64,000 bases of DNA from Streptomyces sp. NBC_01498. GTDB taxonomy: Bacteria; Actinomycetota; Actinomycetes; Streptomycetales; Streptomycetaceae. The translations under genes and the position numbers were made by a program. The stretch lies in the NCBI RefSeq assembly GCF_036327775.1, contig NZ_CP109598.1:2480001-2544000 (forward strand), written 5' to 3'. Shown here in pieces: positions 1 to 64,000 of this stretch. Under the pieces are notes generated by a model. The model worked only from the letters and a program-made list of their open reading frames with translations. It was not told where the DNA came from and did not search any database. Position 1 is the first letter of the stretch. Each line of letters begins with the position of its first letter.

Positions 1-1026
1 GATGAAGGTGCCCGACGTGGACAGCCGCTGCGCGTGCGGCACGTCCTTGATGTCGTACTCACCCTTGCCGTCGTCGTCGGTGAAGCCGACCGTGGCGCCG
101 TTCATCCGGGTCTCCTTGAACTGCTCGGAGATCACCATCTGACCGTTGTACGTGGGGTTCTCCGGGGAGCCGGCGGAGATCGGGATGGTCTTGATCGTCT
201 TGCCGTCCCGCTCGACGACCATGGTCTTGGCCTTGGTGTCGACCGTGGAGACCTGGTTGCGGCCGATCGTGAAGGTGACCGTCTTCTGCTGGACGCCGAA
301 GACACCGTCCGCGCCCTCGACCCCGTCGAGCGCCAGCTTCAGGGTGACGGTGGAGCCGCCCTGCCAGTACTGCTCGGGGCGGAAGTCGAGCCGCTGCTCG
401 TTGAACCAGTGACCGACGACTTCCTGGCCGCTGCTCGACGTGACGGTGATCCCGCGCTGCACGTCGGCCTTGTTGGTGATGCCCTTGTCGAAGTTGAGCG
501 AGACCGGCATGCCGACGCCGACCGTCGAACCGTCCTCGGGCGTGAAGTTGCCGATGAAGCTGTTGTTCGGCGAGACGGTGGTGAAGGAGGAGTTCTCGTG
601 GGCCTCACGGCCCTTGCCGTCCTTCGCCGACGCGACGATCTTGTACGTGGTGGAGCGCTCCAGCTGGCCGTCCGGCTTCCAGCTCTTCGCGTCGCCGGCC
701 ATCGTGCCCTTGACGGCGGTGCCGTCGGCGGCCGTCATCTCGACGTTGACGAGCGTGCCCTTGGTGACGGTGACCTTCGCGTCGTCGTTGATGCCCGCGT
801 TGTCGGCGCCGTTCTTGGGCGAGATGGTTATCTGGGCCTCGGAAGTCTCCTTGGCCGCCGCCTCGTCCACCTGCGCCTGCGCATCCTTCGAACGCTCGGC
901 TCCGGGTTCGTCCTTCCCGCCGTCGCCGGTACTGCACGCCGAGAGCACAAGCACTCCGCCGAGCAGTGCGGACGCGGCCGCGAGGCCCTTGCGCCGCTTG
1001 CCGTTCGTCATCACACGCTTCTCCAT
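1..1026 (-). CDS. L,D-transpeptidase lipoprotein (C-terminus outside window)
   Basis: Peptidoglycan 3-3 cross-linking enzyme of the actinobacterial LdtMt2 type, anchored outside the membrane. The visible 341 residues begin with a lipoprotein signal (basic n-region, hydrophobic core, lipobox LSAC near residue 33), then Ig-like domains (motifs such as SPKNGADNAGI and FTPEDGSTVGVG) and the start of a YkuD domain. The catalytic His/Cys motif lies beyond position 1 and cannot be checked. Two starts are possible: ATG at 1026, with an AGGGA about 12 nt upstream, and an in-frame ATG at 1011 with GGAG 7 nt upstream; the signal peptide works with either. Family is clear from the Ig-YkuD order; which of the several Streptomyces Ldt paralogues it is cannot be told. 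Confidence 0.85.
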   Translation of the reverse strand, partial: MEKRVMTNGKRRKGLAAASALLGGVLVLSACSTGDGGKDEPGAERSKDAQAQVDEAAAKETSEAQITISPKNGADNAGINDDAKVTVTKGTLVNVEMTAADGTAVKGTMAGDAKSWKPDGQLERSTTYKIVASAKDGKGREAHENSSFTTVSPNNSFIGNFTPEDGSTVGVGMPVSLNFDKGITNKADVQRGITVTSSSGQEVVGHWFNEQRLDFRPEQYWQGGSTVTLKLALDGVEGADGVFGVQQKTVTFTIGRNQVSTVDTKAKTMVVERDGKTIKTIPISAGSPENPTYNGQMVISEQFKETRMNGATVGFTDDDGKGEYDIKDVPHAQRLSTSGTFI

Positions 1027-1149
1027 CGTCGCCGATTCCCTGCCTATGACCTTTAAGAACACCCGTACCGGTTCGTCCGGTTCCCTCTCGGACGAAGATG
1101 TGGGCAACACCACTCGCGCTCCGGGACTACACGGAAAGCGCGTGCGAAA

Positions 1150-1181
1150 GCCCCGGGCCGCGTTCGACGGCGTCCCGGGGC
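1150..1181. terminator. hairpin terminator
   Basis: GCCCCGGG (1150-1157) pairs with CCCGGGGC (1174-1181), and CCG/CGG extends it inward. It lies about 80 nt past the stop of the small acidic protein gene and upstream of the transpeptidase, where a minus-strand transcript should end. No U-tract, as usual in Streptomyces. Confidence 0.5.
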
Positions 1182-1261
1182 CCAAGGGTGTCACGCCCGC
1201 GGACCGAACGGAGCCGAGGTGCCGTCCGATTCCGCAGCCGTGGCCGTTCCGGTACCCCTGG

Positions 1262-1636
1262 TCACCGGCCGGCGCCGCCGTCACCGTCCTCGCGGTCGCC
1301 GTCCTCGCCGTCCCTGTCCTCGTCGTCGGCCTCTCCCTCCATGGCCCACTCCACGGATTCCGGGTCGTAGTCGATCTCCTCGCTGCTCCAGGACGCCTGG
1401 GTCAGTTCCACCCCGGGCACCTCGCCGATCAGCTCGGACGGTTCCACCAGGTACGCGAGGGCCTCCGCCTCGTCTTCCCGTACGGCGGAGCGGGCATGCG
1501 CGCGTTCCTCGTCGGGCAGGGAATCGTCCGATTCCACACGGGTCAGCGCGGCGGCGGTCAGCTCTTCCGGGTCGGTGATCTCCAGCACCAGTTCCACGTG
1601 CAGCCGGACAAAACGGGATGTCTCCGAAGTACTCAT
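1262..1636 (-). CDS. small acidic protein of unknown function
   Basis: 124 residues, no signal peptide or membrane segment. The N-terminal part (RFVRLHVELVLEITDPEELTAAAL) looks like a beta-alpha unit; the C-terminal third is dominated by Glu/Asp ending in a repetitive EDGDRED run. I know it only as a type of conserved actinomycete hypothetical protein. The ATG at 1636 has no Shine-Dalgarno, but TACTCT (complement of 1643-1648) ends 6 nt before it, which fits a leaderless transcript. It is divergent from the sortase substrate at 1757. A cytosolic role is likely from composition only; function unknown. Confidence 0.65.
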   Translation of the reverse strand: MSTSETSRFVRLHVELVLEITDPEELTAAALTRVESDDSLPDEERAHARSAVREDEAEALAYLVEPSELIGEVPGVELTQASWSSEEIDYDPESVEWAMEGEADDEDRDGEDGDREDGDGGAGR

Positions 1637-1642
1637 AACTGG

Positions 1643-1648
1643 AGAGTA
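1643..1648 (-). promoter_or_regulatory. -10 hexamer for leaderless start at 1636
   Basis: Reads TACTCT on the minus strand, followed by CCAGTT and then the ATG. It is one of the series of TANNNT-N6/7-start arrangements in this window. Confidence 0.5.
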
Positions 1649-1756
1649 GGCTTCCGGGCTCACGCGACTTTCCTGCGACCCGCTGCTTTCACTAGCATCG
1701 GCGCAGCCGGCCAATTCGGCGTTTTCCCAAGCGTGTTCCCAAGGGAGATCGATTTC

Positions 1757-2086
1757 GTGTACGTCTCCGTACGCCGACCGCTGCTGACGGCCATAGCCGC
1801 CGGCATCCTGCTCTGCGCCCTGTGGTTCGTCCCCTCGGCGAACGCCACGAACGAGCAGGGCCCAGGTCAGCGGCAGTCCACCAGCACCGCCCCGAAGGAC
1901 TCGGCCGAGCCCGCGGCGGGCTCCGCCGCGGAGTCCCCGGCGGGATCCTCCGCGGAGCTCGCTCTCGCCGACACCGGAAGCGGCGTGGACACCACGCCGT
2001 ATCTCGTCGGCGGGACGGCGTTCCTGCTCCTGGGCGCGGCTTTCGTCGCGCACTCGGTACGCCGGGACGCGGCCGGCGCGCTCTGA
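1757..2086 (+). CDS. short LAXTG sortase substrate, wall-anchored protein
   Basis: 109 residues: signal peptide (VRRPLLTAIAAGILLCALWF, cleavage near ANA-T at residue 30), a short Ser/Ala/Glu/Pro-rich stalk, then LADTG, a hydrophobic span of about 18 residues and an Arg-containing tail (HSVRRDAAGAL). LAXTG is the motif recognised by class E sortases in Streptomyces, so the stalk should be covalently linked to peptidoglycan. GTG start at 1757 is supported by AAGGGAG 9 nt upstream; the long frame upstream of it is non-coding. The mature stalk has no recognisable domain and is only about 45 residues, so it may be a spacer or surface coat rather than an enzyme. No sortase gene is adjacent. Confidence 0.75.
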   Translation: MYVSVRRPLLTAIAAGILLCALWFVPSANATNEQGPGQRQSTSTAPKDSAEPAAGSAAESPAGSSAELALADTGSGVDTTPYLVGGTAFLLLGAAFVAHSVRRDAAGAL

Positions 2087-2127
2087 GGCGTCGGTTACGC
2101 CCAGCAGTACGCCTCGCGGTACGAGGA

Positions 2128-2156
2128 GGGGGCCGCCGGGCTGTCGGGCGGCCCTT
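2128..2156. terminator. bidirectional hairpin between convergent genes
   Basis: GGGCCGCC (2130-2137) pairs with GGCGGCCC (2147-2154) across a 9-nt loop. It sits between the stop of the sortase substrate (plus) and the stop of hutH (minus) and can serve both. Confidence 0.55.
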
Positions 2157-2180
2157 CCACGTGCCGTCGGGCCGGCGGGT

Positions 2181-3728
2181 TCACGCCAGCGGGCCGGTCA
2201 CCGGTTCCACCGCCGCCACCAGCAGGCCCTCCCGTACGAACTCCTCCGCCGCCGCGAGATCCGGCGCCAGGAACCGGTCGGGCCCGGCCCCCTCGATCCC
2301 CGCCGCGCGCACCGCGTCGACGGCGGCCCGTGAGGCGGGCGCGGGCGTCAGGCCGGTACGCAGTTCGATCGCCCGGGTCGCCGCGTACAGCTCGACCGCC
2401 ACGATCCGGGTCAGATGGCCGACGGCGGTACGGAGCTTGCGCGCCGCCGACCAGCCCATCGACACGTGGTCCTCCTGCATCGCCGAGGACGGGATGGAGT
2501 CGACGGAGGCCGGGACGGCGAGCCGCTTCATCTCGCTGACCAGCGCGGCCTGCGTGTACTGGGCGATCATCAGGCCCGAGTCGACACCGGGGTCGTCCGC
2601 GAGGAACGCGGGCAGGCCGTGCGAGCGGTTCTTGTCGAGCAGCCGGTCCGTGCGGCGCTCGGCGATGGAGCCGAGGTCGGCGGCGACGATCGCGAGGAAG
2701 TCGAGGACGTAGGCGACGGGGGCGCCGTGGAAGTTGCCGTTGGACTCGACGCGGCCGTCCGCCAGCACCACCGGGTTGTCCACGGCGGAGGCCAGTTCGC
2801 GGTCGGCGACGATCCGGGCGTACGCGAGGGTGTCCCGGCCCGCGCCCGCGACCTGGGGGGCGCAGCGCACCGAGTACGCGTCCTGGACGCGGGGTGCCTC
2901 GTCCTCCTGGAAGTGCCCGGTCAGCCCGGACCCGGCGAGCACCCGCAGCATGTTGTCGGCGCTGACGCCCTGGCCGGGGTGCGGGCGGATGGCGTGCAGC
3001 TCGGGGGCGAGGACCCGGTCGGTGCCGAGCAGGGCCTCCAGGGTCAGCGCGGCGGTGATGTCGGCGGAGGTGTAGAGACGCTGGAGGTCGGCGAGGGCCA
3101 TGACGAGCATGCCGAGCATGCCGTCGGTGCCGTTGAGGAGCGCCAGGCCCTCCTTCTCGCGCAGCTCTACGGGCGTGATGCCGTGCGCGGCGAGCAGTTC
3201 GCCGGCGGGCCGCAGGACGCCGTCGGGGCCCTCGGCGTCGCCCTCGCCCATCAGCGTCAGCGCGCAGTGCGAGAGCGGCGCGAGGTCGCCGGAGCAGCCG
3301 AGGGAGCCGTACTCGTGGACGACGGGTGTGATGCCCGCGTTGAGGATGTCCGCCATGGTCAGCGCGACCTCGGGGCGCACGCCGGTGTGCCCGGACGCGA
3401 GGGTCTTCAGCCGCAGGAACATCAGGGCGCGCACGACCTCGCGCTCGACGCGGGGGCCCATGCCGGCGGCGTGCGAGCGGACGATGTTCCGCTGGAGCCG
3501 CGCGCGCAGGTCGGGGCCGATGTGCCGGCTGGCGAGCGCGCCGAAGCCGGTGGAGACGCCGTACACGGGCTCGGGCTTGGCGGCGAGCGACTCGATGATC
3601 TCGCGGGCGGCGGCGAGCGCGGAGAGGGCGTCGGCGGAGAGCTCGACACGGGCGTTGCCGCGGGCGACGGCGACGACGTCTTCGGCGGTGGTGCCGGACG
3701 TCCCCACGACGACAGTGTGCATATCCAT
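2181..3728 (-). CDS. hutH: histidine ammonia-lyase
   Basis: Deaminates L-histidine to urocanate, first step of histidine use. 515 residues, the usual length. The MIO prosthetic group forms from the tripeptide at 145-147, which here is Cys-Ser-Gly rather than the usual Ala-Ser-Gly; I recall CSG also in the S. griseus enzyme, so it is a streptomycete trait rather than damage. Other family landmarks present: YGVSTGFG (56-63), NGTDGMLG, SADN, and the NFHGAP and SSAMQEDHVSMG stretches of the active site. Single gene, no other hut gene beside it. No Shine-Dalgarno; TACGCT (complement of 3736-3741) lies 7 nt before the ATG, so the message is probably leaderless. Confidence 0.96.
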   Translation of the reverse strand: MDMHTVVVGTSGTTAEDVVAVARGNARVELSADALSALAAAREIIESLAAKPEPVYGVSTGFGALASRHIGPDLRARLQRNIVRSHAAGMGPRVEREVVRALMFLRLKTLASGHTGVRPEVALTMADILNAGITPVVHEYGSLGCSGDLAPLSHCALTLMGEGDAEGPDGVLRPAGELLAAHGITPVELREKEGLALLNGTDGMLGMLVMALADLQRLYTSADITAALTLEALLGTDRVLAPELHAIRPHPGQGVSADNMLRVLAGSGLTGHFQEDEAPRVQDAYSVRCAPQVAGAGRDTLAYARIVADRELASAVDNPVVLADGRVESNGNFHGAPVAYVLDFLAIVAADLGSIAERRTDRLLDKNRSHGLPAFLADDPGVDSGLMIAQYTQAALVSEMKRLAVPASVDSIPSSAMQEDHVSMGWSAARKLRTAVGHLTRIVAVELYAATRAIELRTGLTPAPASRAAVDAVRAAGIEGAGPDRFLAPDLAAAEEFVREGLLVAAVEPVTGPLA

Positions 3729-3735
3729 ATTCAGG

Positions 3736-3741
3736 AGCGTA
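3736..3741 (-). promoter_or_regulatory. -10 hexamer for leaderless hutH
   Basis: TACGCT on the minus strand, then CCTGAAT and ATG. No purine-rich ribosome site is present in the spacer. Confidence 0.5.
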
Positions 3742-3840
3742 CGGACTGAAACTCAACGTGTCACTAGGGGGGTGGCGAGGCCGCGTCGGGGCGGGGCGGG
3801 GCGGCCCCGGCTTCCCGCAGCGGACCGGCGGCGCCGCTCC

Positions 3841-5013
3841 TCAGCCCGACGACGCCCCTCCGGGCGGAGTACGCGGGGTGCCCCGGAACCGCCGGCGCTC
3901 CCCCGGCGCCGGGGGACGGGGCGGCTCGTCCGCCAGGCGGACGACTTCGCCGTCCCGGCCCGCCACCACCGGGCCCGCCGCCCGCGCCGCCTTCGCGCGG
4001 TACTGCGCCGCGTCCGCGAGGCGGAACAGACGGCGAGCCGACCTCAGCGGCCCGATCGCGTCCCCGGTCGACGCGACACCGCACGCCACCCCCTCGCCCA
4101 GCTCCAACTCGGCGGCCCGGCGGCACAGTTCGTCGGCGACCCCGATCACGGCGTCCGCGCGGGGCCCCACCGTGAGGAGACAGAACTCGTCGCCGCCCAG
4201 CCGCGCCGCCAGCGCCCCGGGCAGCCGGGCCCCACAGACGGAGAGCAGCGAGCCGAAGCGTTCCAGCAGCCGGTCGCCGACCGCGTGACCCTGGGTGTCG
4301 TTGACCCGCTTGAGGCCGTTGAGGTCGCAGACGACGAGGCTGACGACCGAACCGTCCGTACGGTGCAGCGCGATCGCCTCGTCCAGACGGGAGTCGACCG
4401 CGCGGCGGTTCGCCAGCCCGGTCAGCGGGTCGGTGAAGGCCAGCCGCCGGACCTCTTCGAGCCGTTCCGTCTGGGCGATCCCCGATGCCACGACGGACGC
4501 GATGACGGTCGCGAAGTCGGCGTCGGCGCGCGCGAAGACCGGGACGCCGAGCGGCCTCGCCACGTACAGCTCGCCCCACGCCCGCCCGTGCAGCACGATC
4601 GGCGCGACGACGCAGCAGCCCCGGCCGCGTCTGCGCAGGGCGGCGACCCGCTGGTGGCAGTAGCCCGGTTCACCGGACTCGGCGGCCGGGCCGTCGGCGG
4701 TCTCGACCCACGCGTTGGGCTCGCCGCCGCCCGCCCACCGTTCGTGCAGAAACTCCGCGATCTCGGGGAAGCGGTGCACCGGATACGACTCGTCCTCGGG
4801 GAACTCCTCCTCCCCCTCGGCCAGCTCCCCCGCGTTCACCAGGACCTTGAGCTGCCCCAGGTCCCGTTCCCAGACGGACAGCGCGGCGAAGCTGCCGGCC
4901 AGCGCGTCCCGCGCGCCCAGCGCGGCGGCCAGCCAGGACTCGTGCGGGGTGTGCGCCGAGGCCATGTTCTGCGCGAGTTCCACGACGGCGCGCAGCCGTA
5001 CGTCCTCTCCCAT
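3841..5013 (-). CDS. GAF-GGDEF diguanylate cyclase
   Basis: Predicted to make cyclic di-GMP, which in Streptomyces holds BldD in its repressing form. About 390 residues: a GAF-like sensor region (roughly 10-185), a short helix (TERLEEVRRLAFTDPLTGLANRR) and a GGDEF domain with an intact GGDEF signature near 273-277. The RXXD inhibitory site expected five residues before the signature is absent (the sequence there is LPGALAARL), so product inhibition through an I-site is unlikely. The last 45 residues are Pro/Arg-rich and probably disordered. No EAL domain. ATG at 5013 follows TAAGGT (complement of 5020-5025) by 6 nt, suggesting a leaderless start; a GTG one codon upstream is the alternative. 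Confidence 0.9.
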   Translation of the reverse strand: MGEDVRLRAVVELAQNMASAHTPHESWLAAALGARDALAGSFAALSVWERDLGQLKVLVNAGELAEGEEEFPEDESYPVHRFPEIAEFLHERWAGGGEPNAWVETADGPAAESGEPGYCHQRVAALRRRGRGCCVVAPIVLHGRAWGELYVARPLGVPVFARADADFATVIASVVASGIAQTERLEEVRRLAFTDPLTGLANRRAVDSRLDEAIALHRTDGSVVSLVVCDLNGLKRVNDTQGHAVGDRLLERFGSLLSVCGARLPGALAARLGGDEFCLLTVGPRADAVIGVADELCRRAAELELGEGVACGVASTGDAIGPLRSARRLFRLADAAQYRAKAARAAGPVVAGRDGEVVRLADEPPRPPAPGERRRFRGTPRTPPGGASSG

Positions 5014-5120
5014 CACTCCACCTTAGGGCGCTTCGGGGGGATTCGATCACTCGGAGCAAGTGATCGTCACTCTCCGTCCACCATCGGGTGGGGGTGCGGG
5101 GCGGTACGGCGGCGGCGCCG

Positions 5121-5963
5121 CTACTCGCCGGGCCACTCCGGCGTGCGCTTCTCGTTGAACGCGGCGACACCCTCCGCGCGGTCCCCGGAGAAGGCCACCG
5201 ACCGCCACGCCGCGTCCTCGACCTCCAGTCCCGCCCGCAGGTCGAGGCCGTGCCCGAGCCGCAGGGCGCGCTTGGCCGCCCGGAGTCCGACCGGCGAGTT
5301 CGCGGCGATCCGGGAGGCCAGCGCCAGGGCCTCGTCGCGGTCGGCCGCCTCGCCCGCGAGCTGGTCGACCAGGCCCAGCCCAAGCGCCTCGGGAGCGGTC
5401 AACCGCCGGGCGGTGAAGATCAGTTCGGCGGCGCGGGCGGCGCCGACACGGCGGGGCAGCAGCTGCGTACCGCCGCCGCCGGGGATCACGCCCACCGACA
5501 CCTCGGGGAGTCCGACGACGGCGGTCGGGTCGGCGACGATCAGGTCGCAGGACAGCGCCAGCTCGAAGCCGCCGCCGAGGGCGAAGCCGTGCACGGCGGC
5601 GATGGTGGGCATCGGGAGTTCCAGAACGCCGGTGTACGCGGCGCGGGCGGTCGGCCGCTGCCGTACCAGCTCGGCGTCGGTCAGCGAGTTCCGCTCCTTG
5701 AGGTCCGCGCCGACGCAGAACGCGCGTTCGTGGGTGGAGGTGAGGACGGTGACGCGTACGTCCCGGTCCGCGCCCAGCGCGGCGCAGGCCGCGCCGATGG
5801 AACGCGCCATCTCCGTCGAGACCGCGTTCATGGCCTTGGGCCGGTCGAGCACCAGCTCAGCCACATGGCCGTGCCGCCGCACCGCGACGTACTCCCCGAA
5901 CCGGCGGTCGTCGCCCTCCGTGCCCCGCGTGCTCTCCGCGCCCACCGCACCCACCGCACCCAC
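5121..5963 (-). CDS. enoyl-CoA hydratase/isomerase family protein
   Basis: Crotonase-fold enzyme, about 280 residues, most likely hydrating 2-enoyl-CoA in fatty acid or amino acid breakdown. Oxyanion-hole segments (AFCVGADLKE; HGFALGGGFELA) and both catalytic glutamates (GGGFE and GLPEVSVG) are present, so an active hydratase is expected. Several in-frame GTG codons (5963, 5954, 5945) can start it; GGGAAG lies 3 nt before the first and 12 nt before the second. An 18-bp palindrome sits just upstream (5973-5990), so transcription is probably repressed by a dimeric regulator. Substrate chain length cannot be inferred. Confidence 0.88.
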   Translation of the reverse strand: MGAVGAVGAESTRGTEGDDRRFGEYVAVRRHGHVAELVLDRPKAMNAVSTEMARSIGAACAALGADRDVRVTVLTSTHERAFCVGADLKERNSLTDAELVRQRPTARAAYTGVLELPMPTIAAVHGFALGGGFELALSCDLIVADPTAVVGLPEVSVGVIPGGGGTQLLPRRVGAARAAELIFTARRLTAPEALGLGLVDQLAGEAADRDEALALASRIAANSPVGLRAAKRALRLGHGLDLRAGLEVEDAAWRSVAFSGDRAEGVAAFNEKRTPEWPGE

Positions 5964-5972
5964 CCGCTTCCC

Positions 5973-5990
5973 GGTTAACGATCGTTGACC
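5973..5990. promoter_or_regulatory. 18-bp palindromic operator upstream of the enoyl-CoA hydratase
   Basis: GGTTAACGATCGTTGACC is a two-fold symmetric site with 8 of 9 base pairs matched between the halves. It lies 10 nt before the first possible start of the hydratase and just after a possible -10, TATGAT (complement of 5994-5999), so a bound protein would block transcription. Shape and length are typical of TetR-family operators; the regulator is not identified. Confidence 0.55.
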
Positions 5991-6295
5991 GGGATCATAG
6001 GCGGCGTCCGCGCGGGCGCGGAGGGGGGCGCCGGGATCGGCCAGGATCCGCCGGTTGGGCGCGGTTCGGCGGGGGCTTGGCGGGGGGGGTGGCGGGAGCG
6101 GTGCAGCGGGGGCTTGGCGGGGGCGGCCGATGCAGTTCGACGGGGGTGGCCGACGCGTTCGGCAGGGGTCGGTCGGGCGAGGCGGTTCGGCCGGTTCGTC
6201 CATCGGCCGGCCCGGTCGGTCGGTTCAGCGCCGGGCCGGGCCGCCCGGCCGGTCGGGCGGGCGGTTCGTCCGTGGGGCAGCCCGGTCCGCCCGGG
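5991..6295. other. gene-free stretch between hydratase and cyclase genes
   Basis: About 300 nt of G-rich plus-strand sequence made of recurring GGGGG and CGGTTCGG-type words. I see a likely -10 (TATGAT) at its left edge and no coding frame on either strand with Streptomyces codon bias and a start signal. It lies downstream of the cyclase gene and upstream of the hydratase gene. Confidence 0.5.
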
Positions 6296-7456
6296 TCAGT
6301 TCTCGGGCTTGGGGCGTCGCGTGAGCAGCCACGGCTCGACGACGCCCAGACCGCGCACCGGCCGCTGCCACATGGGCTGTATGCCGAAGCGGTACACGGG
6401 GGGCTCCTCGCCCGCCTTCTCCGCCTCCGTCGCCTGTTTCGCCGCCTCGGCCTCGGACACGGGGGTGTCACCGGTGCGGATCAGTTCCTCGGCGAGGGCG
6501 CCGTCGACCAGGACGGCGTCCTTGGGGGCTATCGAGGTGAGGCGGCTCGCGAGGTTGACGGTGTTGCCGAAGACGTCGCCCATCCGCGTGGTGACCGTGC
6601 CGAACGCGATGCCCACCCGCAGCGCGGGCATCGACGTGTCGTGCGTCATGGTCTCGATGAGCCGCAGGGCGATCTCGGCGGCCGTACCCGCGTCGTCGGC
6701 GGCGTACAGGACCTCGTCGCCGAGGGTCTTGATGAGCCGGCCGCCGTGCGCGGCGACCAGATCGGCGCAGGTCGTCTCGAACGCCTCGACCAGCTCGCCC
6801 AGTTCCTCCTCCTCCAGGCGGCGGGTGAGGCGGGTGAAGCCGACAAGGTCCGCGAAGCCGACGGCGAGCCGGCGGTCGACCATCTCCTCGTCGTCGGCGG
6901 CCTGGACGACGCGCCCGGTGGCGGCGGCGAGCTGGCGCCGCCACACGTACACCAGGAACTCCTCCAGCTCCGGCAGCAACAGCTCGACCAGGGGGTACGT
7001 GACCTCGGTCCGCGTCATGCCGGGCTCCGGCGGCTCGGTGAGCCCGGCGAGGAAGGAATCGATCTGCCACTCGGCCAGCCGGGCGGTCGTCTGCCCGGTC
7101 GACCGGGCGACCTGGATCGCCATCGGCTCGCTCAGCAGCCCGGCCTCGACCAGACCGGCGAGGCGGCGCAGCGCGAGGACGTCGGCCTCGGTGAGGGCGC
7201 GGGCCTGGCCGATGTCGGCGAAGCCCATGGCGCGCCAGAAGCGGGAGGCGAGGTCCATCGAGACCCCGGCGGTGCGGGCGGCCTGGAACGGGGTGTAGCG
7301 GCGCTCGGCGCCGAGGATCAGCTGTTCGAGCCGGATGGCGAGGGGGTCGTCGGTGGGCTCGGCCGTGTGGTCGACGGCGTGGTGCGGGGTGGGGTGACCG
7401 GAGGAGTCCGACGGTGGCTTTTCGTCCCCACCGGAGGTCGTGTCGTCGACCGTCAC
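6296..7456 (-). CDS. cya: class III adenylate cyclase with N-terminal regulatory domain
   Basis: Makes cAMP; in Streptomyces cAMP acts with Crp in germination and development. 386 residues. The N-terminal half (about 40-190, e.g. ERRYTPFQAARTAGV and SRFWRAMGFADIG) matches the regulatory domain of the pH-sensing cyclase Rv1264. The C-terminal class III catalytic domain has both metal aspartates (FADLVGF; TLGDEVLY) and the Asn/Arg pair of the transition-state site (GNTVNLASRL). Start GTG at 7456 is fixed by AGGAGG 6 nt upstream. Soluble: no membrane segment. Monocistronic by spacing. Proposed to be the single housekeeping cyclase of the organism, by analogy with S. coelicolor. Confidence 0.93.
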   Translation of the reverse strand: MTVDDTTSGGDEKPPSDSSGHPTPHHAVDHTAEPTDDPLAIRLEQLILGAERRYTPFQAARTAGVSMDLASRFWRAMGFADIGQARALTEADVLALRRLAGLVEAGLLSEPMAIQVARSTGQTTARLAEWQIDSFLAGLTEPPEPGMTRTEVTYPLVELLLPELEEFLVYVWRRQLAAATGRVVQAADDEEMVDRRLAVGFADLVGFTRLTRRLEEEELGELVEAFETTCADLVAAHGGRLIKTLGDEVLYAADDAGTAAEIALRLIETMTHDTSMPALRVGIAFGTVTTRMGDVFGNTVNLASRLTSIAPKDAVLVDGALAEELIRTGDTPVSEAEAAKQATEAEKAGEEPPVYRFGIQPMWQRPVRGLGVVEPWLLTRRPKPEN

Positions 7457-8061
7457 CAGCCGCCTCCTGCCCGTTCCCTGCGCACTGCCCTGCCGATCTG
7501 TCGTGGGTCGCCTCAACGATACGGCAGGTCGGAGCTGTCGGGGTCGACGTTGCGGGTAGTTGCCACGGGCGGGCGGAAGGGGGCTCGCGGAGGGGGCGCC
7601 CGGGGGCGGGGAGGCGGTCCGGGGAGCCACCGTGGATCACGGCGTACGGGGAAGCGCCAGCCCGGGTGAGGGCGGGTGGCTGCGGCCGGGATCAGGGCGG
7701 GGGTACGCGTACGAGACCCTCTGCTCCTCACGGGTCCCGCACCGCGTGCAGGGCGTACGCGTACGACGGCACCCTCCGCACCCCCCGGGCCCGCATGACG
7801 CGCCGGGCGTACGCCTACAAGGGCCCTCCGCTCCCCACCGGCCCCACCCCCGGCCCGCACCACGCGCGGGCCCGCACCGCCCGCAGGGCGTACGCGTACA
7901 AGGGCACCCTCCGCACCCCCCCCGGGCCCGCATGACGCGCCGGGCGTACACGTACCAGGCCCTCGCTCCTCACCGGTCCCGGACCGCCCAGCCCCGCACC
8001 GCACCGCACCGCTCCCAGTCCCCGCGCGCCACCACGGGCCCTGCACACCACCACCCCGGCC
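7457..8061. repeat. gene-free region with a duplicated ~65-bp segment
   Basis: No supportable gene. Two copies of a unit beginning CAGGGCGTACGCGTAC and ending ATGACGCGCCGGGCGTAC occur at about 7749-7813 and 7884-7950, with a related half-copy between them. The words GCGTACGCGTAC and CTCCGCACCCCCC recur. The copies differ by a few substitutions and indels, so this is an old or decaying tandem duplication between the cyclase and the biotin ligase genes. Confidence 0.6.
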
Positions 8062-8940
8062 CTACACCGCCCGCAGGTGCACCACGTCGCCCGCGCCCAC
8101 CGCTTCCCGGCCGCCGCCCTCGGTGGCGATCACCAGGCGCCCGTCGCCGTCGACGGCGACGGCGTCGCCGACCAGTTGACGCTCCCCCGGCAGGTCCGCG
8201 CGCACCGCACGGCCGAGTGTCGCGCAGCCCGCCACGTACGCCTCCTGGAGACCGGACGCGGCCGGGTCCCCCGCGGCGTCCCGCCAGGTGCCGTACCACC
8301 GCTCCAGTCCGCGCAGCACGGCCCGCAGGAGCGGGTCGCGGTCGACGGACACGGCATCGGCGAGGGCCAGCGAGCCCGCGCCGGGGACGGGCAGCTCCGC
8401 CTCGGTGAGGCTGACGTTCAGGCCGATGCCGACGACCACGGCGTCCTCGCCCGCGCGCTCCGCGAGGATGCCGCCCGCCTTGCGTTCCTCCTTGGCGTGC
8501 TCGTCGCCCTGTTTGCCGCCGACGGTCACCAGGAGGTCGTTGGGCCACTTCAGCGCCGTGTCCACACCGGCCGCGCGCGAGACGGCCGTCGCCACCGCGA
8601 CACCGGTGAGCAGCGGCAGCCACCCCCAGCGGGCCACGGGCACGGCCGGTCCGGGCCGCAGGAGTACGGAGAGGAACAGCCCGGAACGGGCGGGCGCCGA
8701 CCACGCACGGTCCAGCCGCCCGCGCCCCCGTGTCTGCTCCTCGGCGACGAGCACCGCGCCCTCCGGGAGGCCGTCGGCGCGGGCGGCGAGGTCGGAGTTG
8801 GTCGACCCGGTCTCGGTGACGACGTCGAGCGAGGTCCAGAGGCGCCCCGGCCCGATCAGCCCCCGGCGCAGGGCGGTGGGGTTCAGTGGGGGTCGTTCGA
8901 GGTCGTTCCAGCGGCTGCCCGCGGCATTGTGCTCGGTCAT
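8062..8940 (-). CDS. birA: biotin-[acetyl-CoA-carboxylase] ligase
   Basis: Attaches biotin to the carrier domain of acyl-CoA carboxylase alpha subunits; its likely substrate AccA is 5 kb away. 292 residues. The catalytic signature is present: [10 protein letters not shown], the biotinyl-AMP loop [14 protein letters not shown], and KWPNDLLV, followed by the small SH3-like C-terminal domain. There is no N-terminal winged helix, so unlike E. coli BirA it should not be a repressor. A 20-residue insertion after KWPNDLLV ([15 protein letters not shown]) is charged and may be species-specific. The ATG has no Shine-Dalgarno; TACGCT (complement of 8948-8953) lies 7 nt upstream, consistent with a leaderless mRNA. 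Divergent from pccB. Confidence 0.94.
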
Positions 8941-8947
8941 GGGGGCA

Positions 8948-8953
8948 AGCGTA
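8948..8953 (-). promoter_or_regulatory. -10 hexamer for leaderless birA
   Basis: TACGCT on the minus strand followed by TGCCCCC and the ATG. Confidence 0.45.
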
Positions 8954-9271
8954 GGTGTGGCCAACGACGCACTGCCGAATGCGGGGCCCGCCGATACGCT
9001 ACGGATCAGTAGCCGCGCGCCGACGCTGCGCACGCAGAGCCGTCACGCGCCGAACCGCCGACCACCGGACGCACGACCGCATGTCCCACCCCATGTCCCG
9101 CCGAACGCACCACGGCACGCACCACGGCACGCACCACCGCACGCCGGATCCGACCGCACGCCCAAGAGCCGACCGAGCATCACAGCCGACCGGGCCCAGG
9201 ACCGACCGGGCCTCGGAACCGCCAGACCGTCAGGCAGCCAGACCGCCACACCCGCAGGGAGCCGCATCCCC
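8954..9271. repeat. birA-pccB divergent intergenic region with 12-bp repeats
   Basis: About 320 nt between divergent genes. It holds three to four imperfect copies of a 12-bp unit CACCACGGCACG around 9105-9147 and a run of similar GACCG-type words before pccB. The pccB promoter must lie here, but I could not place it with confidence. Confidence 0.45.
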
Positions 9272-10867
9272 ATGTCCGAGCCGGAAACCGCCCGCGGAAC
9301 AGAGCACAGCCACACCACCGCGGGCAAGATCGCGGACCTCCAGCGCCGGATCGAGGAGGCCACGCACGCGGGCTCCGCGCGGGCGGTGGAGAAACAGCAC
9401 GCCAAGGGCAAACTGACGGCCCGCGAGCGGATCGACCTCCTGCTGGACGAGGGGTCGTTCGTCGAACTGGACGAGTTCGCCCGGCACCGTTCCACCAATT
9501 TCGGGATCGAGAAGAACCGTCCTTACGGGGACGGTGTGGTGACCGGTTACGGCACGGTCGACGGCCGCCCGGTCTGCGTCTACTCGCAGGACTTCACGAT
9601 CTTCGGCGGCTCGCTCGGCGAGGTCTACGGCGAGAAGATCGTCAAGGTCATGGACTTCGCGCTGAAGACCGGCTGCCCGGTCATCGGCATCAACGACGGC
9701 GGCGGCGCCCGTATCCAGGAGGGCGTGGCCGCGCTCGGCCTGTTCGCCGAGATCTTCCGCCGCAACGTGCACGCGTCGGGGGTCGTCCCGCAGATCAGCC
9801 TCATCGTGGGGCCGTGCGCGGGCGGCGCCGTCTACTCCCCCGCGATCACCGACTTCACGGTGATGGTCGACCAGACGTCGCACATGTTCATCACCGGTCC
9901 CGATGTGATCAAGACCGTCACCGGTGAGGACGTCGGCTTCGAGGAGCTGGGCGGCGCGCGTACGCACAACACGACGTCGGGCGTGGCGCACCACATGGCG
10001 GGCGACGAGAAGGACGCCGTCGAGTACGTGAAGTCGCTGCTCTCCTATCTGCCGTCGAACAACCTCTCCGAGCCGCCCGCCTTCCCCGAGGAGGCCGAAC
10101 TGGCGCCCACGGCGGAGGACTTGGCGCTGGACACCCTCATCCCGGACTCGGCGAACCAGCCGTACGACATGCACACCGCGATCGAGCACGTGCTGGACGA
10201 CGCCGAATTCCTGGAGACGCAGGCGCTGTTCGCGCCGAACATCATCACCGGCTTCGGCCGGGTGGAGGGCTATCCGGTCGGCGTCGTCGCCAACCAGCCG
10301 ATGCAGTTCGCGGGTTGTCTGGACATCAACGCCTCCGAGAAGGCGGCGCGCTTCGTCCGCACCTGCGACGCCTTCAACATCCCGGTGCTGACCTTCGTGG
10401 ACGTACCGGGCTTCCTGCCGGGCGTCGACCAGGAGTACGGCGGCATCATCCGGCGCGGCGCCAAGCTGATCTACGCGTACGCGGAGGCGACCGTCCCGCT
10501 GATCACGGTGATCACCCGGAAGGCGTTCGGCGGCGCGTACGACGTGATGGGCTCCAAGCATCTGGGCGCCGACCTGAATCTGGCCTGGCCGACGGCGCAG
10601 ATCGCGGTGATGGGCGCGCAGGGCGCGGTCAACATCCTGCACCGGCGGACGATCGCCGCCGCCGACGACCAGGAGGCGACGCGCGCCCGGCTGATCACGG
10701 AGTACGAGGACGCGCTGCTCAACCCGTACGTGGCGGCCGAGCGCGGTTACGTCGACGCGGTGATCCTTCCGTCGGACACACGGGCGCATCTGGTGAAGGG
10801 GCTGCGGCAGTTGCGGACCAAGCGGGAGAGCCTGCCCCCGAAGAAGCACGGCAACATCCCTCTGTAG
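9272..10867 (+). CDS. pccB: propionyl-CoA carboxylase beta (carboxyltransferase) subunit
   Basis: Transfers the carboxyl group from carboxybiotin to propionyl-CoA (and possibly acetyl-CoA), giving methylmalonyl-CoA for polyketides and odd-chain metabolism. 531 residues, the family size. Crotonase-type N and C halves with the CoA-binding GGARIQEGV and the biotin-side oxyanion element [11 protein letters not shown]. Residue D/I choice at the position that sets acyl specificity was not resolved. AGGGAG lies 10 nt before the ATG. It is followed after 9 nt by pccE, whose ribosome site overlaps the pccB stop, so the two are co-translated; the alpha subunit (accA) is a separate unit at 14245. Confidence 0.95.
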
Positions 10868-10876
10868 GAGGACGCG

Positions 10877-11083
10877 ATGATCAAGGTCGTACGGGGCAAC
10901 CCGACCCCCGAGGAACTGGCCGCCGCACTCGCGGTGGTCCGGGCCCGCGCGGCGGCCGGCGCCGAACCCGCGCCGGGCGCCGAGCAGCCCCCGCCGGGCT
11001 GGTCGGACCCGGCGCGCATCGCCCGCCGCGAGACCCGCCGCCCGGGTCCGACGGCGTGGGCGCGCACGTACTGGCCGGGCTGA
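10877..11083 (+). CDS. pccE: acyl-CoA carboxylase epsilon subunit
   Basis: 68 residues. Small helical subunit found only in actinomycetes that binds the beta subunit core and raises holoenzyme activity. The start, IKVVRGNPTPEELAAALAVV, is the epsilon-family signature; the C-terminal half (GWSDPARIARRETRRPGPTAWARTYWPG) is the usual Trp/Arg-rich tail. AGGAGG overlapping the pccB stop codon serves as its ribosome site. A strong hairpin follows at 11118. Confidence 0.93.
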   Translation: MIKVVRGNPTPEELAAALAVVRARAAAGAEPAPGAEQPPPGWSDPARIARRETRRPGPTAWARTYWPG

Positions 11084-11117
11084 GCGGGCCGACCCCACCG
11101 GCCGGCGCCCGACGAAA

Positions 11118-11159
11118 CGGGCGGGAGGCTTGAGTACGAGTACTCAGGCGTCCCGCCCG
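11118..11159. terminator. long hairpin after pccE
   Basis: A nearly perfect 20-bp stem: left arm 11118-11137 (CGGGCGGGAGGCTTGAGTAC), 2-nt tip, right arm 11140-11159, with two mispairs. It lies 35 nt past the pccE stop and 23 nt before the next small gene, so it ends the pccB-pccE transcript. Confidence 0.75.
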
Positions 11160-11181
11160 CCGCACGCGCAGGATCGAAGGC

Positions 11182-11310
11182 ATGCTGTGGTCCGATCCTG
11201 AGAACGAACCCCCCGAGGACATGCGGGACATGCAGGCGATGATGAGCCGCGCGGGCGTGGTCCTCGCCCTGGCGATGGTGCTCGCGATGATCGTCTCCGG
11301 CATGCGCTGA
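11182..11310 (+). CDS. 42-residue single-pass membrane protein
   Basis: Too short for ordinary gene calling but convincing: MLWSDPENEPPEDMRDMQ, then a hydrophobic segment of about 18 residues (GVVLALAMVLAMIVSGM) ending in Arg. AGGA 8 nt before the ATG can act as ribosome site. The acidic head and membrane tail resemble short streptomycete proteins that I recall being named morphogenic membrane proteins (MmpA/MmpB); I cannot verify which one, so no symbol is given. Its position after a terminator and before another (11429-11458) makes it a stand-alone unit. Confidence 0.7.
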   Translation: MLWSDPENEPPEDMRDMQAMMSRAGVVLALAMVLAMIVSGMR

Positions 11311-11428
11311 CGAGACGGCGGGGCGCCGGGCGGGCGGCGCGGTCGTGTGCGGACGGCCCTCCACGAGGAGAACGCCGACACCACCGTCCGCACGCGCGGG
11401 CGGCGCCGCGGCGCGTCCACGATCTGTC

Positions 11429-11458
11429 CACCGTGGCCGGAGCGCTCCGGCCACGGTG
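11429..11458. terminator. perfect 30-bp palindrome
   Basis: CACCGTGGCCGGAGC (11429-11443) is followed directly by its exact reverse complement (11444-11458). It sits 119 nt after the stop of the small membrane protein and 30 nt before the Fic gene start. Most simply a terminator, though a protein site cannot be excluded. Confidence 0.55.
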
Positions 11459-11480
11459 ATCCGTATCCGCCCTCCACGTT

Positions 11481-11515
11481 TGACTCCATGACACAATTAT
11501 CGTGTCATGGAGTCA
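11481..11515. promoter_or_regulatory. perfect inverted repeat covering the Fic gene start
   Basis: TGACTCCATGACAC (11481-11494) and GTGTCATGGAGTCA (11502-11515) are exact inverted copies around the AT-rich centre AATTATC. The start codon (11488) is inside the left arm, so a bound dimer, or the RNA hairpin, would block expression. The Fic protein has its own winged helix, making autoregulation the natural guess. Confidence 0.75.
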
Positions 11516-12657
11516 TGCTGTACGCGACTCCCTCACTGGACGCCGACGACCGGCGGGCGCTCGACGAGATCGAGAGCATGCGCCGTTCCCTGCGCCACAT
11601 GCTCCGGGCCACCCCCCGCTGGACCCGCCAGCTGCGCCGCAACCTCACCGCCCGCGCGATCGCCGGATCGAACACCATCGAGGGATACGCCGCGACGGTC
11701 GACGACGTGGAAGCCCTCATGTCCGGCGAGGAACCCCTGGAGACCGGGGACAGGACGCGCGCCGAGCTGGAGGGCTACCAGCGCGCCATGACCTACATCC
11801 AGGCCCTCGCCGACGCCGGAGACGACTTCCGGTACGACGCCGGCCTGCTCAACGGACTGCACTTCATGCTCCAGGGCCACCACCTCGACAAGCGCCCCGG
11901 CCGCCGGCGCGACGGCCCGGTCTACGTCACCAGCCCCGACGACCCCCTCGTCCCCGCGTACACCGCACCCGACCAGGCGGACATCCCCCCTCTGATGTCG
12001 GAGTTCATCGACTGGCTCAACCAGGGCGACCTCGACGCCCCCGTCCACGTCCGCGCCTCCATGGCCCATCTCAACCTCGTCAAGATCCACCCGTGGAAGG
12101 ACGGCAACGGACGCATGTCCCGCGCCCTGTCCACCCTGGTGTTCTCCCGCGAGGCCCTGATACCGCCCGAGTTCTCCTCCATCGAGGAGTGGCTCGGCCG
12201 GGGGCAGAACACCTACGCGTACTACCAGATCCTGGAGGACGTGGGCGGCCCGCACTGGAGTCCGGAGCGGGACACCCGGCCCTGGATCCGGTTCTGCCTG
12301 ACGGCACACCACCGCCAGGCCCAGCAGGCCCGGCGGCGCTTCGATGTCATGTCGCGGGCCTGGACCCGCCTGGCCGACGGCGTCGAAGCGGCCGGCATGG
12401 ACGAACGAGTCGTCCACGCCCTCCTCCCCGCCTTCTCCGACGCGAAGGTCCGCCGCACCGTGTACCAGCAGGACGCCGACCTCAGCGACCAGCAGGCCAT
12501 CCGCGACATCCGAGAACTCGTCGCCCGTGGCTGGCTCGTCCCCCACGGCAGGGCCCGGGCCCGCCACTACGCCCCCGGCCCCCTCATGGACCCGGTCCGC
12601 GAAGAGGTGCGCCAGTCCATGGAGCCGTACGCGGACCCCTACCGACGTGGTCAATGA
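11488..12657 (+). CDS. Fic-family protein with C-terminal winged helix
   Basis: 389 residues. Fic enzymes transfer AMP or related groups to proteins. In order: an N-terminal helical region containing the inhibitory helix motif SNTIEG (61-66), which matches (S/T)xxxE(G/N) of class II Fic proteins; the Fic core HPWKDGNGR (201-209), where Phe of HPFxxGNGR is Trp but the catalytic His and GNGR loop are intact; and a C-terminal winged-helix-like region (about 320-375, AIRDIRELVARGWLVPHGRARARHY). No antitoxin gene is adjacent, as expected when inhibition is intramolecular. Starts considered: ATG 11488 (chosen; no Shine-Dalgarno, CACGTT 7 nt upstream) and ATG 11515. It separates genes adjacent in other streptomycetes, so it is likely acquired. 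Confidence 0.85.
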   Translation: MTQLSCHGVMLYATPSLDADDRRALDEIESMRRSLRHMLRATPRWTRQLRRNLTARAIAGSNTIEGYAATVDDVEALMSGEEPLETGDRTRAELEGYQRAMTYIQALADAGDDFRYDAGLLNGLHFMLQGHHLDKRPGRRRDGPVYVTSPDDPLVPAYTAPDQADIPPLMSEFIDWLNQGDLDAPVHVRASMAHLNLVKIHPWKDGNGRMSRALSTLVFSREALIPPEFSSIEEWLGRGQNTYAYYQILEDVGGPHWSPERDTRPWIRFCLTAHHRQAQQARRRFDVMSRAWTRLADGVEAAGMDERVVHALLPAFSDAKVRRTVYQQDADLSDQQAIRDIRELVARGWLVPHGRARARHYAPGPLMDPVREEVRQSMEPYADPYRRGQ

Positions 12658-12783
12658 CCTGGCGTTCCACCGCGGTTGACGAGTCGTACCGGTTACGGAC
12701 GCTGCGCGGCGTCCTGCCAGTGATCGACGAGCCCCCTCCCCCGTGGCCGACAGGGCCCCGCGCCGAAGCCGTCCCCGGGTGGC

Positions 12784-12789
12784 TACCCT
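12784..12789 (+). promoter_or_regulatory. -10 hexamer for leaderless maf
   Basis: TACCCT, then GCTCGTC, then ATG at 12797. Confidence 0.45.
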
Positions 12790-12796
12790 GCTCGTC

Positions 12797-13402
12797 ATGA
12801 CCGATCAGCGCCGTCGTCTCGTACTCGCCTCCGCGTCGCCCGCTCGTCTCGGACTGCTGCGGCAGGCCGGGTTCGCGCCCGAAGTGATTGTCAGTGGGGT
12901 GGACGAGGACGCCCTGTCCGCCGCCACGCCCGCCGATCTGGCACGGGTGCTCGCCGAGGCCAAGGCCACCGTCGTGGCCGCGCTCCCGGAAGCCGCCGGC
13001 GCGCTGGTCGTCGGCTGTGACTCGGTGCTGGAGCTGGACGGCGCGGCGTACGGCAAGCCCGGTGACGCCGAGACCGCCACCACGCGCTGGAAGCAGATCC
13101 GCGGCCGGGCGGGTGTGCTCCAGACCGGGCACTGCGTCATCGACACCGTCTCCGGGCGCAGCGTGTCGGCGACCGGTTCGACGGCGGTCCGGTTCGGGGA
13201 GCCGACGGACGAGGAGATCGCGGCGTACGTCGCGACGGGCGAACCCCTGCATGTGGCGGGCGCGTTCACGCTGGACGGGTACGGGGCGCCGTTCGTGGAG
13301 GCGATCGAGGGCAGCCACGGGAACGTGCTCGGTCTCTCCCTGCCCCTGCTGCGCGGCCTGCTGGCCCAGCACGGTGTGGCGATCACGGACCTCTGGACCT
13401 GA
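12797..13402 (+). CDS. maf: Maf-family nucleoside triphosphate pyrophosphatase
   Basis: Hydrolyses non-canonical or damaged nucleoside triphosphates to monophosphates. 201 residues. Begins with the Maf signature [18 protein letters not shown], followed by the metal Asp region ([12 protein letters not shown]), the substrate loop [10 protein letters not shown], and the C-terminal [31 protein letters not shown]. Start ATG at 12797 because the Maf motif begins six residues later; TACCCT (12784-12789) is 7 nt upstream and no Shine-Dalgarno is seen, so the mRNA is probably leaderless. It belongs with the carboxylase gene block in streptomycetes. Confidence 0.93.
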
Positions 13403-13431
13403 ATTCCCGTGGGCCCAAAGCGAGTTCAGGT
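13399..13431. terminator. hairpin between convergent genes
   Basis: CCTGAATTC pairs with GAGTTCAGG (one G-T pair) around a GC-rich loop, just past the maf stop and just before the stop of the convergent membrane protein gene. Confidence 0.45.
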
Positions 13432-13440
13432 GCGGTGAGT

Positions 13441-13893
13441 TCAGACCGCGGTGGGGTCGGTCCCGGTCGGCGCGGTCACCGCGCCCGGCGCCGGGCGGCC
13501 CTCGTACGCCACCAGGGTCAGCACGATCAGCCCCAGCACCACCATCAGGTACAGGAACGCCGTCCACCCCACCAGCCCCACCGCCAGCGCGCCGAGCACG
13601 GCGTGCAGGATCGCGCAGACGACCAGCACGGGGCGCGCCACCCGGCCGAAGCCGCGGTCCGTGAGCGCCGCGCGGGCCGGCGGGAGCGCGCACAGCGCGA
13701 GGAAGAGGCCGAGGGCGGCGCCCGCCGCCCAGGCGCCGGTGGACATGGCGTCGGGGTGGAGTCCGGCGAGTGACATCTGCTGGTTGTCGACGACGGTGGC
13801 CATCACCCCGTTGAGGAAGACGAAGCCGACCGCCTCCACGAGCAGGACGAGCGCGGCCACCCCCGCCACCGGTCTGCGCACCACGGCACCCAT
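13441..13893 (-). CDS. four-helix membrane protein of unknown function
   Basis: 150 residues with four predicted membrane segments (about 8-30, 53-72, 86-107, 110-130) and a Pro/Thr-rich cytoplasmic tail. No catalytic motif. AGGGGGA 6 nt upstream of the ATG fixes the start. It lies between maf and accA as a convergent single gene; I recall an equivalent hypothetical integral membrane protein at this place in other streptomycetes. Confidence 0.75.
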   Translation of the reverse strand: MGAVVRRPVAGVAALVLLVEAVGFVFLNGVMATVVDNQQMSLAGLHPDAMSTGAWAAGAALGLFLALCALPPARAALTDRGFGRVARPVLVVCAILHAVLGALAVGLVGWTAFLYLMVVLGLIVLTLVAYEGRPAPGAVTAPTGTDPTAV

Positions 13894-14244
13894 CTCGTCC
13901 CCCTGTCATCCCGGCTGTTACCTCAAGTACGTTCGGCATCGGGAAGGCTACTGACCGGTAAACCCCCGGACAAGGGCCCGGACCGAGGCAAAGAAACAGG
14001 AAGCCGTTAGTGGGGACTCAACAAAGATTCACGAGACGCGCCGGGGTGCTCTGACAGAGACCAGAGCCGCGTAAGCCGATTACTGTGCGGCTCGGAGTCC
14101 CGGCGTACCCTGGCGTCACAAGGGATTTCGCGATGTGGGCGGGCCTCGGATCACACTGCGTGTGGGGAAGATCACCACTGGGGACGGGTCGATCGTGCGT
14201 GTCGGCAGTCCCTAAACTCAGCTTGTTTCCAGGAGGGAGCCATC
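13894..14244. other. accA upstream region
   Basis: About 350 nt between divergent genes, with lower GC than its neighbours (runs such as CAACAAAGATTCACGAGA near 14020) as expected of a promoter region. It should carry the accA promoter; I could not choose a -10/-35 pair with confidence. No coding frame is convincing. Confidence 0.4.
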
Positions 14245-15999
14245 GTGCGCAAGGTGCTCATCGCCAACCGTGGCGAAATCGCTGTCCGTGTTGCTCGTGC
14301 GTGCCGGGACGCCGGGATCGGCTCGGTGGCTGTGTACGCCGATCCCGACCGGGACGCGTCGCATGTGCGCGCGGCCGACGAGGCGTTCGCGCTGGGTGGT
14401 GACACCCCCGCCGCCAGCTATCTCGACATGGCCAAGGTCCTCCAGGCCGCGAAGGACTCCGGCGCGGACGCGATCCACCCGGGCTACGGATTCCTGTCCG
14501 AGAACGCCGAGTTCGCGCAGGCGGTGCTGGACGCGGGGCTGACCTGGATCGGTCCGCCGCCGCAGGCGATCCGCGACCTCGGCGACAAGGTCGCCGCCCG
14601 GCACATCGCGCAGCGCGCCGGTGCCCCGCTGGTCGCTGGCACCCCCGACCCGGTGTCGGGCGCCGACGAGGTCGTCGCGTTCGCCCGTGAACACGGTCTG
14701 CCCATCGCCATCAAGGCCGCCTTCGGCGGTGGCGGGCGCGGGCTGAAGGTCGCCCGCACGCTGGAGGAGGTCCCCGAGCTGTACGACTCCGCCGTCCGCG
14801 AGGCGGTCGCGGCCTTCGGGCGCGGCGAGTGCTTCGTGGAGCGGTACCTCGACAAGCCGCGGCACGTGGAGACCCAGTGCCTGGCCGACACGCACGGCAA
14901 CGTGGTCGTCGTCTCCACCCGTGACTGCTCGCTCCAGCGCCGCCACCAGAAGCTGGTGGAGGAGGCCCCGGCGCCGTTCCTGAGCCAGGAGCAGAACGAC
15001 GAGCTGTACGCGGCGTCGAAGGCGATCCTGAAGGAGGCCGGCTACGTCGGCGCCGGCACGGTCGAGTTCCTCGTCGGGACGGACGGCACGATCTCGTTCC
15101 TGGAGGTCAACACCCGTCTCCAGGTGGAGCACCCGGTGACCGAGGAGGTCACGGGCATCGACCTGGTACGGGAGATGTTCCGCATCGCCGACGGCGAGGA
15201 GCTGGGTTACGACGACCCGCCGGTGCGGGGCCACTCGATCGAGTTCCGTATCAACGGCGAGGACCCCGGGCGGGGCTTCCTGCCCGCGCCGGGCACCGTC
15301 AGCCTCTTCCGTCCGCCGACCGGGCCGGGCGTGCGCCTGGACGCCGGGGTGGAGACCGGGTCGGTCATCGGCCCGGCCTGGGACTCGCTGCTGGCCAAAC
15401 TGATCGTCACCGGTGCCACGCGTGAGCAGGCGTTGCAGCGCGCGTCGCGCGCGCTGGGCGAGTTCCGGGTCGAGGGCATGGCCACGGCGATCCCGTTCCA
15501 CCGGGCCGTCGTCACCGACCCGGCGTTCACCGCCGACCCGTTCACGATCCACACCCGGTGGATCGAGACCGAGTTCGTCAACACCATCGCGCCGTTCGCC
15601 GCCCCGGCGGACGCGGACACCGAGGACGAGCCCGGCCGCGAGACGGTGGTCGTGGAGGTCGGCGGCAAGCGCCTGGAGGTCTCGCTGCCGTCCAGCCTCG
15701 GCATGAGCCTGGCCCGTACGGGGCTGGCCGCCGGTGCCCGGCCCAAGCGGCGCGCGACGAAGAAGGCGGGCTCGGCGGCGTCCGGCGACAGCCTCGCCTC
15801 GCCGATGCAGGGCACGATCGTGAAGGTGGCGGTCGAGGAGGGCCAGCGGGTCGAGGAGGGTGACCTGGTCGTCGTCCTGGAGGCCATGAAGATGGAACAG
15901 CCCCTCAACGCCCACCGGTCCGGCACCATCAAGGGCCTGACCGCCGAGGTCGGCGCGTCGCTCACCTCGGGCGCGCTGATCTGCGAGATCAAGGACTGA
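14245..15999 (+). CDS. accA2: acyl-CoA carboxylase alpha subunit (biotin carboxylase + BCCP)
   Basis: Carboxylates its own biotin with ATP and bicarbonate and serves PccB/AccB-type carboxyltransferases. 584 residues: biotin carboxylase domain 1-450 (start [22 protein letters not shown]-grasp glycine loop [12 protein letters not shown]; catalytic [18 protein letters not shown] segment [16 protein letters not shown]), a linker, and the carrier domain with EAMKMEQP in which Lys-549 is biotinylated. Start GTG at 14245 has AGGAGG 8 nt upstream. Symbol follows S. coelicolor usage where two near-identical copies (accA1, accA2) exist; which copy this corresponds to rests on gene order. Confidence 0.94.
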
Positions 16000-16020
16000 C
16001 CCGCTCGCCTTACGCGCTAC

Positions 16021-16054
16021 GACGGCCCCGCCCGGTACGACCGGCGGGGCCGTC
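16021..16054 (+). terminator. accA terminator
   Basis: Perfect 12-bp stem, GACGGCCCCGCC (16021-16032) with GGCGGGGCCGTC (16043-16054), 22 nt past the accA stop. Confidence 0.75.
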
Positions 16055-16062
16055 GGCGTACG

Positions 16063-16108
16063 GGTGCGGGACGTACGGGTGCGGGACGTACGGGTGCGGG
16101 ACGTACGG
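16063..16108. repeat. 15-bp tandem repeat, three copies
   Basis: GACGTACGGGTGCGG-type unit repeated three times between the accA terminator and the TetR gene, with a degenerate continuation. No known function. Confidence 0.6.
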
Positions 16109-16264
16109 CATGAGGCGCAGGGCGTGCGGGCGCGGGGCGTGGAGCGCGTACGGGGCGTGGAGGCGCAGGGACGCACGGGCATGGGGCGCGCGGGCGCGGT
16201 GGCATGCTGGAGACCCGGACCGCCGCCGTACGGCTCAGGCCCCCGCAGCGACAGGAGGACCGCG

Positions 16265-16873
16265 ATGGCGAGCAGCAGCGACGCGCCGCCCCGGCCCATG
16301 CGCGCCGACGCGCGCCGCAACTACGAGCGGTTGCTGGGCGAGGCCCGTTCCGCCTTCGCCGCGCACGGCACGGACGCCTCGCTGGAGGACGTGGCGCGGC
16401 GGGCGGGGGTGGGCATCGGCACGCTGTACCGGCACTTCCCGACCCGCCACGCGCTGATGAACGCGGTCTTCCAGGAGGCCCTCGCCGATCTGCTCGACCG
16501 CTCGCGCGAACTGGCCGGCGCCGAGCGGCCGTGCCAGGCGCTGGTGGCCTGGCTGCGTGCGCTGATCACTCACGCGGGTGAGTACCGGGGGCTGTCGCGG
16601 GCGCTCATGTCGGCGTCGCACGACGAGAGTTCGGCTCTGACGCAGTGCAGTTCCGGGCTCCGCGCGGCGGGCGAACGGCTGCTCGTACGGGCGCGGCTGA
16701 GCGGTGCCGTACGCGCGGACGTGTCCATCGACGACCTGATGCAACTGACGAACGCGATCGCCCTCGCCGCCGAACAGACCCCGGACGACCCGGAACTGGC
16801 CGACCGGCTGCTGACCCTGACGCTGACGGGGCTACGCGCTCCGGAGGGGGCGGCCCCGGGCGGGTCTGCCTGA
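16265..16873 (+). CDS. TetR-family transcriptional regulator
   Basis: 202 residues. N-terminal TetR helix-turn-helix at about 17-63 (ARSAFAAHGTDASLEDVARRAGVGIGTLYRHFPTRHAL is the canonical pattern), then an all-helical ligand domain typical of the SbtR-like C-terminal type (ALIAWLRAL-type core). AGGAGG 5 nt before the ATG gives the start. It stands alone downstream of accA; ligand and target are unknown. It could be tested against the palindrome at 5973-5990, but nothing in the sequence links them directly. Confidence 0.9.
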   Translation: MASSSDAPPRPMRADARRNYERLLGEARSAFAAHGTDASLEDVARRAGVGIGTLYRHFPTRHALMNAVFQEALADLLDRSRELAGAERPCQALVAWLRALITHAGEYRGLSRALMSASHDESSALTQCSSGLRAAGERLLVRARLSGAVRADVSIDDLMQLTNAIALAAEQTPDDPELADRLLTLTLTGLRAPEGAAPGGSA

Positions 16874-17380
16874 GCACTCCGAGTGCCGGGGCGGGGGCGG
16901 ACCGAGCGGACGAGCGGGGTGGGCTTTACGGGGGCGGGGACGGCTTGAGCTGACGTGCGGGGCACGTTGTGGGGGCGGGGCTGGCGCCCCCGGCCGGTCT
17001 TGCGGGCCTTCGCCTACCCGGTCACCCGCCGGGCGGGTGCCCGGGTGTCCCCCGGGGTGACGTCGGCTTCGGAGCCCGTACGGGACGCGCCCGGTCGGCT
17101 GCGACAACCGAGGGATCACCCTCCCTGCCGCCCGGACAGGAACGCGGCACCCCGCCGGGCACGGCCGACCTGGCGGAGATCCGCAGACCGGCCACGGCGC
17201 CCGCCGGTGGCGGGGGTTCGGATGCCGCCGCCGCGTTGCCGGCGGCGGAGGTCCCCCGCGCGGCTGAGGCTCACCCGGCGGAGGCCCGTCGCCCGGCCAT
17301 CGCGCCCACCGATGACGCGGCCGCCCGGCGACTTGGCCGCCGCACCCACCGACACCCGAGGTGCGCCCCCGCCACCACGC
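16874..17380. other. gene-free stretch
   Basis: About 500 nt of very GC-rich sequence between convergent tetR and deoR-family genes. Long open frames exist but lack ribosome sites, have atypical Arg/Pro/Ala composition and match nothing I know. The last part runs into the low-complexity 3' end of the DeoR gene. Confidence 0.5.
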
Positions 17381-18385
17381 CTACCGGCGGCGCAGGTCCG
17401 ACACCCGGGCGCGGTCCGGGGGCTGGTCGGCGAGGGTGCCCGCCGAGCCCGACGTCGCGCCCCGCAGTGGCTGCGGGCCCGGCCCGCCACCCCCGTGCGT
17501 ACGGCGCTGGCCCGGCAGCGGGGTGTCCCGGCGGGCCTGGCGGCCCGGCGGGGGCGGGAGGGCCTCGCCGCCGCCTCCCGGGCCGCCGGGGCCCGTCCCG
17601 GCGGCGCCGCCCGTGACCGTGATCTGCACGCCCTGGTCGGCGAGCGCCTGGAGTTCCGTACCGGCGCGGTCGTCGTGGGCGGGCGGGTCGTCGGTGACCA
17701 GCCGGGTGATCACGTCCGTCGGCACCGTCTGGAACATGGTGTCGGTGCCGAGTTTCGTGTGGTCGGCGAGCACCACGACCTCGGCCGCCGCCTGCACCAG
17801 CGCGCGGTCGACGCTGGCGGAGAGCATGTTGGAGGTGGACAGGCCGCGCTCCGCGGTGAGCCCGCTCCCGGACAGGAACGCGCGGGAGACCCGCAGCCCC
17901 TGGAGCGACTGTTCGGCACCGCTGCCGACCAGCGCGTAGTTGGAGCCACGCAGGGTGCCGCCGGTCATGACGACCTCGACCCGGTTGGCATGGGCCAACG
18001 CCTGCGCGACGAGCAGCGAGTTGGTGACGACGGTCAGACCGGGAATCCGCGCGAGCCGGCGGGCCAGCTCCTGCGTGGTCGTACCGGCGCCGACCACCAC
18101 GGCCTCGCCCTCTTCGACGAGACTCGCGGCGAGATCGGCGATGGCCGTCTTCTCCGCCGTGGCGAGATGGGATTTTTGCGGAAAGCCGGATTCTCGCGTG
18201 AATCCGCCCGGCAGTACCGCACCGCCGTGCCGGCGGTCGAGGAGTCCTTCGGCCTCCAGCGCCCGCACGTCCCGCCGTACGGTCACTTCGGAGGTCTGGA
18301 CGACGCGGGCGAGCTCCCGGAGCGACACGGCTCCGTTGGCGCGCACCATTTCAAGGATTAACTGACGACGTTCTGCAGCGAACAC
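17381..18385 (-). CDS. DeoR-family transcriptional regulator
   Basis: 334 residues. N-terminal DeoR winged helix (RRQLILEMVRANGAVSLRELARVVQTSEVTVRRDVRALE, 7-45), then the sugar-phosphate-sensing domain of the isomerase-like fold (GAGTTTQELAR, TNSLLVAQAL, MTGGTLR). The family usually ends near residue 260; here about 70 further residues are a Gly/Pro/Arg-rich tail, which may be disordered or extension by drift. GTG at 18385 follows TACTGT (complement of 18393-18398) by 7 nt with no Shine-Dalgarno: leaderless. DeoR proteins bind phosphosugars, and this gene borders the nucleoside salvage genes, so it is my first candidate for the repressor of the shared palindrome; that is inference only. Confidence 0.9.
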   Translation of the reverse strand: MFAAERRQLILEMVRANGAVSLRELARVVQTSEVTVRRDVRALEAEGLLDRRHGGAVLPGGFTRESGFPQKSHLATAEKTAIADLAASLVEEGEAVVVGAGTTTQELARRLARIPGLTVVTNSLLVAQALAHANRVEVVMTGGTLRGSNYALVGSGAEQSLQGLRVSRAFLSGSGLTAERGLSTSNMLSASVDRALVQAAAEVVVLADHTKLGTDTMFQTVPTDVITRLVTDDPPAHDDRAGTELQALADQGVQITVTGGAAGTGPGGPGGGGEALPPPPGRQARRDTPLPGQRRTHGGGGPGPQPLRGATSGSAGTLADQPPDRARVSDLRRR

Positions 18386-18392
18386 GAAACTG

Positions 18393-18398
18393 ACAGTA
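18393..18398 (-). promoter_or_regulatory. -10 hexamer for leaderless DeoR gene
   Basis: TACTGT on the minus strand, then CAGTTTC, then the GTG start. Confidence 0.45.
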
Positions 18399-18516
18399 AC
18401 CCCAACGGCCGTCCGTTTTCAGAGCTTCGCGCCGAAAATCGGAAGGTGTACGTATGGGACGGTGACACGTGGTATGGGTGGGCGGGCCCGGGGCCCGCGC
18501 ACGCCCATGACCTGCG

Positions 18517-19956
18517 TCAACCCTCGTCCCCGCCCTGGCGGCTGTGCAGTTGTCGCGCCACCTCGGCGATCGAGCCCGACAGAGAGGGGTACACAGTGAA
18601 AGCGTTTGCGATCTGTTCCACGGTCAGATTGTTGTCGACCGCGATCGAGATGGGGTGAATCAGCTCGCTGGCACGCGGCGACACCACCACACCGCCGACG
18701 ACGATCCCGGTGCCCGGACGGCACAGTATTTTGACGAAACCGTCCCGGATGCCCTGCATCTTGGCGCGAGGGTTACGCAGCAGCGGCAGCTTGACGACCC
18801 GTGCGTCGATCTTCCCGCTGTCCACGTCCGACTGGCTGTAGCCGACGGTCGCGATCTCCGGGTCCGTGAAGACGTTGGACGAGACCGTCTTGAGGTTGAG
18901 CGGGGCGACGGCGTCGCCGAGGAAGTGGTACATGGCGATCCGGCCCTGCATCGCCGCCACCGAGGCGAGCGCGAAGATGCCGGTCACGTCACCCGCCGCG
19001 TAGACGCCGGGTGCGGACGTACGCGAGACCCGGTCGGTCCAGATGTGGCCCGAGTCCTTGACCCGGACCCCGGCGTCCTCCAGGCCCATGCCCTCGGCGT
19101 TGGGGATCGCGCCGACCGCCATCAGACAGTGCGTGCCGGAGATGACCCGGCCGTCGTCCAGCGTGACCTCGACGCGGTCGCCCGCGCGCTTGGCGGACGC
19201 GGCGCGGGAGCGCGACATCACGTTCATGCCCCGGCGGCGGAAGACGTCCTCCAGGACGGCGGCGGCGTCCGGGTCCTCGCCGGGCAGCACTCGGTCGCGG
19301 GAGGAGACGAGCGTGACGCGCGAGCCGAGCGCCTGGTAGGCGCCGGCGAACTCGGCGCCGGTGACGCCGGAGCCGACGACGATCAGTTCCTCGGGCAGCT
19401 CCGTCAGGTCGTACACCTGCGTCCAGTTGAGGATCCGCTCGCCGTCGGGCAGCGCGTCGGGGATCTCACGCGGGTGCGCGCCGGTGGCGATGAGCACGGC
19501 GTCGGCGGTCAGGGTGTCCTCGGCGCCGTCGGCCGAGGTCACGATCACCTTGCGGGAGCCGTCGGTGGCCTGCTGGCCGTGCAGCCGGCCCCGGCCGCGC
19601 ACCACGCGGGCGCCGGCCCGGGTGACGGACGCGGTGATGTCGTGCGACTGGGCGAGCGCGAGGCGCTTGACACGCCGGTTGACCTTGCCGAGGTCGACCC
19701 CCACGACGCGGGCGGCCTGTTCGAGGGGCGGGGTGTCGTCGGCGACGATGATGCCCAGTTCCTCGTACGAGGAGTCGAAGGTGGTCATCACCTCGGCCGT
19801 CGCGATGAGGGTCTTGGAGGGCACGCAGTCGGTGAGCACGGAGGCCCCGCCGAGACCGTCGCAGTCCACGACGGTCACCTCGGCGCCGAGCTGCGCGGCC
19901 ACCAGGGCCGCCTCGTACCCGCCGGGTCCGCCACCGATGATCACGATCCGGGTCAC
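18517..19956 (-). CDS. lpdA: LpdA-type NAD(P)H quinone reductase (flavoprotein disulfide reductase fold)
   Basis: 479 residues. FAD site GGGPGGYEAALVAAQLGAEVTVV at the N-terminus, second dinucleotide site VVGSGVTGAEFAGAYQ, and the YAAGDVTG FAD motif. The redox-active CxxxxC of true lipoamide dehydrogenases is missing its first Cys (GGASVLTDCVPSK), exactly the kind of change known for M. tuberculosis LpdA (Rv3303c), a quinone reductase; the C-terminal HxxxxE is also altered (HPISIAVDN). So lipoamide dehydrogenase activity is unlikely despite the annotation it often receives. GTG at 19956 with GAGGCGGA upstream. Same strand as the DeoR gene 130 nt downstream, but that gene has its own promoter. 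Confidence 0.9.
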   Translation of the reverse strand: MTRIVIIGGGPGGYEAALVAAQLGAEVTVVDCDGLGGASVLTDCVPSKTLIATAEVMTTFDSSYEELGIIVADDTPPLEQAARVVGVDLGKVNRRVKRLALAQSHDITASVTRAGARVVRGRGRLHGQQATDGSRKVIVTSADGAEDTLTADAVLIATGAHPREIPDALPDGERILNWTQVYDLTELPEELIVVGSGVTGAEFAGAYQALGSRVTLVSSRDRVLPGEDPDAAAVLEDVFRRRGMNVMSRSRAASAKRAGDRVEVTLDDGRVISGTHCLMAVGAIPNAEGMGLEDAGVRVKDSGHIWTDRVSRTSAPGVYAAGDVTGIFALASVAAMQGRIAMYHFLGDAVAPLNLKTVSSNVFTDPEIATVGYSQSDVDSGKIDARVVKLPLLRNPRAKMQGIRDGFVKILCRPGTGIVVGGVVVSPRASELIHPISIAVDNNLTVEQIANAFTVYPSLSGSIAEVARQLHSRQGGDEG

Positions 19957-20442
19957 GAAAAGTCCGCCTCGCGTTGTCGACCCGACCCGTCTGCCGTCCC
20001 GGCCGGGAGTCCGGGGAGTCCCCGGAGGATGCAGTACGTACGCCATTGTCCCGCACGCGTCACGATGCTTCGCCCCGGGTCCCCGCGCGGCCCGGAAACC
20101 GCACGGAAGAGGGCCGGACGCGCGCCCGGATACGGGCCCGGCACCGTCCCGGCGCGGGTGCGGGAAGCGGGCCGCGGGTCGAGCCGACGGGGACCCACAG
20201 CGAACCGACCGCGACCCGACGACGACCCGACGACGACCCGACGACGGAAGCACTCGGAAGGACAACGACCGGACAGCGGACCGAAGCCCGGCCCGACGGC
20301 GGAGGGACGACTACCCGGCGACAACCCGGCGGCGAGCCGACAGCGGCCCGGCGGCGACCGGGCGGCGACCGGGCGGCGACCGGAACCGACCGGGTGCCGG
20401 GCATTCACCGGGCACGCGCGTACCTCCCGTACCCTCGTCCCC
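19957..20442. repeat. lpdA - cyclotransferase intergenic region with short repeats
   Basis: About 490 nt between divergent genes. Contains CGACGACCC repeats near 20216-20242 and CGGCGACCGGG repeats near 20350-20385. The leaderless promoter of the cyclotransferase is at its right end (20430-20435). No gene is supported. Confidence 0.5.
20430..20435 (+). promoter_or_regulatory. -10 hexamer for leaderless cyclotransferase gene
   Basis: TACCCT, then CGTCCCC, then ATG at 20443. An ACGCGCGTA word 10 nt upstream resembles half of the nucleoside palindrome but its left half is wrong. Confidence 0.45.
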
Positions 20443-20880
20443 ATGTCGCTCTACGCCGCGTACGCCGGCAACCTCGACGCGCGGCTGATGTCCCGCCGCG
20501 CCCCGCACTCCCCACTGCGCGGCACCGGCTGGCTCAACGGCTGGCGGCTCACGTTCGGCGGAGAGCAGATGGGCTGGGAGGGCGCGCTGGCCACCCTCGT
20601 GGAGGCGCCCCGCTCGCAGGTCTTCGTCGCGCTGTACGACATCGCGCCGATGGACGAGGACTCGATGGACCGCTGGGAAGGTGTCGGGCTCGACATCTAC
20701 CGGCGTATGCGGGTGCGCGTGGACACGCTGGACGGCAAGGAGCCGGCCTGGCTGTACGTCCTCAACGGGTACGAGGGCGGCCTGCCGTCGGCGCGTTATC
20801 TCGGCGAACTGGCCGAGGCCGCCGAGTCGGCCGGGGCCCCGCACGACTATGTGATGGAACTGCGGAAGCGCGCGTGCTGA
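20443..20880 (+). CDS. gamma-glutamylcyclotransferase-fold protein
   Basis: 145 residues with the GGCT/butirosin-type fold: the start AYAGNLD replaces the usual YGSNL, the substrate loop, and a conserved core around LYDIAPMDEDSMDRWEGVG. It may cleave gamma-glutamyl amines, but the Ser-for-Gly/Asn changes in the first loop make the substrate uncertain. Probably leaderless. Plus-strand neighbour of PNP, 156 nt upstream of it. Confidence 0.8.
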   Translation: MSLYAAYAGNLDARLMSRRAPHSPLRGTGWLNGWRLTFGGEQMGWEGALATLVEAPRSQVFVALYDIAPMDEDSMDRWEGVGLDIYRRMRVRVDTLDGKEPAWLYVLNGYEGGLPSARYLGELAEAAESAGAPHDYVMELRKRAC

Positions 20881-20999
20881 ACCGGCACCCGATCCGCACG
20901 GTGATGCCGGTCACGGTCCCGGCGACCCCCGCACGCGGCTGACTTGCGTGTTTGCCGGAAACGACCGCACAACGATCCGGCGACCGCGCTCGGGGGCAT

Positions 21000-21011
21000 C
21001 TACGCGCGTAG
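21000..21011. promoter_or_regulatory. nucleoside-regulon palindrome, site 1 (PNP)
   Basis: CTACGCGCGTAG, perfect 12-bp palindrome preceded by AT (ATCTACGCGCGTAG). Ends 12 nt before the PNP -10 (TACGCT, 21024-21029), thus covering the -35 region. Confidence 0.85.
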
Positions 21012-21023
21012 GGCCTGAACGGT

Positions 21024-21029
21024 TACGCT
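21024..21029 (+). promoter_or_regulatory. -10 hexamer for leaderless PNP gene
   Basis: TACGCT, then CATCCGC, then GTG at 21037. Confidence 0.55.
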
Positions 21030-21036
21030 CATCCGC

Positions 21037-21867
21037 GTGAACGCATCTGTTATCCCGGCCACGGCCGACGGATCCGCCGACCCCCACGCCGCCGCCTCCG
21101 CCGCCGCGGTGCGCCTGCGCGAGCTCACCGGCGCCGAGACCCACGACGTGGCCCTGGTGATGGGCTCCGGCTGGGCACCCGCCGTCGCCGCGCTGGGAGC
21201 ACCCGAGGCCGAGTTCCCGGTGACCGAACTGCCGGGCTTTCCCCCGCCGGTCGTCGCCGGCCACGGCGGGACGATCCGCTCCTACGCGATCGCCGACAAG
21301 CGCGCGCTGGTCTTCCTGGGCCGTACGCACTACTACGAGGGCCGCGGCGTCGCGGCGGTCGCGCACGGCGTCCGTACGGCCGTCGCCTCCGGCTGCAAGA
21401 CCATCGTGCTGACGAACGGCTGCGGCGGGCTGCGCGAGGGCATGCGGCCTGGCCAGCCGGTGCTGATCAGCGACCACATCAACCTGACGGCGGCCTCGCC
21501 GATCGTCGGCCCCAACTTCGTGGACCTCACCGACCTGTACTCGCCCCGGCTGCGGGCGCTGTGCAAAGAGGTGGACCCGGGTCTGGAGGAGGGCGTGTAC
21601 GTCCAGTTCCCCGGCCCGCACTACGAGACGCCCGCCGAGATCAACATGGTCCGGGTGCTCGGCGGCGACCTGGTCGGCATGTCGACCGTGCTGGAGGCCA
21701 TCGCGGCACGGGAGGCGGGGGCCGAGGTCCTGGGCATCTCGCTGGTCACGAACCTGGCGGCGGGCCTGTCGGGCGAGCCGCTGAACCACGAGGAAGTGCT
21801 CCAGGCGGGGCGGGACTCGGCGACGCAGATGGGCGCGCTGCTCGCGCGGGTGCTGGAACGCATCTGA
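21037..21867 (+). CDS. punA: purine nucleoside phosphorylase
   Basis: Trimeric-type PNP that phosphorolyses (deoxy)inosine and guanosine to base and (deoxy)ribose-1-phosphate. 276 residues. Phosphate-site [12 protein letters not shown], the purine-site [25 protein letters not shown] and the ribose contact [14 protein letters not shown], and [17 protein letters not shown] are all present. GTG start at 21037 is leaderless and lies under a promoter with the shared CTACGCGCGTAG palindrome. Neighbour phosphohexomutase follows after a 300-nt repeat region. Mycobacterial order (lpdA, PNP, pmmB) is the same. Confidence 0.95.
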
Positions 21868-21960
21868 GGGATGCGGGGGCGGGACGACCGGCCGGGACGG
21901 CCGGGCGGGCGTACCCTCACGGGCCACAGACCGCCACCGACGCCCGCGCCACCGGCGACC

Positions 21961-22030
21961 GAGCACCGAGCACCGAGCACCGAGCACCGAGCACCGAGCA
22001 CCGAGCACCGAGCACCGAGCACCGAGCACC
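21961..22030. repeat. heptanucleotide tandem repeat, 10 copies
   Basis: GAGCACC repeated ten times without interruption, followed by three more copies spaced by AGACGCT, AAACGCT and AAACGT up to about 22073. Lies between PNP and the mutase gene (gap 21868-22169), which otherwise has no gene. The perfect core suggests an active slipped-strand locus. Confidence 0.9.
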
Positions 22031-22169
22031 AGACGCTGAGCACCAAACGCTGAGCACCAAACGTGAGCACCGACGTACGGCAGACACAGGCGCAGACGCA
22101 GAACCGGTCCGACCCGGGTGACCCACCGCGCGGCGCAGCCGACCCCGGGACTCAGGAAGGGAATCCACA

Positions 22170-23819
22170 GTGCAGCAGGACCTCATCGCGCGCGCCGAGG
22201 CGTGGCTGGCCGAGGACCCGGACGGGGACACGCGGGACGAGCTGCGGAAGCTCCTCGACTCCGGTGACCCGGACGCGCTGGCCGAACGGTTCGCCGGCAC
22301 GCTCCAGTTCGGCACGGCCGGGCTCCGGGGCGAACTGGGCGCCGGGCCGATGCGGATGAACCGCCCGGTGGTCATCCGCGCCGCCGCCGGGCTCGCCGCG
22401 TACCTCAGGTCCACGGGCCAGGGCGACGGACTCGTCGTCGTCGGCTACGACGCCCGCCACAAGTCCGCCGACTTCGCGCGCGACACGGCGGCCGTCATGA
22501 CCGGGGCGGGGCTGCGCGCCGCTGTCCTGCCGCGTCCGCTGCCGACCCCCGTACTGGCCTTCGCCATACGGCACTTGGGCGCCGTGGCCGGGGTGGAGGT
22601 CACCGCCAGCCACAACCCGCCGCGTGACAACGGCTACAAGGTCTATCTCGGCGACGGCTCCCAGATCGTGTCGCCCGTGGACGCGTCCATCGCGGCGGAG
22701 ATCGACGCGGTCGGCCCGCTGGCGACGGTGCCGCGCCCGGAGGACGGCTGGGAGGTCCTCGGCGACGAGGTGCTGACGGCCTATCTGGAGCGCGCGCTGA
22801 CCGTCCTGAGCCCCGGCTCGCCCCGTACCGCCCGTGTCGTCCACACGGCGCTGCACGGCGTCGGTACGGAGACCCTGAACGCCGCCTTCGCGCGGGCCGG
22901 TTTCCCCGCGCCCGTGGCGGTGGCCGAACAGGCCGCGCCCGACCCGGACTTCCCCACCGTCGCGTTCCCGAACCCGGAGGAGCCGGGCGCGATGGACCTG
23001 GCGTTCGCCGCGGCCCGGCGCGCCGCCCCGGACATCGTCATCGCCAACGACCCGGACGCGGACCGCTGCGCGGTGGCCGTACCGGACGCGGAGGCGGCGA
23101 GCGGCTGGCGGATGCTGCGCGGCGACGAGGTGGGCGCGCTGCTGGCCGCGCACCTGGTGAGCAAGGGCGCGACGGGCGTGTTCGCCGAGTCGATCGTGTC
23201 GTCGTCGCTGCTCGGGCGGATCGCGGAGGCGGCGGGCGTCGGGTACGAGGAGACGCTCACCGGCTTCAAGTGGATCGCCCGCGTGGAGGGTCTGCGGTAC
23301 GGGTACGAGGAGGCGCTCGGCTACTGCGTCGACCCCGGCGGCGTACGCGACAAGGACGGCATCACGGCGGCGCTGCTCGTCGCGGAACTGGCGTCCGCGC
23401 TGAAGGAGAAGGGCCGGGGCCTGACGGACCTGCTGGACGATCTGGCGCTGGCGCACGGCCTGCACGCCACGGACCAGCTGTCGGTGCGGGTACGGGACCT
23501 GTCGCTGATCGCACGGGCCATGGACCGGCTGCGCGACGAGCCGCCGACGGAGCTGGCCGGTCTGACGGTGGTCTCGGCGGAGGACCTCTCGGCGGGCGCG
23601 GGCGGGCTCCCGCCGACGGACGGGCTGCGCTACCACCTGGAGGGCGCGTACCGGGCCCGGGTGATCGTCCGCCCGAGCGGTACGGAACCGAAGCTGAAGT
23701 GCTACCTGGAGGCGGTGATCCCGGTCACGGACGCCTCCGGCCTGCCGGCGGCCCGCGCACGGGGCGCGGAGCTGCTGTCGGCCCTGAAGCGGGACCTGTC
23801 GGAGGCGGCGGGCATCTGA
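22170..23819 (+). CDS. phosphohexomutase family (phosphomannomutase / possible phosphopentomutase)
   Basis: 549 residues, four-domain alpha-D-phosphohexomutase. Phosphoserine loop TASHNPPRDNGYK, metal loop NDPDADRC, sugar loop with GVGYEETLTGFKWI, and phosphate-binding RPSGTEPKLKCY near the C-terminus. Annotated as ManB/PmmB in relatives, but its place between PNP and DeoC, and the absence of a DeoB gene here, suggest that it converts (deoxy)ribose-1-phosphate to the 5-phosphate. GTG at 22170 with GGAAGG 10 nt upstream. No copy of the palindrome in its own upstream region, so it may rely on read-through from PNP. Confidence 0.9.
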   Translation: MQQDLIARAEAWLAEDPDGDTRDELRKLLDSGDPDALAERFAGTLQFGTAGLRGELGAGPMRMNRPVVIRAAAGLAAYLRSTGQGDGLVVVGYDARHKSADFARDTAAVMTGAGLRAAVLPRPLPTPVLAFAIRHLGAVAGVEVTASHNPPRDNGYKVYLGDGSQIVSPVDASIAAEIDAVGPLATVPRPEDGWEVLGDEVLTAYLERALTVLSPGSPRTARVVHTALHGVGTETLNAAFARAGFPAPVAVAEQAAPDPDFPTVAFPNPEEPGAMDLAFAAARRAAPDIVIANDPDADRCAVAVPDAEAASGWRMLRGDEVGALLAAHLVSKGATGVFAESIVSSSLLGRIAEAAGVGYEETLTGFKWIARVEGLRYGYEEALGYCVDPGGVRDKDGITAALLVAELASALKEKGRGLTDLLDDLALAHGLHATDQLSVRVRDLSLIARAMDRLRDEPPTELAGLTVVSAEDLSAGAGGLPPTDGLRYHLEGAYRARVIVRPSGTEPKLKCYLEAVIPVTDASGLPAARARGAELLSALKRDLSEAAGI

Positions 23820-23829
23820 GCCCTCGGAC

Positions 23830-23866
23830 GGGCGCGCTCCCGGGGGATTCCCGGCGGAGCGCGCCC
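23830..23866 (+). terminator. terminator after the mutase
   Basis: GGGCGCGCTCC (23830-23840) and GGAGCGCGCCC (23856-23866) form an 11-bp stem with an inner CGGG/CCCG pair. Shared with the convergent gene at 23927. Confidence 0.75.
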
Positions 23867-23926
23867 GGCCGGACTCGGTCCCCGTACGGTGCCTTCACGG
23901 CGTACGAGGGAGTACCTGGCCACGGC

Positions 23927-24889
23927 CTACTCCTCCGGGTCCCACGCCTCCAGCAGGTCGAAGAGGCGCCGTTCGCCGCCCAGCGTGAGCGAGTCCAGCG
24001 GAACACGGCCGTACAGAACCAGCACCAGTTCGGCGGCCGTGCCCCGGGCGGAGGCGTACGCCACGTCCGGGTCGTCGGCGGCGGTGGCGGCCTCGGGCCC
24101 CGTACCCGGCACGGGAAGGCGGGTGAGCCGCGCCCGGCCGGTGGGGAGCGAGAGGCGCCAGGACGCGCCCTCGGTGGCGTGGAAGTCGATCACGGAGGGC
24201 TCGTACGGCCACGCGAAGCCTCCGCAGCAGGTGGAGAGGAACTCGTCGACCCCGTCGAGCGCCGCGTCGTCCGGCAGCGGCTGCGGGGCGCCCACGGTGA
24301 TCCGGGCGTCGTAGGTGTGCACCGCGGCTTCCTGGACCTGGTGCCGGGCGACGGCACCGCTGGTCTGCGGCGACTGCGACCCGCCCCACCACGTCCGGCA
24401 GCCCCGGTCCGGGCCGGACTCCCGCAGCGCGCCCAGCAACCGCTCCGTGGACCCGGCCGACCAGGCCAGCAGGGCCGCGGGCTCACCGGGCACGGCCGGG
24501 GCGGCCCCCGCCGCGACGTCGGGCGCGGGGTCGGATTCGGTTCCGGGGGCGGTACCGGGATGGGCCTGGGGGTCGCTGTCGGGTGCGGTGCCGGGGGCGG
24601 TCCCGGGATGGGCCTCGGGGTCGCTGACGGGTCCGGCGTCGAGTGCGGTCTCAGGGTCGCTGTTGGATGCCGGGTCGGCCGGGGAACCCTCGGTGAGCCC
24701 CGCGGTGACGACGTCGGCCCAGTGGCGGTGCACCTCGCCCAGATGCCGGACCAGGTCCAGCAGCGTCCACTCGGGGCAGGTCGGCACCCGTACGTCGAGG
24801 CTGGGCGCGGAGGCGACGGCGGCCCGGAACACGACCGCTCGCTCGTCGATCATCCGCAGCAGGACAGGGAACTCCAGGGTCTTCTCCAC
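23927..24889 (-). CDS. maleylpyruvate isomerase-like (mycothiol/DinB fold) protein
   Basis: 320 residues. N-terminal mycothiol-dependent isomerase region (VPTCPEWTLLDLVRHLGEVHRHWADVV, with the metal-type His pair and a third His in ARHQVQEAAVHTYDA) and the usual C-terminal extra domain (GTAAELVLVLYGRVPLDSL). Between residues 75 and 125 there is an insertion of near-tandem repeats (SDPQAHPGTAPGT twice), visible in the DNA as a duplicated segment at 24540-24640, probably disordered. Mycothiol is the thiol of this order, so a detoxifying transferase role is possible; substrate unknown. Confidence 0.8.
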   Translation of the reverse strand: MEKTLEFPVLLRMIDERAVVFRAAVASAPSLDVRVPTCPEWTLLDLVRHLGEVHRHWADVVTAGLTEGSPADPASNSDPETALDAGPVSDPEAHPGTAPGTAPDSDPQAHPGTAPGTESDPAPDVAAGAAPAVPGEPAALLAWSAGSTERLLGALRESGPDRGCRTWWGGSQSPQTSGAVARHQVQEAAVHTYDARITVGAPQPLPDDAALDGVDEFLSTCCGGFAWPYEPSVIDFHATEGASWRLSLPTGRARLTRLPVPGTGPEAATAADDPDVAYASARGTAAELVLVLYGRVPLDSLTLGGERRLFDLLEAWDPEE

Positions 24890-25036
24890 GCGGGCTGTCT
24901 ATCACCGTGCTCCGGCGGCCGGACAGCGATTTTCCCCGGCCGTCGGCACGCTCGCAGCGCGCGCCGTACGCACCCCGGAGCCCGCCCGCCGTACCCGCCC
25001 CCCGCGAAACCTCCGGAACGCGCGCGGAACCCCGCG

Positions 25037-25654
25037 TCACCCCGTCGCGAGCAGGATCACCAGGACCAGCAGGCCCGCCAGGGTCGGGGCCAGGATCTCG
25101 TACGCCCAGCGCACCCGTGGCTCGCCCTGCGCCGTCGGGCGGGGCGCGCAGCGTTCCGCCTGGGTGCGCAGCTCGGCGACCGCGTGGTCCGCGTCCGGGG
25201 TGTGCGGCGGCGCCTCGGTCAGGTCCGCGGCCGGCGACCCGCGGCGGCGCGACGGCGGGCGGCGCATCGCGCGCTTGCGCTTGCGCAGCGAGACGGGCAC
25301 CGCCCAGAGCTGGTATTTCGTACCGCCCTCGGTGAACACCTCGCTCGAATAACCGGCCCGTACGTCGGACACGGACGCCCACGGCAGCACGATCGTGCGG
25401 AACGGATTCCTGATCCGCAGCCGGTCGTCGCCCGCGAACACCGCCGGCCGCATCGTGAAGGCCACCACGAGCGGCACGGCGAACAGCAGGCCCGCGAGCG
25501 CCAGCCAGGGTGTCCGGCCGTGGCCCCGGACCACGGCGTCGATCCCGAACCACGCCCCGAGCGCGAGCAGCAGCACACCGCCGGCGATACCGGCGGGCGA
25601 CCGGAAGACACGCTCCGCGTAGGTCGGCTCGGAGGGCTGTTCGGAACTCGTCAT
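25037..25654 (-). CDS. two-helix membrane protein with PH-like domain
   Basis: 205 residues: two N-terminal membrane helices (about 20-60), a bacterial PH-like domain (TMRPAVFAGDDRLRIRNPFRTIVLPWASVSDVRAGYSS), a basic/proline linker and one C-terminal helix (ILAPTLAGLLVLVILLATG). Role unknown; such proteins are common in actinomycete membranes. ATG 25654 preceded 7 nt upstream by CAGAAT (complement of 25662-25667), so possibly leaderless. Divergent from deoC. Confidence 0.8.
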   Translation of the reverse strand: MTSSEQPSEPTYAERVFRSPAGIAGGVLLLALGAWFGIDAVVRGHGRTPWLALAGLLFAVPLVVAFTMRPAVFAGDDRLRIRNPFRTIVLPWASVSDVRAGYSSEVFTEGGTKYQLWAVPVSLRKRKRAMRRPPSRRRGSPAADLTEAPPHTPDADHAVAELRTQAERCAPRPTAQGEPRVRWAYEILAPTLAGLLVLVILLATG

Positions 25655-25948
25655 GCTGTCGATTCTGCCGTACGCCGCGGACATACCGGCCTCGGCTCCG
25701 TCGCCGCACCGCCCCGGCACCGGCCCGACAGCGCCCCGGCACCGCTCCCGTAACGCCCGCGCACCACCCAGCACCGCTCCCCCACCGTCGTCCTCTCATC
25801 GCTCCCGCGCCGCCCCCGCAGCACCCCCACCGACCTCTTCATCGCCCCCCGCGCCGTCCTCTCACCGCCTCCGCGCCGCCCTCTCCCCCGTGTGACGTAG
25901 CTCCACGTCACAGCGGCTCCCCCGTAACCCCACCCCCTGTACATGCTG

Positions 25949-25960
25949 CTACGCGCGTAG
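25949..25960. promoter_or_regulatory. nucleoside-regulon palindrome, site 2 (deoC)
   Basis: CTACGCGCGTAG, perfect, followed by AT. It ends one base before the deoC -10 (TATGCT, 25962-25967), so it fills the promoter spacer. Confidence 0.88.
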
Positions 25961-25961
25961 A

Positions 25962-25967
25962 TATGCT
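25962..25967 (+). promoter_or_regulatory. -10 hexamer for leaderless deoC
   Basis: TATGCT, then CATGTG, then GTG at 25974 (a second GTG at 25971). Confidence 0.55.
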
Positions 25968-25973
25968 CATGTG

Positions 25974-26957
25974 GTGACCATGCCCACGACTGCACCCTCG
26001 CCCACAGGCTTCGCCGTGGGCGGTGCCCCCCTCGCCGACGTGACCGCGTCCGACAGTTCGCTGCGCCGGTTCCTCCACGGCCTGCCCGGCGTCGACGCCG
26101 TCGGCCTGGAGGCACGCGCCGCCTCGCTCGGTACGCGTTCGATCAAGACGACGGCCAAGGCGTACGCCATCGACCTGGCCATCTCGATGATCGACCTGAC
26201 GACCCTCGAAGGCGCCGACACCCCGGGCAAGGTCCGGTCGCTCGCCGCCAAGGCCCTGCACCCGGACCCGACCGACCGCACCGTCCCGACGACGGCCGCG
26301 CTCTGCGTCTACCCGGACATGGTGGAGACCGCCGTCGCCGCGCTCGCCGGGAGCGACGTGAAGGTCGCCTCCGTCGCGACCGCCTTCCCGGCGGGCCGCG
26401 CCGCCCTCGCGGTGAAGCTCGCCGACGTACGGGACGCGGTCGCCGCCGGTGCCGACGAGGTCGACATGGTGATCGACCGGGGCGCGTTCCTCGGGGGTCA
26501 CTACCTGAAGGTCTACGAGGAGATCGCCGCCGTGAAGGCGGAGTGCGGGACCGCCCGGCTCAAAGTGATCTTCGAGAACGGTGAGCTGTCCACGTACGAC
26601 AACATCCGCCGCGCCTCCTGGCTCGGCATGGCCGCCGGCGCGGACTTCATCAAGACGTCGACCGGCAAGGTCGCCGTCAACGCCACCCCCGCCAACACAC
26701 TGCTGATGCTGGAGGCCGTACGCGACTTCCGTGCCCTCACCGGTGTCCAGGTCGGCGTGAAGCCCGCCGGAGGCATCCGGACCAGCAAGGACGCGATCAA
26801 GTTCCTGGTGCTGGTCAACGAGACCGTCGGCGAGGACTGGCTGGACAACCACTGGTTCCGCTTCGGCGCGTCCAGCCTTCTCAACGACCTGCTGATGCAG
26901 CGCCAGAAGCTCTCCACCGGCCGCTACTCCGGCCCCGACTACGTCACAGTGGACTGA
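25974..26957 (+). CDS. deoC: deoxyribose-phosphate aldolase
   Basis: Class I aldolase splitting 2-deoxyribose-5-phosphate into glyceraldehyde-3-phosphate and acetaldehyde. 327 residues, longer than E. coli DeoC by an N-terminal and C-terminal extension typical of the large DeoC subtype. Active-site elements: ALCVYP, VDMVIDRGAFL (Asp), the Schiff-base Lys in FIKTSTGKV and the proton-relay Lys in GVKPAGGIR. Three possible starts (GTG 25971, GTG 25974, ATG 25980); the spacing from the -10 favours 25974. Followed after 6 nt by an aldehyde dehydrogenase that can take the acetaldehyde. Repressed, by inference, through the palindrome over its promoter. Confidence 0.96.
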   Translation: MTMPTTAPSPTGFAVGGAPLADVTASDSSLRRFLHGLPGVDAVGLEARAASLGTRSIKTTAKAYAIDLAISMIDLTTLEGADTPGKVRSLAAKALHPDPTDRTVPTTAALCVYPDMVETAVAALAGSDVKVASVATAFPAGRAALAVKLADVRDAVAAGADEVDMVIDRGAFLGGHYLKVYEEIAAVKAECGTARLKVIFENGELSTYDNIRRASWLGMAAGADFIKTSTGKVAVNATPANTLLMLEAVRDFRALTGVQVGVKPAGGIRTSKDAIKFLVLVNETVGEDWLDNHWFRFGASSLLNDLLMQRQKLSTGRYSGPDYVTVD

Positions 26958-26963
26958 TACACG

Positions 26964-28415
26964 ATGGCTTTCGAATACGCACCGGCCCCCGAGTCGCGCT
27001 CGGTCGTCGACATCGCGCCGAGCTACGGCCTGTTCATCGACGGCGAGTTCACCGACGCCGCCGACGGCAAGGTCTTCAAGACGGTCTCCCCCGCGACCGA
27101 GGAGGTCCTCTCCGAGGTCGCCCGCGCGGGCGCCGAGGACGTCGACCGGGCCGTGAAGGCGGCCCGCAGGGCGTTCGTGAAGTGGTCGGCCCTGCCGGGC
27201 GCCGAGCGCGCCAAGTACCTCTTCCGGATCGCCCGGATCATCCAGGAGCGTTCGCGCGAACTGGCCGTCCTGGAGACCCTCGACAACGGCAAGCCGATCC
27301 GCGAGACCCGCGACGCCGACCTCCCGCTGGTCGCCGCGCACTTCTTCTACTACGCGGGCTGGGCCGACAAGCTCGACCACGCCGGTTTCGGCCGGAGGAC
27401 GGCGGACGGACACGGCGGGCCGCGCCCGCTGGGCGTCGCCGGCCAGGTCATCCCGTGGAACTTCCCGCTGCTGATGCTCGCGTGGAAGATCGCCCCGGCG
27501 CTCGCCACCGGCAACACCGTGGTCCTCAAGCCCGCCGAGACCACCCCGCTCAGCGCGCTGTTCTTCGCCGACATCTGCCGCCAGGCCGGTCTGCCGCGCG
27601 GAGTCGTCAACATCCTTCCCGGGTACGGCGACGCGGGCGCCGCCCTCGTCGCGCACGAGGACGTCAACAAGGTCGCCTTCACCGGTTCGACCGCCGTCGG
27701 CAAGGCCATCGCCCGGCAGGTCGCGGGCACGGACAAGAAGGTCACGCTCGAACTCGGCGGCAAAGGCGCCAACATCGTCTTCGACGACGCCCCGATCGAC
27801 CAGGCCGTCGAGGGCATCGTCACCGGCATCTTCTTCAACCAGGGCCAGGTCTGCTGCGCCGGATCGCGGCTGCTGGTCCAGGAGTCCGTCCAGGACGAAC
27901 TGCTGGACTCGCTGAAGCGGCGGCTGTCCACGCTGCGGGTCGGCGACCCGCTGGACAAGAACACGGACATGGGCGCGATCAACTCCGCCGAGCAGCTCTC
28001 CCGGATCCGTACGCTGGCCGACGCGGGCGAGGCGGAGGGCGCCGACCGCTGGTCGCCCGCGTGCGAACTCCCGTCGTCCGGCTACTGGTTCGCACCGACC
28101 CTCTTCACCAACGTCACGCAGGCGCACACCGTCGCGCGCGACGAGATCTTCGGCCCGGTGCTCTCCGTCCTGACGTTCCGCACACCGGACGAGGCGGTCG
28201 CCAAGGCCAACAACACGCAGTACGGCCTCTCCGCCGGTATCTGGACGGAGAAGGGCTCCCGCATCCTCGCCGTGGCGAGCAAGCTCCGCGCGGGTGTGGT
28301 GTGGGCCAACACGTTCAACAAGTTCGACCCGACCTCGCCCTTCGGCGGCTACAAGGAGTCGGGCTACGGCCGCGAGGGCGGTCGCCACGGCCTGGAGGCG
28401 TATCTCGATGTCTGA
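26964..28415 (+). CDS. aldehyde dehydrogenase
   Basis: 483 residues, NAD(P)-dependent ALDH superfamily. Cofactor loop GSTAVGKAIA, general-base Glu in LELGGKGAN, and the nucleophilic Cys in NQGQVCCAGSR are intact. The gene lies 6 nt after deoC and overlaps the next gene by 8 nt, forming one operon, so acetaldehyde from deoxyribose breakdown is the likely substrate (inference). A 25-residue stretch between residues 360 and 380 is shorter than in most ALDHs (after MGAINSAEQL), which may alter the surface but not the catalytic centre. Confidence 0.93.
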   Translation: MAFEYAPAPESRSVVDIAPSYGLFIDGEFTDAADGKVFKTVSPATEEVLSEVARAGAEDVDRAVKAARRAFVKWSALPGAERAKYLFRIARIIQERSRELAVLETLDNGKPIRETRDADLPLVAAHFFYYAGWADKLDHAGFGRRTADGHGGPRPLGVAGQVIPWNFPLLMLAWKIAPALATGNTVVLKPAETTPLSALFFADICRQAGLPRGVVNILPGYGDAGAALVAHEDVNKVAFTGSTAVGKAIARQVAGTDKKVTLELGGKGANIVFDDAPIDQAVEGIVTGIFFNQGQVCCAGSRLLVQESVQDELLDSLKRRLSTLRVGDPLDKNTDMGAINSAEQLSRIRTLADAGEAEGADRWSPACELPSSGYWFAPTLFTNVTQAHTVARDEIFGPVLSVLTFRTPDEAVAKANNTQYGLSAGIWTEKGSRILAVASKLRAGVVWANTFNKFDPTSPFGGYKESGYGREGGRHGLEAYLDV

Positions 28416-29346
28416 GTCCGAGCGACAGTCCGACCGGCAGTCGGAACGGCAGTCGGAACGGCGGTCCGAGCGGCTGTCCGTCTTCAAGACCTACAAGCTG
28501 TACGTCGGGGGCAAGTTCCCCCGCTCCGAGAGCGGCCGGGTGTACGAGGTGAGCGACTCGAAGGGACGGTGGCTCGCCAACGCGCCCCAGTCCTCCCGCA
28601 AGGACGCCCGTGACGCGGTCTCCGCCGCCCGCAAGGCGTTCGGCGGCTGGTCGGGCGCCACGGCGTACAACAGGGGCCAGGTGCTCTACCGCGTCGCCGA
28701 GATGCTGGAGGGCCGCCGCGCGCAGTTCACCGCCGAGGTGGCCGCCGCCGAGGGCCTGTCCAAGTCGAAGGCGGCGTCCGTGGTGGACGCGACCATCGAC
28801 CGCTGGGTCTGGTACGCGGGCTGGACCGACAAGATCGGCCAGGTGACGGGCGGCGCCAACCCGGTGGCCGGACCGTACTTCAACCTGTCCACCCCGGAGC
28901 CCTCCGGCGTGGTGGTCGTCCTCGCGCCGCGGGAGTCGTCGTTCCTCGGCCTGGTCTCGGTCGTCGCCCCGGTGATCGCCACCGGCAACACGGCGGTCGT
29001 CGTGGCCGGCGAGTGCGTCCCGCTGCCCGCCCTGTCGCTGGGCGAGGTACTGGCCACCTCCGACCTGCCGGGCGGCGTCGTCAACGTCCTCTCGGGCCGT
29101 ACGGCGGAGCTGGGCGCCCCGCTCGCGGCGCACCAGGACGTCAACGGCATCGATCTGTGCGGCGCCGACGAGGAGTTGGCGAAGGAGCTGGAGATCGCGG
29201 CGGCGGACAACCTCAAGCGGGTGGTGCGCCCGTACCCGGTGGACTTCACGGCCGACCCCGGCACGGGACGGCTGACGGCGTTCCTGGAGACGAAGACCGT
29301 GTGGCACCCGACGGGCAGCCTGGGCGCGTCGGGCTCCGGCTACTGA
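28408..29346 (+). CDS. truncated ALDH-like protein lacking the catalytic domain
   Basis: 312 residues. Resembles only the first and cofactor-binding part of an aldehyde dehydrogenase (KLYVGGKFPRSESGRVYE; FGGWSGATAYNRGQVLYR; VAPVIATGNTAVVVAGE; GGVVNVLSGRTAELGAPLAAHQDVNGID) and stops before the region with the catalytic Cys. The GSTxxG loop is replaced by CGADEE. It cannot be an active dehydrogenase. The start overlaps the preceding ALDH stop, so the two are made together and may form a hetero-oligomer. N-terminus carries a Ser-Glu-Arg repeat (RQSERQSERRSER) encoded by 12-nt DNA repeats. The same paired arrangement occurs in other streptomycetes, so this is not a fresh pseudogene. Confidence 0.85.
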   Translation: MSESERQSDRQSERQSERRSERLSVFKTYKLYVGGKFPRSESGRVYEVSDSKGRWLANAPQSSRKDARDAVSAARKAFGGWSGATAYNRGQVLYRVAEMLEGRRAQFTAEVAAAEGLSKSKAASVVDATIDRWVWYAGWTDKIGQVTGGANPVAGPYFNLSTPEPSGVVVVLAPRESSFLGLVSVVAPVIATGNTAVVVAGECVPLPALSLGEVLATSDLPGGVVNVLSGRTAELGAPLAAHQDVNGIDLCGADEELAKELEIAAADNLKRVVRPYPVDFTADPGTGRLTAFLETKTVWHPTGSLGASGSGY

Positions 29347-29365
29347 CCCGTCCCCGCCCTCACGC

Positions 29366-29404
29366 AAGGAGGCCCGGCCGTCGTCGTGACGGCCGGGCCT
29401 CCTT
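29366..29404. terminator. strong terminator of the deoC operon
   Basis: Perfect 17-bp stem, AAGGAGGCCCGGCCGTC (29366-29382) and its complement (29388-29404), with loop GTCGT. It starts 19 nt after the stop. Confidence 0.85.
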
Positions 29405-29415
29405 ACGTAGGTGAG

Positions 29416-30190
29416 TAGGCAGGTGAGTTCGACCCCGCCTCTGTCCGTAGGCGGGCTGGCTCCGGCGGGCCTCTGTACCGAGGCGGGCGCGGGCGGGCCT
29501 GGGTACGTAGGCGGGCTCGGGCGGGGCCTCTGTACGTGGGCGGGCTCGGGCGGGGCCTCTGTACGTGGGCGGCGTCGCGCACGCGCGGGTACTCGTGGGC
29601 GGGCCCCCGGGCGCTCCTCGTACGCGAGTCCGCCCCGGGGCCACGCGGGCACAGGCACGCCCACACGGCCCACACGGCGCCTCACGCGGGCACCGCCGCA
29701 GCGTTTGCGGCACCCGTGCCGAATCTGCGCGCGGCGGCCGACGGATCCGTCACGCACCCCGCTCGGCCGGGCCTCTGTACGTAGGCGGGTACAGGAGGCC
29801 TCGTTCCCGCGAGTTCTCGTACGCGGCCCCCACGCGCCCCTCGTACGCGAGTCCGCCCCGGGGCCGCGCGGGTACAGGCACGCCCACACGGCCCACTCGG
29901 CGCCTCACGCGGGCACCGCCGCAGCGTTTGCGGCACCCGTGCCGAATCTGCGCGCGGCGGCCGACGGCGGCCGACGGATCCGTCACGCACCCCGCTCGGC
30001 CGGGCCGCTGTACGTAGGCGGGTACAGGAGGCCTCGTTCCCGCGAGTTCTCGTACGCGGCCCCCACGCGCCCCTCGTACGCGAGTCCGCCCCGGGGCCGC
30101 GCGGGCACAGGCACGCGCACACGGCCCACTCGGCGCCTCGCGCGGGCACCGCCTCTGGTGCGCCCCCGCACCCGCACGCGCGCCGCCCAC
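29416..30190. repeat. repeat block: minisatellite plus ~223/233-bp tandem duplication
   Basis: No gene is supported in the 877 nt between the ALDH-like gene and 30224. From 29416 to 29575 a GC-rich unit of 35-40 bp (core CTCTGTACGT-GGCGGGC) recurs about four times. From 29616 a segment beginning CCTCGTACGCGAGTCCGCC is repeated at 29839 and 30072: periods 223 and 233, the second longer because GGCCGACGGC is duplicated. The copies are over 90% alike and the third is partial (to about 30152). The unit contains an AGGAGGCCTCG word and a PNP-like GCAGCGTTTGCGGCA word but no conserved start codon with ribosome site. Confidence 0.85.
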
Positions 30191-30223
30191 CTCAGCCGGG
30201 CGGCGGTCCTGTCACCGAGCCGA

Positions 30224-30640
30224 TCAGCCGGGCAGCAGCCCCGTCGCCGGCCCGACCAGCGGCAGGTCCTCCAGGCCGCCGCCCTCGGTGACCGATTCCG
30301 TCAGGACCGCCGTCGACAGCGGCTTGAAGTCGGCGACCTGCGTGCCCACCGCGTTGTCCAGCGGGTCGACTCCCGTCTTGGCGAGCGGGTTGAGCTGAAG
30401 GTCCTTGACCGGCCCGAGGGCCCCGGCCAGGCCGTGCCCGAGCCCGCCCGCGAGGCCCGCGCCGGCCGCCTTCCCGGCCTCGGCGAGCGCGCTGTCCGGG
30501 CCGGACGCGGGCACCGGGGCCGCCGGGGCCGCCTGTGCGGCGGCGCCGCCGAGCCCGATCGCCGCGCCTGCGGCCGTGAGGGTCAGCCCGGCGCGCAGCA
30601 GCGCGCGGCGCCGGGAGGGGGGAGCTGAATGACGTGCCAT
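30224..30640 (-). CDS. small secreted protein with Tat-like signal
   Basis: 138 residues. N-terminus [21 protein letters not shown] contains a twin-arginine type motif, a moderately hydrophobic stretch and an AQA cleavage site near 36. The mature part is Ala/Gly/Pro-rich with no enzyme motif (PLAKTGVDPLDNAVGTQVADFKPLSTAVLTESV). It resembles in style the secreted protein at 37098-37427 (both have PLTESVT/PTESLT and a Gly-Leu-Leu-Pro/Gly end), so the two may be paralogues. AGGA 5 nt before the ATG. Function unknown. Confidence 0.75.
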   Translation of the reverse strand: MARHSAPPSRRRALLRAGLTLTAAGAAIGLGGAAAQAAPAAPVPASGPDSALAEAGKAAGAGLAGGLGHGLAGALGPVKDLQLNPLAKTGVDPLDNAVGTQVADFKPLSTAVLTESVTEGGGLEDLPLVGPATGLLPG

Positions 30641-30768
30641 GGAAGTCCTGTCTGCGCGCCGGTGAAGTGTAAGGGAGACGGCACGCAGAGTAGTTGAGGT
30701 GTGACCCTCGATACCAACGCCGTCGCCGGGGATCCCACGTGCGGGTGTATGCCTCACACTGGTGTCCC

Positions 30769-31626
30769 GTGAGTCTCCACCGAACCGCCTCCGCGCGTGT
30801 CGTCCTGCTCGCGGGCCCCTCCGGCTCCGGCAAGTCGTCGCTCGCCGCCCGCGCGGGCCTTCCCGTGCTCCGTCTCGACGACTTCTACAAGGAGGGCGAC
30901 GATCCGACGCTGCCGCTCGTCGCGGGCAGTTCGGACATCGACTGGGACTCCGCGCTGTCCTGGGACGCGGACGCGGCGGTCGCGGCGATCCTGGAGCTGT
31001 GCCGTACGGGCCGTACGACCGTCCCGGTGTACTCGATCGCCACCAGTTCCCGCACCGGCACCGAGGCGCTCGGCATCGGCCGTACGCCGCTGTTCGTCGC
31101 CGAGGGCATCTTCGCGGCCGATGTGGTCGCGCGCTGCGCCGAGTTGGGGGTGCTGGCCGACGCGCTGTGTCTGCGGGGCCGCCCGTCGACGACGTTCCGG
31201 CGCAGGCTGCTGCGGGATCTGCGCGAGGGCCGGAAGTCGGTGCCGTTCCTGCTGCGGCGCGGCTGGCGGCTGATGCGCGCGGAACGGGGCATCGTCGCCC
31301 GGCAGACCGCGCTGGGGGCGCACCCGTGCGCCAAGACGGAGGCGCTGGCCCGGATCGCCGACGCCCTCGCGGACGGCGACCGTCCCCGTACGGCGACGAC
31401 GGACGACACGTCCGTGTCCGTCGGCCCGCCCTCACCCCACAGCCCGTCCGCATCCGTCGGCCTGTCCGCACCCCACGGATCGTCCGTGTCCTGCGGCCCG
31501 TCCGTGTCTCACGGCGCATCCGTATCGCACGGCCCACGCGCAACCCATGGTCCGTCCTCGCCCCACGGCCCGTCCGCGTCGCACGGCCCGTCCGCGCCCG
31601 TCCGCCCCGCGAACAGCGGTCGCTGA
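30769..31626 (+). CDS. udk: uridine kinase
   Basis: 285 residues. P-loop GPSGSGKSS near the start, the nucleoside/Asp site RLDDFYKEGDDPTLP, then YSIATSSRTGTEAL and EGIFAADVV, as in the actinobacterial uridine kinase-like family. It would phosphorylate uridine/cytidine, completing pyrimidine salvage. After about residue 215 the sequence becomes a repetitive tail (SVSHG, GPSASHG and similar pentapeptide-like units) unrelated to the fold; the DNA shows the repeats at 31430-31610. GTG at 30769; CACACT lies 8 nt upstream and no ribosome site is seen. Divergent from the secreted protein gene. Confidence 0.85.
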   Translation: MSLHRTASARVVLLAGPSGSGKSSLAARAGLPVLRLDDFYKEGDDPTLPLVAGSSDIDWDSALSWDADAAVAAILELCRTGRTTVPVYSIATSSRTGTEALGIGRTPLFVAEGIFAADVVARCAELGVLADALCLRGRPSTTFRRRLLRDLREGRKSVPFLLRRGWRLMRAERGIVARQTALGAHPCAKTEALARIADALADGDRPRTATTDDTSVSVGPPSPHSPSASVGLSAPHGSSVSCGPSVSHGASVSHGPRATHGPSSPHGPSASHGPSAPVRPANSGR

Positions 31627-31708
31627 GCGGGCCGGGCCCGCGCCCCGACGCCCGCCCTCGCCCTCCCGACGGCCACCGGCCCCCTCCGACGGCCCCGGAA
31701 CGCGCAAA

Positions 31709-31738
31709 GACCGGACAGGCCCCCCAGCCTGTCCGGTC
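31709..31738. terminator. terminator between uridine kinase and sigQ
   Basis: GACCGGACAGG (31709-31719) pairs with CCTGTCCGGTC (31728-31738). Lies between convergent genes and can serve both. Confidence 0.75.
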
Positions 31739-31865
31739 CTGCTTCGGTGCACCCCCGTGCCCCCGGGTTCGCTTCCGCCGTCTCCCCCAGAGACGCCGGC
31801 CGCTCCCCCACTTTCCCCATGTCCCCCCGGTGTTGCTCCCCCCAGGGTGTTTCCCCCCGCTGCCT

Positions 31866-32684
31866 TCAGGCCACCAGCTCGCCGAAGGACTCTTCCTCGT
31901 CACGTCCGAAGCTGAGGACCTCGTCCTCGCGCAGCCGGCGGAGCGACCGCCAGATGCTCGACTTCACCGTGCCGACACTGATGTTGAGGATGTCCGCGAT
32001 CTCGGGATCGGTCCGGCCCTCGTAGTAGCGCAGCACCAGCATCGTGCGCTGCGTCTCGGGAAGGCGCGAGAGCGCCTGCCAGAGCACCGTGCGCAGCTCC
32101 GTGCCGCGCATCGCGTCGGTGTCGCCCGCCGTCTCCGGCAGCTCCTCCGTCGGGTACTCGTTGAGCTTGCGCCTGCGCCACGCGCTGATGTGCAGGTTGG
32201 TCATGGTGCGGCGGAGATAGCCGCCGACGGCCGCCTTGTCGCTGATCCGGTCCCAGGCGCGGTAGGTGGAGAACAGCGCGCTCTGGAGCAGGTCCTCGGC
32301 CTCGAAGCGGTCGCCCGTGAGGTGGTAGGCGGTGGCGTACAGGGAGGCCCGGCGCTCCTGGACGTAGGCGGTGAACGCCGTCTCGGCGTCCGTGGCCTCC
32401 GTCCGTACGGTGCGCTCCCCCGTGACCTTCCCGTACGCCGTGCCCTCGTTCCCCCGCCCGGCCTGCTCACGACCGGCCTTCTCCCGACCGGTCTCCCGGC
32501 CCGGGTTCTCCCCCGCGGGCTTCGGCGCCGTTTCGACCACCGCGATGTACGGCGGCCGGTACGGACGCCCGGCGCCGCGAACGCACCCCCGCCCGTTCAC
32601 GGCGCCGGACTTCTCGGTGCTCCGTGCGACGTCGTGGAGACGCGTGACCACTGCGCTCGAGGCCGTGCTGTGAGTTGAGTTCAT
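31866..32684 (-). CDS. sigQ: ECF sigma factor SigQ
   Basis: 272 residues. Sigma region 2 (ASLYATAYHLTGDRFEAEDLLQSALFSTYRAWDRI...LRRTMTNLHISAWRRRK) and region 4 (LSRLPETQRTMLVLRYYEGRTDPEIADILNISVGTVKSSIWRSLRRLRE) are complete, preceded by an unusually long N-terminal part of about 100 residues rich in Gly/Arg/Glu. Divergent from afsQ1, the arrangement known in S. coelicolor where AfsQ1 activates sigQ and SigQ antagonises AfsQ1-dependent antibiotic production. Start ATG at 32684 has a GGGGGG about 6 nt upstream. The AfsQ1-box at 32781-32796 lies 97 nt upstream of the start, appropriate for activation of this promoter. Confidence 0.92.
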   Translation of the reverse strand: MNSTHSTASSAVVTRLHDVARSTEKSGAVNGRGCVRGAGRPYRPPYIAVVETAPKPAGENPGRETGREKAGREQAGRGNEGTAYGKVTGERTVRTEATDAETAFTAYVQERRASLYATAYHLTGDRFEAEDLLQSALFSTYRAWDRISDKAAVGGYLRRTMTNLHISAWRRRKLNEYPTEELPETAGDTDAMRGTELRTVLWQALSRLPETQRTMLVLRYYEGRTDPEIADILNISVGTVKSSIWRSLRRLREDEVLSFGRDEEESFGELVA

Positions 32685-32780
32685 CTCGCGCCCCCCGTCG
32701 GCTGGAGTCTGTTTTTCTGTGTGCTCTTTCCGTCTGACCAAGAGATTGCCGGGCCAGTTTCATGGGGCTGTCTGCCGACT

Positions 32781-32796
32781 GTCACAGCCGTGTCAC
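32781..32796. promoter_or_regulatory. AfsQ1-box
   Basis: GTCAC AGCCGT GTCAC is a perfect match to the published AfsQ1 consensus GTnAC-n6-GTnAC. It lies in the 204-nt intergenic region between divergent sigQ and afsQ1, so AfsQ1 probably controls one or both. Confidence 0.85.
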
Positions 32797-32888
32797 AGGG
32801 GTTGTTGATCTTGGCGTGGGATATGCGGTATGGGTGGGAGCGCTCCAACTGTCGAACTGTGGTCCCCCCATGGGCCAGAATGACCTCC

Positions 32889-33566
32889 GTGCCTTTCCTG
32901 TTGCTGATCGAGGACGACGACGCCATCCGCACGGCCCTCGAACTCTCGTTGTCACGCCAGGGCCACCGGGTGGCCACTGCGGCGACGGGAGAGGACGGCC
33001 TGAATCTGCTGCGAGAACAACGCCCGGATCTGATCGTTCTGGACGTGATGCTGCCCGGTATCGACGGTTTCGAAGTGTGCCGTCGGATCAGGCGGACCGA
33101 CCAGTTGCCGATCATTCTGCTGACCGCGCGCAGCGACGACATCGACGTGGTCGTCGGGCTGGAGTCCGGCGCGGACGACTATGTGGTCAAACCCGTGCAG
33201 GGCCGGGTGCTGGACGCCCGTATCCGGGCCGTCCTGCGGCGCGGGGAGCGGGAGGCGACCGACTCGGCGACCTTCGGCAGCCTGGTCATCGACCGTTCGG
33301 CGATGACCGTGACGAAGAACGGTGACGACCTCCAGCTGACGCCGACCGAGCTGCGGCTGCTGCTGGAGCTGAGCCGGCGGCCCGGCCAGGCGCTGTCCCG
33401 GCAGCAGTTGCTGCGGCTGGTGTGGGAGCACGACTATCTCGGCGACTCGCGGCTGGTCGACGCCTGTGTGCAGCGGCTGCGCGCGAAGGTGGAGGACGTA
33501 CCGTCGTCGCCGACCCTGATCCGTACCGTGCGGGGCGTGGGCTACCGGCTGGACGCGCCTTCGTGA
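32889..33566 (+). CDS. afsQ1: response regulator AfsQ1
   Basis: OmpR/PhoB-family response regulator of the AfsQ1/Q2 system, which in S. coelicolor controls antibiotic genes, nitrogen assimilation and sigQ. 225 residues. Receiver with DD at 10-11, phosphoacceptor Asp-52 (VLDVM), Thr and Lys-conserved LLTAR and KPV; DNA-binding winged helix from about 130 (FGSLVIDRSAMTVTKNGDDLQLTPTELRLLLELSRRPG). GTG start at 32889 places the acceptor Asp at 52, the numbering used in the literature; ATG at 32880 is a possible alternative. CAGAAT ends 7 nt before the GTG. The stop overlaps afsQ2 by 4 nt. Confidence 0.96.
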   Translation: MPFLLLIEDDDAIRTALELSLSRQGHRVATAATGEDGLNLLREQRPDLIVLDVMLPGIDGFEVCRRIRRTDQLPIILLTARSDDIDVVVGLESGADDYVVKPVQGRVLDARIRAVLRRGEREATDSATFGSLVIDRSAMTVTKNGDDLQLTPTELRLLLELSRRPGQALSRQQLLRLVWEHDYLGDSRLVDACVQRLRAKVEDVPSSPTLIRTVRGVGYRLDAPS

Positions 33567-35209
33567 CCGACGAGCACCCCACCGCCGGCGGGCCCGGCGC
33601 CCCGGACGGAGACACCGGCTCCGCCGGGCGCCCGGCGGACGGCACGGACCGCCCCCGCACCCGCAAGCGGGCCTTTCTCGCCGGGCTGCGCTGGACGAGT
33701 CTGCGGCTGCGCCTGGTCGTCGTCTTCGGCGCGGTCGCGCTGACCGCCGCCGTCTCGGCGTCCGGCATCGCGTACTGGCTCAACCGCGAGTCGGTGCTCT
33801 CCCGTACGCAGACGGCCGCGCTGGACCAGTTCAAGCAGGAGATGCGGGACCGGGCGGCGCAGTTGCCGCTGCGCCCGACGCAGGCCGAACTGGAGTTCAC
33901 CGCGCGGCAGATGGCCCGGAGCAGCGCCGGGTTCAGTGTGGTGCTGATCGGTGAGCGCGCCGAGGGCAAGCCGGTGGCGGGGGTGTCCGACCAGGACACG
34001 TTCACGCTGGAGGACGTACCGGTGTCGCTGCGGACGGCGGTGAACGACAAGCAGAAGGTCACCTCGCGCAACTCCGCGCCGTACCAGGTCTTCTGGCAGC
34101 GCACCCAGCGCGGCAAGACGCCGTATCTGGTCGGCGGCAGCCGCGTCAACGGCGGCGGGCCGACCGGTTATGTCCTCCTGTCGCTGGAGCAGGAGCGGGA
34201 GGACCTCAACGCGCTGGCCTGGTCGCTGGCGATCGCCACGGGGCTGGCGCTGATCGGTTCGGCGCTGCTCGCGCAGGCGGCGGCCAGCACCGTACTGAAA
34301 CCGGTGCAGCGGCTGGGGGACGCGGCGCGCAGGCTCGGCGAGGGCAAGCTGGACACCCGGCTGCGGGTGTCGGGGACGGACGAACTGGCCGATCTGTCGC
34401 GGACGTTCAACAACGCCGCCGCCTCCCTCCAGAAGAAGATCGACGACATGAGCGCGCGGGAGGAGTCGAGCCGCCGCTTCGTCGCCGACATGTCGCACGA
34501 ACTGCGTACGCCGCTGACCGCGCTGACCGCCGTCACGGAGGTGCTGGAGGACGAGGCGGACACGCTGGACCCGATGATCGCGCCCGCCGTGACGCTGGTG
34601 GTCAGCGAGACCCGCCGGCTCAACGTCCTGGTGGAGAACCTGATGGAGGTGACCCGCTTCGACGCGGGCACCGCGCGGCTCGTCCTGGACGACGTCGACG
34701 TGGCCGACCAGGTGACCGCCTGCATCGACGCGCGGGCCTGGCTGGACGCGGTGGAGCTGGACGCCGAGCGCGGCATGATGGCCCGCCTCGATCCGCGCCG
34801 GCTCGACGTGATCCTGGCGAATCTGATCGGCAACGCGCTGAAGCACGGCGGTTCGCCGGTACGGGTCTCGGTGCGCCGGGTCGGCCCGGAGCTGGTGATC
34901 GAGGTACGGGACAACGGGCCGGGCATCCCGGAGGCCGTACTGCCGCACGTCTTCGACCGCTTCTACAAGGCGAGCGCGTCCCGCCCCCGGTCGGAGGGCA
35001 GCGGTCTGGGGCTGTCCATCGCCATGGAGAACGCGCACATCCACGGAGGGGACATCACCGCGGCCAACGCCCCCGGCGGCGGCGCGGTGTTCGTACTGCG
35101 GCTGCCGGACGGCGAGTCGGAGGACGCCCCGGCGGAGTTCGGCGACGACGGCGCCGGGGGCGTCCGGGGAGCCGGGGAGATACGCGGAGAGGGAGACGAG
35201 GCGCAGTGA
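33563..35209 (+). CDS. afsQ2: sensor histidine kinase AfsQ2
   Basis: 548 residues. Cytoplasmic Pro/Arg-rich start, first membrane helix (about 56-75), extracytoplasmic sensor domain of about 150 residues, second helix followed by HAMP (VLKPVQRLGDAARRLGEGKLDTRL), HisKA with the phosphorylated His in MSHELRTPL, and HATPase with N box NALKHGG, G1 DNGPGI and G2 GSGLGLS. Phosphorylates AfsQ1. GTGA overlap with afsQ1 and GTGA overlap with the following lipoprotein gene show a tightly coupled three-gene operon. Confidence 0.95.
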   Translation: MTDEHPTAGGPGAPDGDTGSAGRPADGTDRPRTRKRAFLAGLRWTSLRLRLVVVFGAVALTAAVSASGIAYWLNRESVLSRTQTAALDQFKQEMRDRAAQLPLRPTQAELEFTARQMARSSAGFSVVLIGERAEGKPVAGVSDQDTFTLEDVPVSLRTAVNDKQKVTSRNSAPYQVFWQRTQRGKTPYLVGGSRVNGGGPTGYVLLSLEQEREDLNALAWSLAIATGLALIGSALLAQAAASTVLKPVQRLGDAARRLGEGKLDTRLRVSGTDELADLSRTFNNAAASLQKKIDDMSAREESSRRFVADMSHELRTPLTALTAVTEVLEDEADTLDPMIAPAVTLVVSETRRLNVLVENLMEVTRFDAGTARLVLDDVDVADQVTACIDARAWLDAVELDAERGMMARLDPRRLDVILANLIGNALKHGGSPVRVSVRRVGPELVIEVRDNGPGIPEAVLPHVFDRFYKASASRPRSEGSGLGLSIAMENAHIHGGDITAANAPGGGAVFVLRLPDGESEDAPAEFGDDGAGGVRGAGEIRGEGDEAQ

Positions 35210-35826
35210 GGTCGAGGACATCGTCCGGCCGGTCCCTCGCCGTACTGGCGGGCGCGCTGGCGCTGGCGGGCACCGCGGGCGGCTGCGGCATCAGGACGAC
35301 GGCGGTACCGGTGAACGCGGGCCCGGCGCCCTCACGGGTGCCGTGCGAGGTGGCCGGGGGGAATCTGACCACCCAGGGCGGGCCGGGGCTCGCGGTGCGG
35401 GTCTATCTGGTGTGCGGGTCCAAGCTGGTCCCGGTGGAGCGCGCGGCGTCGCTGCCGACCGAGAAGGCGACCGGGGAGCGCGTACGGATGGCTCAGGCGC
35501 TCGTGAACGAGCTGCGGGAGCGGACGTCCGCCACGGAGCAGGAGGCGGGCTTCACGACGTACGTACGGGGCCCGCTGCACGTCTCGGAGGCGCGCGACGG
35601 CGACCCGGCGGGCACGCTGCGGCTGAGCCGGCAGCCGGAGGACCTCCAGACGGCGGCCCTGGCGCAGATCGTGTGCACGCTGACCGAGGCCGCCTGGACG
35701 GACGGCTCGGTGGTGCTGGGCGGGCCGGGCGCGTACGGCGCGCGCGGCTACCGCTGCGACGACGACACCAAGCGCCACCCGGACGCGCCCGTCCCGACGA
35801 CGGGCCCGCGGGCGCCGGCCTCCTGA
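35206..35826 (+). CDS. lipoprotein of the afsQ operon
   Basis: 206 residues. Signal peptide with lipobox LAGTAGGC near residue 27; mature region is a single GerMN-like or unclassified alpha/beta domain with four Cys residues (PCEVAGG, YLVCGSK, AQIVCTLTEAAW, YRCDDDT) that could form two disulfides outside the membrane. The GTG start overlaps the afsQ2 stop. Co-transcription with a sensor kinase suggests that it modulates AfsQ2 from outside; I know of no direct evidence. Confidence 0.85.
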   Translation: MRSRTSSGRSLAVLAGALALAGTAGGCGIRTTAVPVNAGPAPSRVPCEVAGGNLTTQGGPGLAVRVYLVCGSKLVPVERAASLPTEKATGERVRMAQALVNELRERTSATEQEAGFTTYVRGPLHVSEARDGDPAGTLRLSRQPEDLQTAALAQIVCTLTEAAWTDGSVVLGGPGAYGARGYRCDDDTKRHPDAPVPTTGPRAPAS

Positions 35827-36140
35827 GCCGCCGCCTCGCCGAGCGTCGGTTCTGGCGCCCCGGCGCCCCGCCGCCCCGCCACCTCGTGGAGCGTCCGCTT
35901 CCGGAGCCTTACGTCCTCCGGAGCGTCGTCCGCCTCCTGAGGAGGGCGTGCCGCACGACGGGTCCGCTTGGCGCGCCTTCCGCCTCCCCGAACCGCCGCC
36001 TCCTGAAGAGGGCGCGCCGCGCGGACGTGCGGGCCGGGCGGCCGGGGCCGTCGGCCGCCCGGGAGTGACACCGGTCTCACGCGGGCCTCCATTTGGAACG
36101 GCCCGGAACCGTTGGCGGCGACGGCCGCGTCTTGGGGGTC
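35827..36140. other. gene-free stretch with imperfect repeats
   Basis: About 310 nt. Two versions of a segment CCGCCTCCTGA(G/A)GAGGGCG occur near 35930 and 35996, each self-complementary around CCTCCTGAGGAGG, and may end the afsQ transcript. No coding frame is convincing. Confidence 0.4.
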
Positions 36141-36719
36141 GTGCAGCGCCAAGGTCCCGGCGGCAGTGCCGCTTTCCGCTTCCGCGTGGCGGGGGTCATC
36201 CTCCTCCTCGCGCATCTGCTGCTCGTCGCGTGGCTGACGTTGCGCCCGCTGGACGTGATGTGGATGACCGCGGCCAACTTCGAACCGCTCGCGGGCATCA
36301 AGGCCGATCTCGCCCTCGGGCCGCTCCAGGCGTTCCGGCGGATCAGCGAGGGGTTGCTCCTGCTGGCCCCGCTCGGGGTTCTCCTCCCCGCGGCGGGGGG
36401 CAGGCTGACCGTCTCGCCGCTGGCCTCGCTGGCCCGTACGTCGGCGGCCGGGGCGTTGATCTCCCTGGCGATCGAACTGCTCCAGACCGGGATCCCCGGG
36501 CAGGTCGTGGACGTGGACTCGCTGCTGCTCAACACGGTCGGCGTGGCGCTCGCGCACCTGCTGGTCGTCCCGGCGGGCCGGGCGTGGCTGCGGCGCGGCC
36601 GGGGCGTGGGACGCGGGGTGTCCGAGGCGCGCGACGAGGGCCGCGCCCGGCGTGAGGCGTCGTCTCCGTCGTCTCAGGGCACGACCCCGACGATTACCAG
36701 GGTCGGCATCGCCCCGTAG
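36141..36719 (+). CDS. VanZ-like membrane protein
   Basis: 192 residues with four membrane segments and the VanZ pattern in the last helices (ISLAIELLQTGIPGQVVDVDSLLLNTVGVALAHLL), where the Glu-Gln-Asp-Asn set is conserved. The VanZ family includes the teicoplanin-resistance protein, but most members have no known function. Start chosen at GTG 36141, with GGGGG just upstream; earlier in-frame starts (TTG 36093) cannot be excluded. The last 40 residues are basic and hydrophilic. Confidence 0.75.
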   Translation: MQRQGPGGSAAFRFRVAGVILLLAHLLLVAWLTLRPLDVMWMTAANFEPLAGIKADLALGPLQAFRRISEGLLLLAPLGVLLPAAGGRLTVSPLASLARTSAAGALISLAIELLQTGIPGQVVDVDSLLLNTVGVALAHLLVVPAGRAWLRRGRGVGRGVSEARDEGRARREASSPSSQGTTPTITRVGIAP

Positions 36720-36808
36720 AGCGATGCTTTGTCCGGACTTCGGGAGCACCATGGAGTCATGGGGAGCGCACGAGAAGCTCCCGCCCAGGACTCACGAAGG
36801 AGACCGAC

Positions 36809-37012
36809 ATGTCCACGATTGTCCGCCCGAGCGAGGGACGCATGATCGGTGGAGTGTGCGCGGCGCTGGCCAGGCGCTTCGGCACCTCCGCGACGACGAT
36901 GCGCGTGATCTTCCTGGTCTCCTGCCTGCTGCCCGGCCCCCAGGTGCTGCTGTACCTGGCGCTCTGGGCATTCCTGCCGAGCGAGAAGCACGCGACGACC
37001 TCCGCCTGGTAG
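36809..37012 (+). CDS. PspC-domain small membrane protein
   Basis: 67 residues, almost all a PspC domain: STIVRPSEGRMIGGVCAALARRFGTSATTMRVIFLV followed by a hydrophobic helix and a short charged tail. PspC domains take part in envelope stress sensing; small stand-alone copies are common in Streptomyces. AAGGAG 7 nt before the ATG. No partner gene of the phage-shock type is adjacent. Confidence 0.88.
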   Translation: MSTIVRPSEGRMIGGVCAALARRFGTSATTMRVIFLVSCLLPGPQVLLYLALWAFLPSEKHATTSAW

Positions 37013-37034
37013 ACGGGCGGCGACGACCGCACGG

Positions 37035-37070
37035 CAGGGTCCCCCAGGAGTTTCGGGAGGACCCCGCCGT
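37035..37070. terminator. hairpin between convergent small genes
   Basis: GGGTCC and GGACCC with flanking CGGC/GCCG form an imperfect stem across GTTTC. It lies 25 nt after the PspC gene and 30 nt before the stop of the secreted protein gene. Confidence 0.4.
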
Positions 37071-37097
37071 CGTGGTGCGTGGCCCGGGGCCGTCCTG

Positions 37098-37427
37098 CTA
37101 CTTGCCCAGGGCGCCGATCGGGAGGCCGCCCAGCAGGCCCGTGAGGGGGTTGGCCGCCGTGACGGCGGAGAGGGCCGTGGGGGCCGTGTGGCTGACCGTG
37201 CCGACGCCGCTGCCGAGGGCGCTCTGGGCGGCGGTCACACCCTCGGAGGTGCCGTCGGGGAGGTTCGCGGTGAGGGACTCCGTCGGGAGGGTCTTGGTGA
37301 CGCCGCCGAGGGCGGCACCGGCGTCCGGGACGGCGGGGGTCGCGGCGGACGCGTTACCCGCGGCGGTGGCGGCGAAGGCGGCGCCGAGGGCGGCGACACC
37401 GAGAGTCTTGGCGGCGGAGTGCTTCAT
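37098..37427 (-). CDS. small secreted protein
   Basis: 109 residues. Signal peptide MKHSAAKTLGVAALGAAFAATAAGNASA, cleavage near residue 28. The mature 80 residues are Ala/Gly/Thr/Leu-rich, contain LPTESLTANLPDG and end with PLTGLLGGLPIGALGK. No Cys, no catalytic motif. Similar in size and style to chaplin-neighbour and other secreted actinomycete peptides but lacks chaplin residues. AAGGGA about 12 nt upstream. Possibly a paralogue of the protein at 30224-30640. Confidence 0.75.
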   Translation of the reverse strand: MKHSAAKTLGVAALGAAFAATAAGNASAATPAVPDAGAALGGVTKTLPTESLTANLPDGTSEGVTAAQSALGSGVGTVSHTAPTALSAVTAANPLTGLLGGLPIGALGK

Positions 37428-37582
37428 GAGGAATGACGTCCCTTGGGGAATGGGGGAAAGCGACGGAAATGGAATACGAGCGGCCCCGCAAGCTAGCCAT
37501 GGCCGCACTCCGTCCGCAAACACCCCGGAGCGGACCGGGACGCGTGTCCCGGTCCGCTCCGGCGGCACGTCGATCGTGCTGC

Positions 37583-38728
37583 TCAGCCCAGAGAATCGCT
37601 GGTCGTGGCGGTCTGCGTGAACAGCCATTCGGATTTCAGCTCGGCATATCCGGGCTTGATCACGTCGTTGATCATGGCCAGTCGTTCATCGAAAGGAATG
37701 AATGCTGATTTCATCGCATTGACGGAGAACCACTGCATGTCGTCGAGCGTGTAGTCGAACGCCTCGGTCAGCAGCTCGAATTCACGGCTCATGCTCGTGC
37801 CGCTCATCAGCCGGTTGTCGGTGTTGACCGTCGCACGGAAGTGGAGCCGGCGCAGCAGGCCGATGGGGTGTTCGGCGATCGACGCGGCGGCGCCCGTCTG
37901 GAGGTTGGAGCTGGGGCACAGCTCCAGCGGGATCCGCTTGTCGCGTACGTAGGAGGCGAGCCGTCCCAGCGTGACCGAGCCGTCCTCGGCGACCTCGATG
38001 TCGTCGATGATGCGTACGCCGTGGCCCAGCCGGTCGGCGCCGCACCACTGGAGCGCCTGCCAGATCGAGGGCAGGCCGAACGCCTCGCCCGCGTGGATGG
38101 TGAAGTGGTTGTTCTCGCGCTTCAGGAACTCGAAGGCGTCGAGGTGGCGGGTGGGCGGGAAGCCCGCCTCCGCGCCCGCGATGTCGAAGCCGACGACGCC
38201 CGAGTCCCGGTAGCGGTTGGCCAGTTCGGCGATCTCCAGCGCGCGGGCGGCGTGCCGCATCGCGGTCAGCAGGGCGCCGACGCGGATCCGGTGGCCGGCC
38301 GCGCGGGCCCGCCGCTCGCCCTCCTTGAAGCCCTCGTTGACGGCCTCCACGACCTCTTCGAGGGTGAGCCCGGCCTCCAGGTGCTGCTCGGGGGCGTAGC
38401 GCACCTCCGCGTACACGACACCGTCCCGCGCCAGGTCCTCGGCGCACTCGGCGGCGACCCGGAACAGCGCGTCGCGGGTCTGCATGACGGCGCAGGTGTG
38501 CGCGAAGGTCTCCAGATACCGCTCCAGCGAGCCGGAGTCGGCCGCCTCGCGGAACCAGAGGCCGAGCTTGTCGGGATCGGTCTCGGGAAGGCCGTCGTAG
38601 CCGTTCTCACGGGCGAGTTCGACGATCGTGGCGGGGCGCAGGCCCCCGTCGAGATGGTCGTGCAGAAGCACCTTGGGGGCGCGGCGGATCTGGTCGGCCG
38701 TGGGCGGCCGGCGGGTCTGGCTCGTCAT
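37583..38728 (-). CDS. add: adenosine deaminase
   Basis: Converts (deoxy)adenosine to (deoxy)inosine, feeding PNP. 381 residues. Zinc and catalytic motifs: [11 protein letters not shown] (two His), [13 protein letters not shown] (His, Glu), RLGHGVRI, and [12 protein letters not shown] (Asp pair). ATG at 38728 is preceded by TAGGCT (complement of 38735-38740) 6 nt upstream; the mRNA should be leaderless. The shared CTACGCGCGTAG palindrome is 4 nt further up, so this gene belongs to the nucleoside regulon proposed here. Confidence 0.96.
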
Positions 38729-38734
38729 GTCGCC

Positions 38735-38740
38735 AGCCTA
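38735..38740 (-). promoter_or_regulatory. -10 hexamer for leaderless add
   Basis: TAGGCT on the minus strand, then GGCGAC, then ATG. Confidence 0.55.
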
Positions 38741-38744
38741 ACGC

Positions 38745-38756
38745 CTACGCGCGTAG
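38745..38756. promoter_or_regulatory. nucleoside-regulon palindrome, site 3 (add)
   Basis: CTACGCGCGTAG, perfect, followed by ATC. It begins 4 bp upstream of the add -10. It also lies 76 bp before the divergent hydrolase gene and could affect both. Confidence 0.85.
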
Positions 38757-38831
38757 ATCACTCGTCGCCGATACCCAACGGTGACCACGGGTACGGCTGA
38801 CGTACACCTCACCTTCTGAGACTGTTCTGTT

Positions 38832-39650
38832 ATGGGACAGCGGGCGGTTCCCGGCCCCGGCGGGCGCGCGCCGGGGCGTGGCACGGGGGTGCGTGGACGT
38901 CGTACGGAGTCACGGGCGAGGCTGGGACGGGCGGTCTCCGCCCCGACCCCGCCTCCTGAGGTGGGCGGGGTGGTGCTCGTGCTGCCGCCGGGCGAGCAGA
39001 CGTCCGCGCGGGGGCCCTCCGCCGTGGCCTGGGCCTCGATGCTGCCGCTCGCGCGGGCACTGGCCCGCGCGGGAGCGCCCGAGGGGCTGCTGGTGCACAT
39101 GGTGCGCTACCGCTCGCGCGGGTGGAACGGCGCCGACGCGCAGCTCTCGGCGGACGCCCTGTGGGCGGCGGACGAGGTCGTACGGCGCTACGGCGACGTG
39201 CCGGTCTGTCTGGCCGGGCACGGCATGGGCGGACGCGCGGCCCTGCGCGCCGCCGGTCACCCGGCGGTCAGCTCCGTACTGGCGCTGGCGCCCTGGCTGC
39301 CCGACGGGCCGGCGGGCGGTGAGCCGGAGCCGGTGACGCAGCTGGCGGGGCGGCAGGTGCTGATCGTGCACGGCACCAACGACGAGCGCAGCGACCCCAC
39401 GCTCTCCTACCGGCTGGCGGAACGTGCCCGGAAGGCGAACCGGCACACCTGCCGCTTCGAGGTTCACTCGGACGGGCACGCGCTGCGCCAGCACCACGGC
39501 GAGGTCCTGGCGCTGGCGACGGACTTCGTCCTGGGGGCGCTGCTGTCGCGCACCTACTCGCGCCCGGTCGCCGACGCCCTGGCGGCGCCGCCGCCGCTGG
39601 GCCTGCGGATGCCGCTGGCGGCGGGCTTCGGGCGGTCGCTGCGACGGTGA
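38832..39650 (+). CDS. alpha/beta-hydrolase-like protein without nucleophile serine
   Basis: 272 residues. The core has the order of an alpha/beta hydrolase (strand VPVCLAGHGMGGRAALRAAG, later VLIVHGTNDERSDP with the acid, and VHSDGHALRQ with a His), but the nucleophile elbow is GHGMGG where GxSxG is expected; the Ser position is Gly. It may be inactive as an esterase and work as a binding or scaffold protein. N-terminal 35 residues are basic and low-complexity. ATG 38832 has GACTGT 6 nt upstream and no ribosome site. Divergent from add. Functional link to nucleosides unknown. Confidence 0.8.
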   Translation: MGQRAVPGPGGRAPGRGTGVRGRRTESRARLGRAVSAPTPPPEVGGVVLVLPPGEQTSARGPSAVAWASMLPLARALARAGAPEGLLVHMVRYRSRGWNGADAQLSADALWAADEVVRRYGDVPVCLAGHGMGGRAALRAAGHPAVSSVLALAPWLPDGPAGGEPEPVTQLAGRQVLIVHGTNDERSDPTLSYRLAERARKANRHTCRFEVHSDGHALRQHHGEVLALATDFVLGALLSRTYSRPVADALAAPPPLGLRMPLAAGFGRSLRR

Positions 39651-39693
39651 CGCGGCGGGTGCCCCGGCCGGCGCGTGCCGGGTGCCGCGAGCC

Positions 39694-40704
39694 CTACGGC
39701 AGCAGGCGGCCCCGGCGGGAGAGCAGGAAGCGTTTGAAGGCCGCCACCGGCGGCGTGTCGGGGTGGCCGTCGAGCCAGGCGACACCCACCTCGCGGACGG
39801 CGCGGGGCGCCGTGACGGTCAGTTCCACGACGCCGGGGCGGGCCACCGCCGGGGGCGGCAGCAGCGCGACGCCGAGGCCCGCCGCGACCAGGCCGCGCAG
39901 GGTCTCGGCCTCCTCGCCCTCGAAGGCGACCCGGGGGCGGAACCCGGCCGCCTCGCACAGGTCGTCGGTGATGCGGCGCAGCCCGTAACCCGGTTCGAGG
40001 GTCACGAACGTCTCGTCCGCCGCCTCGGCGAGCCGGACCCGGCGGCGGGTGGCCAGCCGGTGGTCGTCGGGGACGACGAGGAGCAGCCGCTGTTCGTCGA
40101 GGCGGCGGGCGACGAGGTCGGGGGCCTCGGGGACCGGGGAGGTGAGGCAGAGGTCCAGGTCGCCCGCGCGCAGGCGTTCCAGCATCGCCTCGCCGTAGTT
40201 CTGGACGAGTTGGAAGCGGATCCGGGGGTGGTCGGCGCGGAAGGCGCGGATCAGTTCGGGGACGGTCTCGGAGCCCATCGTGTGCAGGAAGCCGAAGGCG
40301 ACCTTGCCCGAGGCGGGGTCGGCGTCGGCGCGTACGGACTCCGCCGCCCGTTCCACCTCCGCGAGGGCGCCTTCCACGGAGGTGAGGAAGGCACGGCCGG
40401 CGGGGGTGAGCGAGACGGTTCGGCCGGTGCGCGCGAACAGGGCGACGCCCAGGTCCTGTTCGAGCCGGACCATGGCGCGGGAGAGCGTGGACTGCGGGAC
40501 GTTCATGTCCTGCGCGGCGCGGGTGACGTGTTCGTGGCGGGCGACGCCCGCGAACTGGGCGAGGCGCGGGGCCAGCAGCGCGGACCAGGACGCGGGGTCG
40601 AGGTCCGCCGTGGGTGGCGGGGCGGGCGGCCGGCTCGACGGTGCGGTGTCGTGTACGTAACCGCTCGATGACGGCCGGGGGTCGGACCTGCGTTGATGCG
40701 CCAT
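39694..40704 (-). CDS. LysR-family transcriptional regulator
   Basis: 336 residues. N-terminal helix-turn-helix about 50-95 (FAGVARHEHVTRAAQDMNVPQSTLSRAMVRLEQDLGVALFARTGRTVSLTPAG) preceded by a Pro/Ser-rich extension, and a periplasmic-binding-like effector domain. Divergent from an MFS transporter gene 62 nt away, the classic LysR pair, so it likely controls that gene and itself. ATG at 40704 follows CATAAT (complement of 40712-40717) by 7 nt: leaderless. The effector cannot be inferred. Confidence 0.92.
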   Translation of the reverse strand: MAHQRRSDPRPSSSGYVHDTAPSSRPPAPPPTADLDPASWSALLAPRLAQFAGVARHEHVTRAAQDMNVPQSTLSRAMVRLEQDLGVALFARTGRTVSLTPAGRAFLTSVEGALAEVERAAESVRADADPASGKVAFGFLHTMGSETVPELIRAFRADHPRIRFQLVQNYGEAMLERLRAGDLDLCLTSPVPEAPDLVARRLDEQRLLLVVPDDHRLATRRRVRLAEAADETFVTLEPGYGLRRITDDLCEAAGFRPRVAFEGEEAETLRGLVAAGLGVALLPPPAVARPGVVELTVTAPRAVREVGVAWLDGHPDTPPVAAFKRFLLSRRGRLLP

Positions 40705-40711
40705 GGGAACG

Positions 40712-40760
40712 ATTATGGCGATTCCATGCATTGGACGCATGAGAGAAGGCTCCGTACGTT
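40712..40760. promoter_or_regulatory. divergent leaderless promoters with shared palindrome
   Basis: CATAAT (complement of 40712-40717) serves the LysR gene, and TACGTT (40755-40760) serves the MFS gene; each is 6-7 nt from its start codon. Between them TCCATGCATTGGA (40723-40735) is a palindrome that covers the upstream parts of both promoters, and TTGGAC (40731-40736) is an acceptable -35 for the MFS promoter, spaced 18 bp. Confidence 0.6.
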
Positions 40761-40766
40761 CGTCGT

Positions 40767-42056
40767 ATGCCCGACCTCAGTACAGAGGCGCCCGTCCGCA
40801 CGGGTGCCCTCACCTCCGCGTCCACCGGAACAACCGCCGACACCTCCGCCCCGGCTCCCGGCCGCCTTGGCCAACGCCGGATGAGCCTCGCCCTCTTCGC
40901 CGCCGGGATCGCGGCCTTCGCCCTGCTCTACTCGACCCAGGCACTGCTGCCCGCCGTCGCCGCCGACCTCGGGGTCACGGCGGGGCAGGCGAGTTGGACG
41001 GTGTCGGCCGCCACGGGCGCGCTCGCCCTGTTCGTCCTGCCGCTCAGCGCCCTGTCCGAACGCTTCGGCCGGCGCACGCTGATGACCGTCTCGCTGACGG
41101 TCGCGGTGGCCGTCGGACTGCTCGTGCCGTTCGCGCCGAACCTGGAGTGGCTGATCGCGCTGCGCGCGGTCCAGGGCGCGGCACTGGCCGGGCTGCCCGC
41201 CTCCGCGATGGCGTATCTCGCGGAGGAGGTACCGCCGAGGGCGCTGGTGGGCGCGATCGGGCTGTTCGTGGCCGGCAACAGTGTCGGCGGCATGAGCGGC
41301 CGGATCGTGGCGGGCTGGATCAGCCAGGTGTGGGGCTGGCGCGCCGGGCTCGCGGCGATCGGGCTGCTCGCGCTGGTGTGCGTGGTGGTGTTCCGGGTCC
41401 TGCTGCCGAGGCCGCGCCACTTCACGCCGGGCACGCTCGACCCGCGCACGCTGGCGCGGACCGTCGGCGGTCATCTGGCCGACCCGCTGCTGCGCCGGCT
41501 GTACGCGATCGGCGCCCTCTTCATGACGGTGTTCGGCGCGGTCTACACGGCGATCGGATTCCGGCTCGCGGAGGCGCCGTTCGGCCTGCCGCAGGGCGTG
41601 ATCGGTTCCGTCTTCCTGGTCTATCTCGTCGGTACGGTCTCCTCGGCGGCGGCCGGGCGGCTGGTGGGGCGGCTGGGGCGGCGCGGCGCGCTGTACCTGG
41701 CGGTCGGGACGACGACGGCGGGGCTGCTGCTGTCGCTGACGGACTCGCTCGTGGCCGTACTGTCCGGGCTGGTCCTGATCACGGCGGGCTTCTTCGCGGG
41801 CCACGCGGTCGCCTCGTCGGCGGTGAGCCGGACGGCCAGGACGGGCCGCGCACAGGCGTCGGCGCTCTACCAGAGCGCCTACTACATGGGCAGCAGCGCG
41901 GGCGGCACGCTGGGCGCGGTGGCGTTCCACGCGGGCGGCTGGAACGCGACGGCCGCGCTGGGGCTGCTCGCGGTGCTCGGGGTGGTCTCGGTGACGCTGT
42001 ACGGGACGCACGCGGCCCGCGTGGAGCGGCGGGCCCCGGTGGTGGCGGGGCGCTGA
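40767..42056 (+). CDS. MFS efflux transporter
   Basis: 429 residues, twelve membrane segments, YnfM/arabinose-efflux type. The conserved MFS motif A between helices 2 and 3 is LSALSERFGRRTLM, and the second-half equivalent GRLVGRLGRRGAL. Drug or metabolite export is the family role; the substrate is not indicated. Its leaderless ATG follows TACGTT by 6 nt. Divergent LysR regulator adjacent. Confidence 0.92.
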   Translation: MPDLSTEAPVRTGALTSASTGTTADTSAPAPGRLGQRRMSLALFAAGIAAFALLYSTQALLPAVAADLGVTAGQASWTVSAATGALALFVLPLSALSERFGRRTLMTVSLTVAVAVGLLVPFAPNLEWLIALRAVQGAALAGLPASAMAYLAEEVPPRALVGAIGLFVAGNSVGGMSGRIVAGWISQVWGWRAGLAAIGLLALVCVVVFRVLLPRPRHFTPGTLDPRTLARTVGGHLADPLLRRLYAIGALFMTVFGAVYTAIGFRLAEAPFGLPQGVIGSVFLVYLVGTVSSAAAGRLVGRLGRRGALYLAVGTTTAGLLLSLTDSLVAVLSGLVLITAGFFAGHAVASSAVSRTARTGRAQASALYQSAYYMGSSAGGTLGAVAFHAGGWNATAALGLLAVLGVVSVTLYGTHAARVERRAPVVAGR

Positions 42057-42119
42057 ACGGGGCGGGTCGCCGATCGGGCGGGCCACCGGGACGTACGAGC
42101 CGCCGGGCAGAGGCACGCG

Positions 42120-42168
42120 CCACCCGCCACCCGCCACCCGCCACCCGCCACCCGCCACCCGCCACCCG
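42120..42168. repeat. heptanucleotide tandem repeat, 7 copies
   Basis: CCACCCG repeated seven times, perfectly, in the 281-nt gap between the MFS gene and the sigma factor gene. Nearby GGACGTACG words also recur (42098-42183). No gene in this gap. Confidence 0.9.
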
Positions 42169-42337
42169 GACGTACGCGCCACCGGGCACGCGGAGGCACG
42201 CGCCGCCGGAGCAGGACGGGCCGCCGAAAGTACGTACGCCCCGGGGACCTGGGACTTTCGCCTGTAGCGGGGCGATTGTCAGTGGGCTGAGGTAGCTTCC
42301 GAGGGACGGTTCCATAGGGGGCGACTGGGGTGACCCG

Positions 42338-43315
42338 ATGAGTGATCTGGCGACAACAGAGGATCTTGATTCACGGCTGGAGAAGCACCGGACGGAGCTG
42401 ACCGGCTACTGCTACCGCATGCTGGGCTCGGCCTTCGAGGCCGAGGACGCCGTGCAGGACACGATGGTGCGGGCCTGGCGGAGCTTCGACAAGTTCGAGG
42501 GCCGCTCCTCGCTGCGGTCCTGGCTCTACCGCATCGCGACGAACGTGTGCCTCGACATGCTCAACGCGGGCAATCGACGGGCGAGGCCGATGGATCTCTC
42601 GGAGGCGACCCCGGTGTCCCAGGCGAAGCTGAACTCACGTCCGGAGGTCACCTGGCTGGAGCCGGTGCCCGACGGGCGGGTGCTGCCCTCCGTGGTGGAC
42701 CCGGCGGAGACGGCGGTGGAGCGGGAGACGATCCGGCTGGCCTTCGTCGCCGCGCTCCAGCATCTGCCGCCGAAGCAGCGCGCCGTGCTGATCCTGCGCG
42801 AGGTGCTGGCCTGGAAGGCCAGCGAGGTCGCCGAGTTGCTGGGGACGACGGTCGCCTCGGTCAACAGCGCGCTCCAGCGGGCCCGCGCGACGATCGCCGA
42901 GTCCGCGCCGGCCGCGACCGACGCGGCGGACCCGCTGGACGAGGAGCAGAAGGAGCTTCTGGAGCGGTATGTGGCCGCGTTCGAGGGCTACGACATGAAG
43001 GCGCTGACCGCCCTCCTCCATGAGGACGCGACGCTCTCCATGCCCCCGTACGACCTGTGGCTGCGCGGCCACGACAACATCGTGGGCTGGATGCTCGGGG
43101 TCGGCGAGGTCTGCCGGGGCTCCCGGCTGGTCCCGACGGTGGCCAACGGCACGCCCGCGTTCGCGCACTACCACCCGAGCCCGGACGGCGACGGGTACAC
43201 GGCGTGGGCGCTCATGGTCATCGAGATCGCGGACGGCCGGATCACGGGGATCAACTCGTTCCTGGACACGGAGCGTTGGTTCCCGCTGTTCGACCTCCCG
43301 GCGCGGCTGGAGTAG
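42338..43315 (+). CDS. ECF sigma factor with SnoaL-like C-terminal domain
   Basis: 325 residues. Region 2 ([56 protein letters not shown]), region 4 ([47 protein letters not shown]) and a C-terminal SnoaL/NTF2-like domain ([38 protein letters not shown]). This is the sigma type (ECF56/SigG-X5-like, from memory) in which the fused domain replaces a separate anti-sigma factor. GGGG near 42324 is a weak ribosome site. Its 3' end overlaps the convergent STAS gene by 65 nt. Confidence 0.92.
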
Positions 43316-43694
43316 GACGCCGGGTAGGACCCGCCCGCCCGTTCCGCCGGTCCGGGTGCCCCGGGGGTCCCCGGCCCGCGTCGGAGCCGCCGTCGCGGGT
43401 GGTTCCCTCGGGCCGCAGGACCTCCGTCAGGCCCGTCAGGTTCAGCAGCAGGAGCAGTTCGGGGCACGCGCCCCGCAGCCGCATCCGGCAGCCGTGCCGG
43501 CGGGCGACGAGGTGCAGCCGGGCCAGGGCGTCCACGGTCACCGCGGTCGGGCGGCCGAGGGCGGCGACGTCGCACACGGCGTCGGTGGCCCCGCTGTCCC
43601 TCAGCCGCGCGGCCAGCTGGTCGCAGAGCTGGGGGACGTCCGCCGCGGTGACCGGTCCGCGCAGGCCGACAAGGATCGTCTTGATGGCTTCCAC
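43251..43694 (-). CDS. STAS-domain protein (anti-sigma antagonist type)
   Basis: 147 residues. A STAS-like fold in the first 95 residues ([53 protein letters not shown]...[29 protein letters not shown]). The Ser that is phosphorylated in SpoIIAA-type proteins is not at its usual place (GRPTAVTVD), so a switch by phosphorylation may use Thr or be absent. The last 50 residues are Gly/Pro/Arg-rich and lie over the 3' end of the sigma gene. GTG start at 43694. Function open. Confidence 0.7.
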
Positions 43695-43750
43695 ACCCGA
43701 TGAGACCGGCCCCGGGGCCGGAACTCATCGCAGCGCCCCGGACACGGTCC

Positions 43751-43800
43751 GTACGAGTCCCGCGCGGGTCCCCCGCGGAGGCCCCGCAGCGGACTCGTAC
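43751..43800 (-). terminator. terminator of the deoA operon
   Basis: GTACGAGTCC (43751-43760) pairs with GGACTCGTAC (43791-43800), and the loop holds a second stem CGCGGG/CCCGCG. It lies 31-81 nt past the deoA stop. Confidence 0.7.
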
Positions 43801-43831
43801 AGGACGCGTACGGACCGCCGGGAGGGGAGCG

Positions 43832-45109
43832 TCAGGCGATCCGGTCGAGCACGATCGGGGACGCGGTGAACGCGGTCCCGGCCGGGGCGATGTCGTACGC
43901 CGACGTCAGCGTCTCCCGCGCGTAGTCGAACCTCGACGGGGTGTCGGTGTGCAGCGTGAGCAGCGGCTGGCCCGCCGTCACGGTGTCGCCCGGCTTGGCG
44001 TGCAGTTCGACGCCCGCGCCCGCCTGCACCGCGTCCTCCTTGCGGGCCCGGCCCGCGCCGAGCCGCCAGGCGGCGACGCCGATGTCGTACGCGTCGAGCC
44101 GGGTCAGCACCCCGGAGGTCGGCGCCGTGATCACCTCGTGCTCCCGGGCCTCGGGCAGCGCCGCGTCCGGGTCGCCGCCCTGGGCCGCGATCATCCGGCG
44201 CCAGACGTCCATGGCGGAGCCGTCGGCCAGCGCACCGGCGGGGTCGGCGTCCGGCAGACCGGCGGCGTCCAGCATCTCGCGGGCCAGGGCCAGCGTCAGC
44301 GCGACCACGTCCGCCGGGCCGCCGCCCGCCAGGACCTCGACCGACTCCCGTACCTCCAGGGCGTTGCCCGCGGTGAGACCGAGCGGGGTGGCCATCTCGG
44401 TGAGCAGCGCCACGGTCCGTACGCCGTGGTCGGTGCCGAGGCCGACCATCGTCGCGGCGAGTTCACGCGCGTCCTCGACGGTCTTCATGAAGGCGCCGGA
44501 GCCGACCTTGACGTCCAGGACGAGCGAGCCGGTGCCCTCGGCGATCTTCTTGGACATGATCGAGGAGGCGATGAGCGGGATCGCCTCGACGGTGCCGGTG
44601 ACGTCGCGCAGCGCGTACAGCTTCTTGTCGGCCGGGGCCAGACCGTCCCCGGCGGCGCAGATCACGGCGCCGGCGGAGCCGAGCACGTCCAGCATCTCGG
44701 CGTTGGAGATCCGGGCCCGCCAGCCGGGGATGGACTCCAGCTTGTCGAGGGTGCCGCCGGTGTGGCCGAGGCCGCGCCCGCTGAGCTGCGGCACGGCCGC
44801 GCCGCACGCGGCGACCAGCGGCGCGAGCGGCAGTGTGATCTTGTCGCCGACGCCGCCCGTGGAGTGCTTGTCGGCGGTGGGGCGGGACAGCGAGGAGAAG
44901 TCCATGCGTTCGCCGGAGTTGATCATGGCGGCGGTCCAGCGGGCGATCTCCGCCCGGTTCATGCCGTTGAGCAGGATCGCCATGGCGAGGGCGGACATCT
45001 GCTCGTCGGCGACGTCACCGCGCGTGTAGGCGTCGATGACCCAGTCGATCTGCTCGGGGCTCAGCTCGCCGCGGTCCCGCTTGGTGCGGATGACGGAGAT
45101 GACGTCCAT
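43832..45109 (-). CDS. deoA: thymidine phosphorylase
   Basis: Cleaves thymidine or deoxyuridine with phosphate to base and deoxyribose-1-phosphate. 425 residues. Signature KHSTGGVGDK (phosphate site), RGLGHTGGTLDKLESIPG (pyrimidine nucleoside phosphorylase signature), IASSIMSKKIAEG and the C-terminal barrel-sandwich domain. AAGGAA 5 nt before the ATG. Last gene of the operon; 90 nt separate it from cdd, containing three copies of a 15-bp repeat (GGGGCCGGCGCGAAC, about 45146-45190). Confidence 0.96.
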   Translation of the reverse strand: MDVISVIRTKRDRGELSPEQIDWVIDAYTRGDVADEQMSALAMAILLNGMNRAEIARWTAAMINSGERMDFSSLSRPTADKHSTGGVGDKITLPLAPLVAACGAAVPQLSGRGLGHTGGTLDKLESIPGWRARISNAEMLDVLGSAGAVICAAGDGLAPADKKLYALRDVTGTVEAIPLIASSIMSKKIAEGTGSLVLDVKVGSGAFMKTVEDARELAATMVGLGTDHGVRTVALLTEMATPLGLTAGNALEVRESVEVLAGGGPADVVALTLALAREMLDAAGLPDADPAGALADGSAMDVWRRMIAAQGGDPDAALPEAREHEVITAPTSGVLTRLDAYDIGVAAWRLGAGRARKEDAVQAGAGVELHAKPGDTVTAGQPLLTLHTDTPSRFDYARETLTSAYDIAPAGTAFTASPIVLDRIA

Positions 45110-45199
45110 GGTGTTCCTTACGGCGGGAGCGAACGGGTGTGGCGTGAACGGGGCCGGCGCGAACGGGGCCGGCGCGAACGGGAGCCGCGCGAACCGGAG

Positions 45200-45607
45200 T
45201 TACGCGAGGTGCTGCGGGCCGAACGCCTGCGGAAGCATGTCGGCGAGCGTGACGATGCCCGCCGGGGTGTCCAGCAGCAGGCCGGGCCCGCCGCACTCGT
45301 ACAGCAGCTGACGGCACCGGCCGCACGGCACGAGCGGCGCGCCCGCGCCGTCGACGCACGTGAAGTGGGTGAGCCGGCCGCCGCCCGTACTGTGCAGCGC
45401 GGAGACCAGCCCGCACTCGGCGCACAGGCCGAGGCCGTACGAGGCGTTCTCCACGTTGCAGCCGGTGACGGTGCGGCCGTCGTCCACCAGGGCGGCGGCG
45501 CCGACCGGGAAGCCCGAGTACGGGGCGTACGCGCGGGACATGGCGTCCCGGGCCGCCGCGCGCAGGGCCTCCCAGTCGACACCGGCGTCGGTGGCGGCGC
45601 CCGTCAT
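45200..45607 (-). CDS. cdd: cytidine deaminase
   Basis: 135 residues, tetrameric type. Zinc ligands and catalytic Glu in CAECG and PCGRCRQLL; substrate loop NVENASYGLGLC and YAPYSGFPVGAA. Converts cytidine/deoxycytidine to uridine forms for DeoA. Its ATG overlaps the stop of the permease gene (ATGA), so translation is coupled. Confidence 0.96.
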   Translation of the reverse strand: MTGAATDAGVDWEALRAAARDAMSRAYAPYSGFPVGAAALVDDGRTVTGCNVENASYGLGLCAECGLVSALHSTGGGRLTHFTCVDGAGAPLVPCGRCRQLLYECGGPGLLLDTPAGIVTLADMLPQAFGPQHLA

Positions 45608-46869
45608 GTGCCCTGGCCTCTGCGGTACGTCATGCCGTTGGCCTTCGGCATGCGCAGCCGCTGTGCGGACAGGGCGAGGACGAGCAGGGTCGTCACGTAC
45701 GGGGCGGCGTCCACGAACTGGCTCGGGACCTGGTCCGTCAGCCCGTACCAGAGGAACAGCACCGCGGCGACGGCCGCCGAGATCCCGGCGGAGACGTACT
45801 TGCGCTTGTAGAGCTGCCAGCCCACGACGAGCACCAGCAGGATCGCCAGCAGGAGCAGCATGGCGTGCACGTTCTCCGCGCCGCCGCGCAGCTTGAGGCT
45901 GTCGGTGAAGCCGAACAGCCCGGCGCCCAGCGCCATGCCGCCCGGCATCCAGTTGCCGAAGATCATCGCGGCGAGACCGATGTAACCGCGCCCGCCGGTC
46001 TGGTTCTCCTGGTAGATGCCGGTGGCGACGATGGCCAGGAAGGCACCGGCGAGGCCGGCGAGGCCGCCGGAGACGGTGACGGCGATGTACTTGTACTTGT
46101 AGACGTTGACGCCCAGCGTCTCGGCGGCGATCGGGTTCTCGCCGCAGGAGCGCAGCCGCAGCCCGAAGGACGTACGCCACAGGATCCACCAGGTGCCGGG
46201 GATCAGCAGCAGGGCGACGATCGTCAGCAGCGACAGGCCGGTCACCAGTCCGCCGAGGACCCCGGCGATGTCGGAGATCAGGAACCAGTGTTTCTGCTGG
46301 AGATCCGCCAGCCCGTCGGCGAGTCCGGGGATGGTGATCTCGGTGATCGAGTCGATGCGTGGCGACTGCTTGGAGGAGCCGCCGGGCTCGGTGGCGAAGG
46401 TGAAGTTGGAGAGGTAGCGGGTCACGCCCACGGCGAGGATGTTGATGGCCACACCGGAGACGATGTGGTTGACGCCGAAGGTGACGGTGATGATCGCGTG
46501 CAGCAGTCCGCCGAGCGCGCCGCCGAGGATGCCGAAGAGGACACCGACCCAGGGGCCCCACTGGAATCCGGCCCAGGCGCCGAACCAGGTGCCGAGGACC
46601 ATCATCCCTTCGAGGCCGATGTTGATGACGCCCGCGCGCTCCGCCCACAGGCCGCCGAGTCCGGCGAGGCCGATGGGGACGGCGAGTTCGAGCGCGCCGG
46701 CCACCTGGCCGACGGAGGTGATGTCGTCGGCGCCGCTGATCAGCCGCACCAGGGAGATCAGGGCCAGTCCGCCCGCGATGATCAGCAGGACGACGGGCAG
46801 GGTCAGCTTGCGCCGGCCCCCGCCCTTCTTGGGAGCCGCGCTCGTCGCGGTGACGGTGCTGGTACTCAC
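45604..46869 (-). CDS. nucleoside ABC transporter permease (second)
   Basis: 421 residues, about ten membrane helices, BPD_transp_2 type (GLGGLWAERAGVINIGLEGMMVLGTWFGAW at the cytoplasmic loop with the conserved NIGLEGMM). Pairs with the preceding permease as in RnsD/YufQ-type nucleoside importers. The N-terminus has a Lys-rich segment before the first helix. ATGA overlap with cdd at its end and with the first permease at its start. Confidence 0.93.
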   Translation of the reverse strand: MSTSTVTATSAAPKKGGGRRKLTLPVVLLIIAGGLALISLVRLISGADDITSVGQVAGALELAVPIGLAGLGGLWAERAGVINIGLEGMMVLGTWFGAWAGFQWGPWVGVLFGILGGALGGLLHAIITVTFGVNHIVSGVAINILAVGVTRYLSNFTFATEPGGSSKQSPRIDSITEITIPGLADGLADLQQKHWFLISDIAGVLGGLVTGLSLLTIVALLLIPGTWWILWRTSFGLRLRSCGENPIAAETLGVNVYKYKYIAVTVSGGLAGLAGAFLAIVATGIYQENQTGGRGYIGLAAMIFGNWMPGGMALGAGLFGFTDSLKLRGGAENVHAMLLLLAILLVLVVGWQLYKRKYVSAGISAAVAAVLFLWYGLTDQVPSQFVDAAPYVTTLLVLALSAQRLRMPKANGMTYRRGQGT

Positions 46870-48098
46870 AGGGCAGCCCCCTTGTCGTTCTTGGACACGG
46901 AATCGGAGCCGGGGCCGTCGGAACCAGGACCGGGGCCGTCGGAACCCGAGCCGGTGCCGGGGCCGTCGGAGCCGGGACCGGGTGGCCCGGAGTCGGCCTC
47001 GGTGCGGATCGCGCCGCCCGCCGCGAGTTCCTCGCCGACCTTCTGCTGCTGGCGGCGGAGGCCGTAACGGCGGACCAGTTCGTAGCTGACCACGACGGAG
47101 ATCACGATCAGGCCCTGCATGATCGTCGCGATTTCCTTCTCGTACCCGTGCTGGTCGAGAGAGGCGGACGACTTGTCGAGGAAGGCGATCAGCAGGGCGC
47201 TGAAGGCTATGCCCACCGGGTGGTTGCGGCCCAGCAGCGCGATGGTGATGCCGGTGAAGCCGATACCGGTGGGGAAGTCGAGGCTGTACGTGTGGCTGTC
47301 GCCGAGCAGTGTCGGCATACCGACCAGGCCCGCGACCGCGCCCGAGATCAGCATCGAGGTGAGGACCATCTTCTTGGCGTCGACACCGGACGCCTGCGCG
47401 GCGCTCTCGCTGGCGCCCGTGGCGCGCAGGTCGAAGCCGAAGCGGGTGCGGCCGAGGACGAACCAGTAGATGACACCGCAGAGCGCGGCGACGAACGTGA
47501 AGCCGTAGATCTCACCGGCCTCGGCGCCCATGGACAGGCCGGGGAACCAGCCGGACTCCGGGATCTCGCCCGTCGTCAGGTTGTTGGACCCGGCGGGCTG
47601 CTCGCCGAAGTTCTTCGGCAGGATCAGCCAGGCGACGAGGCTGGTGGCGATGGAGTTGAGCATGATCGTGGAGACGACCTCGCTCACCCCGCGCGTGGTC
47701 TTGAGGATGCCCGCGATACCGGACCAGAAGGCGCCGACGAGCATCGCCGTGACGACGATGAGGGCGATCTGGAGCGGGCCGGGCAGGCTGACGCTGGCAC
47801 CGACGAGCGCGGCCATCATCGCGGCGAGCCGGTACTGGCCGTCGACCCCGATGTTGAACAGGTTCATCCGGAAGCCGACGGCGACGGCGAGCGCGGCGAG
47901 ATAGTACGTACCGGCCTGGTTGACGATCAGGACCTGGACGTCGACGTAGCTCGCCGACTGGAACATGATCCGGTACGGCTCCCACGGGTTGGTGCCCGAG
48001 ACGAGCAGCACCACCGTGGTGAGGGCGATGGCGACGACCAGTGCGAGTACCGGGCCGGCCAGGCCCAGGATCAGCCGGTCCTTGTCGAACTTCTTCAT
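46866..48098 (-). CDS. nucleoside ABC transporter permease (first)
   Basis: 410 residues, RnsC/YufP-type BPD_transp_2 permease (NIGVDGQYRLAAMMAALVGASVSLPG in the conserved loop). The final 50 residues are a repetitive hydrophilic tail (GPGSDGPG units, repeats visible in DNA at 46900-46985) after the last helix; a species-specific ornament, probably cytoplasmic. ATGA overlaps at both ends. Confidence 0.93.
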   Translation of the reverse strand: MKKFDKDRLILGLAGPVLALVVAIALTTVVLLVSGTNPWEPYRIMFQSASYVDVQVLIVNQAGTYYLAALAVAVGFRMNLFNIGVDGQYRLAAMMAALVGASVSLPGPLQIALIVVTAMLVGAFWSGIAGILKTTRGVSEVVSTIMLNSIATSLVAWLILPKNFGEQPAGSNNLTTGEIPESGWFPGLSMGAEAGEIYGFTFVAALCGVIYWFVLGRTRFGFDLRATGASESAAQASGVDAKKMVLTSMLISGAVAGLVGMPTLLGDSHTYSLDFPTGIGFTGITIALLGRNHPVGIAFSALLIAFLDKSSASLDQHGYEKEIATIMQGLIVISVVVSYELVRRYGLRRQQQKVGEELAAGGAIRTEADSGPPGPGSDGPGTGSGSDGPGPGSDGPGSDSVSKNDKGAAL

Positions 48099-49654
48099 CG
48101 GGCCTCGTCCTCCGGGGCTGCCAGGTGTCCGGTGGCGGCGCCGGTCATGGCGGTGCCCAGTTCCTCCGGGGTGATGGTCGCGGGGTCCGCGTCGGCGACG
48201 AGCCGGCCGCGGTACATCACGCGCAGGGTGTCGGAGAGACCGATCAGCTCGTCCAGGTCGGCGGAGATCAGCAGCACCGCGAGTCCGTCCCGGCGGGCGG
48301 CCTTGATCTGGTCCCAGATCTGGGCCTGCGCGCCGACGTCGACACCGCGTGTCGGGTGCGCGGCGATCAGCAGCTTCGGGGCGTGGCTCATCTCGCGGCC
48401 GACGATCAGCTTCTGCTGGTTTCCGCCGGACAGGGAGGCGGCCGTGACGTCGATGCCGGGCGTGCGGACGTCGTACTCGACCACGATGCGCTTGGTGTCG
48501 GTGCGCGCCGCCTTGGGGTCGAGGAGTCCGCGGCGGCTGTTGGGCCGCTCGGTGACGTGGCCGAGGATGCGGTTCTCCCAGAGCGGCGCGTCCAGCAGGA
48601 GTCCGTGCCGGTGCCGGTCCTCGGGGATGTAGCCGATGCCGCTCTCCCGGCGGGTGCGGGTGGGCGCGTGCGAGATGTCGGCGCCGTCGAGCGCTATCAC
48701 GCCGCCGTCCGGGTCGCGCAGGCCCATCAGGGTCTCGATCAGCTCGGTCTGGCCGTTGCCCTCGACGCCCGCGATGCCGAGGATCTCGCCGCGGTGGATG
48801 GTGAGGCCGATCTCGGCGAGCACCTCGCGGACGACACCGTCGGGGTCGGTCGCGGTGAGCCGCAGGTCCGTGACGGTGAGCACGGGGACGTCGGTGACGG
48901 TCGACTCGCGGGTCTCGGGCGAGGGGAGTTCGCTGCCGACCATCAGCTCGGCGAGCTGCTTGGTCGTGGTGTGCGCGGGGTCGGCCGTGCCCACCGTCGT
49001 ACCGCGCCGGATGACGGTGATGTCGTCCGCGACGGACAGCACCTCGCCCAGCTTGTGCGAGATGAAGATGACGGTGAGGCCCTCGGCCTTGAGCTCGCGC
49101 AGGTTGTCGAAGAGCGCGTCGACCTCCTGGGGGACGAGAACCGCGGTGGGCTCGTCCAGGATGAGTATCCGGGCACCCCGGTAGAGGACCTTGAGGATCT
49201 CCACGCGCTGGCGGTCGGCGACCCCGAGGTCCTCGACGAGGGCGTCGGGGCGGACCCCGAGGCCGTACGCGTCGGAGATCTCGGTGATCTTCCGGCGGGC
49301 GCCCTGGCCGATGCCGTGCAGCTTCTCGGCGCCGAGGACGACGTTCTCCAGGACGGTGAGGTTGTCGGCGAGCATGAAGTGCTGGTGCACCATGCCGATG
49401 CCGCGCGCGATGGCGTCGGCGGGGCTGGTGAAGGTGACCGGCCGGCCGTCGACGGTGATGGTTCCCTCGTCGGGCTTCTGCATGCCGTAGAGGATCTTCA
49501 TCAGGGTCGACTTGCCGGCGCCGTTCTCACCGACGAGGGCGTGCACGGTGCCCTTGCGGACGGTGAGGGCGATGTCGTGGTTGGCGACGACGCCGGGGAA
49601 CCGCTTGGTGATGCCGTGCAGTTCGACGGCGGGGGGACTGCTGGACGCGTTGAT
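48095..49654 (-). CDS. nucleoside ABC transporter ATPase (double ABC), with ATC start
   Basis: 519 residues with two ABC domains, as in RbsA/YufO-like importers. First domain: Walker A GENGAGKST, Walker B ILILDEPTAV. Second: degenerate Walker A GVEGNGQTEL and signature LSGGNQQK, Walker B KLLIAAHPTRGVD. No ATG, GTG or TTG is in frame between the upstream stop (TAG near 49713) and a GTG in front of Walker A that would delete the first strands. Conserved residues (INASSSPPAVELHGITKRFPGVVANHDIALTV) begin at an ATC codon at 49654, with AAGGAG 8 nt upstream. A CTG start near 49620 or a sequencing error are alternatives. Stop overlaps the next permease. Confidence 0.88.
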   Translation of the reverse strand: MNASSSPPAVELHGITKRFPGVVANHDIALTVRKGTVHALVGENGAGKSTLMKILYGMQKPDEGTITVDGRPVTFTSPADAIARGIGMVHQHFMLADNLTVLENVVLGAEKLHGIGQGARRKITEISDAYGLGVRPDALVEDLGVADRQRVEILKVLYRGARILILDEPTAVLVPQEVDALFDNLRELKAEGLTVIFISHKLGEVLSVADDITVIRRGTTVGTADPAHTTTKQLAELMVGSELPSPETRESTVTDVPVLTVTDLRLTATDPDGVVREVLAEIGLTIHRGEILGIAGVEGNGQTELIETLMGLRDPDGGVIALDGADISHAPTRTRRESGIGYIPEDRHRHGLLLDAPLWENRILGHVTERPNSRRGLLDPKAARTDTKRIVVEYDVRTPGIDVTAASLSGGNQQKLIVGREMSHAPKLLIAAHPTRGVDVGAQAQIWDQIKAARRDGLAVLLISADLDELIGLSDTLRVMYRGRLVADADPATITPEELGTAMTGAATGHLAAPEDEAR

Positions 49655-49708
49655 GACGCACTCTCCTTGGCCAGGAGCGGGGGCGGGGCGGAGGGCAGGG
49701 CGGGGGTG

Positions 49709-49714
49709 AAGCTA
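49709..49714 (-). promoter_or_regulatory. putative -10 of the ABC operon
   Basis: TAGCTT on the minus strand, about 54 nt before the ATC start, with the palindrome 17 bp upstream at the -35 position. Confidence 0.35.
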
Positions 49715-49731
49715 TCGCGCCGGAGAGGCAT

Positions 49732-49743
49732 CTACACGCGTAG
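49732..49743. promoter_or_regulatory. nucleoside-regulon palindrome, site 4 (ABC operon)
   Basis: CTACACGCGTAG: one mismatch to CTACGCGCGTAG, with AT on the left as at the other sites (ATCTACACGCGTAG). Lies 78 bp upstream of the ABC ATPase start. Confidence 0.75.
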
Positions 49744-49954
49744 CGCTGCCGAATCGTGAGCGTAGATCTTGCGGAGAAGGGGGCCGTTTCCGGTGACCGG
49801 CCCGGATCTCGTGACCGATCGGGACCGGAATCCGGCGACCGATCGGGCCGGTCGCCGTGACCCCTGCGGTCGCCGTGACCGACCGGGTCCCGGTCCTCGC
49901 GACCGCGACCACGACCGGGGCCGTGACCACGACCGGGGCCGGTTCTCGTGACCG
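49744..49954. repeat. short direct repeats between bmp and ABC genes
   Basis: GACCGATCGGG, GTCGCCGTGACC and ACGACCGGGGCCGTGACC each occur twice. No gene in the 405-nt gap 49655-50059. Confidence 0.5.
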
Positions 49955-49995
49955 GGGCCCGGAGCGGCGGCGGCTCGCGCCGTCGCTCCGGGCCC
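49955..49995 (-). terminator. terminator after bmp
   Basis: GGGCCCGGAGCG (49955-49966) pairs with CGCTCCGGGCCC (49984-49995), extended inside by CGGCG/CGCCG. It lies 65-105 nt past the bmp stop and before the ABC promoter. Confidence 0.75.
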
Positions 49996-50059
49996 GCGGT
50001 TCGGTGACGTCGTCCGTGTCTCTCGTACGGCGTGGCCGCCGGCCGCGGTCGTTACGTGA

Positions 50060-51109
50060 CTACGGAGCGGTCTTGACGGTGATGGAACCGTCGATGATGC
50101 CCTGCTTGGCCTTGTCCACGGCCGCGGTGACCTCGGCCATCTTGGTGTAGGCCGGGTTGGAGTCGGTGAGGCCGACGCCGTCCTTGTCGAGGCCGTAGCG
50201 GATCTCGCCGTTCTGCGGGCTGCCGTCCTCGACCGACTTGATCAGGTTGAACACCGCGTCGGCGATGTCCTTGGTGACCGAGGTGAGGATGCTGTCCTTG
50301 TACTGCGCGAGACCGGCCTGCTTGTACTGGTCGGAGTCGACGCCGATGTTCCACTTGCCCGCGGCGGAGACCGCCTCGATGGAACCGGAGCCGGCCAGAC
50401 CGGCCGCCGCGTAGATCACGTCGGCCTTCTTGTCGAGCTGGCCCTGGGCGGCGGCCTTGCCGAGGTCGGGCTTGGAGAAGCCGTCGAAGTTCGGCGGCTG
50501 GGTCAGGTACTGGGTGAGCACCTTCACCGAGGGGTCGGTGTCCTTGACGCCCTGCGCGTAGCCCGCCTCGAACTTCTTGATCAGCGGGGTCTCGACGCCG
50601 CCGATGAAGCCGACGGTCTTGGACTTGCTGGCCTTGGCCGCCGCGACACCGGCGAGGTACGAGCCCTGCTCCTCGTTGAAGACCATGTTGGCGATGTTCG
50701 CGCCGGTCACGGAGGCGTCGTCGATGATGCCGAAGGTGGTCTTCGGGAACTTCGGGGCGACCTTCTTGATGGCCGGCGCGTAGGCGAAGCCCACGCCGAT
50801 CACCGGGTTGTTGCCCGCGCGGGCCAGCTCGGTCAGACGCTGGATCTTGTCCGCGTCGGCCTCACCGTCGGAGGGCTCGGCGTCGTGGCCCTTGACCTTG
50901 AGTTCCTTCTCGGCCTTGGCCAGACCCGCGTACGCGGCGTCGTTGAACGACTGGTCGCCGCGACCACCGATGTCGTAGGCGAGGGCGACGCTTTTCTCCT
51001 TGGAGTCGGACGCGGCGTCCGAGGAGGAGGTGTTGCCACACGCGGTGGCGGTCAGCGCGAGCGCCGCGGACGCGACGCCCACGGTTGCGATCCTGGTGAT
51101 CCGGCGCAA
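50060..51109 (-). CDS. BMP-family nucleoside-binding lipoprotein
   Basis: 349 residues. Lipoprotein signal with lipobox LTATAC near residue 24; mature part is a BMP/PnrA/RnsB-type substrate-binding fold (LAYDIGGRGDQSFNDAAYAGL; NPVIGVGFAYAPAI; FIGGVETPLIKKFEAGYAQG; DVIYAAAGLAGSG; NIGVDSDQY). Receptor of the ABC importer. TTG start at 51109 is supported by GAAGGAG 8 nt upstream and by the signal peptide. It has its own promoter and terminator, so receptor and transporter can be made in different amounts. Confidence 0.95.
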   Translation of the reverse strand: MRRITRIATVGVASAALALTATACGNTSSSDAASDSKEKSVALAYDIGGRGDQSFNDAAYAGLAKAEKELKVKGHDAEPSDGEADADKIQRLTELARAGNNPVIGVGFAYAPAIKKVAPKFPKTTFGIIDDASVTGANIANMVFNEEQGSYLAGVAAAKASKSKTVGFIGGVETPLIKKFEAGYAQGVKDTDPSVKVLTQYLTQPPNFDGFSKPDLGKAAAQGQLDKKADVIYAAAGLAGSGSIEAVSAAGKWNIGVDSDQYKQAGLAQYKDSILTSVTKDIADAVFNLIKSVEDGSPQNGEIRYGLDKDGVGLTDSNPAYTKMAEVTAAVDKAKQGIIDGSITVKTAP

Positions 51110-51167
51110 GGGAGGGCTCCTTCAAGGCGACCAAAAAGCGCCTCTGCTCGGCGCTGGTTTCGCGCCG

Positions 51168-51183
51168 ATCGTAACGCGCGTAG
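51168..51183. promoter_or_regulatory. nucleoside-regulon palindrome, site 5 (bmp) and -10
   Basis: TAACGCGCGTAG (51172-51183, followed by ATG) matches 10 of 12 bases of the palindrome, with a perfect CGCGTAGAT half. TACGAT (complement of 51168-51173) is a plausible -10, so the site overlaps the core promoter of bmp, about 60 nt before the TTG start. Confidence 0.7.
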
Positions 51184-51271
51184 ATGTCAGATAAAGCCCT
51201 GTACGGAAGCCGTTATCGGATCGTCGCGAACAGGATACGAAACCTCCGATAACGGGAAACGACATATCCGG

Positions 51272-52531
51272 TTACGAACGGTCGCCGTCAATCAGCGCGG
51301 CGGCGGTGAAAAGCTCCACACCGACCTGAATCGCCCGTTCGTCCACGTCGAAATCGCCCCGGTGCAGGTCCCGCCGGGCGGTGTCCCCCGGAATCCGGAC
51401 ACCGAGCCGGGCCATCGCGCCGGGCACCTGCTCCAGGTACCAGGAGAAGTCCTCGCCGCCCAGGCTCTGTTCGGTGTCCTCGATCGACTGGACACCGCGC
51501 CGGGCGGTCTGCGCGTCCCGCAGCAGCTCCGCCACCATCAGATCGTTGACGACAGGCGGCACCCCGCGCACGTAGTTGATCTGCGACTTGGCGTGGTAGA
51601 GCGCGGAGATCTCGTCGATCGCCGCGTGCACCAGGTCCGGCGCCTCGCGCCAGGACTTCAGGTCCAGGCAGCGGACGGTGCCGGAGAGTTCGGCGTGCTG
51701 CGGGATGACGTTGCACGCGTGACCGGCGGCGATCCGGCCCCAGGTGAGCGCGAGTCCGGCGCGGGCGTCGACGCGGCGGGCCAGCAGCGCGGGCACCTCG
51801 GTGGCGACCTTGGCGGCGGCGGTGACCAGGTCGGTGGTCAGGTGCGGGCGGGCTGTGTGGCCGCCGGGGCCGTCGAGGGAGACCTCCAGCCGGTCGCAGG
51901 CGGAGGTGATGGGGCCGGTACGCAGGCCGATGGTGCCGACGTCCACACGCGGGTCGCAGTGCACGGCGACGATCTTGCCGACGCCCTCCAGGACACCGGA
52001 CTCGATCGCGTCGAGGGCGCCGCCGGGCAGCACCTCCTCGGCGGGCTGGAAGATCAGCCGCACCGGCTGGGGCAGCCGGCCCTCGCGGGCCAGCTCGGCC
52101 AGGACGAGACCGGCGCCGAGGACGGCGGTGGTGTGGACGTCGTGACCGCAGGCGTGCGCGCGGTCGGGCACGGTGGAGCGGTACGCGACCCCGGCCTTGG
52201 TGTCCGGGATCGGCAGGGCGTCGATGTCCGCGCGCAGCGCGAGCATGGGGCGGGCGCCGGTGGCCCCGTCGTGGGTGCCGATGTCGCAGAAGAGTCCGGT
52301 GCCGGTGTTGAGAACGCGCGGGGTGAGACCGGCCTGCTCCAGGCGGCGCTTGAGCGCGGCGGTGGTACGGAACTCCTGGTTGCCCAGCTCCGGGTGCATG
52401 TGCATGTCTCTGCGGAAGGCGATCAGCTCGGTACGCAGCGCTTCGGGCAGCGTGCCGGGCAGCGCCGTCGCGCTGGACTCTCCGGACTGGTCGGCATCGG
52501 CTTCGGACTCGCGGGACATCAACTGGTTCAC
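51272..52531 (-). CDS. M20-family amidohydrolase (N-acyl amino acid type)
   Basis: 419 residues, peptidase M20/IAP-type metalloamidase. Metal motifs: HMHPELGNQE, ACGHDVHTTAV, FQPAEEVLPGGA with catalytic Glu, and HCDPRVDVG; lid domain with GPGGHTARP. Likely hydrolyses N-acyl amino acids or related amides. GTG at 52531 follows TACCCT (complement of 52539-52544) by 7 nt; no ribosome site: leaderless. An in-frame ATG at 52519 is the alternative. In streptomycetes it sits beside the nucleoside importer, without known functional link. Confidence 0.92.
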   Translation of the reverse strand: MNQLMSRESEADADQSGESSATALPGTLPEALRTELIAFRRDMHMHPELGNQEFRTTAALKRRLEQAGLTPRVLNTGTGLFCDIGTHDGATGARPMLALRADIDALPIPDTKAGVAYRSTVPDRAHACGHDVHTTAVLGAGLVLAELAREGRLPQPVRLIFQPAEEVLPGGALDAIESGVLEGVGKIVAVHCDPRVDVGTIGLRTGPITSACDRLEVSLDGPGGHTARPHLTTDLVTAAAKVATEVPALLARRVDARAGLALTWGRIAAGHACNVIPQHAELSGTVRCLDLKSWREAPDLVHAAIDEISALYHAKSQINYVRGVPPVVNDLMVAELLRDAQTARRGVQSIEDTEQSLGGEDFSWYLEQVPGAMARLGVRIPGDTARRDLHRGDFDVDERAIQVGVELFTAAALIDGDRS

Positions 52532-52538
52532 CTGTTGA

Positions 52539-52544
52539 AGGGTA
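52539..52544 (-). promoter_or_regulatory. -10 hexamer for leaderless M20 gene
   Basis: TACCCT on the minus strand, then TCAACAG, then GTG. Confidence 0.5.
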
Positions 52545-52928
52545 GGCCCTCGGAGGGGGCGGCTGCCCGGCGATCAACAAAACTTCAGCCCGAAAGGCGT
52601 AAGAAAGGGCGGCGAGGAGCGAGTAGCGGATCCCGGGGGCGGGTAAACTCGCCCCTCCGTCGTGGGGTGGCGACGGACAGTGACGGCCGCTCCGGTCCGG
52701 AGCGCCGGGGCCGTGTCCCGTTCCGCCTCTCCGTACGGCTGTACGGCCCTGCCCCGCCACCGTACGGACGGTGACCGGCCGCCCGGACGCCCGGGGCGGA
52801 CGACCCGTGCCGAGGTGTCCGACACCGGCCTCCGTGTCGGGCGAGCCGGGCGCCGGAGACCGGTGCTCCCCGCAGGCGCCCGCGGCCTCAGGTGAAGTCG
52901 GCACAACTCCCCTTCCTCACAAGGTCAC
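52545..52928. other. gene-free stretch
   Basis: About 380 nt between divergent genes. I see no gene with a ribosome site and Streptomyces codon pattern; recurrent CCGTACGG and CTGTACGGC words only. Confidence 0.4.
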
Positions 52929-52959
52929 TTGACGGCCGCGACGGCAAAACCGTTACGGT
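52929..52959 (+). promoter_or_regulatory. promoter of the 53-56 kb module
   Basis: TTGACG (52929-52934), 19-bp spacer, TACGGT (52954-52959): a good vegetative (HrdB-type) promoter 70 nt upstream of the first gene of the module. Confidence 0.55.
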
Positions 52960-53028
52960 GTATGCGAGATGTACGAGTCCGTGACCACGTTCACCGGACG
53001 GAGCGGTCGGCACGCGTACGGGGGATTC

Positions 53029-53460
53029 ATGTCGTTCGACGAGGAATGGGCCGGACTCCGTGAGGCCGCGGCCCAGCGCAACTCCATGCGGCTCAACAGC
53101 CTTCCGGCCGACGGCGGCGGAGGCGGGGGCGGCGCGGCCGATCTGGTGGTCAACCGGGACGACCTCGGCCGGATCGGGAACGACGCGTACGGTCTGCGGG
53201 TCCGCCTCTCCAAGGACGGCGACCACGCCCGTACCACCACCCACGACGCGGCGATCGCGCTGACCAACAGCCAGTTCACCAGCGGTTCCGCGCTGCTCAA
53301 GGTGAACGACCGCTGGAGCACGCATCTGAGGACACTGCTCGACGCCTGCGCGCGGATCTCGAACCACCTGGACTACACGAAGGCCGCCCACTCCAAGGAC
53401 GAGGTGAAGATCGAGGGCGATCTGACCTCGGTCTCCAAGCTTTCGGAATACCTGAAGTAG
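53029..53460 (+). CDS. WXG/ESX-like small helical protein
   Basis: 143 residues. Start chosen at ATG 53029 (GGGGGA 5 nt upstream); an upstream in-frame ATG (52969) would add 20 residues. N-terminus SFDEEWAGLREAAAQRN, a Gly-rich hinge (GGGGGGG) and then helices with EWAG and RWSTHLRTLL, ending in TSVSKLSEYLK. No Cys, no signal peptide. The size, helical-hairpin character and partnership with the next gene suggest a small type VII (ESX)-type partner or chaperone, but it is not a clean WXG100 match. Followed by the large protein 72 nt later. Confidence 0.7.
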   Translation: MSFDEEWAGLREAAAQRNSMRLNSLPADGGGGGGGAADLVVNRDDLGRIGNDAYGLRVRLSKDGDHARTTTHDAAIALTNSQFTSGSALLKVNDRWSTHLRTLLDACARISNHLDYTKAAHSKDEVKIEGDLTSVSKLSEYLK

Positions 53461-53532
53461 TACACGCGCACCGGACACACGAACCGGACAGGCGCACAGG
53501 ACACGTGACGGAGCGGTCGGGGGAAGTTCGGC

Positions 53533-55878
53533 ATGCTGAAGTACGAGGACATCGTCGATGCCCCGGTGGAGAAGCTGAAGGCAGCCGCCGACGACTGGGC
53601 GGAGATGACCGGCAAACTGGACCGGCTGGCCCAGGACGCCCAGGACGGCATGAAGTCCGGTGCGGACAAGGCCGCCTGGCAGGGCGTCAACGCGGGCGTC
53701 ACCAAGGAGTTCATCGCCAAGACGGCCAAGGAGTTCACGGACGCCGCCGCCGAGGCGAAGGGCGTGAAGCTGATCCTGGACGACGGCTACGCGGCCATCA
53801 AGAAGGCCAGGGACGACCTGCTGAACATCCGCGACCACGAGGGTCCGGCGGCCGGTGTCCACGTGGGCGCCACGGGCAAGGTCACCGCCCGGAACTCGAT
53901 CCAGGAGCTGACGCCGCAACAGCGCGCGCACGATCCGGACTACCAGGAGATCCTCCGGCAGGAAAGGCGGAACGTCGCAGCCTGGCAGGCGAAGATCGAC
54001 AAGATCGTCGAGACCTGCGGTGACACCGACGTGGCGTTCAAGAACGCCCTGGAGGCCAACGTCACCGACCGCAAGGACTTCAGCGGCCCGACGTACACGA
54101 AGCTGGACCAGGAGGAGGCCGCGCGGGCCGCCGCGCTGGCGGCCAGGGGCCGGGACCTCACCCACACCGAACTCCAGGCCCTCAACGAGCTGTTGGCGGA
54201 CAACGGCAAGTCGGTGGAGTTCTCCAGGAACTTCTACGAGAAGCTCGGCCCGGAGAAGTCCCTCGCGTTCTTCGGTGAGCTGGCCACCGACACGTCCACC
54301 TACGGCAAGGTCGACAGCGAACGGCTCAAGGACGTACAGGAACTTCAGCGGAATCTGGGGCTGAACCTGGCCACCGCCTCCCACGACCCGAAGTTCACCG
54401 CCGAATGGGGCCCGGAGCTGCGCAAACTGGGCACGGAACGCATCCCGTTGTACAAGGGTGACTACAACGGGGCCTTCGGGTACCAGCTCCTCGGCGGCAT
54501 CATGCGGACCGGGAACTACGACCCGAAGTTCCTCAACCCGATGGCCGAACACGTGGCCCAGCTCCACCAGAAGGACCCGTACCTGTTCGCCGACAGCAAG
54601 ATGATGCCCGGCACGATGGCGAACCCGTTCAACCCGTCGGGCGCGGGCGGCGCGGGCTACGACCCGATGACCGCCATGCTGGAGGCCCTCGGCAACAGCC
54701 CGGACGCGGCAAAGCAGTTCTTCACCGACCCGCCGACCGCGTACAACGAGGACGGCACGGTCAACGCCGGCGCGACGGCCGGCCTCGGCAAGACCGGCGA
54801 CACCGCGATCACCAACTACCTCGACTTCTTCGGCAACGAGAAGTGGGAAAGCTTCCCCGACATCAACGGGCATCACCCGGACGACGCGGAGAAATCCGTC
54901 GCCCACATGCCCGACGCCCTGGGCCGGGCACTGGAAGCCGCGACCCTCGGCTATCCGGCCGGACACCCGGACGGCAACGTCGCGCGGGACGCGGACAACG
55001 CGGCGGTCATGCGGCAGGTCATGGAGAAGTACGGGACGGACCCGGCCCTGCTCGATCAGCAGAAGGCGCTGGCGGACAGTCTCGGGACCATGGGAGCCGG
55101 CTACATCAACGACATCAACTGGGCGCTCGCAGGCACCGGCCCCGGCAGCGTGTTCGGTGGGGGGCCGACGGAAGGCCGCATCGACTTCGACTACTCCTCC
55201 GGCGGCGACGGCGAGAGCACCGTCCGCGATTTCCTCAGCGCCGTGGGTCAGCACCCCGACGCCTATGCCACGCTCTCCACCGCCGAGCAGGTTTACACCC
55301 GCAGCGTGCTGGAGGCGCAGGTCGGACCGGACGGCAAGGTCGATGAGGGGGGCGCCAGGACCGCCATCCGTGTCGGCTCCGAGGTGCAGGGCATGCTCGA
55401 CCAGACACGCGCCGACCAGGTGATTGCCGACAACCTCGACAGCCATGAGGAATTCGAGAAGGCGGTAGCCAAACGCGCTGGTTTGATCGAATTCGGGACG
55501 GCTGTCGGGGTGGGCGCTGCTGTCGCCTTCCTGCCCGCCGCTCCGGCGGTGGGCGCGGCCGCGGTCCTCATCCCGCTCGCCTCCGACGCCGGCCCACCCC
55601 TGGTCGAAGGGACCGTCGGCCAGATCGTCGGTGCGATCTCCGAGAAATCGGTGGACGAGAACGAGGACAAGGTCAAGGAATTGAACGAGGGCGAAAGGCG
55701 CACGATCTATTCCTCCGGCGAAGGTCGGGCCATGGCGCCGCTGAACGAGTTCATGGCGCGAAATGGAATAGATCCCGAGGGCGAGTTCGGCGCTGATCTC
55801 ACCGAATCCCAACTGGCCGGCTATCAAAAGGGCAACAGTCGTGCCGAGCAACAGGGCCACGATCCGGAAACCGGCTGA
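53533..55878 (+). CDS. large helical protein with WXG-like N-terminus, unknown function
   Basis: 781 residues; GGGGGAAG 7 nt before the ATG. Residues 1-110 are amphipathic helices with a WQG turn (AAWQGVNAG near 49), as in ESX/LXG substrates. A long helical middle follows (about 110-640) with FGGGIMRTGNYDP-like and GYINDINWALAGTGPGS segments, then a hydrophobic hairpin (FGTAVGVGAAVAFLPAAPAVGAAAVLIPLA, about 660-690) and a charged C-terminal part. No signal peptide and no toxin motif that I can name. I recall a family of such Streptomyces proteins under a DUF number (possibly DUF6571), unverified. Could be a type VII effector, a pore former or a cell-envelope protein. Confidence 0.75.
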   Translation: MLKYEDIVDAPVEKLKAAADDWAEMTGKLDRLAQDAQDGMKSGADKAAWQGVNAGVTKEFIAKTAKEFTDAAAEAKGVKLILDDGYAAIKKARDDLLNIRDHEGPAAGVHVGATGKVTARNSIQELTPQQRAHDPDYQEILRQERRNVAAWQAKIDKIVETCGDTDVAFKNALEANVTDRKDFSGPTYTKLDQEEAARAAALAARGRDLTHTELQALNELLADNGKSVEFSRNFYEKLGPEKSLAFFGELATDTSTYGKVDSERLKDVQELQRNLGLNLATASHDPKFTAEWGPELRKLGTERIPLYKGDYNGAFGYQLLGGIMRTGNYDPKFLNPMAEHVAQLHQKDPYLFADSKMMPGTMANPFNPSGAGGAGYDPMTAMLEALGNSPDAAKQFFTDPPTAYNEDGTVNAGATAGLGKTGDTAITNYLDFFGNEKWESFPDINGHHPDDAEKSVAHMPDALGRALEAATLGYPAGHPDGNVARDADNAAVMRQVMEKYGTDPALLDQQKALADSLGTMGAGYINDINWALAGTGPGSVFGGGPTEGRIDFDYSSGGDGESTVRDFLSAVGQHPDAYATLSTAEQVYTRSVLEAQVGPDGKVDEGGARTAIRVGSEVQGMLDQTRADQVIADNLDSHEEFEKAVAKRAGLIEFGTAVGVGAAVAFLPAAPAVGAAAVLIPLASDAGPPLVEGTVGQIVGAISEKSVDENEDKVKELNEGERRTIYSSGEGRAMAPLNEFMARNGIDPEGEFGADLTESQLAGYQKGNSRAEQQGHDPETG

Positions 55879-55924
55879 AGGCACCCGTCAACCGGCACCA
55901 CGACGTCTACGGAGAAGGATGCTG

Positions 55925-56608
55925 ATGATGACCACCCGCCGGAGGACACACGGGCTCCTCTGCGTGGCCCTGGCCGGTTCCCTGGGGTTCGGGGCCGTGG
56001 GCTGCGGTGGATCCGGCGGCACGGACGCGAAGGCGGCCGACACGTCCGTGACGGCCGACGAACTGTGCGCCGTGGGAGCCGTGAACAAGGGCGCGGCCGG
56101 GGCGCTCGAAGTCATCACCGGTACGACCTTGTTCGCTCCCACCGGTGGGGAGTCCGCCGTCGCCGCCGCGGCCGGGGAGTTGACCGGAGTGGCCGCACCC
56201 CTGGGCTCCGGGACCGGAGAGATCTGCAGTATCTATCCGCGTCCCGAATCCGGCGGCCCGGCCGATGAGATTCGTATCGTCTGGAGACTGAGCAGCACCC
56301 CGCCGAAGGAGGACACCGCCCGGAAATTCACCAGGCTTCCCATGGGCGAGAAAGCCGGTGCGGCTCACGACTCCGCGTTCGTCACGTTCCCTTGCTCGCC
56401 GGAGGACAAGCCTCTCGCGTCGCCCGACCACGTCAGTGTCTGGGCGCAGTCACGGGCAATGCCGACGGAGGCCGAGGGTGATGTGCGACCGCTCAAGAAC
56501 GCCTACGCCACCCTCGCCCACTCCTTCGCCCTCGCCATGGCGAAGGAGCTGAAGTGTGAGGACGGCGGCGGGCTCAAGCCCGAGCCGTCACTCGTCCCGG
56601 CGTCGTAG
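55925..56608 (+). CDS. lipoprotein of the WXG-like module
   Basis: 227 residues. Twin-basic signal (MMTTRRRTHGLLCVALAGSLGFGAVGC) with lipobox AVGC near residue 28. Mature domain has two Cys pairs (DELCAVGA, GEICSIYP, TFPCSPED, KELKCEDG) and looks like the DUF3558-type lipoproteins of actinomycetes (C..C with a conserved Ile-Tyr-Pro), unverified. GGAGAAGG 6 nt before ATG 55925; ATG 55919 and 55928 also possible. 46 nt after the large protein, same direction: one operon. If the large protein is an exported toxin this could be its immunity or assembly factor, a guess. Confidence 0.75.
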   Translation: MMTTRRRTHGLLCVALAGSLGFGAVGCGGSGGTDAKAADTSVTADELCAVGAVNKGAAGALEVITGTTLFAPTGGESAVAAAAGELTGVAAPLGSGTGEICSIYPRPESGGPADEIRIVWRLSSTPPKEDTARKFTRLPMGEKAGAAHDSAFVTFPCSPEDKPLASPDHVSVWAQSRAMPTEAEGDVRPLKNAYATLAHSFALAMAKELKCEDGGGLKPEPSLVPAS

Positions 56609-56641
56609 CCCGCCGCGGCACCGAACGGCGCCGCGCGCTGC

Positions 56642-56672
56642 GGCTGCCCGCCTCACGCGGAGGCGGGCAGCC
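56642..56672. terminator. terminator overlapping the end of the polysialyltransferase-like gene
   Basis: GGCTGCCCGCCT (56642-56653) pairs with AGGCGGGCAGCC (56661-56672), loop of 7. It includes the stop codon of the minus-strand gene and lies 34 nt after the plus-strand lipoprotein gene; it can end both. Confidence 0.8.
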
Positions 56673-57723
56673 TCGGCAGCCTGTGGACGTCCCTGGCCGT
56701 TCCCGTGACCCCGGACAGGAAGCCCTGCGCGCGTGGTGACGCGTTGTCCTTCAGCCACTCCGGCGCGATGTCCCACACCGCGACCCGCACGCCGGTGCCG
56801 GCGAGCGCGAGCGGCAGGGTGTGCACGACCGTCGACGGGAAGCTGAGCACGGTCGACCCGATCGGGCCGCGCCGGGCGATCAGTTCCAGCGGCAGGTCGG
56901 GCCGTACGATCTCCAGCCCCGTCTCGGTGGCGAGCCGGTGCAGTTTCTCCACGCTCTCGCGGCGGTGCGCGAAGTACCGCTTCGCGCCGTGGGTGCGGGC
57001 GAGCGAGCCGACCGCCGTCACGTACTGCTCCAGGTCGACCACGCCCGTCTCCACGAGCGAGGTGCCGACCATGTCCGCGCCCTTGGCGATCCGGGGCGGG
57101 CCGAAGGTGGCTTTGGTCCACTCGAAGGTGTTCGGGGTGACCGTGATGCCGGGCACCGCCTCCACCGGCATCGAGGTGAAGACCTCGACGCCGCGGGTGC
57201 GCGAGGGCGTGAGCCGGCGCCGCGCGACGGCGGAGACCGGCGCCAGCACCAATTCGCGCGGCCCGCGCCGACCGCCCCGGCGGTGCCAGCGCACCAGCGG
57301 TTCGCCGTGCACGAGTTGGGCGATGAACTCCATCGTCGCCGTCCCGTCGTCCACGACGGTCAGCTCCTTGCCGCTGACGAGGGTCAGCAGCAGCTGTACG
57401 TAGCGGGAGAACGGGTCGCCGATGACGATCCGCCGGGCCCCGCGCAGCAGCGGGGCCAGTTCCCGTACGGTCCGCAGCGGCGCTCCCGCGCCGCCGCGGG
57501 CCTCCTGCCAGCGCACCGTGAAGCCCGCGTCGCGGGCCAGCTCGGCCATCCGGCGGAGCTGGCCGCGCGACATGGGGTCGGTGGGCGACAGGACGACCAC
57601 GGTGAGTTCCGCACCGGTCGCGCTCGCCCGCGCCCACTCCAGCACGTTCAGGAGTTGGACCGGGCTCTCCACGAATGCGATGGCGCTGGGCGGGGGCGTG
57701 CGCACCCCGGAGGGACGGCTCAT
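56653..57723 (-). CDS. polysialyltransferase-like glycosyltransferase
   Basis: 356 residues, polysialyltransferase (Pfam A-2,8-polyST) style. Landmarks: FVESPVQLLN near the N-terminus, the acidic motif DDGTATM (D/E-D/E-G type), HRRES in place of the HP motif, and PSTVVHTLP for the S(S/T) motif. It would add nonulosonic acid units from CMP-donors, or cap a glycan. The gene follows neuB by 5 nt on the minus strand and so belongs to the four-gene operon starting at 61856. Cytoplasmic; no membrane segments. It may be one of a pair with the gene at 63024. Confidence 0.8.
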   Translation of the reverse strand: MSRPSGVRTPPPSAIAFVESPVQLLNVLEWARASATGAELTVVVLSPTDPMSRGQLRRMAELARDAGFTVRWQEARGGAGAPLRTVRELAPLLRGARRIVIGDPFSRYVQLLLTLVSGKELTVVDDGTATMEFIAQLVHGEPLVRWHRRGGRRGPRELVLAPVSAVARRRLTPSRTRGVEVFTSMPVEAVPGITVTPNTFEWTKATFGPPRIAKGADMVGTSLVETGVVDLEQYVTAVGSLARTHGAKRYFAHRRESVEKLHRLATETGLEIVRPDLPLELIARRGPIGSTVLSFPSTVVHTLPLALAGTGVRVAVWDIAPEWLKDNASPRAQGFLSGVTGTARDVHRLPRLPASA

Positions 57724-57728
57724 GGCTG

Positions 57729-58667
57729 TCAGACCGCCACGGGCTGTGCGCCGTCCGCGGACTCGGCGACGACACCGGCGACCCGGCGGAGCTTCTTCAT
57801 CGGGCCGAGCTCCGACTCGTACACCTTCTTGACGCCGTCACCGAGGGACGCCTCGATGGTGCGGATGTCGCGGACGAGGCGGGTGAGGCCCTGCGGCTCG
57901 ACGGAGGCGGCCTGGTCGGAGCCCCACATGGCGCGGTCGAGGGTGATGTGGCGCTCGACGAACGCGGCGCCGAGGGCGACGGCGGCGAGGGTGGTCTGGA
58001 GACCGGTCTCGTGGCCGCTGTAGCCGATCGGCACGTTCGGGTACTCGGCCTGGAGGCTGTTGATGACCCGCAGGTTCAGCTCCTCGGCCTTGGCCGGGTA
58101 GGTCGACGTGGCGTGGCAGAGCAGGATGTTCTCGCTGCCCAGCACCTCCACCGCGTGGCGGATCTGCTTCGGCGTCGACATGCCGGTGGAGAGGATGACC
58201 GTGCGTCCGGTGGCGCGCAGGGCGCGCAGCAGCTCGTCGTCCGTGAGGGACGCGGAGGCCACCTTGTGGGCGGGGACGTCGAACTTCTCCAGGAAGGCGA
58301 CGGCCTCGGTGTCCCACGGGGAGGCGAACCAGTCGATGCCGCGCTTCTTGCAGTGGGCGTCGATGGTGCGGTACTCGTCCTCGCCGAACTCGACCCGGTG
58401 ACGGTAGTCGATGTACGTCATCCGGCCCCAGGGGGTGTCGCGCTCGATGTCCCACTGGTCGCGCGGGGTGCAGATCTCCGGGGTGCGCTTCTGGAACTTG
58501 ACGGCGTCGCAGCCGGCCTCGGCGGCGGCGTCGATCAGCGCGAGCGCGTTGTCGATGTCGCCGTTGTGGTTGATGCCGATCTCACCGGTCACGTAGACGG
58601 GGCGGCCGGGACCCGCGGTGCGGGTGCCGAGGGTACGGAGACGGGAGTTGGTGCTCAGCGAGCTCAT
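57729..58667 (-). CDS. neuB: nonulosonic acid synthase (NeuB-like; likely Kdn or Kdn-9-P synthase)
   Basis: 312 residues, TIM-barrel. Condenses a hexose or N-acetylmannosamine (phosphate) with phosphoenolpyruvate. Conserved Y-V-T-GEIGINHNGD, AVKFQKRTP, WFASPWD, HKVASASLTDD, STGMST, LLCHATSTYPA, and GYSGHETG, HITLDR. The C-terminal SAF/antifreeze domain of classical NeuB (about 60 residues) is absent; length fits domain 1 only. AAGGA 8 nt before the ATG. 10 nt after neuA's stop; in operon with neuA-HAD. The cell wall polymer of streptomycetes contains Kdn, and CMP-Kdn pathway genes fit this product. Confidence 0.9.
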   Translation of the reverse strand: MSSLSTNSRLRTLGTRTAGPGRPVYVTGEIGINHNGDIDNALALIDAAAEAGCDAVKFQKRTPEICTPRDQWDIERDTPWGRMTYIDYRHRVEFGEDEYRTIDAHCKKRGIDWFASPWDTEAVAFLEKFDVPAHKVASASLTDDELLRALRATGRTVILSTGMSTPKQIRHAVEVLGSENILLCHATSTYPAKAEELNLRVINSLQAEYPNVPIGYSGHETGLQTTLAAVALGAAFVERHITLDRAMWGSDQAASVEPQGLTRLVRDIRTIEASLGDGVKKVYESELGPMKKLRRVAGVVAESADGAQPVAV

Positions 58668-58677
58668 CAGAAGGTCC

Positions 58678-59895
58678 TTACTTGGTCGAGATGTCGGCGG
58701 TGGTGCCATGGGGGGGCGCGGGGGTGTTGACGTCCAGACCGGGACCGAGGAGCCAGGTGGCGATCTCACGGATCGCCCCGGCGCCGCCGGGGGTCGTGGT
58801 GACGGCACGGGCCGCCGCGCGTACGGCGTCGTGAGCGCTCGCGACGGCCACCGGCCAGCCGGCGAGCGCGAAGCACGGGAGGTCGTTGACGTCGTTCCCG
58901 ACGTACAGCACCCGCTCAGGGGTGACCCCGTGTTCGTCGCACCACTGCTTCAGTGCGAGATCCTTGCGGTCGATGCCGTGCAGCACCGGCACGCGCAGCT
59001 TGCGGGCGCGTGCGGCGACGACCGGGTTCTGCTCGGTGGAGAGGATGAGCAGTTCCAGGCCGGCGCGGCGGAGGGCGGCGATTCCGAGGCCGTCGCCGCG
59101 GTGTACGGCGACGGTCTCCTTGCCCTCCGAGTCGACGAGCACCCGGTCGTCGGTCTGGGTGCCGTCGAAGTCCAGTACGACCGCGTCGATGTCGGCGCGG
59201 CCGGGCAGCGCGGGCGTGTCCAGGAGCGGCGCGAGGGCGCGGGCCCGCTCCAGGTCGTGCGGGTCGTCGATCTCCAGCACGCGCTCGGGGTCGGTGCTCA
59301 CCAGTTCGGTGCGCCCGAAGAAGCGGTGTCCGGCGTCCCGGAAGCCGTCGGCGCGCATCGCGTAGGCGGCGCCGGTCTCCAGGTATTCCTGGGGGCGGTC
59401 CTGCCTGCGGGGCCGGTTCGACTTGTCGTGGTTGACGCCGAAGCCGTCGCTCTCGGAGCGCCAGATGAAGCCGTGCGTCGGGGCGACGGTCAGCGCGCTG
59501 TCGGCGCCTCCGTCGGTGACGGCGGCCACGACGCCGTCGAGGTCGCCGGGGGTGATGAAGGGGCTGGTGCACTGCACGAGGAGGACGACCTCGGTCCGGT
59601 ACGCGGCACCGCGCATCGCGCCGTACGCGTCCATGGCGTGCAGGACGGCCGCCTCGCTGGTCGCGGTGTCGCCCGCGATGGCGGCCGGCCGCAGGACGAC
59701 GTCGGCGCCGGCGGCGCGGGCGGCGTCGGCGATGGCCGCGTCGTCGGTGGAGACGACGACGTCGGTCACCCGCCGGGCGGCCCGGCAGGCGAGCACGGCG
59801 CGCACGACGAGCGGGACTCCGCCGACCTGGGCGAGGTTCTTGGCGGGGACGCCCTTGGATCCACCGCGGGCGGGGATCACGGCGAGGACGGTCAT
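58678..59895 (-). CDS. neuA: CMP-nonulosonate cytidylyltransferase fused to HAD phosphatase
   Basis: 405 residues from the ATG at 59895 (AAGGAG 8 nt upstream). N-terminal cytidylyltransferase: AVIPARGGSKGVPAKNL, STDD, VLLVQCTSPFITPGD, ALEID-type EIDDPHDL. C-terminal HAD/KdsC phosphatase: DFDGTQTDDRV (motif I Asp pair), STEQNP (II), Lys in KDLALK (III), GNDVNDLPCF (IV), all intact. The fusion can remove the 9-phosphate and activate the acid, fitting a route from Kdn-9-P to CMP-Kdn. The frame remains open upstream to a GTG at 60534 that overlaps the stop of the previous gene (GTGA); that longer form would add 213 low-complexity residues. Confidence 0.88.
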   Translation of the reverse strand: MTVLAVIPARGGSKGVPAKNLAQVGGVPLVVRAVLACRAARRVTDVVVSTDDAAIADAARAAGADVVLRPAAIAGDTATSEAAVLHAMDAYGAMRGAAYRTEVVLLVQCTSPFITPGDLDGVVAAVTDGGADSALTVAPTHGFIWRSESDGFGVNHDKSNRPRRQDRPQEYLETGAAYAMRADGFRDAGHRFFGRTELVSTDPERVLEIDDPHDLERARALAPLLDTPALPGRADIDAVVLDFDGTQTDDRVLVDSEGKETVAVHRGDGLGIAALRRAGLELLILSTEQNPVVAARARKLRVPVLHGIDRKDLALKQWCDEHGVTPERVLYVGNDVNDLPCFALAGWPVAVASAHDAVRAAARAVTTTPGGAGAIREIATWLLGPGLDVNTPAPPHGTTADISTK

Positions 59896-60530
59896 GGGGG
59901 GTTCTCCTTGCTCTGCTGCGTCGTGCTGGTGCGCGGGGGTGTGTGCTCCCCCGGCGTCGTGCCGTCCGTACGGGCGTTCCTCCGCCGCGTCGGCGGATGC
60001 CTGCTCGGCCCCGCCGGACCAGCCGGACCAGCCGTAACCGGCGAGCGCGTCGCCCGGCAGGGTGCGACGACGCACCCGGGGGCCGGGGCCGGGCACGACG
60101 GCCGAGGTCGCCGCGGAGCCGGGCGGGACGGACGAGGTCACCGCAGGGCCGGGGCCGGGAACCGGCGCGGCCACGGGGCCGGGTACGACGGCCGCAGCCG
60201 TCGCATGACCGGGCACGACCGCCGCGGCCGCCGTGTGGTCGGAGCCGGACACAGGAGCGGTCGCGTGGCCGGAGGCCGGGGCCACCACCGAGCCGGAGCC
60301 GGGAGCGGCCACGGAGCCGGGCACGACCCCAGCAGCCGCCACGTCACCGTGAACCGGGGCCTCCACGTCACCGTGAACCGGGGCCTCCACCGAGCCGGAG
60401 CCGGGAGCGGCCACGGAGCCGGGCACAACCGCAGCAGCCGCCGCAGCCGCCACGTCGCCGTGCACCGGGCTCACCGCGCGGCCCTCCGCCGAAGCGGCGG
60501 TCTTCGGGTCGGGGCCCGTCCGGTCCGGGG
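59896..60530 (-). repeat. in-frame low-complexity region upstream of neuA
   Basis: 635 nt without an independent gene. Read in the neuA frame it encodes Ala/Pro/Val/Gly-rich repeats (VVPGSVAAPGSGSV, APVHGDVEAPVHGDV), and DNA repeats of about 24 bp (e.g. CACGTCACCGTGAACCGGGGC, twice near 60340-60390) are visible. Either a coding extension of neuA or a non-coding linker. Confidence 0.6.
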
Positions 60531-61856
60531 TCACAGTTCGCCCATCCGCCGGATCACCGGGGCCACCCGCTGGACGCCGTGGCGGTACGCCCCCCGGGCC
60601 GCCGCGCGGACGGTGTCGCGGACCACGCGGCGGACGCCACTGGGTCCGGCGGCGCCGGCGCGGCCGGCCGCCGTCAGCGGGGTGCCGTCGGCCGCGAGGT
60701 GGTAGCGGGCGAGGAGGCCCGGCAGGTAGCCGGGGGCGGTGGTCGCCGTGTAGTAGGGGCTGATCGGCGGGAGCGCGCCGCCGTCCAGCAGTGTGGCGAG
60801 GCGCGTGCGGGCCGTGTCGAAGGCGGAGGCGTACGAGCCGTCGGCGGCGACGCCCTGCCGGTCGGCCCAGACGGGGTCGGCCTTGGGCCGCTGTCCGCCG
60901 TCGAGCTGGTCCCAGGAGGCGAGGCAGCCGGAGCCGATGAAGTGGTGGTTGCCGAGGGGTTCGCGGACCCCGAGGTCGGTGAGGATCGCGGTGGGGATAC
61001 GGCGGTGCAGGGCTTCCAGCGCGGCCGTGGACGAGACGGTGACCAGCAGGTCGGTGCCGTCCAGGACCTCGCCCATGTTCCCGTACACCAGGCGGAAGTT
61101 GGGCGGCGGTCCGCCGGGCAGCTTCTCGGCGAGGCGCTGGTACGGGAACTCCTCGACGTGCGTGGTCTGCTCCCCCACCCGGCTGCGCAGCTTGAGCAGC
61201 ACCTCGCGGCGCGGGTGCAGCCGGGCGTGCTCGACGAGCCGGCGCAGCAGGTACGCGCGGTCGGTCCGGGTCAGCGGGACGGACGGCTGGGCGGCGAAGA
61301 CGACGGTGTCGCGGTCCTCCCGGGGGGCGTAGCGGGCGCCGCCGAGGAAGGGCAGCGCGGCCTCGGTGACCGCCTCGGAGCCGGCGCCCACTCCCTCGTA
61401 CACGTCGCGGAAACGGGCCGCGTCGTGGCGGGAGTTGGCGAGGACGACGTCCGCGCCGTGGCGCAGCAGGAGCCCGTCGGACAGCTTCTCGTAGACGACC
61501 CCGACGTAGCCGGTGACGAGGACGGGGCGGTCGGGCAGGCCGAGTGCCGCGATCCCGTGCAGCATCGCCTGGACGGCGCCGCCGACGAGGGCGAGGACGA
61601 CGACGTCGTACGCCTCCTCACGGAGGACGTCCAGGAACTCCGTTCCGGTCATCTCGCGCAGGGCGTCGGCCTCGGCCCCCACCTCCGCGAGCTGGCGGGC
61701 GGTGGGGGTCGCTCGTCCGCGCAGCAGGAAGCCGCTGAGCTTGATGTCGCGGTCGGCGGGAGCGATGCGGCGCGCGGTGAGCGCGCCCCATTTCCACCGG
61801 GTGTCGGAGTCGGCGAGGACGGCGATCCGGACCGCTTGGTCGGTACGTGAGGGCAC
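60531..61856 (-). CDS. cell-wall glycopolymer glycosyltransferase-like protein
   Basis: 441 residues. N-terminal Rossmann-like start (AVRIAVLADSDTRWKWGALTARRI), GYVGVVYEKLSDG, then a C-terminal half with VYGNMGEVLDGTDLLVTVSSTAALEALHRRIPTAILTDLGV, in the style of GT-B glycosyltransferases and CDP-glycerol or polysialyl-type enzymes (acceptor-side S-S-T-A-A motif). Specificity unknown. Start GTG 61856 is preceded by TAACGT (complement of 61864-61869) 7 nt upstream; leaderless. First gene of the operon with neuA, neuB and the polysialyltransferase-like gene; its stop overlaps the possible upstream start of neuA. Confidence 0.75.
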   Translation of the reverse strand: MPSRTDQAVRIAVLADSDTRWKWGALTARRIAPADRDIKLSGFLLRGRATPTARQLAEVGAEADALREMTGTEFLDVLREEAYDVVVLALVGGAVQAMLHGIAALGLPDRPVLVTGYVGVVYEKLSDGLLLRHGADVVLANSRHDAARFRDVYEGVGAGSEAVTEAALPFLGGARYAPREDRDTVVFAAQPSVPLTRTDRAYLLRRLVEHARLHPRREVLLKLRSRVGEQTTHVEEFPYQRLAEKLPGGPPPNFRLVYGNMGEVLDGTDLLVTVSSTAALEALHRRIPTAILTDLGVREPLGNHHFIGSGCLASWDQLDGGQRPKADPVWADRQGVAADGSYASAFDTARTRLATLLDGGALPPISPYYTATTAPGYLPGLLARYHLAADGTPLTAAGRAGAAGPSGVRRVVRDTVRAAARGAYRHGVQRVAPVIRRMGEL

Positions 61857-61863
61857 GTGTTGG

Positions 61864-61869
61864 ACGTTA
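61864..61869 (-). promoter_or_regulatory. -10 hexamer for the neu operon
   Basis: TAACGT on the minus strand, then CCAACAC, then GTG 61856. Confidence 0.5.
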
Positions 61870-62030
61870 GGAAGCCATTCCGTTTGGCGGCCCAACGGCA
61901 CTGCAATAAAGGGTTAACAGCGGGTCGACAGCGAACGAAATGGCACAGGATCGGGGCGGGTTAACCATTCGGCCATGTGTCGTTCACCTCGCATCCCCTG
62001 GAATGTCGGAACGAATGACGAGCGGCCCCC

Positions 62031-62036
62031 TAGCGT
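62031..62036 (+). promoter_or_regulatory. -10 hexamer for leaderless GT2 gene
   Basis: TAGCGT, then CACCGGG, then GTG at 62044. Confidence 0.5.
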
Positions 62037-62043
62037 CACCGGG

Positions 62044-63024
62044 GTGGTGAAGCTCTCTGTGGTCGTGCCGTTCTACAACGTGCAGACATACGTCCCCGAA
62101 ACCCTCCGAAGCCTCGCGGCGAACAGCGGGAAGGATGTCGAGTTCCTGCTCGTCGACGACTGTTCGACGGACGGGACCCTGGAACTCCTGCGCCGGGCGG
62201 AGCGCGAGCTGCCCGGCGCGGTCCTGCTGCGGCACGAGAAGAACGGGGGGCTGGCCACCGCGCGCAACACGGGGCTGGACGCCGCGCGCGGTGAGTACCT
62301 CACCTTTCTCGACGGCGACGACTGGGTGGCGCCGGGCCACTACGCGCGGCTGCTGGCCACCGTCGAGGGGCTGGGCTGCGACTTCGTCCGTACGGATCAT
62401 GTCCAGTTCACCGGCCGGACGCGGACCGTGCACCGGGTGCCGGTGGGCCCGCGCGGGGTGGTGCTGACGCCGCGCGAGACGATCCTGCCCGCCGACCGGA
62501 CGACGTCCGTGGACTACGCGTACGCCTGGGCCGGGATCTATCACCGGCGGCTCGCGGACCGGGGGCTGCTGCACTTCACGGACGGGCTGCGGACCGCCGA
62601 GGACCGGCCGTGGATCTGGCGGCTGCACCGGGAGGCCGGGTCGTTCGCCGCCGTGGGGCTGCTCGGGATCTTCTACCGGCGCGGGGTCGCCTCGTCGCTC
62701 ACCCAGATCGGCGATGTACGGCAGCTCGATTTCATCCGCGCGTTCGACCAGGTCATCGAGGAAACGGCGGCGGACCGTGAGGGTGAGCGCTTTCTGCTGA
62801 AAGCCGTACGCACCTATCTGGCGATCATTTCGCATCACCTGGCGGCCAAGGAACGATTCGAACCGGCCGTGGCTCGAAAATTGCGCACGATGAGTGCGGC
62901 GGCCATGGGACGACTGCCGCAGGACGTATTGAAAGAGGCGCTGAACTCGATGGACCTGGACCGCTCGACCCAGTTGCGCAGACTGCGCCGGCGCCAGGGC
63001 GCGACCGGGAAGGCGGCGGCCTGA
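62044..63024 (+). CDS. family 2 glycosyltransferase
   Basis: 326 residues. Classic GT-A GT2 domain: SVVVPFYNVQTYVPETLRSLAANSGKDVEFLLVDDCSTDGT, EKNGGLATARNTGLDAARGEYLTFLDGDDW (DXD-type metal site), then TAEDRPWIWRL acceptor region, and an Arg-rich C-terminus. Start GTG 62044, leaderless; a second GTG follows at 62047. The stop overlaps the next gene by one base. Divergent from the neu operon, it likely builds the same surface polymer. Confidence 0.9.
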   Translation: MVKLSVVVPFYNVQTYVPETLRSLAANSGKDVEFLLVDDCSTDGTLELLRRAERELPGAVLLRHEKNGGLATARNTGLDAARGEYLTFLDGDDWVAPGHYARLLATVEGLGCDFVRTDHVQFTGRTRTVHRVPVGPRGVVLTPRETILPADRTTSVDYAYAWAGIYHRRLADRGLLHFTDGLRTAEDRPWIWRLHREAGSFAAVGLLGIFYRRGVASSLTQIGDVRQLDFIRAFDQVIEETAADREGERFLLKAVRTYLAIISHHLAAKERFEPAVARKLRTMSAAAMGRLPQDVLKEALNSMDLDRSTQLRRLRRRQGATGKAAA

Positions 63025-64000
63025 TGTCCCTGCCCGTCCCCTCCGGCCGTACGACGCGGGTGTTCTACGCCTCCACCCTGTACGGCGCCGCCACCCTGGC
63101 CGCCGCGATCGACGCCGGGCTGTTCCCGGCCGCCGACCGCTCCGTGCTGGTGGTGAGCAACAACGCCGGTACGCCCGAACTGACCCCCGCCGTCCACGAG
63201 ATGCCCGGCTTCGAGGCGCTGCGCGACCGGTTCGGCGAGGTGCTGTCCTGGAACGGCGTGATCGCGCCGTTCCACCCCGGCGGCTGGGTGCCCCGCGAGG
63301 ACGACCTGCCGCTGTGGGAGCGCCATCTGCGCCTCGCCTGGGGCCTGGGCGACGACACGGTGGAGCTGGTCCTCGAATCGATCCAGGTCAGCCCGGCGCT
63401 GACGCTCGCGGAGATTTTCACGGCCGCGCCGATCGAGGTGTACGCGGACGGGCTGATGAGTTACGGCCCCACCCGCAACCGGCTCGACCTCCAGGTCGGC
63501 GCCCGGGTGCGCAGGCTGCTGCACCTCGATCTCGTACCGGGTCTGGTACCGCTGCTGCTCACCGAGTTCGGTGTGCCGTCCGAGCCGGTGCCGACCCCGG
63601 CGTTCCAGCGGGTGCTCGGTCAGCTCACCGACGTGGCGGGGGACTTCGCGACCCCGGACCCGGCGCCGGCGCTGCTGCTCGGGCAGTACCTCGCGGCGCT
63701 CGGCATTCTCACCGAGCGCGAGGAGGAGGACCTGCATCTGCGGATGGTGCGGGGCGCGGTCGCGCTCGGGCACCGGCACGTGGTGTTCAAGCCGCATCCC
63801 ACCGCCCCGGCCCTCTGGTCGCGGCGGCTGGAGGAGGAGGCGGCGGCGCTCGGCGCCGAACTGACCGTGCTGGACAGCCCGGTTCTGGCCGAGGTGCTGT
63901 ACACGCGGCTGAAGCCGGCGCTGGTGGTGGGCTGTTTCTCGACGGCGCTGTTCACGGCGTCGGCGTTCTTCGGCATCCCGGTCGCCCGCACCGGCACGGA
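63024..64000 (+). CDS. polysialyltransferase-like protein (runs off the window)
   Basis: At least 325 residues, C-terminus beyond position 64000. Polysialyltransferase family pattern: TTRVFYASTLYGAATLAAAID near the start, the acidic motif in YADGLMSYGP, the HP motif in FKPHP, and CFSTALFTAS matching the S(S/T) motif. Start ATG overlaps the GT2 stop (TGATG). With the protein at 56653-57723 it makes two different nonulosonate transferases in one locus. Intact catalytic motifs suggest that this one is the main polymerase. Confidence 0.82.
   Translation, partial: MSLPVPSGRTTRVFYASTLYGAATLAAAIDAGLFPAADRSVLVVSNNAGTPELTPAVHEMPGFEALRDRFGEVLSWNGVIAPFHPGGWVPREDDLPLWERHLRLAWGLGDDTVELVLESIQVSPALTLAEIFTAAPIEVYADGLMSYGPTRNRLDLQVGARVRRLLHLDLVPGLVPLLLTEFGVPSEPVPTPAFQRVLGQLTDVAGDFATPDPAPALLLGQYLAALGILTEREEEDLHLRMVRGAVALGHRHVVFKPHPTAPALWSRRLEEEAAALGAELTVLDSPVLAEVLYTRLKPALVVGCFSTALFTASAFFGIPVARTGT

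Follow-up and report, generated by a model that had tools for sequence, protein, structure and literature searches.

Palindromic sites and nucleoside genes in the window

The window, which here means the whole 64-kb stretch of DNA analysed, combines genes of nucleoside use with a recurring palindromic element predicted to be an operator (Table 1). On re-scanning, the core 12-mer CTACGCGCGTAG was found exactly at the PNP, deoC and add sites, with one mismatch as CTACACGCGTAG (49732-49743) 5' of the ABC-cdd-deoA genes, and with two mismatches as TAACGCGCGTAG (51172-51183) 5' of bmp, which bears out all five positions given in a preliminary description of this DNA. The palindrome in the title of that description was a 16-mer. 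Its core is exact at three sites, but the full 16-mer is never perfect in the window: it has two mismatches each at the PNP, deoC and add sites, three at the ABC site and four at the bmp site. In the bmp operator the right half is replaced by a -10-like element, TTACGAT. Related GTCTACGCGCGTTAAT-type sites lie upstream of the bmp genes of other Streptomyces, and most of ten other Streptomyces loci have similar sites at the matching place 5' of the ABC operon.

Table 1. Genes and predicted operators in the 64-kb window
Feature	Position	Strand	Remarks
TetR gene	16064-16873		
DeoR/GlpR-type regulator	17381-18385	-	
Operator ATCTACGCGCGTAGGG, PNP promoter	20998..21013	+	predicted; exact core 21000-21011
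Purine-nucleoside phosphorylase (PNP)	21037..21867	+	NCBIfam TIGR01698 above cut-off
Operator TGCTACGCGCGTAGAT, deoC promoter	25947..25962	+	predicted; exact core 25949-25960
Deoxyribose-phosphate aldolase deoC	25971..26957	+	NCBIfam TIGR00126 above cut-off
Aldehyde dehydrogenase	26964..28415	+	3' of deoC
Adenosine deaminase add	37583..38728	-	NCBIfam NF006847 above cut-off; Pfam A_deaminase
Operator ATCTACGCGCGTAGGC (add strand)	38743..38758	-	predicted; exact core 38745-38756
LysR gene	39694-40740		
Thymidine/pyrimidine phosphorylase deoA	43832..45109	-	NCBIfam NF004490 above cut-off
Cytidine deaminase cdd	45200..45604	-	from translation; frame by eye, start approximate
ABC permease 2 of bmp-adjacent transporter	45604..46869	-	resembles BMP-type permeases, below equivalog cut-off
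ABC permease 1	46866..48098	-	counterpart present in related loci
ABC ATPase	48095..49546	-	true start possibly farther upstream
Operator CGCTACGCGTGTAGAT (operon strand), 5' of ABC-cdd-deoA genes	49730..49745	-	predicted
Bmp/PnrA-type substrate-binding lipoprotein	50060..51109	-	Pfam PF02608
Asymmetric operator ATCTACGCGCGTTACG (bmp strand)	51170..51185	-	predicted

The earlier estimate of 0.007 chance perfect 12-mers per 64 kb is consistent with the base frequencies on which it was based. At up to two mismatches, the window holds 7 matches to the 12-mer, including two beyond the original five (33477 and 56725), versus 4.86 expected, which is not significant, as 18 of 100 shuffled sequences gave at least 7. 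When up to three mismatches are allowed, the 16-mer is significant, with 4 matches observed versus 0.06 expected and none of 100 shuffles reaching that number. Site centres lie approximately 15-32 bp 5' of the deoC, add and PNP starts, both here and in related loci, on or beside -10 and -35 elements that are plausible as judged by eye. The proposed core-promoter position is thereby plausible for these three genes, but the ABC and bmp sites are farther from the gene starts. Because a gap of 6 bases separates them, deoC and the aldehyde dehydrogenase gene probably share a transcript.

Conservation of the site and apparent extent of the regulon

The 7.27-Mb source genome has four exact copies of the 12-mer, three of which lie within the window. 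At up to three mismatches we observed 26 places, versus 4 for the reversed pattern. Ten of the 26 precede nucleic-acid genes or coincide with their starts; 15 could not be clearly linked to nucleic acids, and most of these fall within reading frames (330283, 1113684, 1832270, 2316344 and others). These 15 were judged to be chance or unclear, as were two sites in genome G088 and the matches in G105 and G320. The genome-wide scan, which the preliminary description had put forward as a test of itself, found matches tied to nucleoside genes and not evenly spread, and orthologous promoters carry the palindrome. Its 14-mer form is present in 99 of 101 Streptomyces genomes (3 matches for the reversed pattern), and 47 of 61 family genomes have the palindrome. 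Across 16 Streptomyces there are 39 14-mer places, and all 26 for which the locus was typed, our own included, are 5' of deoC (13), PNP (10) or add (3). Among 28 family genomes with add, the exact core lies at most 120 bp from add in 22, or in 24 if one mismatch is counted. In a class draw outside Streptomyces the 14-mer was at chance level, with 4 matches versus 6 for the reversed pattern. In ten genomes belonging to other families, the deoA and add loci contained no palindrome at the cut-offs used and, by eye, no consistently linked regulator.

Conservation in the Streptomycetaceae and the content of the downstream genes make a shared operator for nucleoside-salvage genes a well-supported prediction. 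The link to nucleoside salvage proposed earlier stands, but this reading was too narrow in that the regulon is genome-wide and holds more kinds of genes. Scans of four genomes, which show the same kinds of genes behind sites in all four, suggest that the regulon also takes in purSQL, pyrimidine catabolism, nucleases, nucleotidases and permeases, among them one of the NCS2 type. The lsr2-purS intergenic region has a site in 4 of 4 genomes, and at locus L014 of the source genome the site is 5' of the gene for a PhoX-type phosphatase. The pyrimidine-catabolism and ExeM-type nuclease sites of genomes G057 and G133 were assigned from the site sequence alone. For a pure catabolic repressor, purSQL alongside catabolic genes would be an odd combination.

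Some sites overlap first codons, namely those of a GmrSD_C-type nuclease gene in four genomes and, in G057 and G133, those of a second adenosine deaminase gene. Such sites could be genuine or simply a consequence of the encoded protein, and the argument stands without them.

A candidate regulator of the LacI family

E. coli DeoR governs its deo regulon, and the window encodes a DeoR/GlpR-type protein to which the operator could belong; its gene lies 2.7 kb from PNP, and all 30 family genomes searched have a close counterpart. The promoter of this gene, although strongly conserved, has another element and lacks the palindrome, the best matches in the 30 loci having 6-9 mismatches in 16. The protein scores 74 bits against a cut-off of 244 for E. 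coli-type DeoR (NCBIfam NF007961), and a scan with only the palindrome, the results of which were searched for LacI genes, leads to LacI genes. We consider this assignment very improbable and set the protein aside.

The scan for the exact palindrome only returned 87 stretches, and none of the 80 named ones is from Streptomyces. A LacI protein with the helix AGTSxAVVSYV is encoded in 61 of the 87, versus 0 of 220 control loci, and this association points to a specific LacI-family candidate for the regulator left unnamed in the preliminary description. Among the named stretches, the helix-bearing LacI is present in 51 of 64 from Enterobacterales, 4 of 5 from Actinomycetota, 3 of 5 from Pseudomonas and 0 of 6 others; it was not found in 26 of the 87, some of which are possibly truncated. 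The palindrome at up to two mismatches is present in 15 of 20 homologue loci versus 0 of 28 other LacI loci (Fisher p ~1e-8), and in 11 of 16 versus 0 of 28 when the four homologues that suggested the pattern are excluded; these tests are not phylogenetically independent, as Enterobacterales supply most of the palindrome matches and five of the homologues compared are near-identical members of one family (f19). In G088, the gene of the helix-bearing protein has no palindrome near it, and the two 14-mers of that genome are 14-17 kb off. The helix group forms one side of a branch in the tree, with support of 100/98.

In the source genome, one LacI protein contains this helix. It has 340 amino acids and is encoded next to glnR on the minus strand (G000:C1:3934325-3935347), 1.4 Mb from the window. 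It scores above the gathering cut-offs of PF00356 (N-terminal LacI HTH) and PF13377 (periplasmic-binding-protein-like sensor). All 25 Streptomycetaceae genomes searched have an orthologue, and 15 other genomes gave no match at that level. Synteny with the GlnR-family gene indicates that it is very probably the same gene as S. coelicolor SCO4158. Another LacI protein of the source genome, L334 (VSRATVSYV), fits a looser helix pattern only and lies outside the helix group in the tree, where its position among the others was set by hand. LacI-family operators are even palindromes with a central CG. The predicted operator shares this trait: its halves are ATCTACGC and GCGTAGAT, and the central C and G are each present in 50 of 52 cases (26 sites, both strands). 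Where the available parts of the literature mention SCO4158, its promoter is called constitutive and the gene ccpA (PMC4365011), or it is guessed possibly to regulate glnR (PMC9739823), and these parts give no regulon or operator for it.

Autoregulation failed as a route to the regulator in Streptomyces, and only one IclR-like gene was met beside the sites read. In Streptomyces the lacI gene lies apart from its proposed targets, and its promoter contains no full palindrome, the best match in the source genome having 7 mismatches. Among the 25 orthologues, 16 offer no better match than the half-site CGCGTAGA, which sits at a fixed place and overlaps a -10-like TAGACT. Could a further regulator, of the TetR, LysR, MarR or IclR type, read the palindrome, with the LacI association elsewhere being coincidental? 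The window contains TetR and LysR genes, and MarR-like and IclR-like genes, identified by eye, are situated near the NCS2 permease gene and the site at 4697722, respectively. The latter two are neighbours in the source genome only, the former two have no recurring link to sites, and none of the four types recurs beside sites in the loci read from other genomes. Together with the LacI association, which speaks against other regulators, this leaves such a protein hardly credible as the reader of the palindrome.

The co-occurrence of the palindrome ATCWACNCGNGTWGAT and the helix AGTSxAVVSYV defines a subfamily. A nucleoside hydrolase gene adjoins the helix-bearing LacI gene in four of four Proteobacterial loci tested and is part of the Rothia locus too, and a PfkB-type kinase gene is also present in loci of the candidate's relatives; some homologues adjoin a sugar-type or NMT1-type ABC operon instead. 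Proteins with Pro as the helix residue go with CAAC half-sites on both sides (7 of 7), versus CTAC or CTAT on both sides in 10 of 12 non-Pro cases, with 2 mixed and one more without a site. Part of the code by which LacI proteins recognise DNA may be readable here. The pairing may also reflect a single change, because the 7 Pro-type proteins form one tree branch. We lean slightly towards a LacI subfamily (AGTSxAVVSYV, operator ATCTACNCGNGTAGAT) that would control nucleoside use across phyla, with recognition perhaps following a helix-residue code. It would act on single operons in Proteobacteria and Micrococcaceae and globally in Streptomycetaceae, where it would link the breakdown of external DNA and nucleotides to uptake and salvage, to pyrimidine catabolism and to purine synthesis at the purSQL step.

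Proposed mechanism and relation to known systems

In our main reading, to which we assign a probability of about 0.88, ATCTACGCGCGTAGAT is the operator of a dimeric LacI-family repressor, the counterpart of SCO4158, controlling nucleic-acid scavenging. From the position of the sites and the protein family, we infer repression: the dimer would bind the 16-bp site overlapping the core promoter and shut off genes that convert external nucleic acid into usable parts. Predicted targets are signal-peptide nucleases and nucleotidases, the nucleoside ABC transporter, nucleobase permeases, add, PNP, deoC and deoA/cdd, and further pyrimidine catabolism and purSQL. The activity of the repressor would be set by a nucleoside- or ribose-related molecule, or by a purine signal as in PurR.

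In a variant that differs only in the signal, the same LacI protein would sense purines and, like PurR, work with a corepressor. Instead of nucleosides releasing it, an ample purine supply would make it repress purSQL and the genes for acquiring purines. The site between lsr2 and purS in all four genomes and the nucleobase permeases within the regulon favour it, and the available part of PMC4052901 names guanine and hypoxanthine as corepressors of E. coli PurR, a LacI protein. Against it, deoC, deoA, dihydropyrimidinase and the relatives' nucleoside hydrolase and kinase genes are catabolic, purSQL is the sole pur promoter met in the scans, and the candidate is below the PurR cut-off. We regard this variant as possible but rather unlikely.

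Streptomyces break down some of their mycelium by lysis and live surrounded by dead cells, and the control of nucleic-acid recycling would therefore bear on development and antibiotic timing. In the literature searched, we found no regulator of Streptomyces nucleic-acid recycling. The LacI repressor proposed here yields one named protein, one operator and a target list, and it gives a probable function to the orphan LacI gene next to glnR, which encodes a nitrogen regulator. The pairing of helices with operators in several phyla may also add to the LacI recognition code. The available parts of the published literature describe neither the operator nor the regulon, and an earlier prediction may exist (PMC4052901 supplement, RegPrecise).

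The candidate resembles several known regulators without reaching their equivalog cut-offs, scoring 168 bits against 436 for CytR, 187 against 382 for RbsR (NCBIfam NF047341), 173 against 501 for PurR (NF007979) and 124 against 550 for UriR (NF051853). E. coli DeoR and CytR govern the same metabolic targets, deoC, deoA, cdd and PNP-type enzymes; DeoR belongs to a different protein family from the candidate. The operator and recognition helix of PurR differ from those of the candidate. As here, PurR of Enterobacterales heads a global LacI regulon that joins purine synthesis to other nucleotide metabolism, according to the available part of PMC4052901. Unlike that of PurR, the Streptomyces regulon holds nucleases, deoC and deoA. 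UriR, a LacI-family protein of Corynebacterium, likewise regulates nucleoside use in the same partial source (PMC4052901), and the nucleoside hydrolase, kinase and transporter genes beside the candidate's relatives recall the UriR theme. UriR is termed local there (PMC4052901), whereas the predicted targets of the candidate are genome-wide.

Palindrome sites in the window and the genome

The preliminary description placed the 12-mer palindrome CTACGCGCGTAG at five promoters of nucleoside genes, which was borne out letter for letter on the sequence. Its gene identities were also right: PNP, deoC, add and deoA score above the NCBIfam cut-offs, and bmp encodes a PnrA-type binding protein according to Pfam. 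Loose matches to the 12-mer are unsurprising in a window of 72% G+C (seven seen versus 4.9 expected). The longer 16-mer form, absent from the window as a perfect copy, exceeds chance at up to three mismatches, with four matches seen versus 0.06 expected and 0 of 100 shuffles.

Positions of palindrome sites and related features (W, window; G, genome)
Feature	Position	12-mer mismatches	16-mer mismatches	Remarks
PNP site	W 21000	0	2	-10-like GGTTACGCT
deoC site	W 25949	0	2	-10-like TAGATA
add site	W 38745	0	2	-10-like GTTAGGCT
ABC operon site	W 49732	1	3	
Half-site ATCTACGC (operon strand)	W about 49760-49768			just upstream of ABC operator
bmp site	W 51172	2	4	-10-like GTTACGAT
DeoR-family gene	W 17381-18385, minus			near PNP
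170-aa protein site (L001/L082)	G 2456295-2456310 (12-mer at 2456297)	0		38 bp before gene
Site CTATGCGCGTAG (L014)	G 3491796			about 70 bp before PhoX-type alkaline phosphatase gene
Candidate lacI	G 3934325-3935347, minus			next gene downstream of GlnR-family gene (PF21695)

The -10-like elements, identified by eye, lie on or beside the sites, whose centers are 15-32 bp upstream of the start codon at deoC, add and PNP. LacI-family dimers recognize even palindromes that have CG at their center, and a dimer bound here would keep RNA polymerase off the promoter. In a matrix built from 26 sites picked by their genes, C6 and G11 are invariant and the central CG is kept at 50/52. Judged by their sequence, the sites at bmp seem to strike a compromise, with a -10 element replacing one palindrome half. 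The half-site above the ABC operator looks like a decayed tandem site.

Genome-wide scanning, proposed as a check in the preliminary description, linked the palindrome to nucleic-acid genes. The genome is a single contig of 7.27 Mb, with the window at bases 2480001-2544000. It has four copies of the exact 12-mer, three of them within the window and before nucleoside genes. The fourth precedes the gene of a protein that matched no Pfam family and carries a signal peptide (read by eye, as all signal peptides here); this gene could belong to the regulon as well, or the match could be due to chance. At up to three mismatches the 16-mer occurs at 26 places versus 4 for the reversed pattern. Ten of these precede a nucleic-acid gene or sit at its start: PNP, deoC, add and the ABC operon in the window, and elsewhere purS, an NCS2 permease gene (Xan_ur_permease), a carbon-nitrogen hydrolase that has a dihydropyrimidinase farther downstream on its strand, a 5'-nucleotidase, an ExeM/NucH-type nuclease (its best NCBIfam match, below the cut-off) and a GmrSD_C-type protein. 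An eleventh is that of the small signal-peptide protein. The remaining 15, most of which fall inside reading frames, show no clear link. The PhoX-type phosphatase is possibly another nucleotide-scavenging target.

Conservation and extent of the regulon

Comparison of orthologous promoters likewise found the palindrome kept before deoC, PNP and add across Streptomyces, and before add in the wider family. A 14-mer form, CTACGCGCGTAGAT, is present in 99/101 Streptomyces genomes, versus three matches in total for the reversed pattern, and in 47/61 family genomes from 12 of 17 genera. In a class-wide draw it was found in 19/197 genomes, namely all 16 Streptomyces drawn and three others. Outside Streptomyces its four matches compare with six for the reversed pattern, and thus it is there at chance level. 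Of 39 places in the Streptomyces of this draw, 26 had their locus obtained and typed: 13 lie upstream of deoC, 10 of PNP and three of add. The distance from center to start is nearly always fixed (deoC, 15-16 bp; PNP, 32-33 bp; add, 23 bp), one PNP locus at 121 bp being the exception. Thirty family genomes were picked so that 13 of them lack the 14-mer, and an add homologue is present in 28 of the 30. In 22 of these 28 the exact 12-mer is found no more than 120 bp from add, and in two more it is there with one mismatch; G246 and G257 have a 14-mer match about 120 and 240 bp upstream, and G256 and G255 have no site close to add.

The 16-mer scan was repeated in three other Streptomyces genomes (G018, G057 and G133) and part of the loci was read, with at least one representative of each gene kind annotated by Pfam or NCBIfam and the rest by eye. 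Together with the window's genome, all four have a site at the NCS2 permease, in the lsr2-purS intergenic region and, in the identical form TTCTACGCGCGTCAAT, at the nuclease, whose gene was read in the window's genome and G018. The carbon-nitrogen-hydrolase form of the site also occurs in all four; the gene was read in the window's genome, its start was placed by eye in G018, and G057 and G133 count by site alone. Endonuclease I and a cyclic-nucleotide phosphodiesterase/nucleotidase have sites in all three added genomes, and an NCS1 permease in G133. These scans support and enlarge the regulon reading of the shared palindrome, which is itself confirmed.

At a second adenosine deaminase (L152 in G057, L124 in G133) the first codons and the palindrome overlap; GTA or ATA, codons rare in Streptomyces, are retained there, as if the DNA rather than the protein were conserved. 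A good site (ATCTACGCGCGGAGAT in L114 of G057, ATCTTCGCGCGTAGAC in L121 of G133) also lies between an SseB-like gene and, by eye, an ABC-permease-like gene.

A candidate LacI-family regulator

The DeoR-family gene in the window was the natural suspect, but the element conserved at its own promoter is a different one. This promoter is strikingly conserved in the 30 Streptomycetaceae loci compared (L191-L220), with an element like CAACTTC..GGTGCAAAC..CTGAAAGCAGACGGTC..GTTACTGTCAGTTTCGTG.

An exact 16-mer scan of a species collection (84,980 genomes) returned 87 stretches, 80 listed by name; none of the 80 is from Streptomyces, and the scan may omit records close to the window's genome. In Rothia and Arthrobacter the site is followed by a PfkB-type kinase gene and then a LacI gene, and the Rothia locus also holds a nucleoside hydrolase. 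A LacI protein with the recognition helix AGTSxAVVSYV is encoded in 61/87 stretches and, among those named, in 51/64 from Enterobacterales, 4/5 from Actinomycetota, 3/5 from Pseudomonas and 0/6 others, 1.1-1.8 kb downstream of the palindrome in 54 of 58. The helix was found in 0/220 control loci (1.17 Mb, partly overlapping, fetched earlier irrespective of LacI). Enterobacterales and Pseudomonas loci that were read run palindrome, MFS transporter, LacI, nucleoside hydrolase (Pfam-confirmed in 4/4 tested), some with an extra gene or altered order. Loci L221-L307 (mostly Enterobacterales, some Pseudomonas) show the exact 16-bp palindrome and the helix to be shared across phyla, perhaps by old transfer.

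With the Arthrobacter LacI as query, the window's genome gave 29 LacI matches (27 genes by count). The helix could be read in 28 (L333 had no alignment), and only the best-scoring match, at 198 bits versus 155 for the next, has AGTSxAVVSYV; another, L334, reads VSRATVSYV. According to a passage in PMC9739823, the LacI protein SCO4158 sits downstream of glnR/sco4159, and by this synteny we take the candidate as the SCO4158 counterpart. An ArgR-box table in PMC5839063 lists a site upstream of S. coelicolor SCO4158, so the candidate regulator may itself be arginine-controlled. Its orthologues (69-91% identity) occur in 25/25 Streptomycetaceae genomes with an invariant helix AGTSTAVVSYV[IV]N; no match this close occurs in 15 genomes from other families, three of which have homologues at 42-46%.

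A tree of 85 LacI proteins has a branch (support 100/98) that separates the 60 with the helix from 25 others of the window's genome, including L334. The pattern ATCWACNCGNGTWGAT occurs in the own-gene locus of helix-bearing homologues in 15/20 cases at up to two mismatches and 19/20 at up to three, versus 0/28 and 4/28 for the other LacI loci of the window's genome. Fisher p values are about 1e-8 (two mismatches) and, without the four loci that suggested the pattern (11/16), about 6e-7; both overstate the case because the homologues share kinship. Two of the 20 homologue loci span 8 kb, the others and the controls about 4 kb; in the L362 locus the three-mismatch match is 2 kb downstream from the gene. 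All seven proteins with a Pro-type helix (TSP) have CAAC/GTTG half-sites; of 12 non-Pro helices, 10 have CTAC/CTAT on both sides and two are mixed; a further one, L362, lacks a site. The seven Pro-type proteins share one branch, so that this pairing may reflect one change.

Several observations speak against the LacI model. Twenty-six of the 87 stretches lack a helix-bearing LacI, the gene of the helix-bearing protein in G088 has no site nearby, and some relatives adjoin sugar-type or NMT1-type ABC operons. The Streptomyces lacI gene has no full operator of its own; in 16 of 25 orthologues the closest match is only a half-site, CGCGTAGA, whose position is constant and overlaps a -10-like element. 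The SCO4158 promoter, with the gene named ccpA, was used as constitutive according to a passage in PMC4365011.

Effector and relation to known regulators

The genes for nucleoside hydrolase and kinase beside its relatives suggest that the candidate would respond to a nucleoside or its sugar. A PurR-like purine signal is possible, the site at purS leaving room for it.

We found no description of this LacI regulon in the literature. The sequence comparisons support the reading that the palindrome marks a LacI regulon, a known kind of system, with the SCO4158 counterpart as its candidate regulator. Its ligand should not be inferred from the ribose repressor RbsR because, when the two are aligned, the candidate has H in place of the R of RbsR within the RLRLEGYR stretch.
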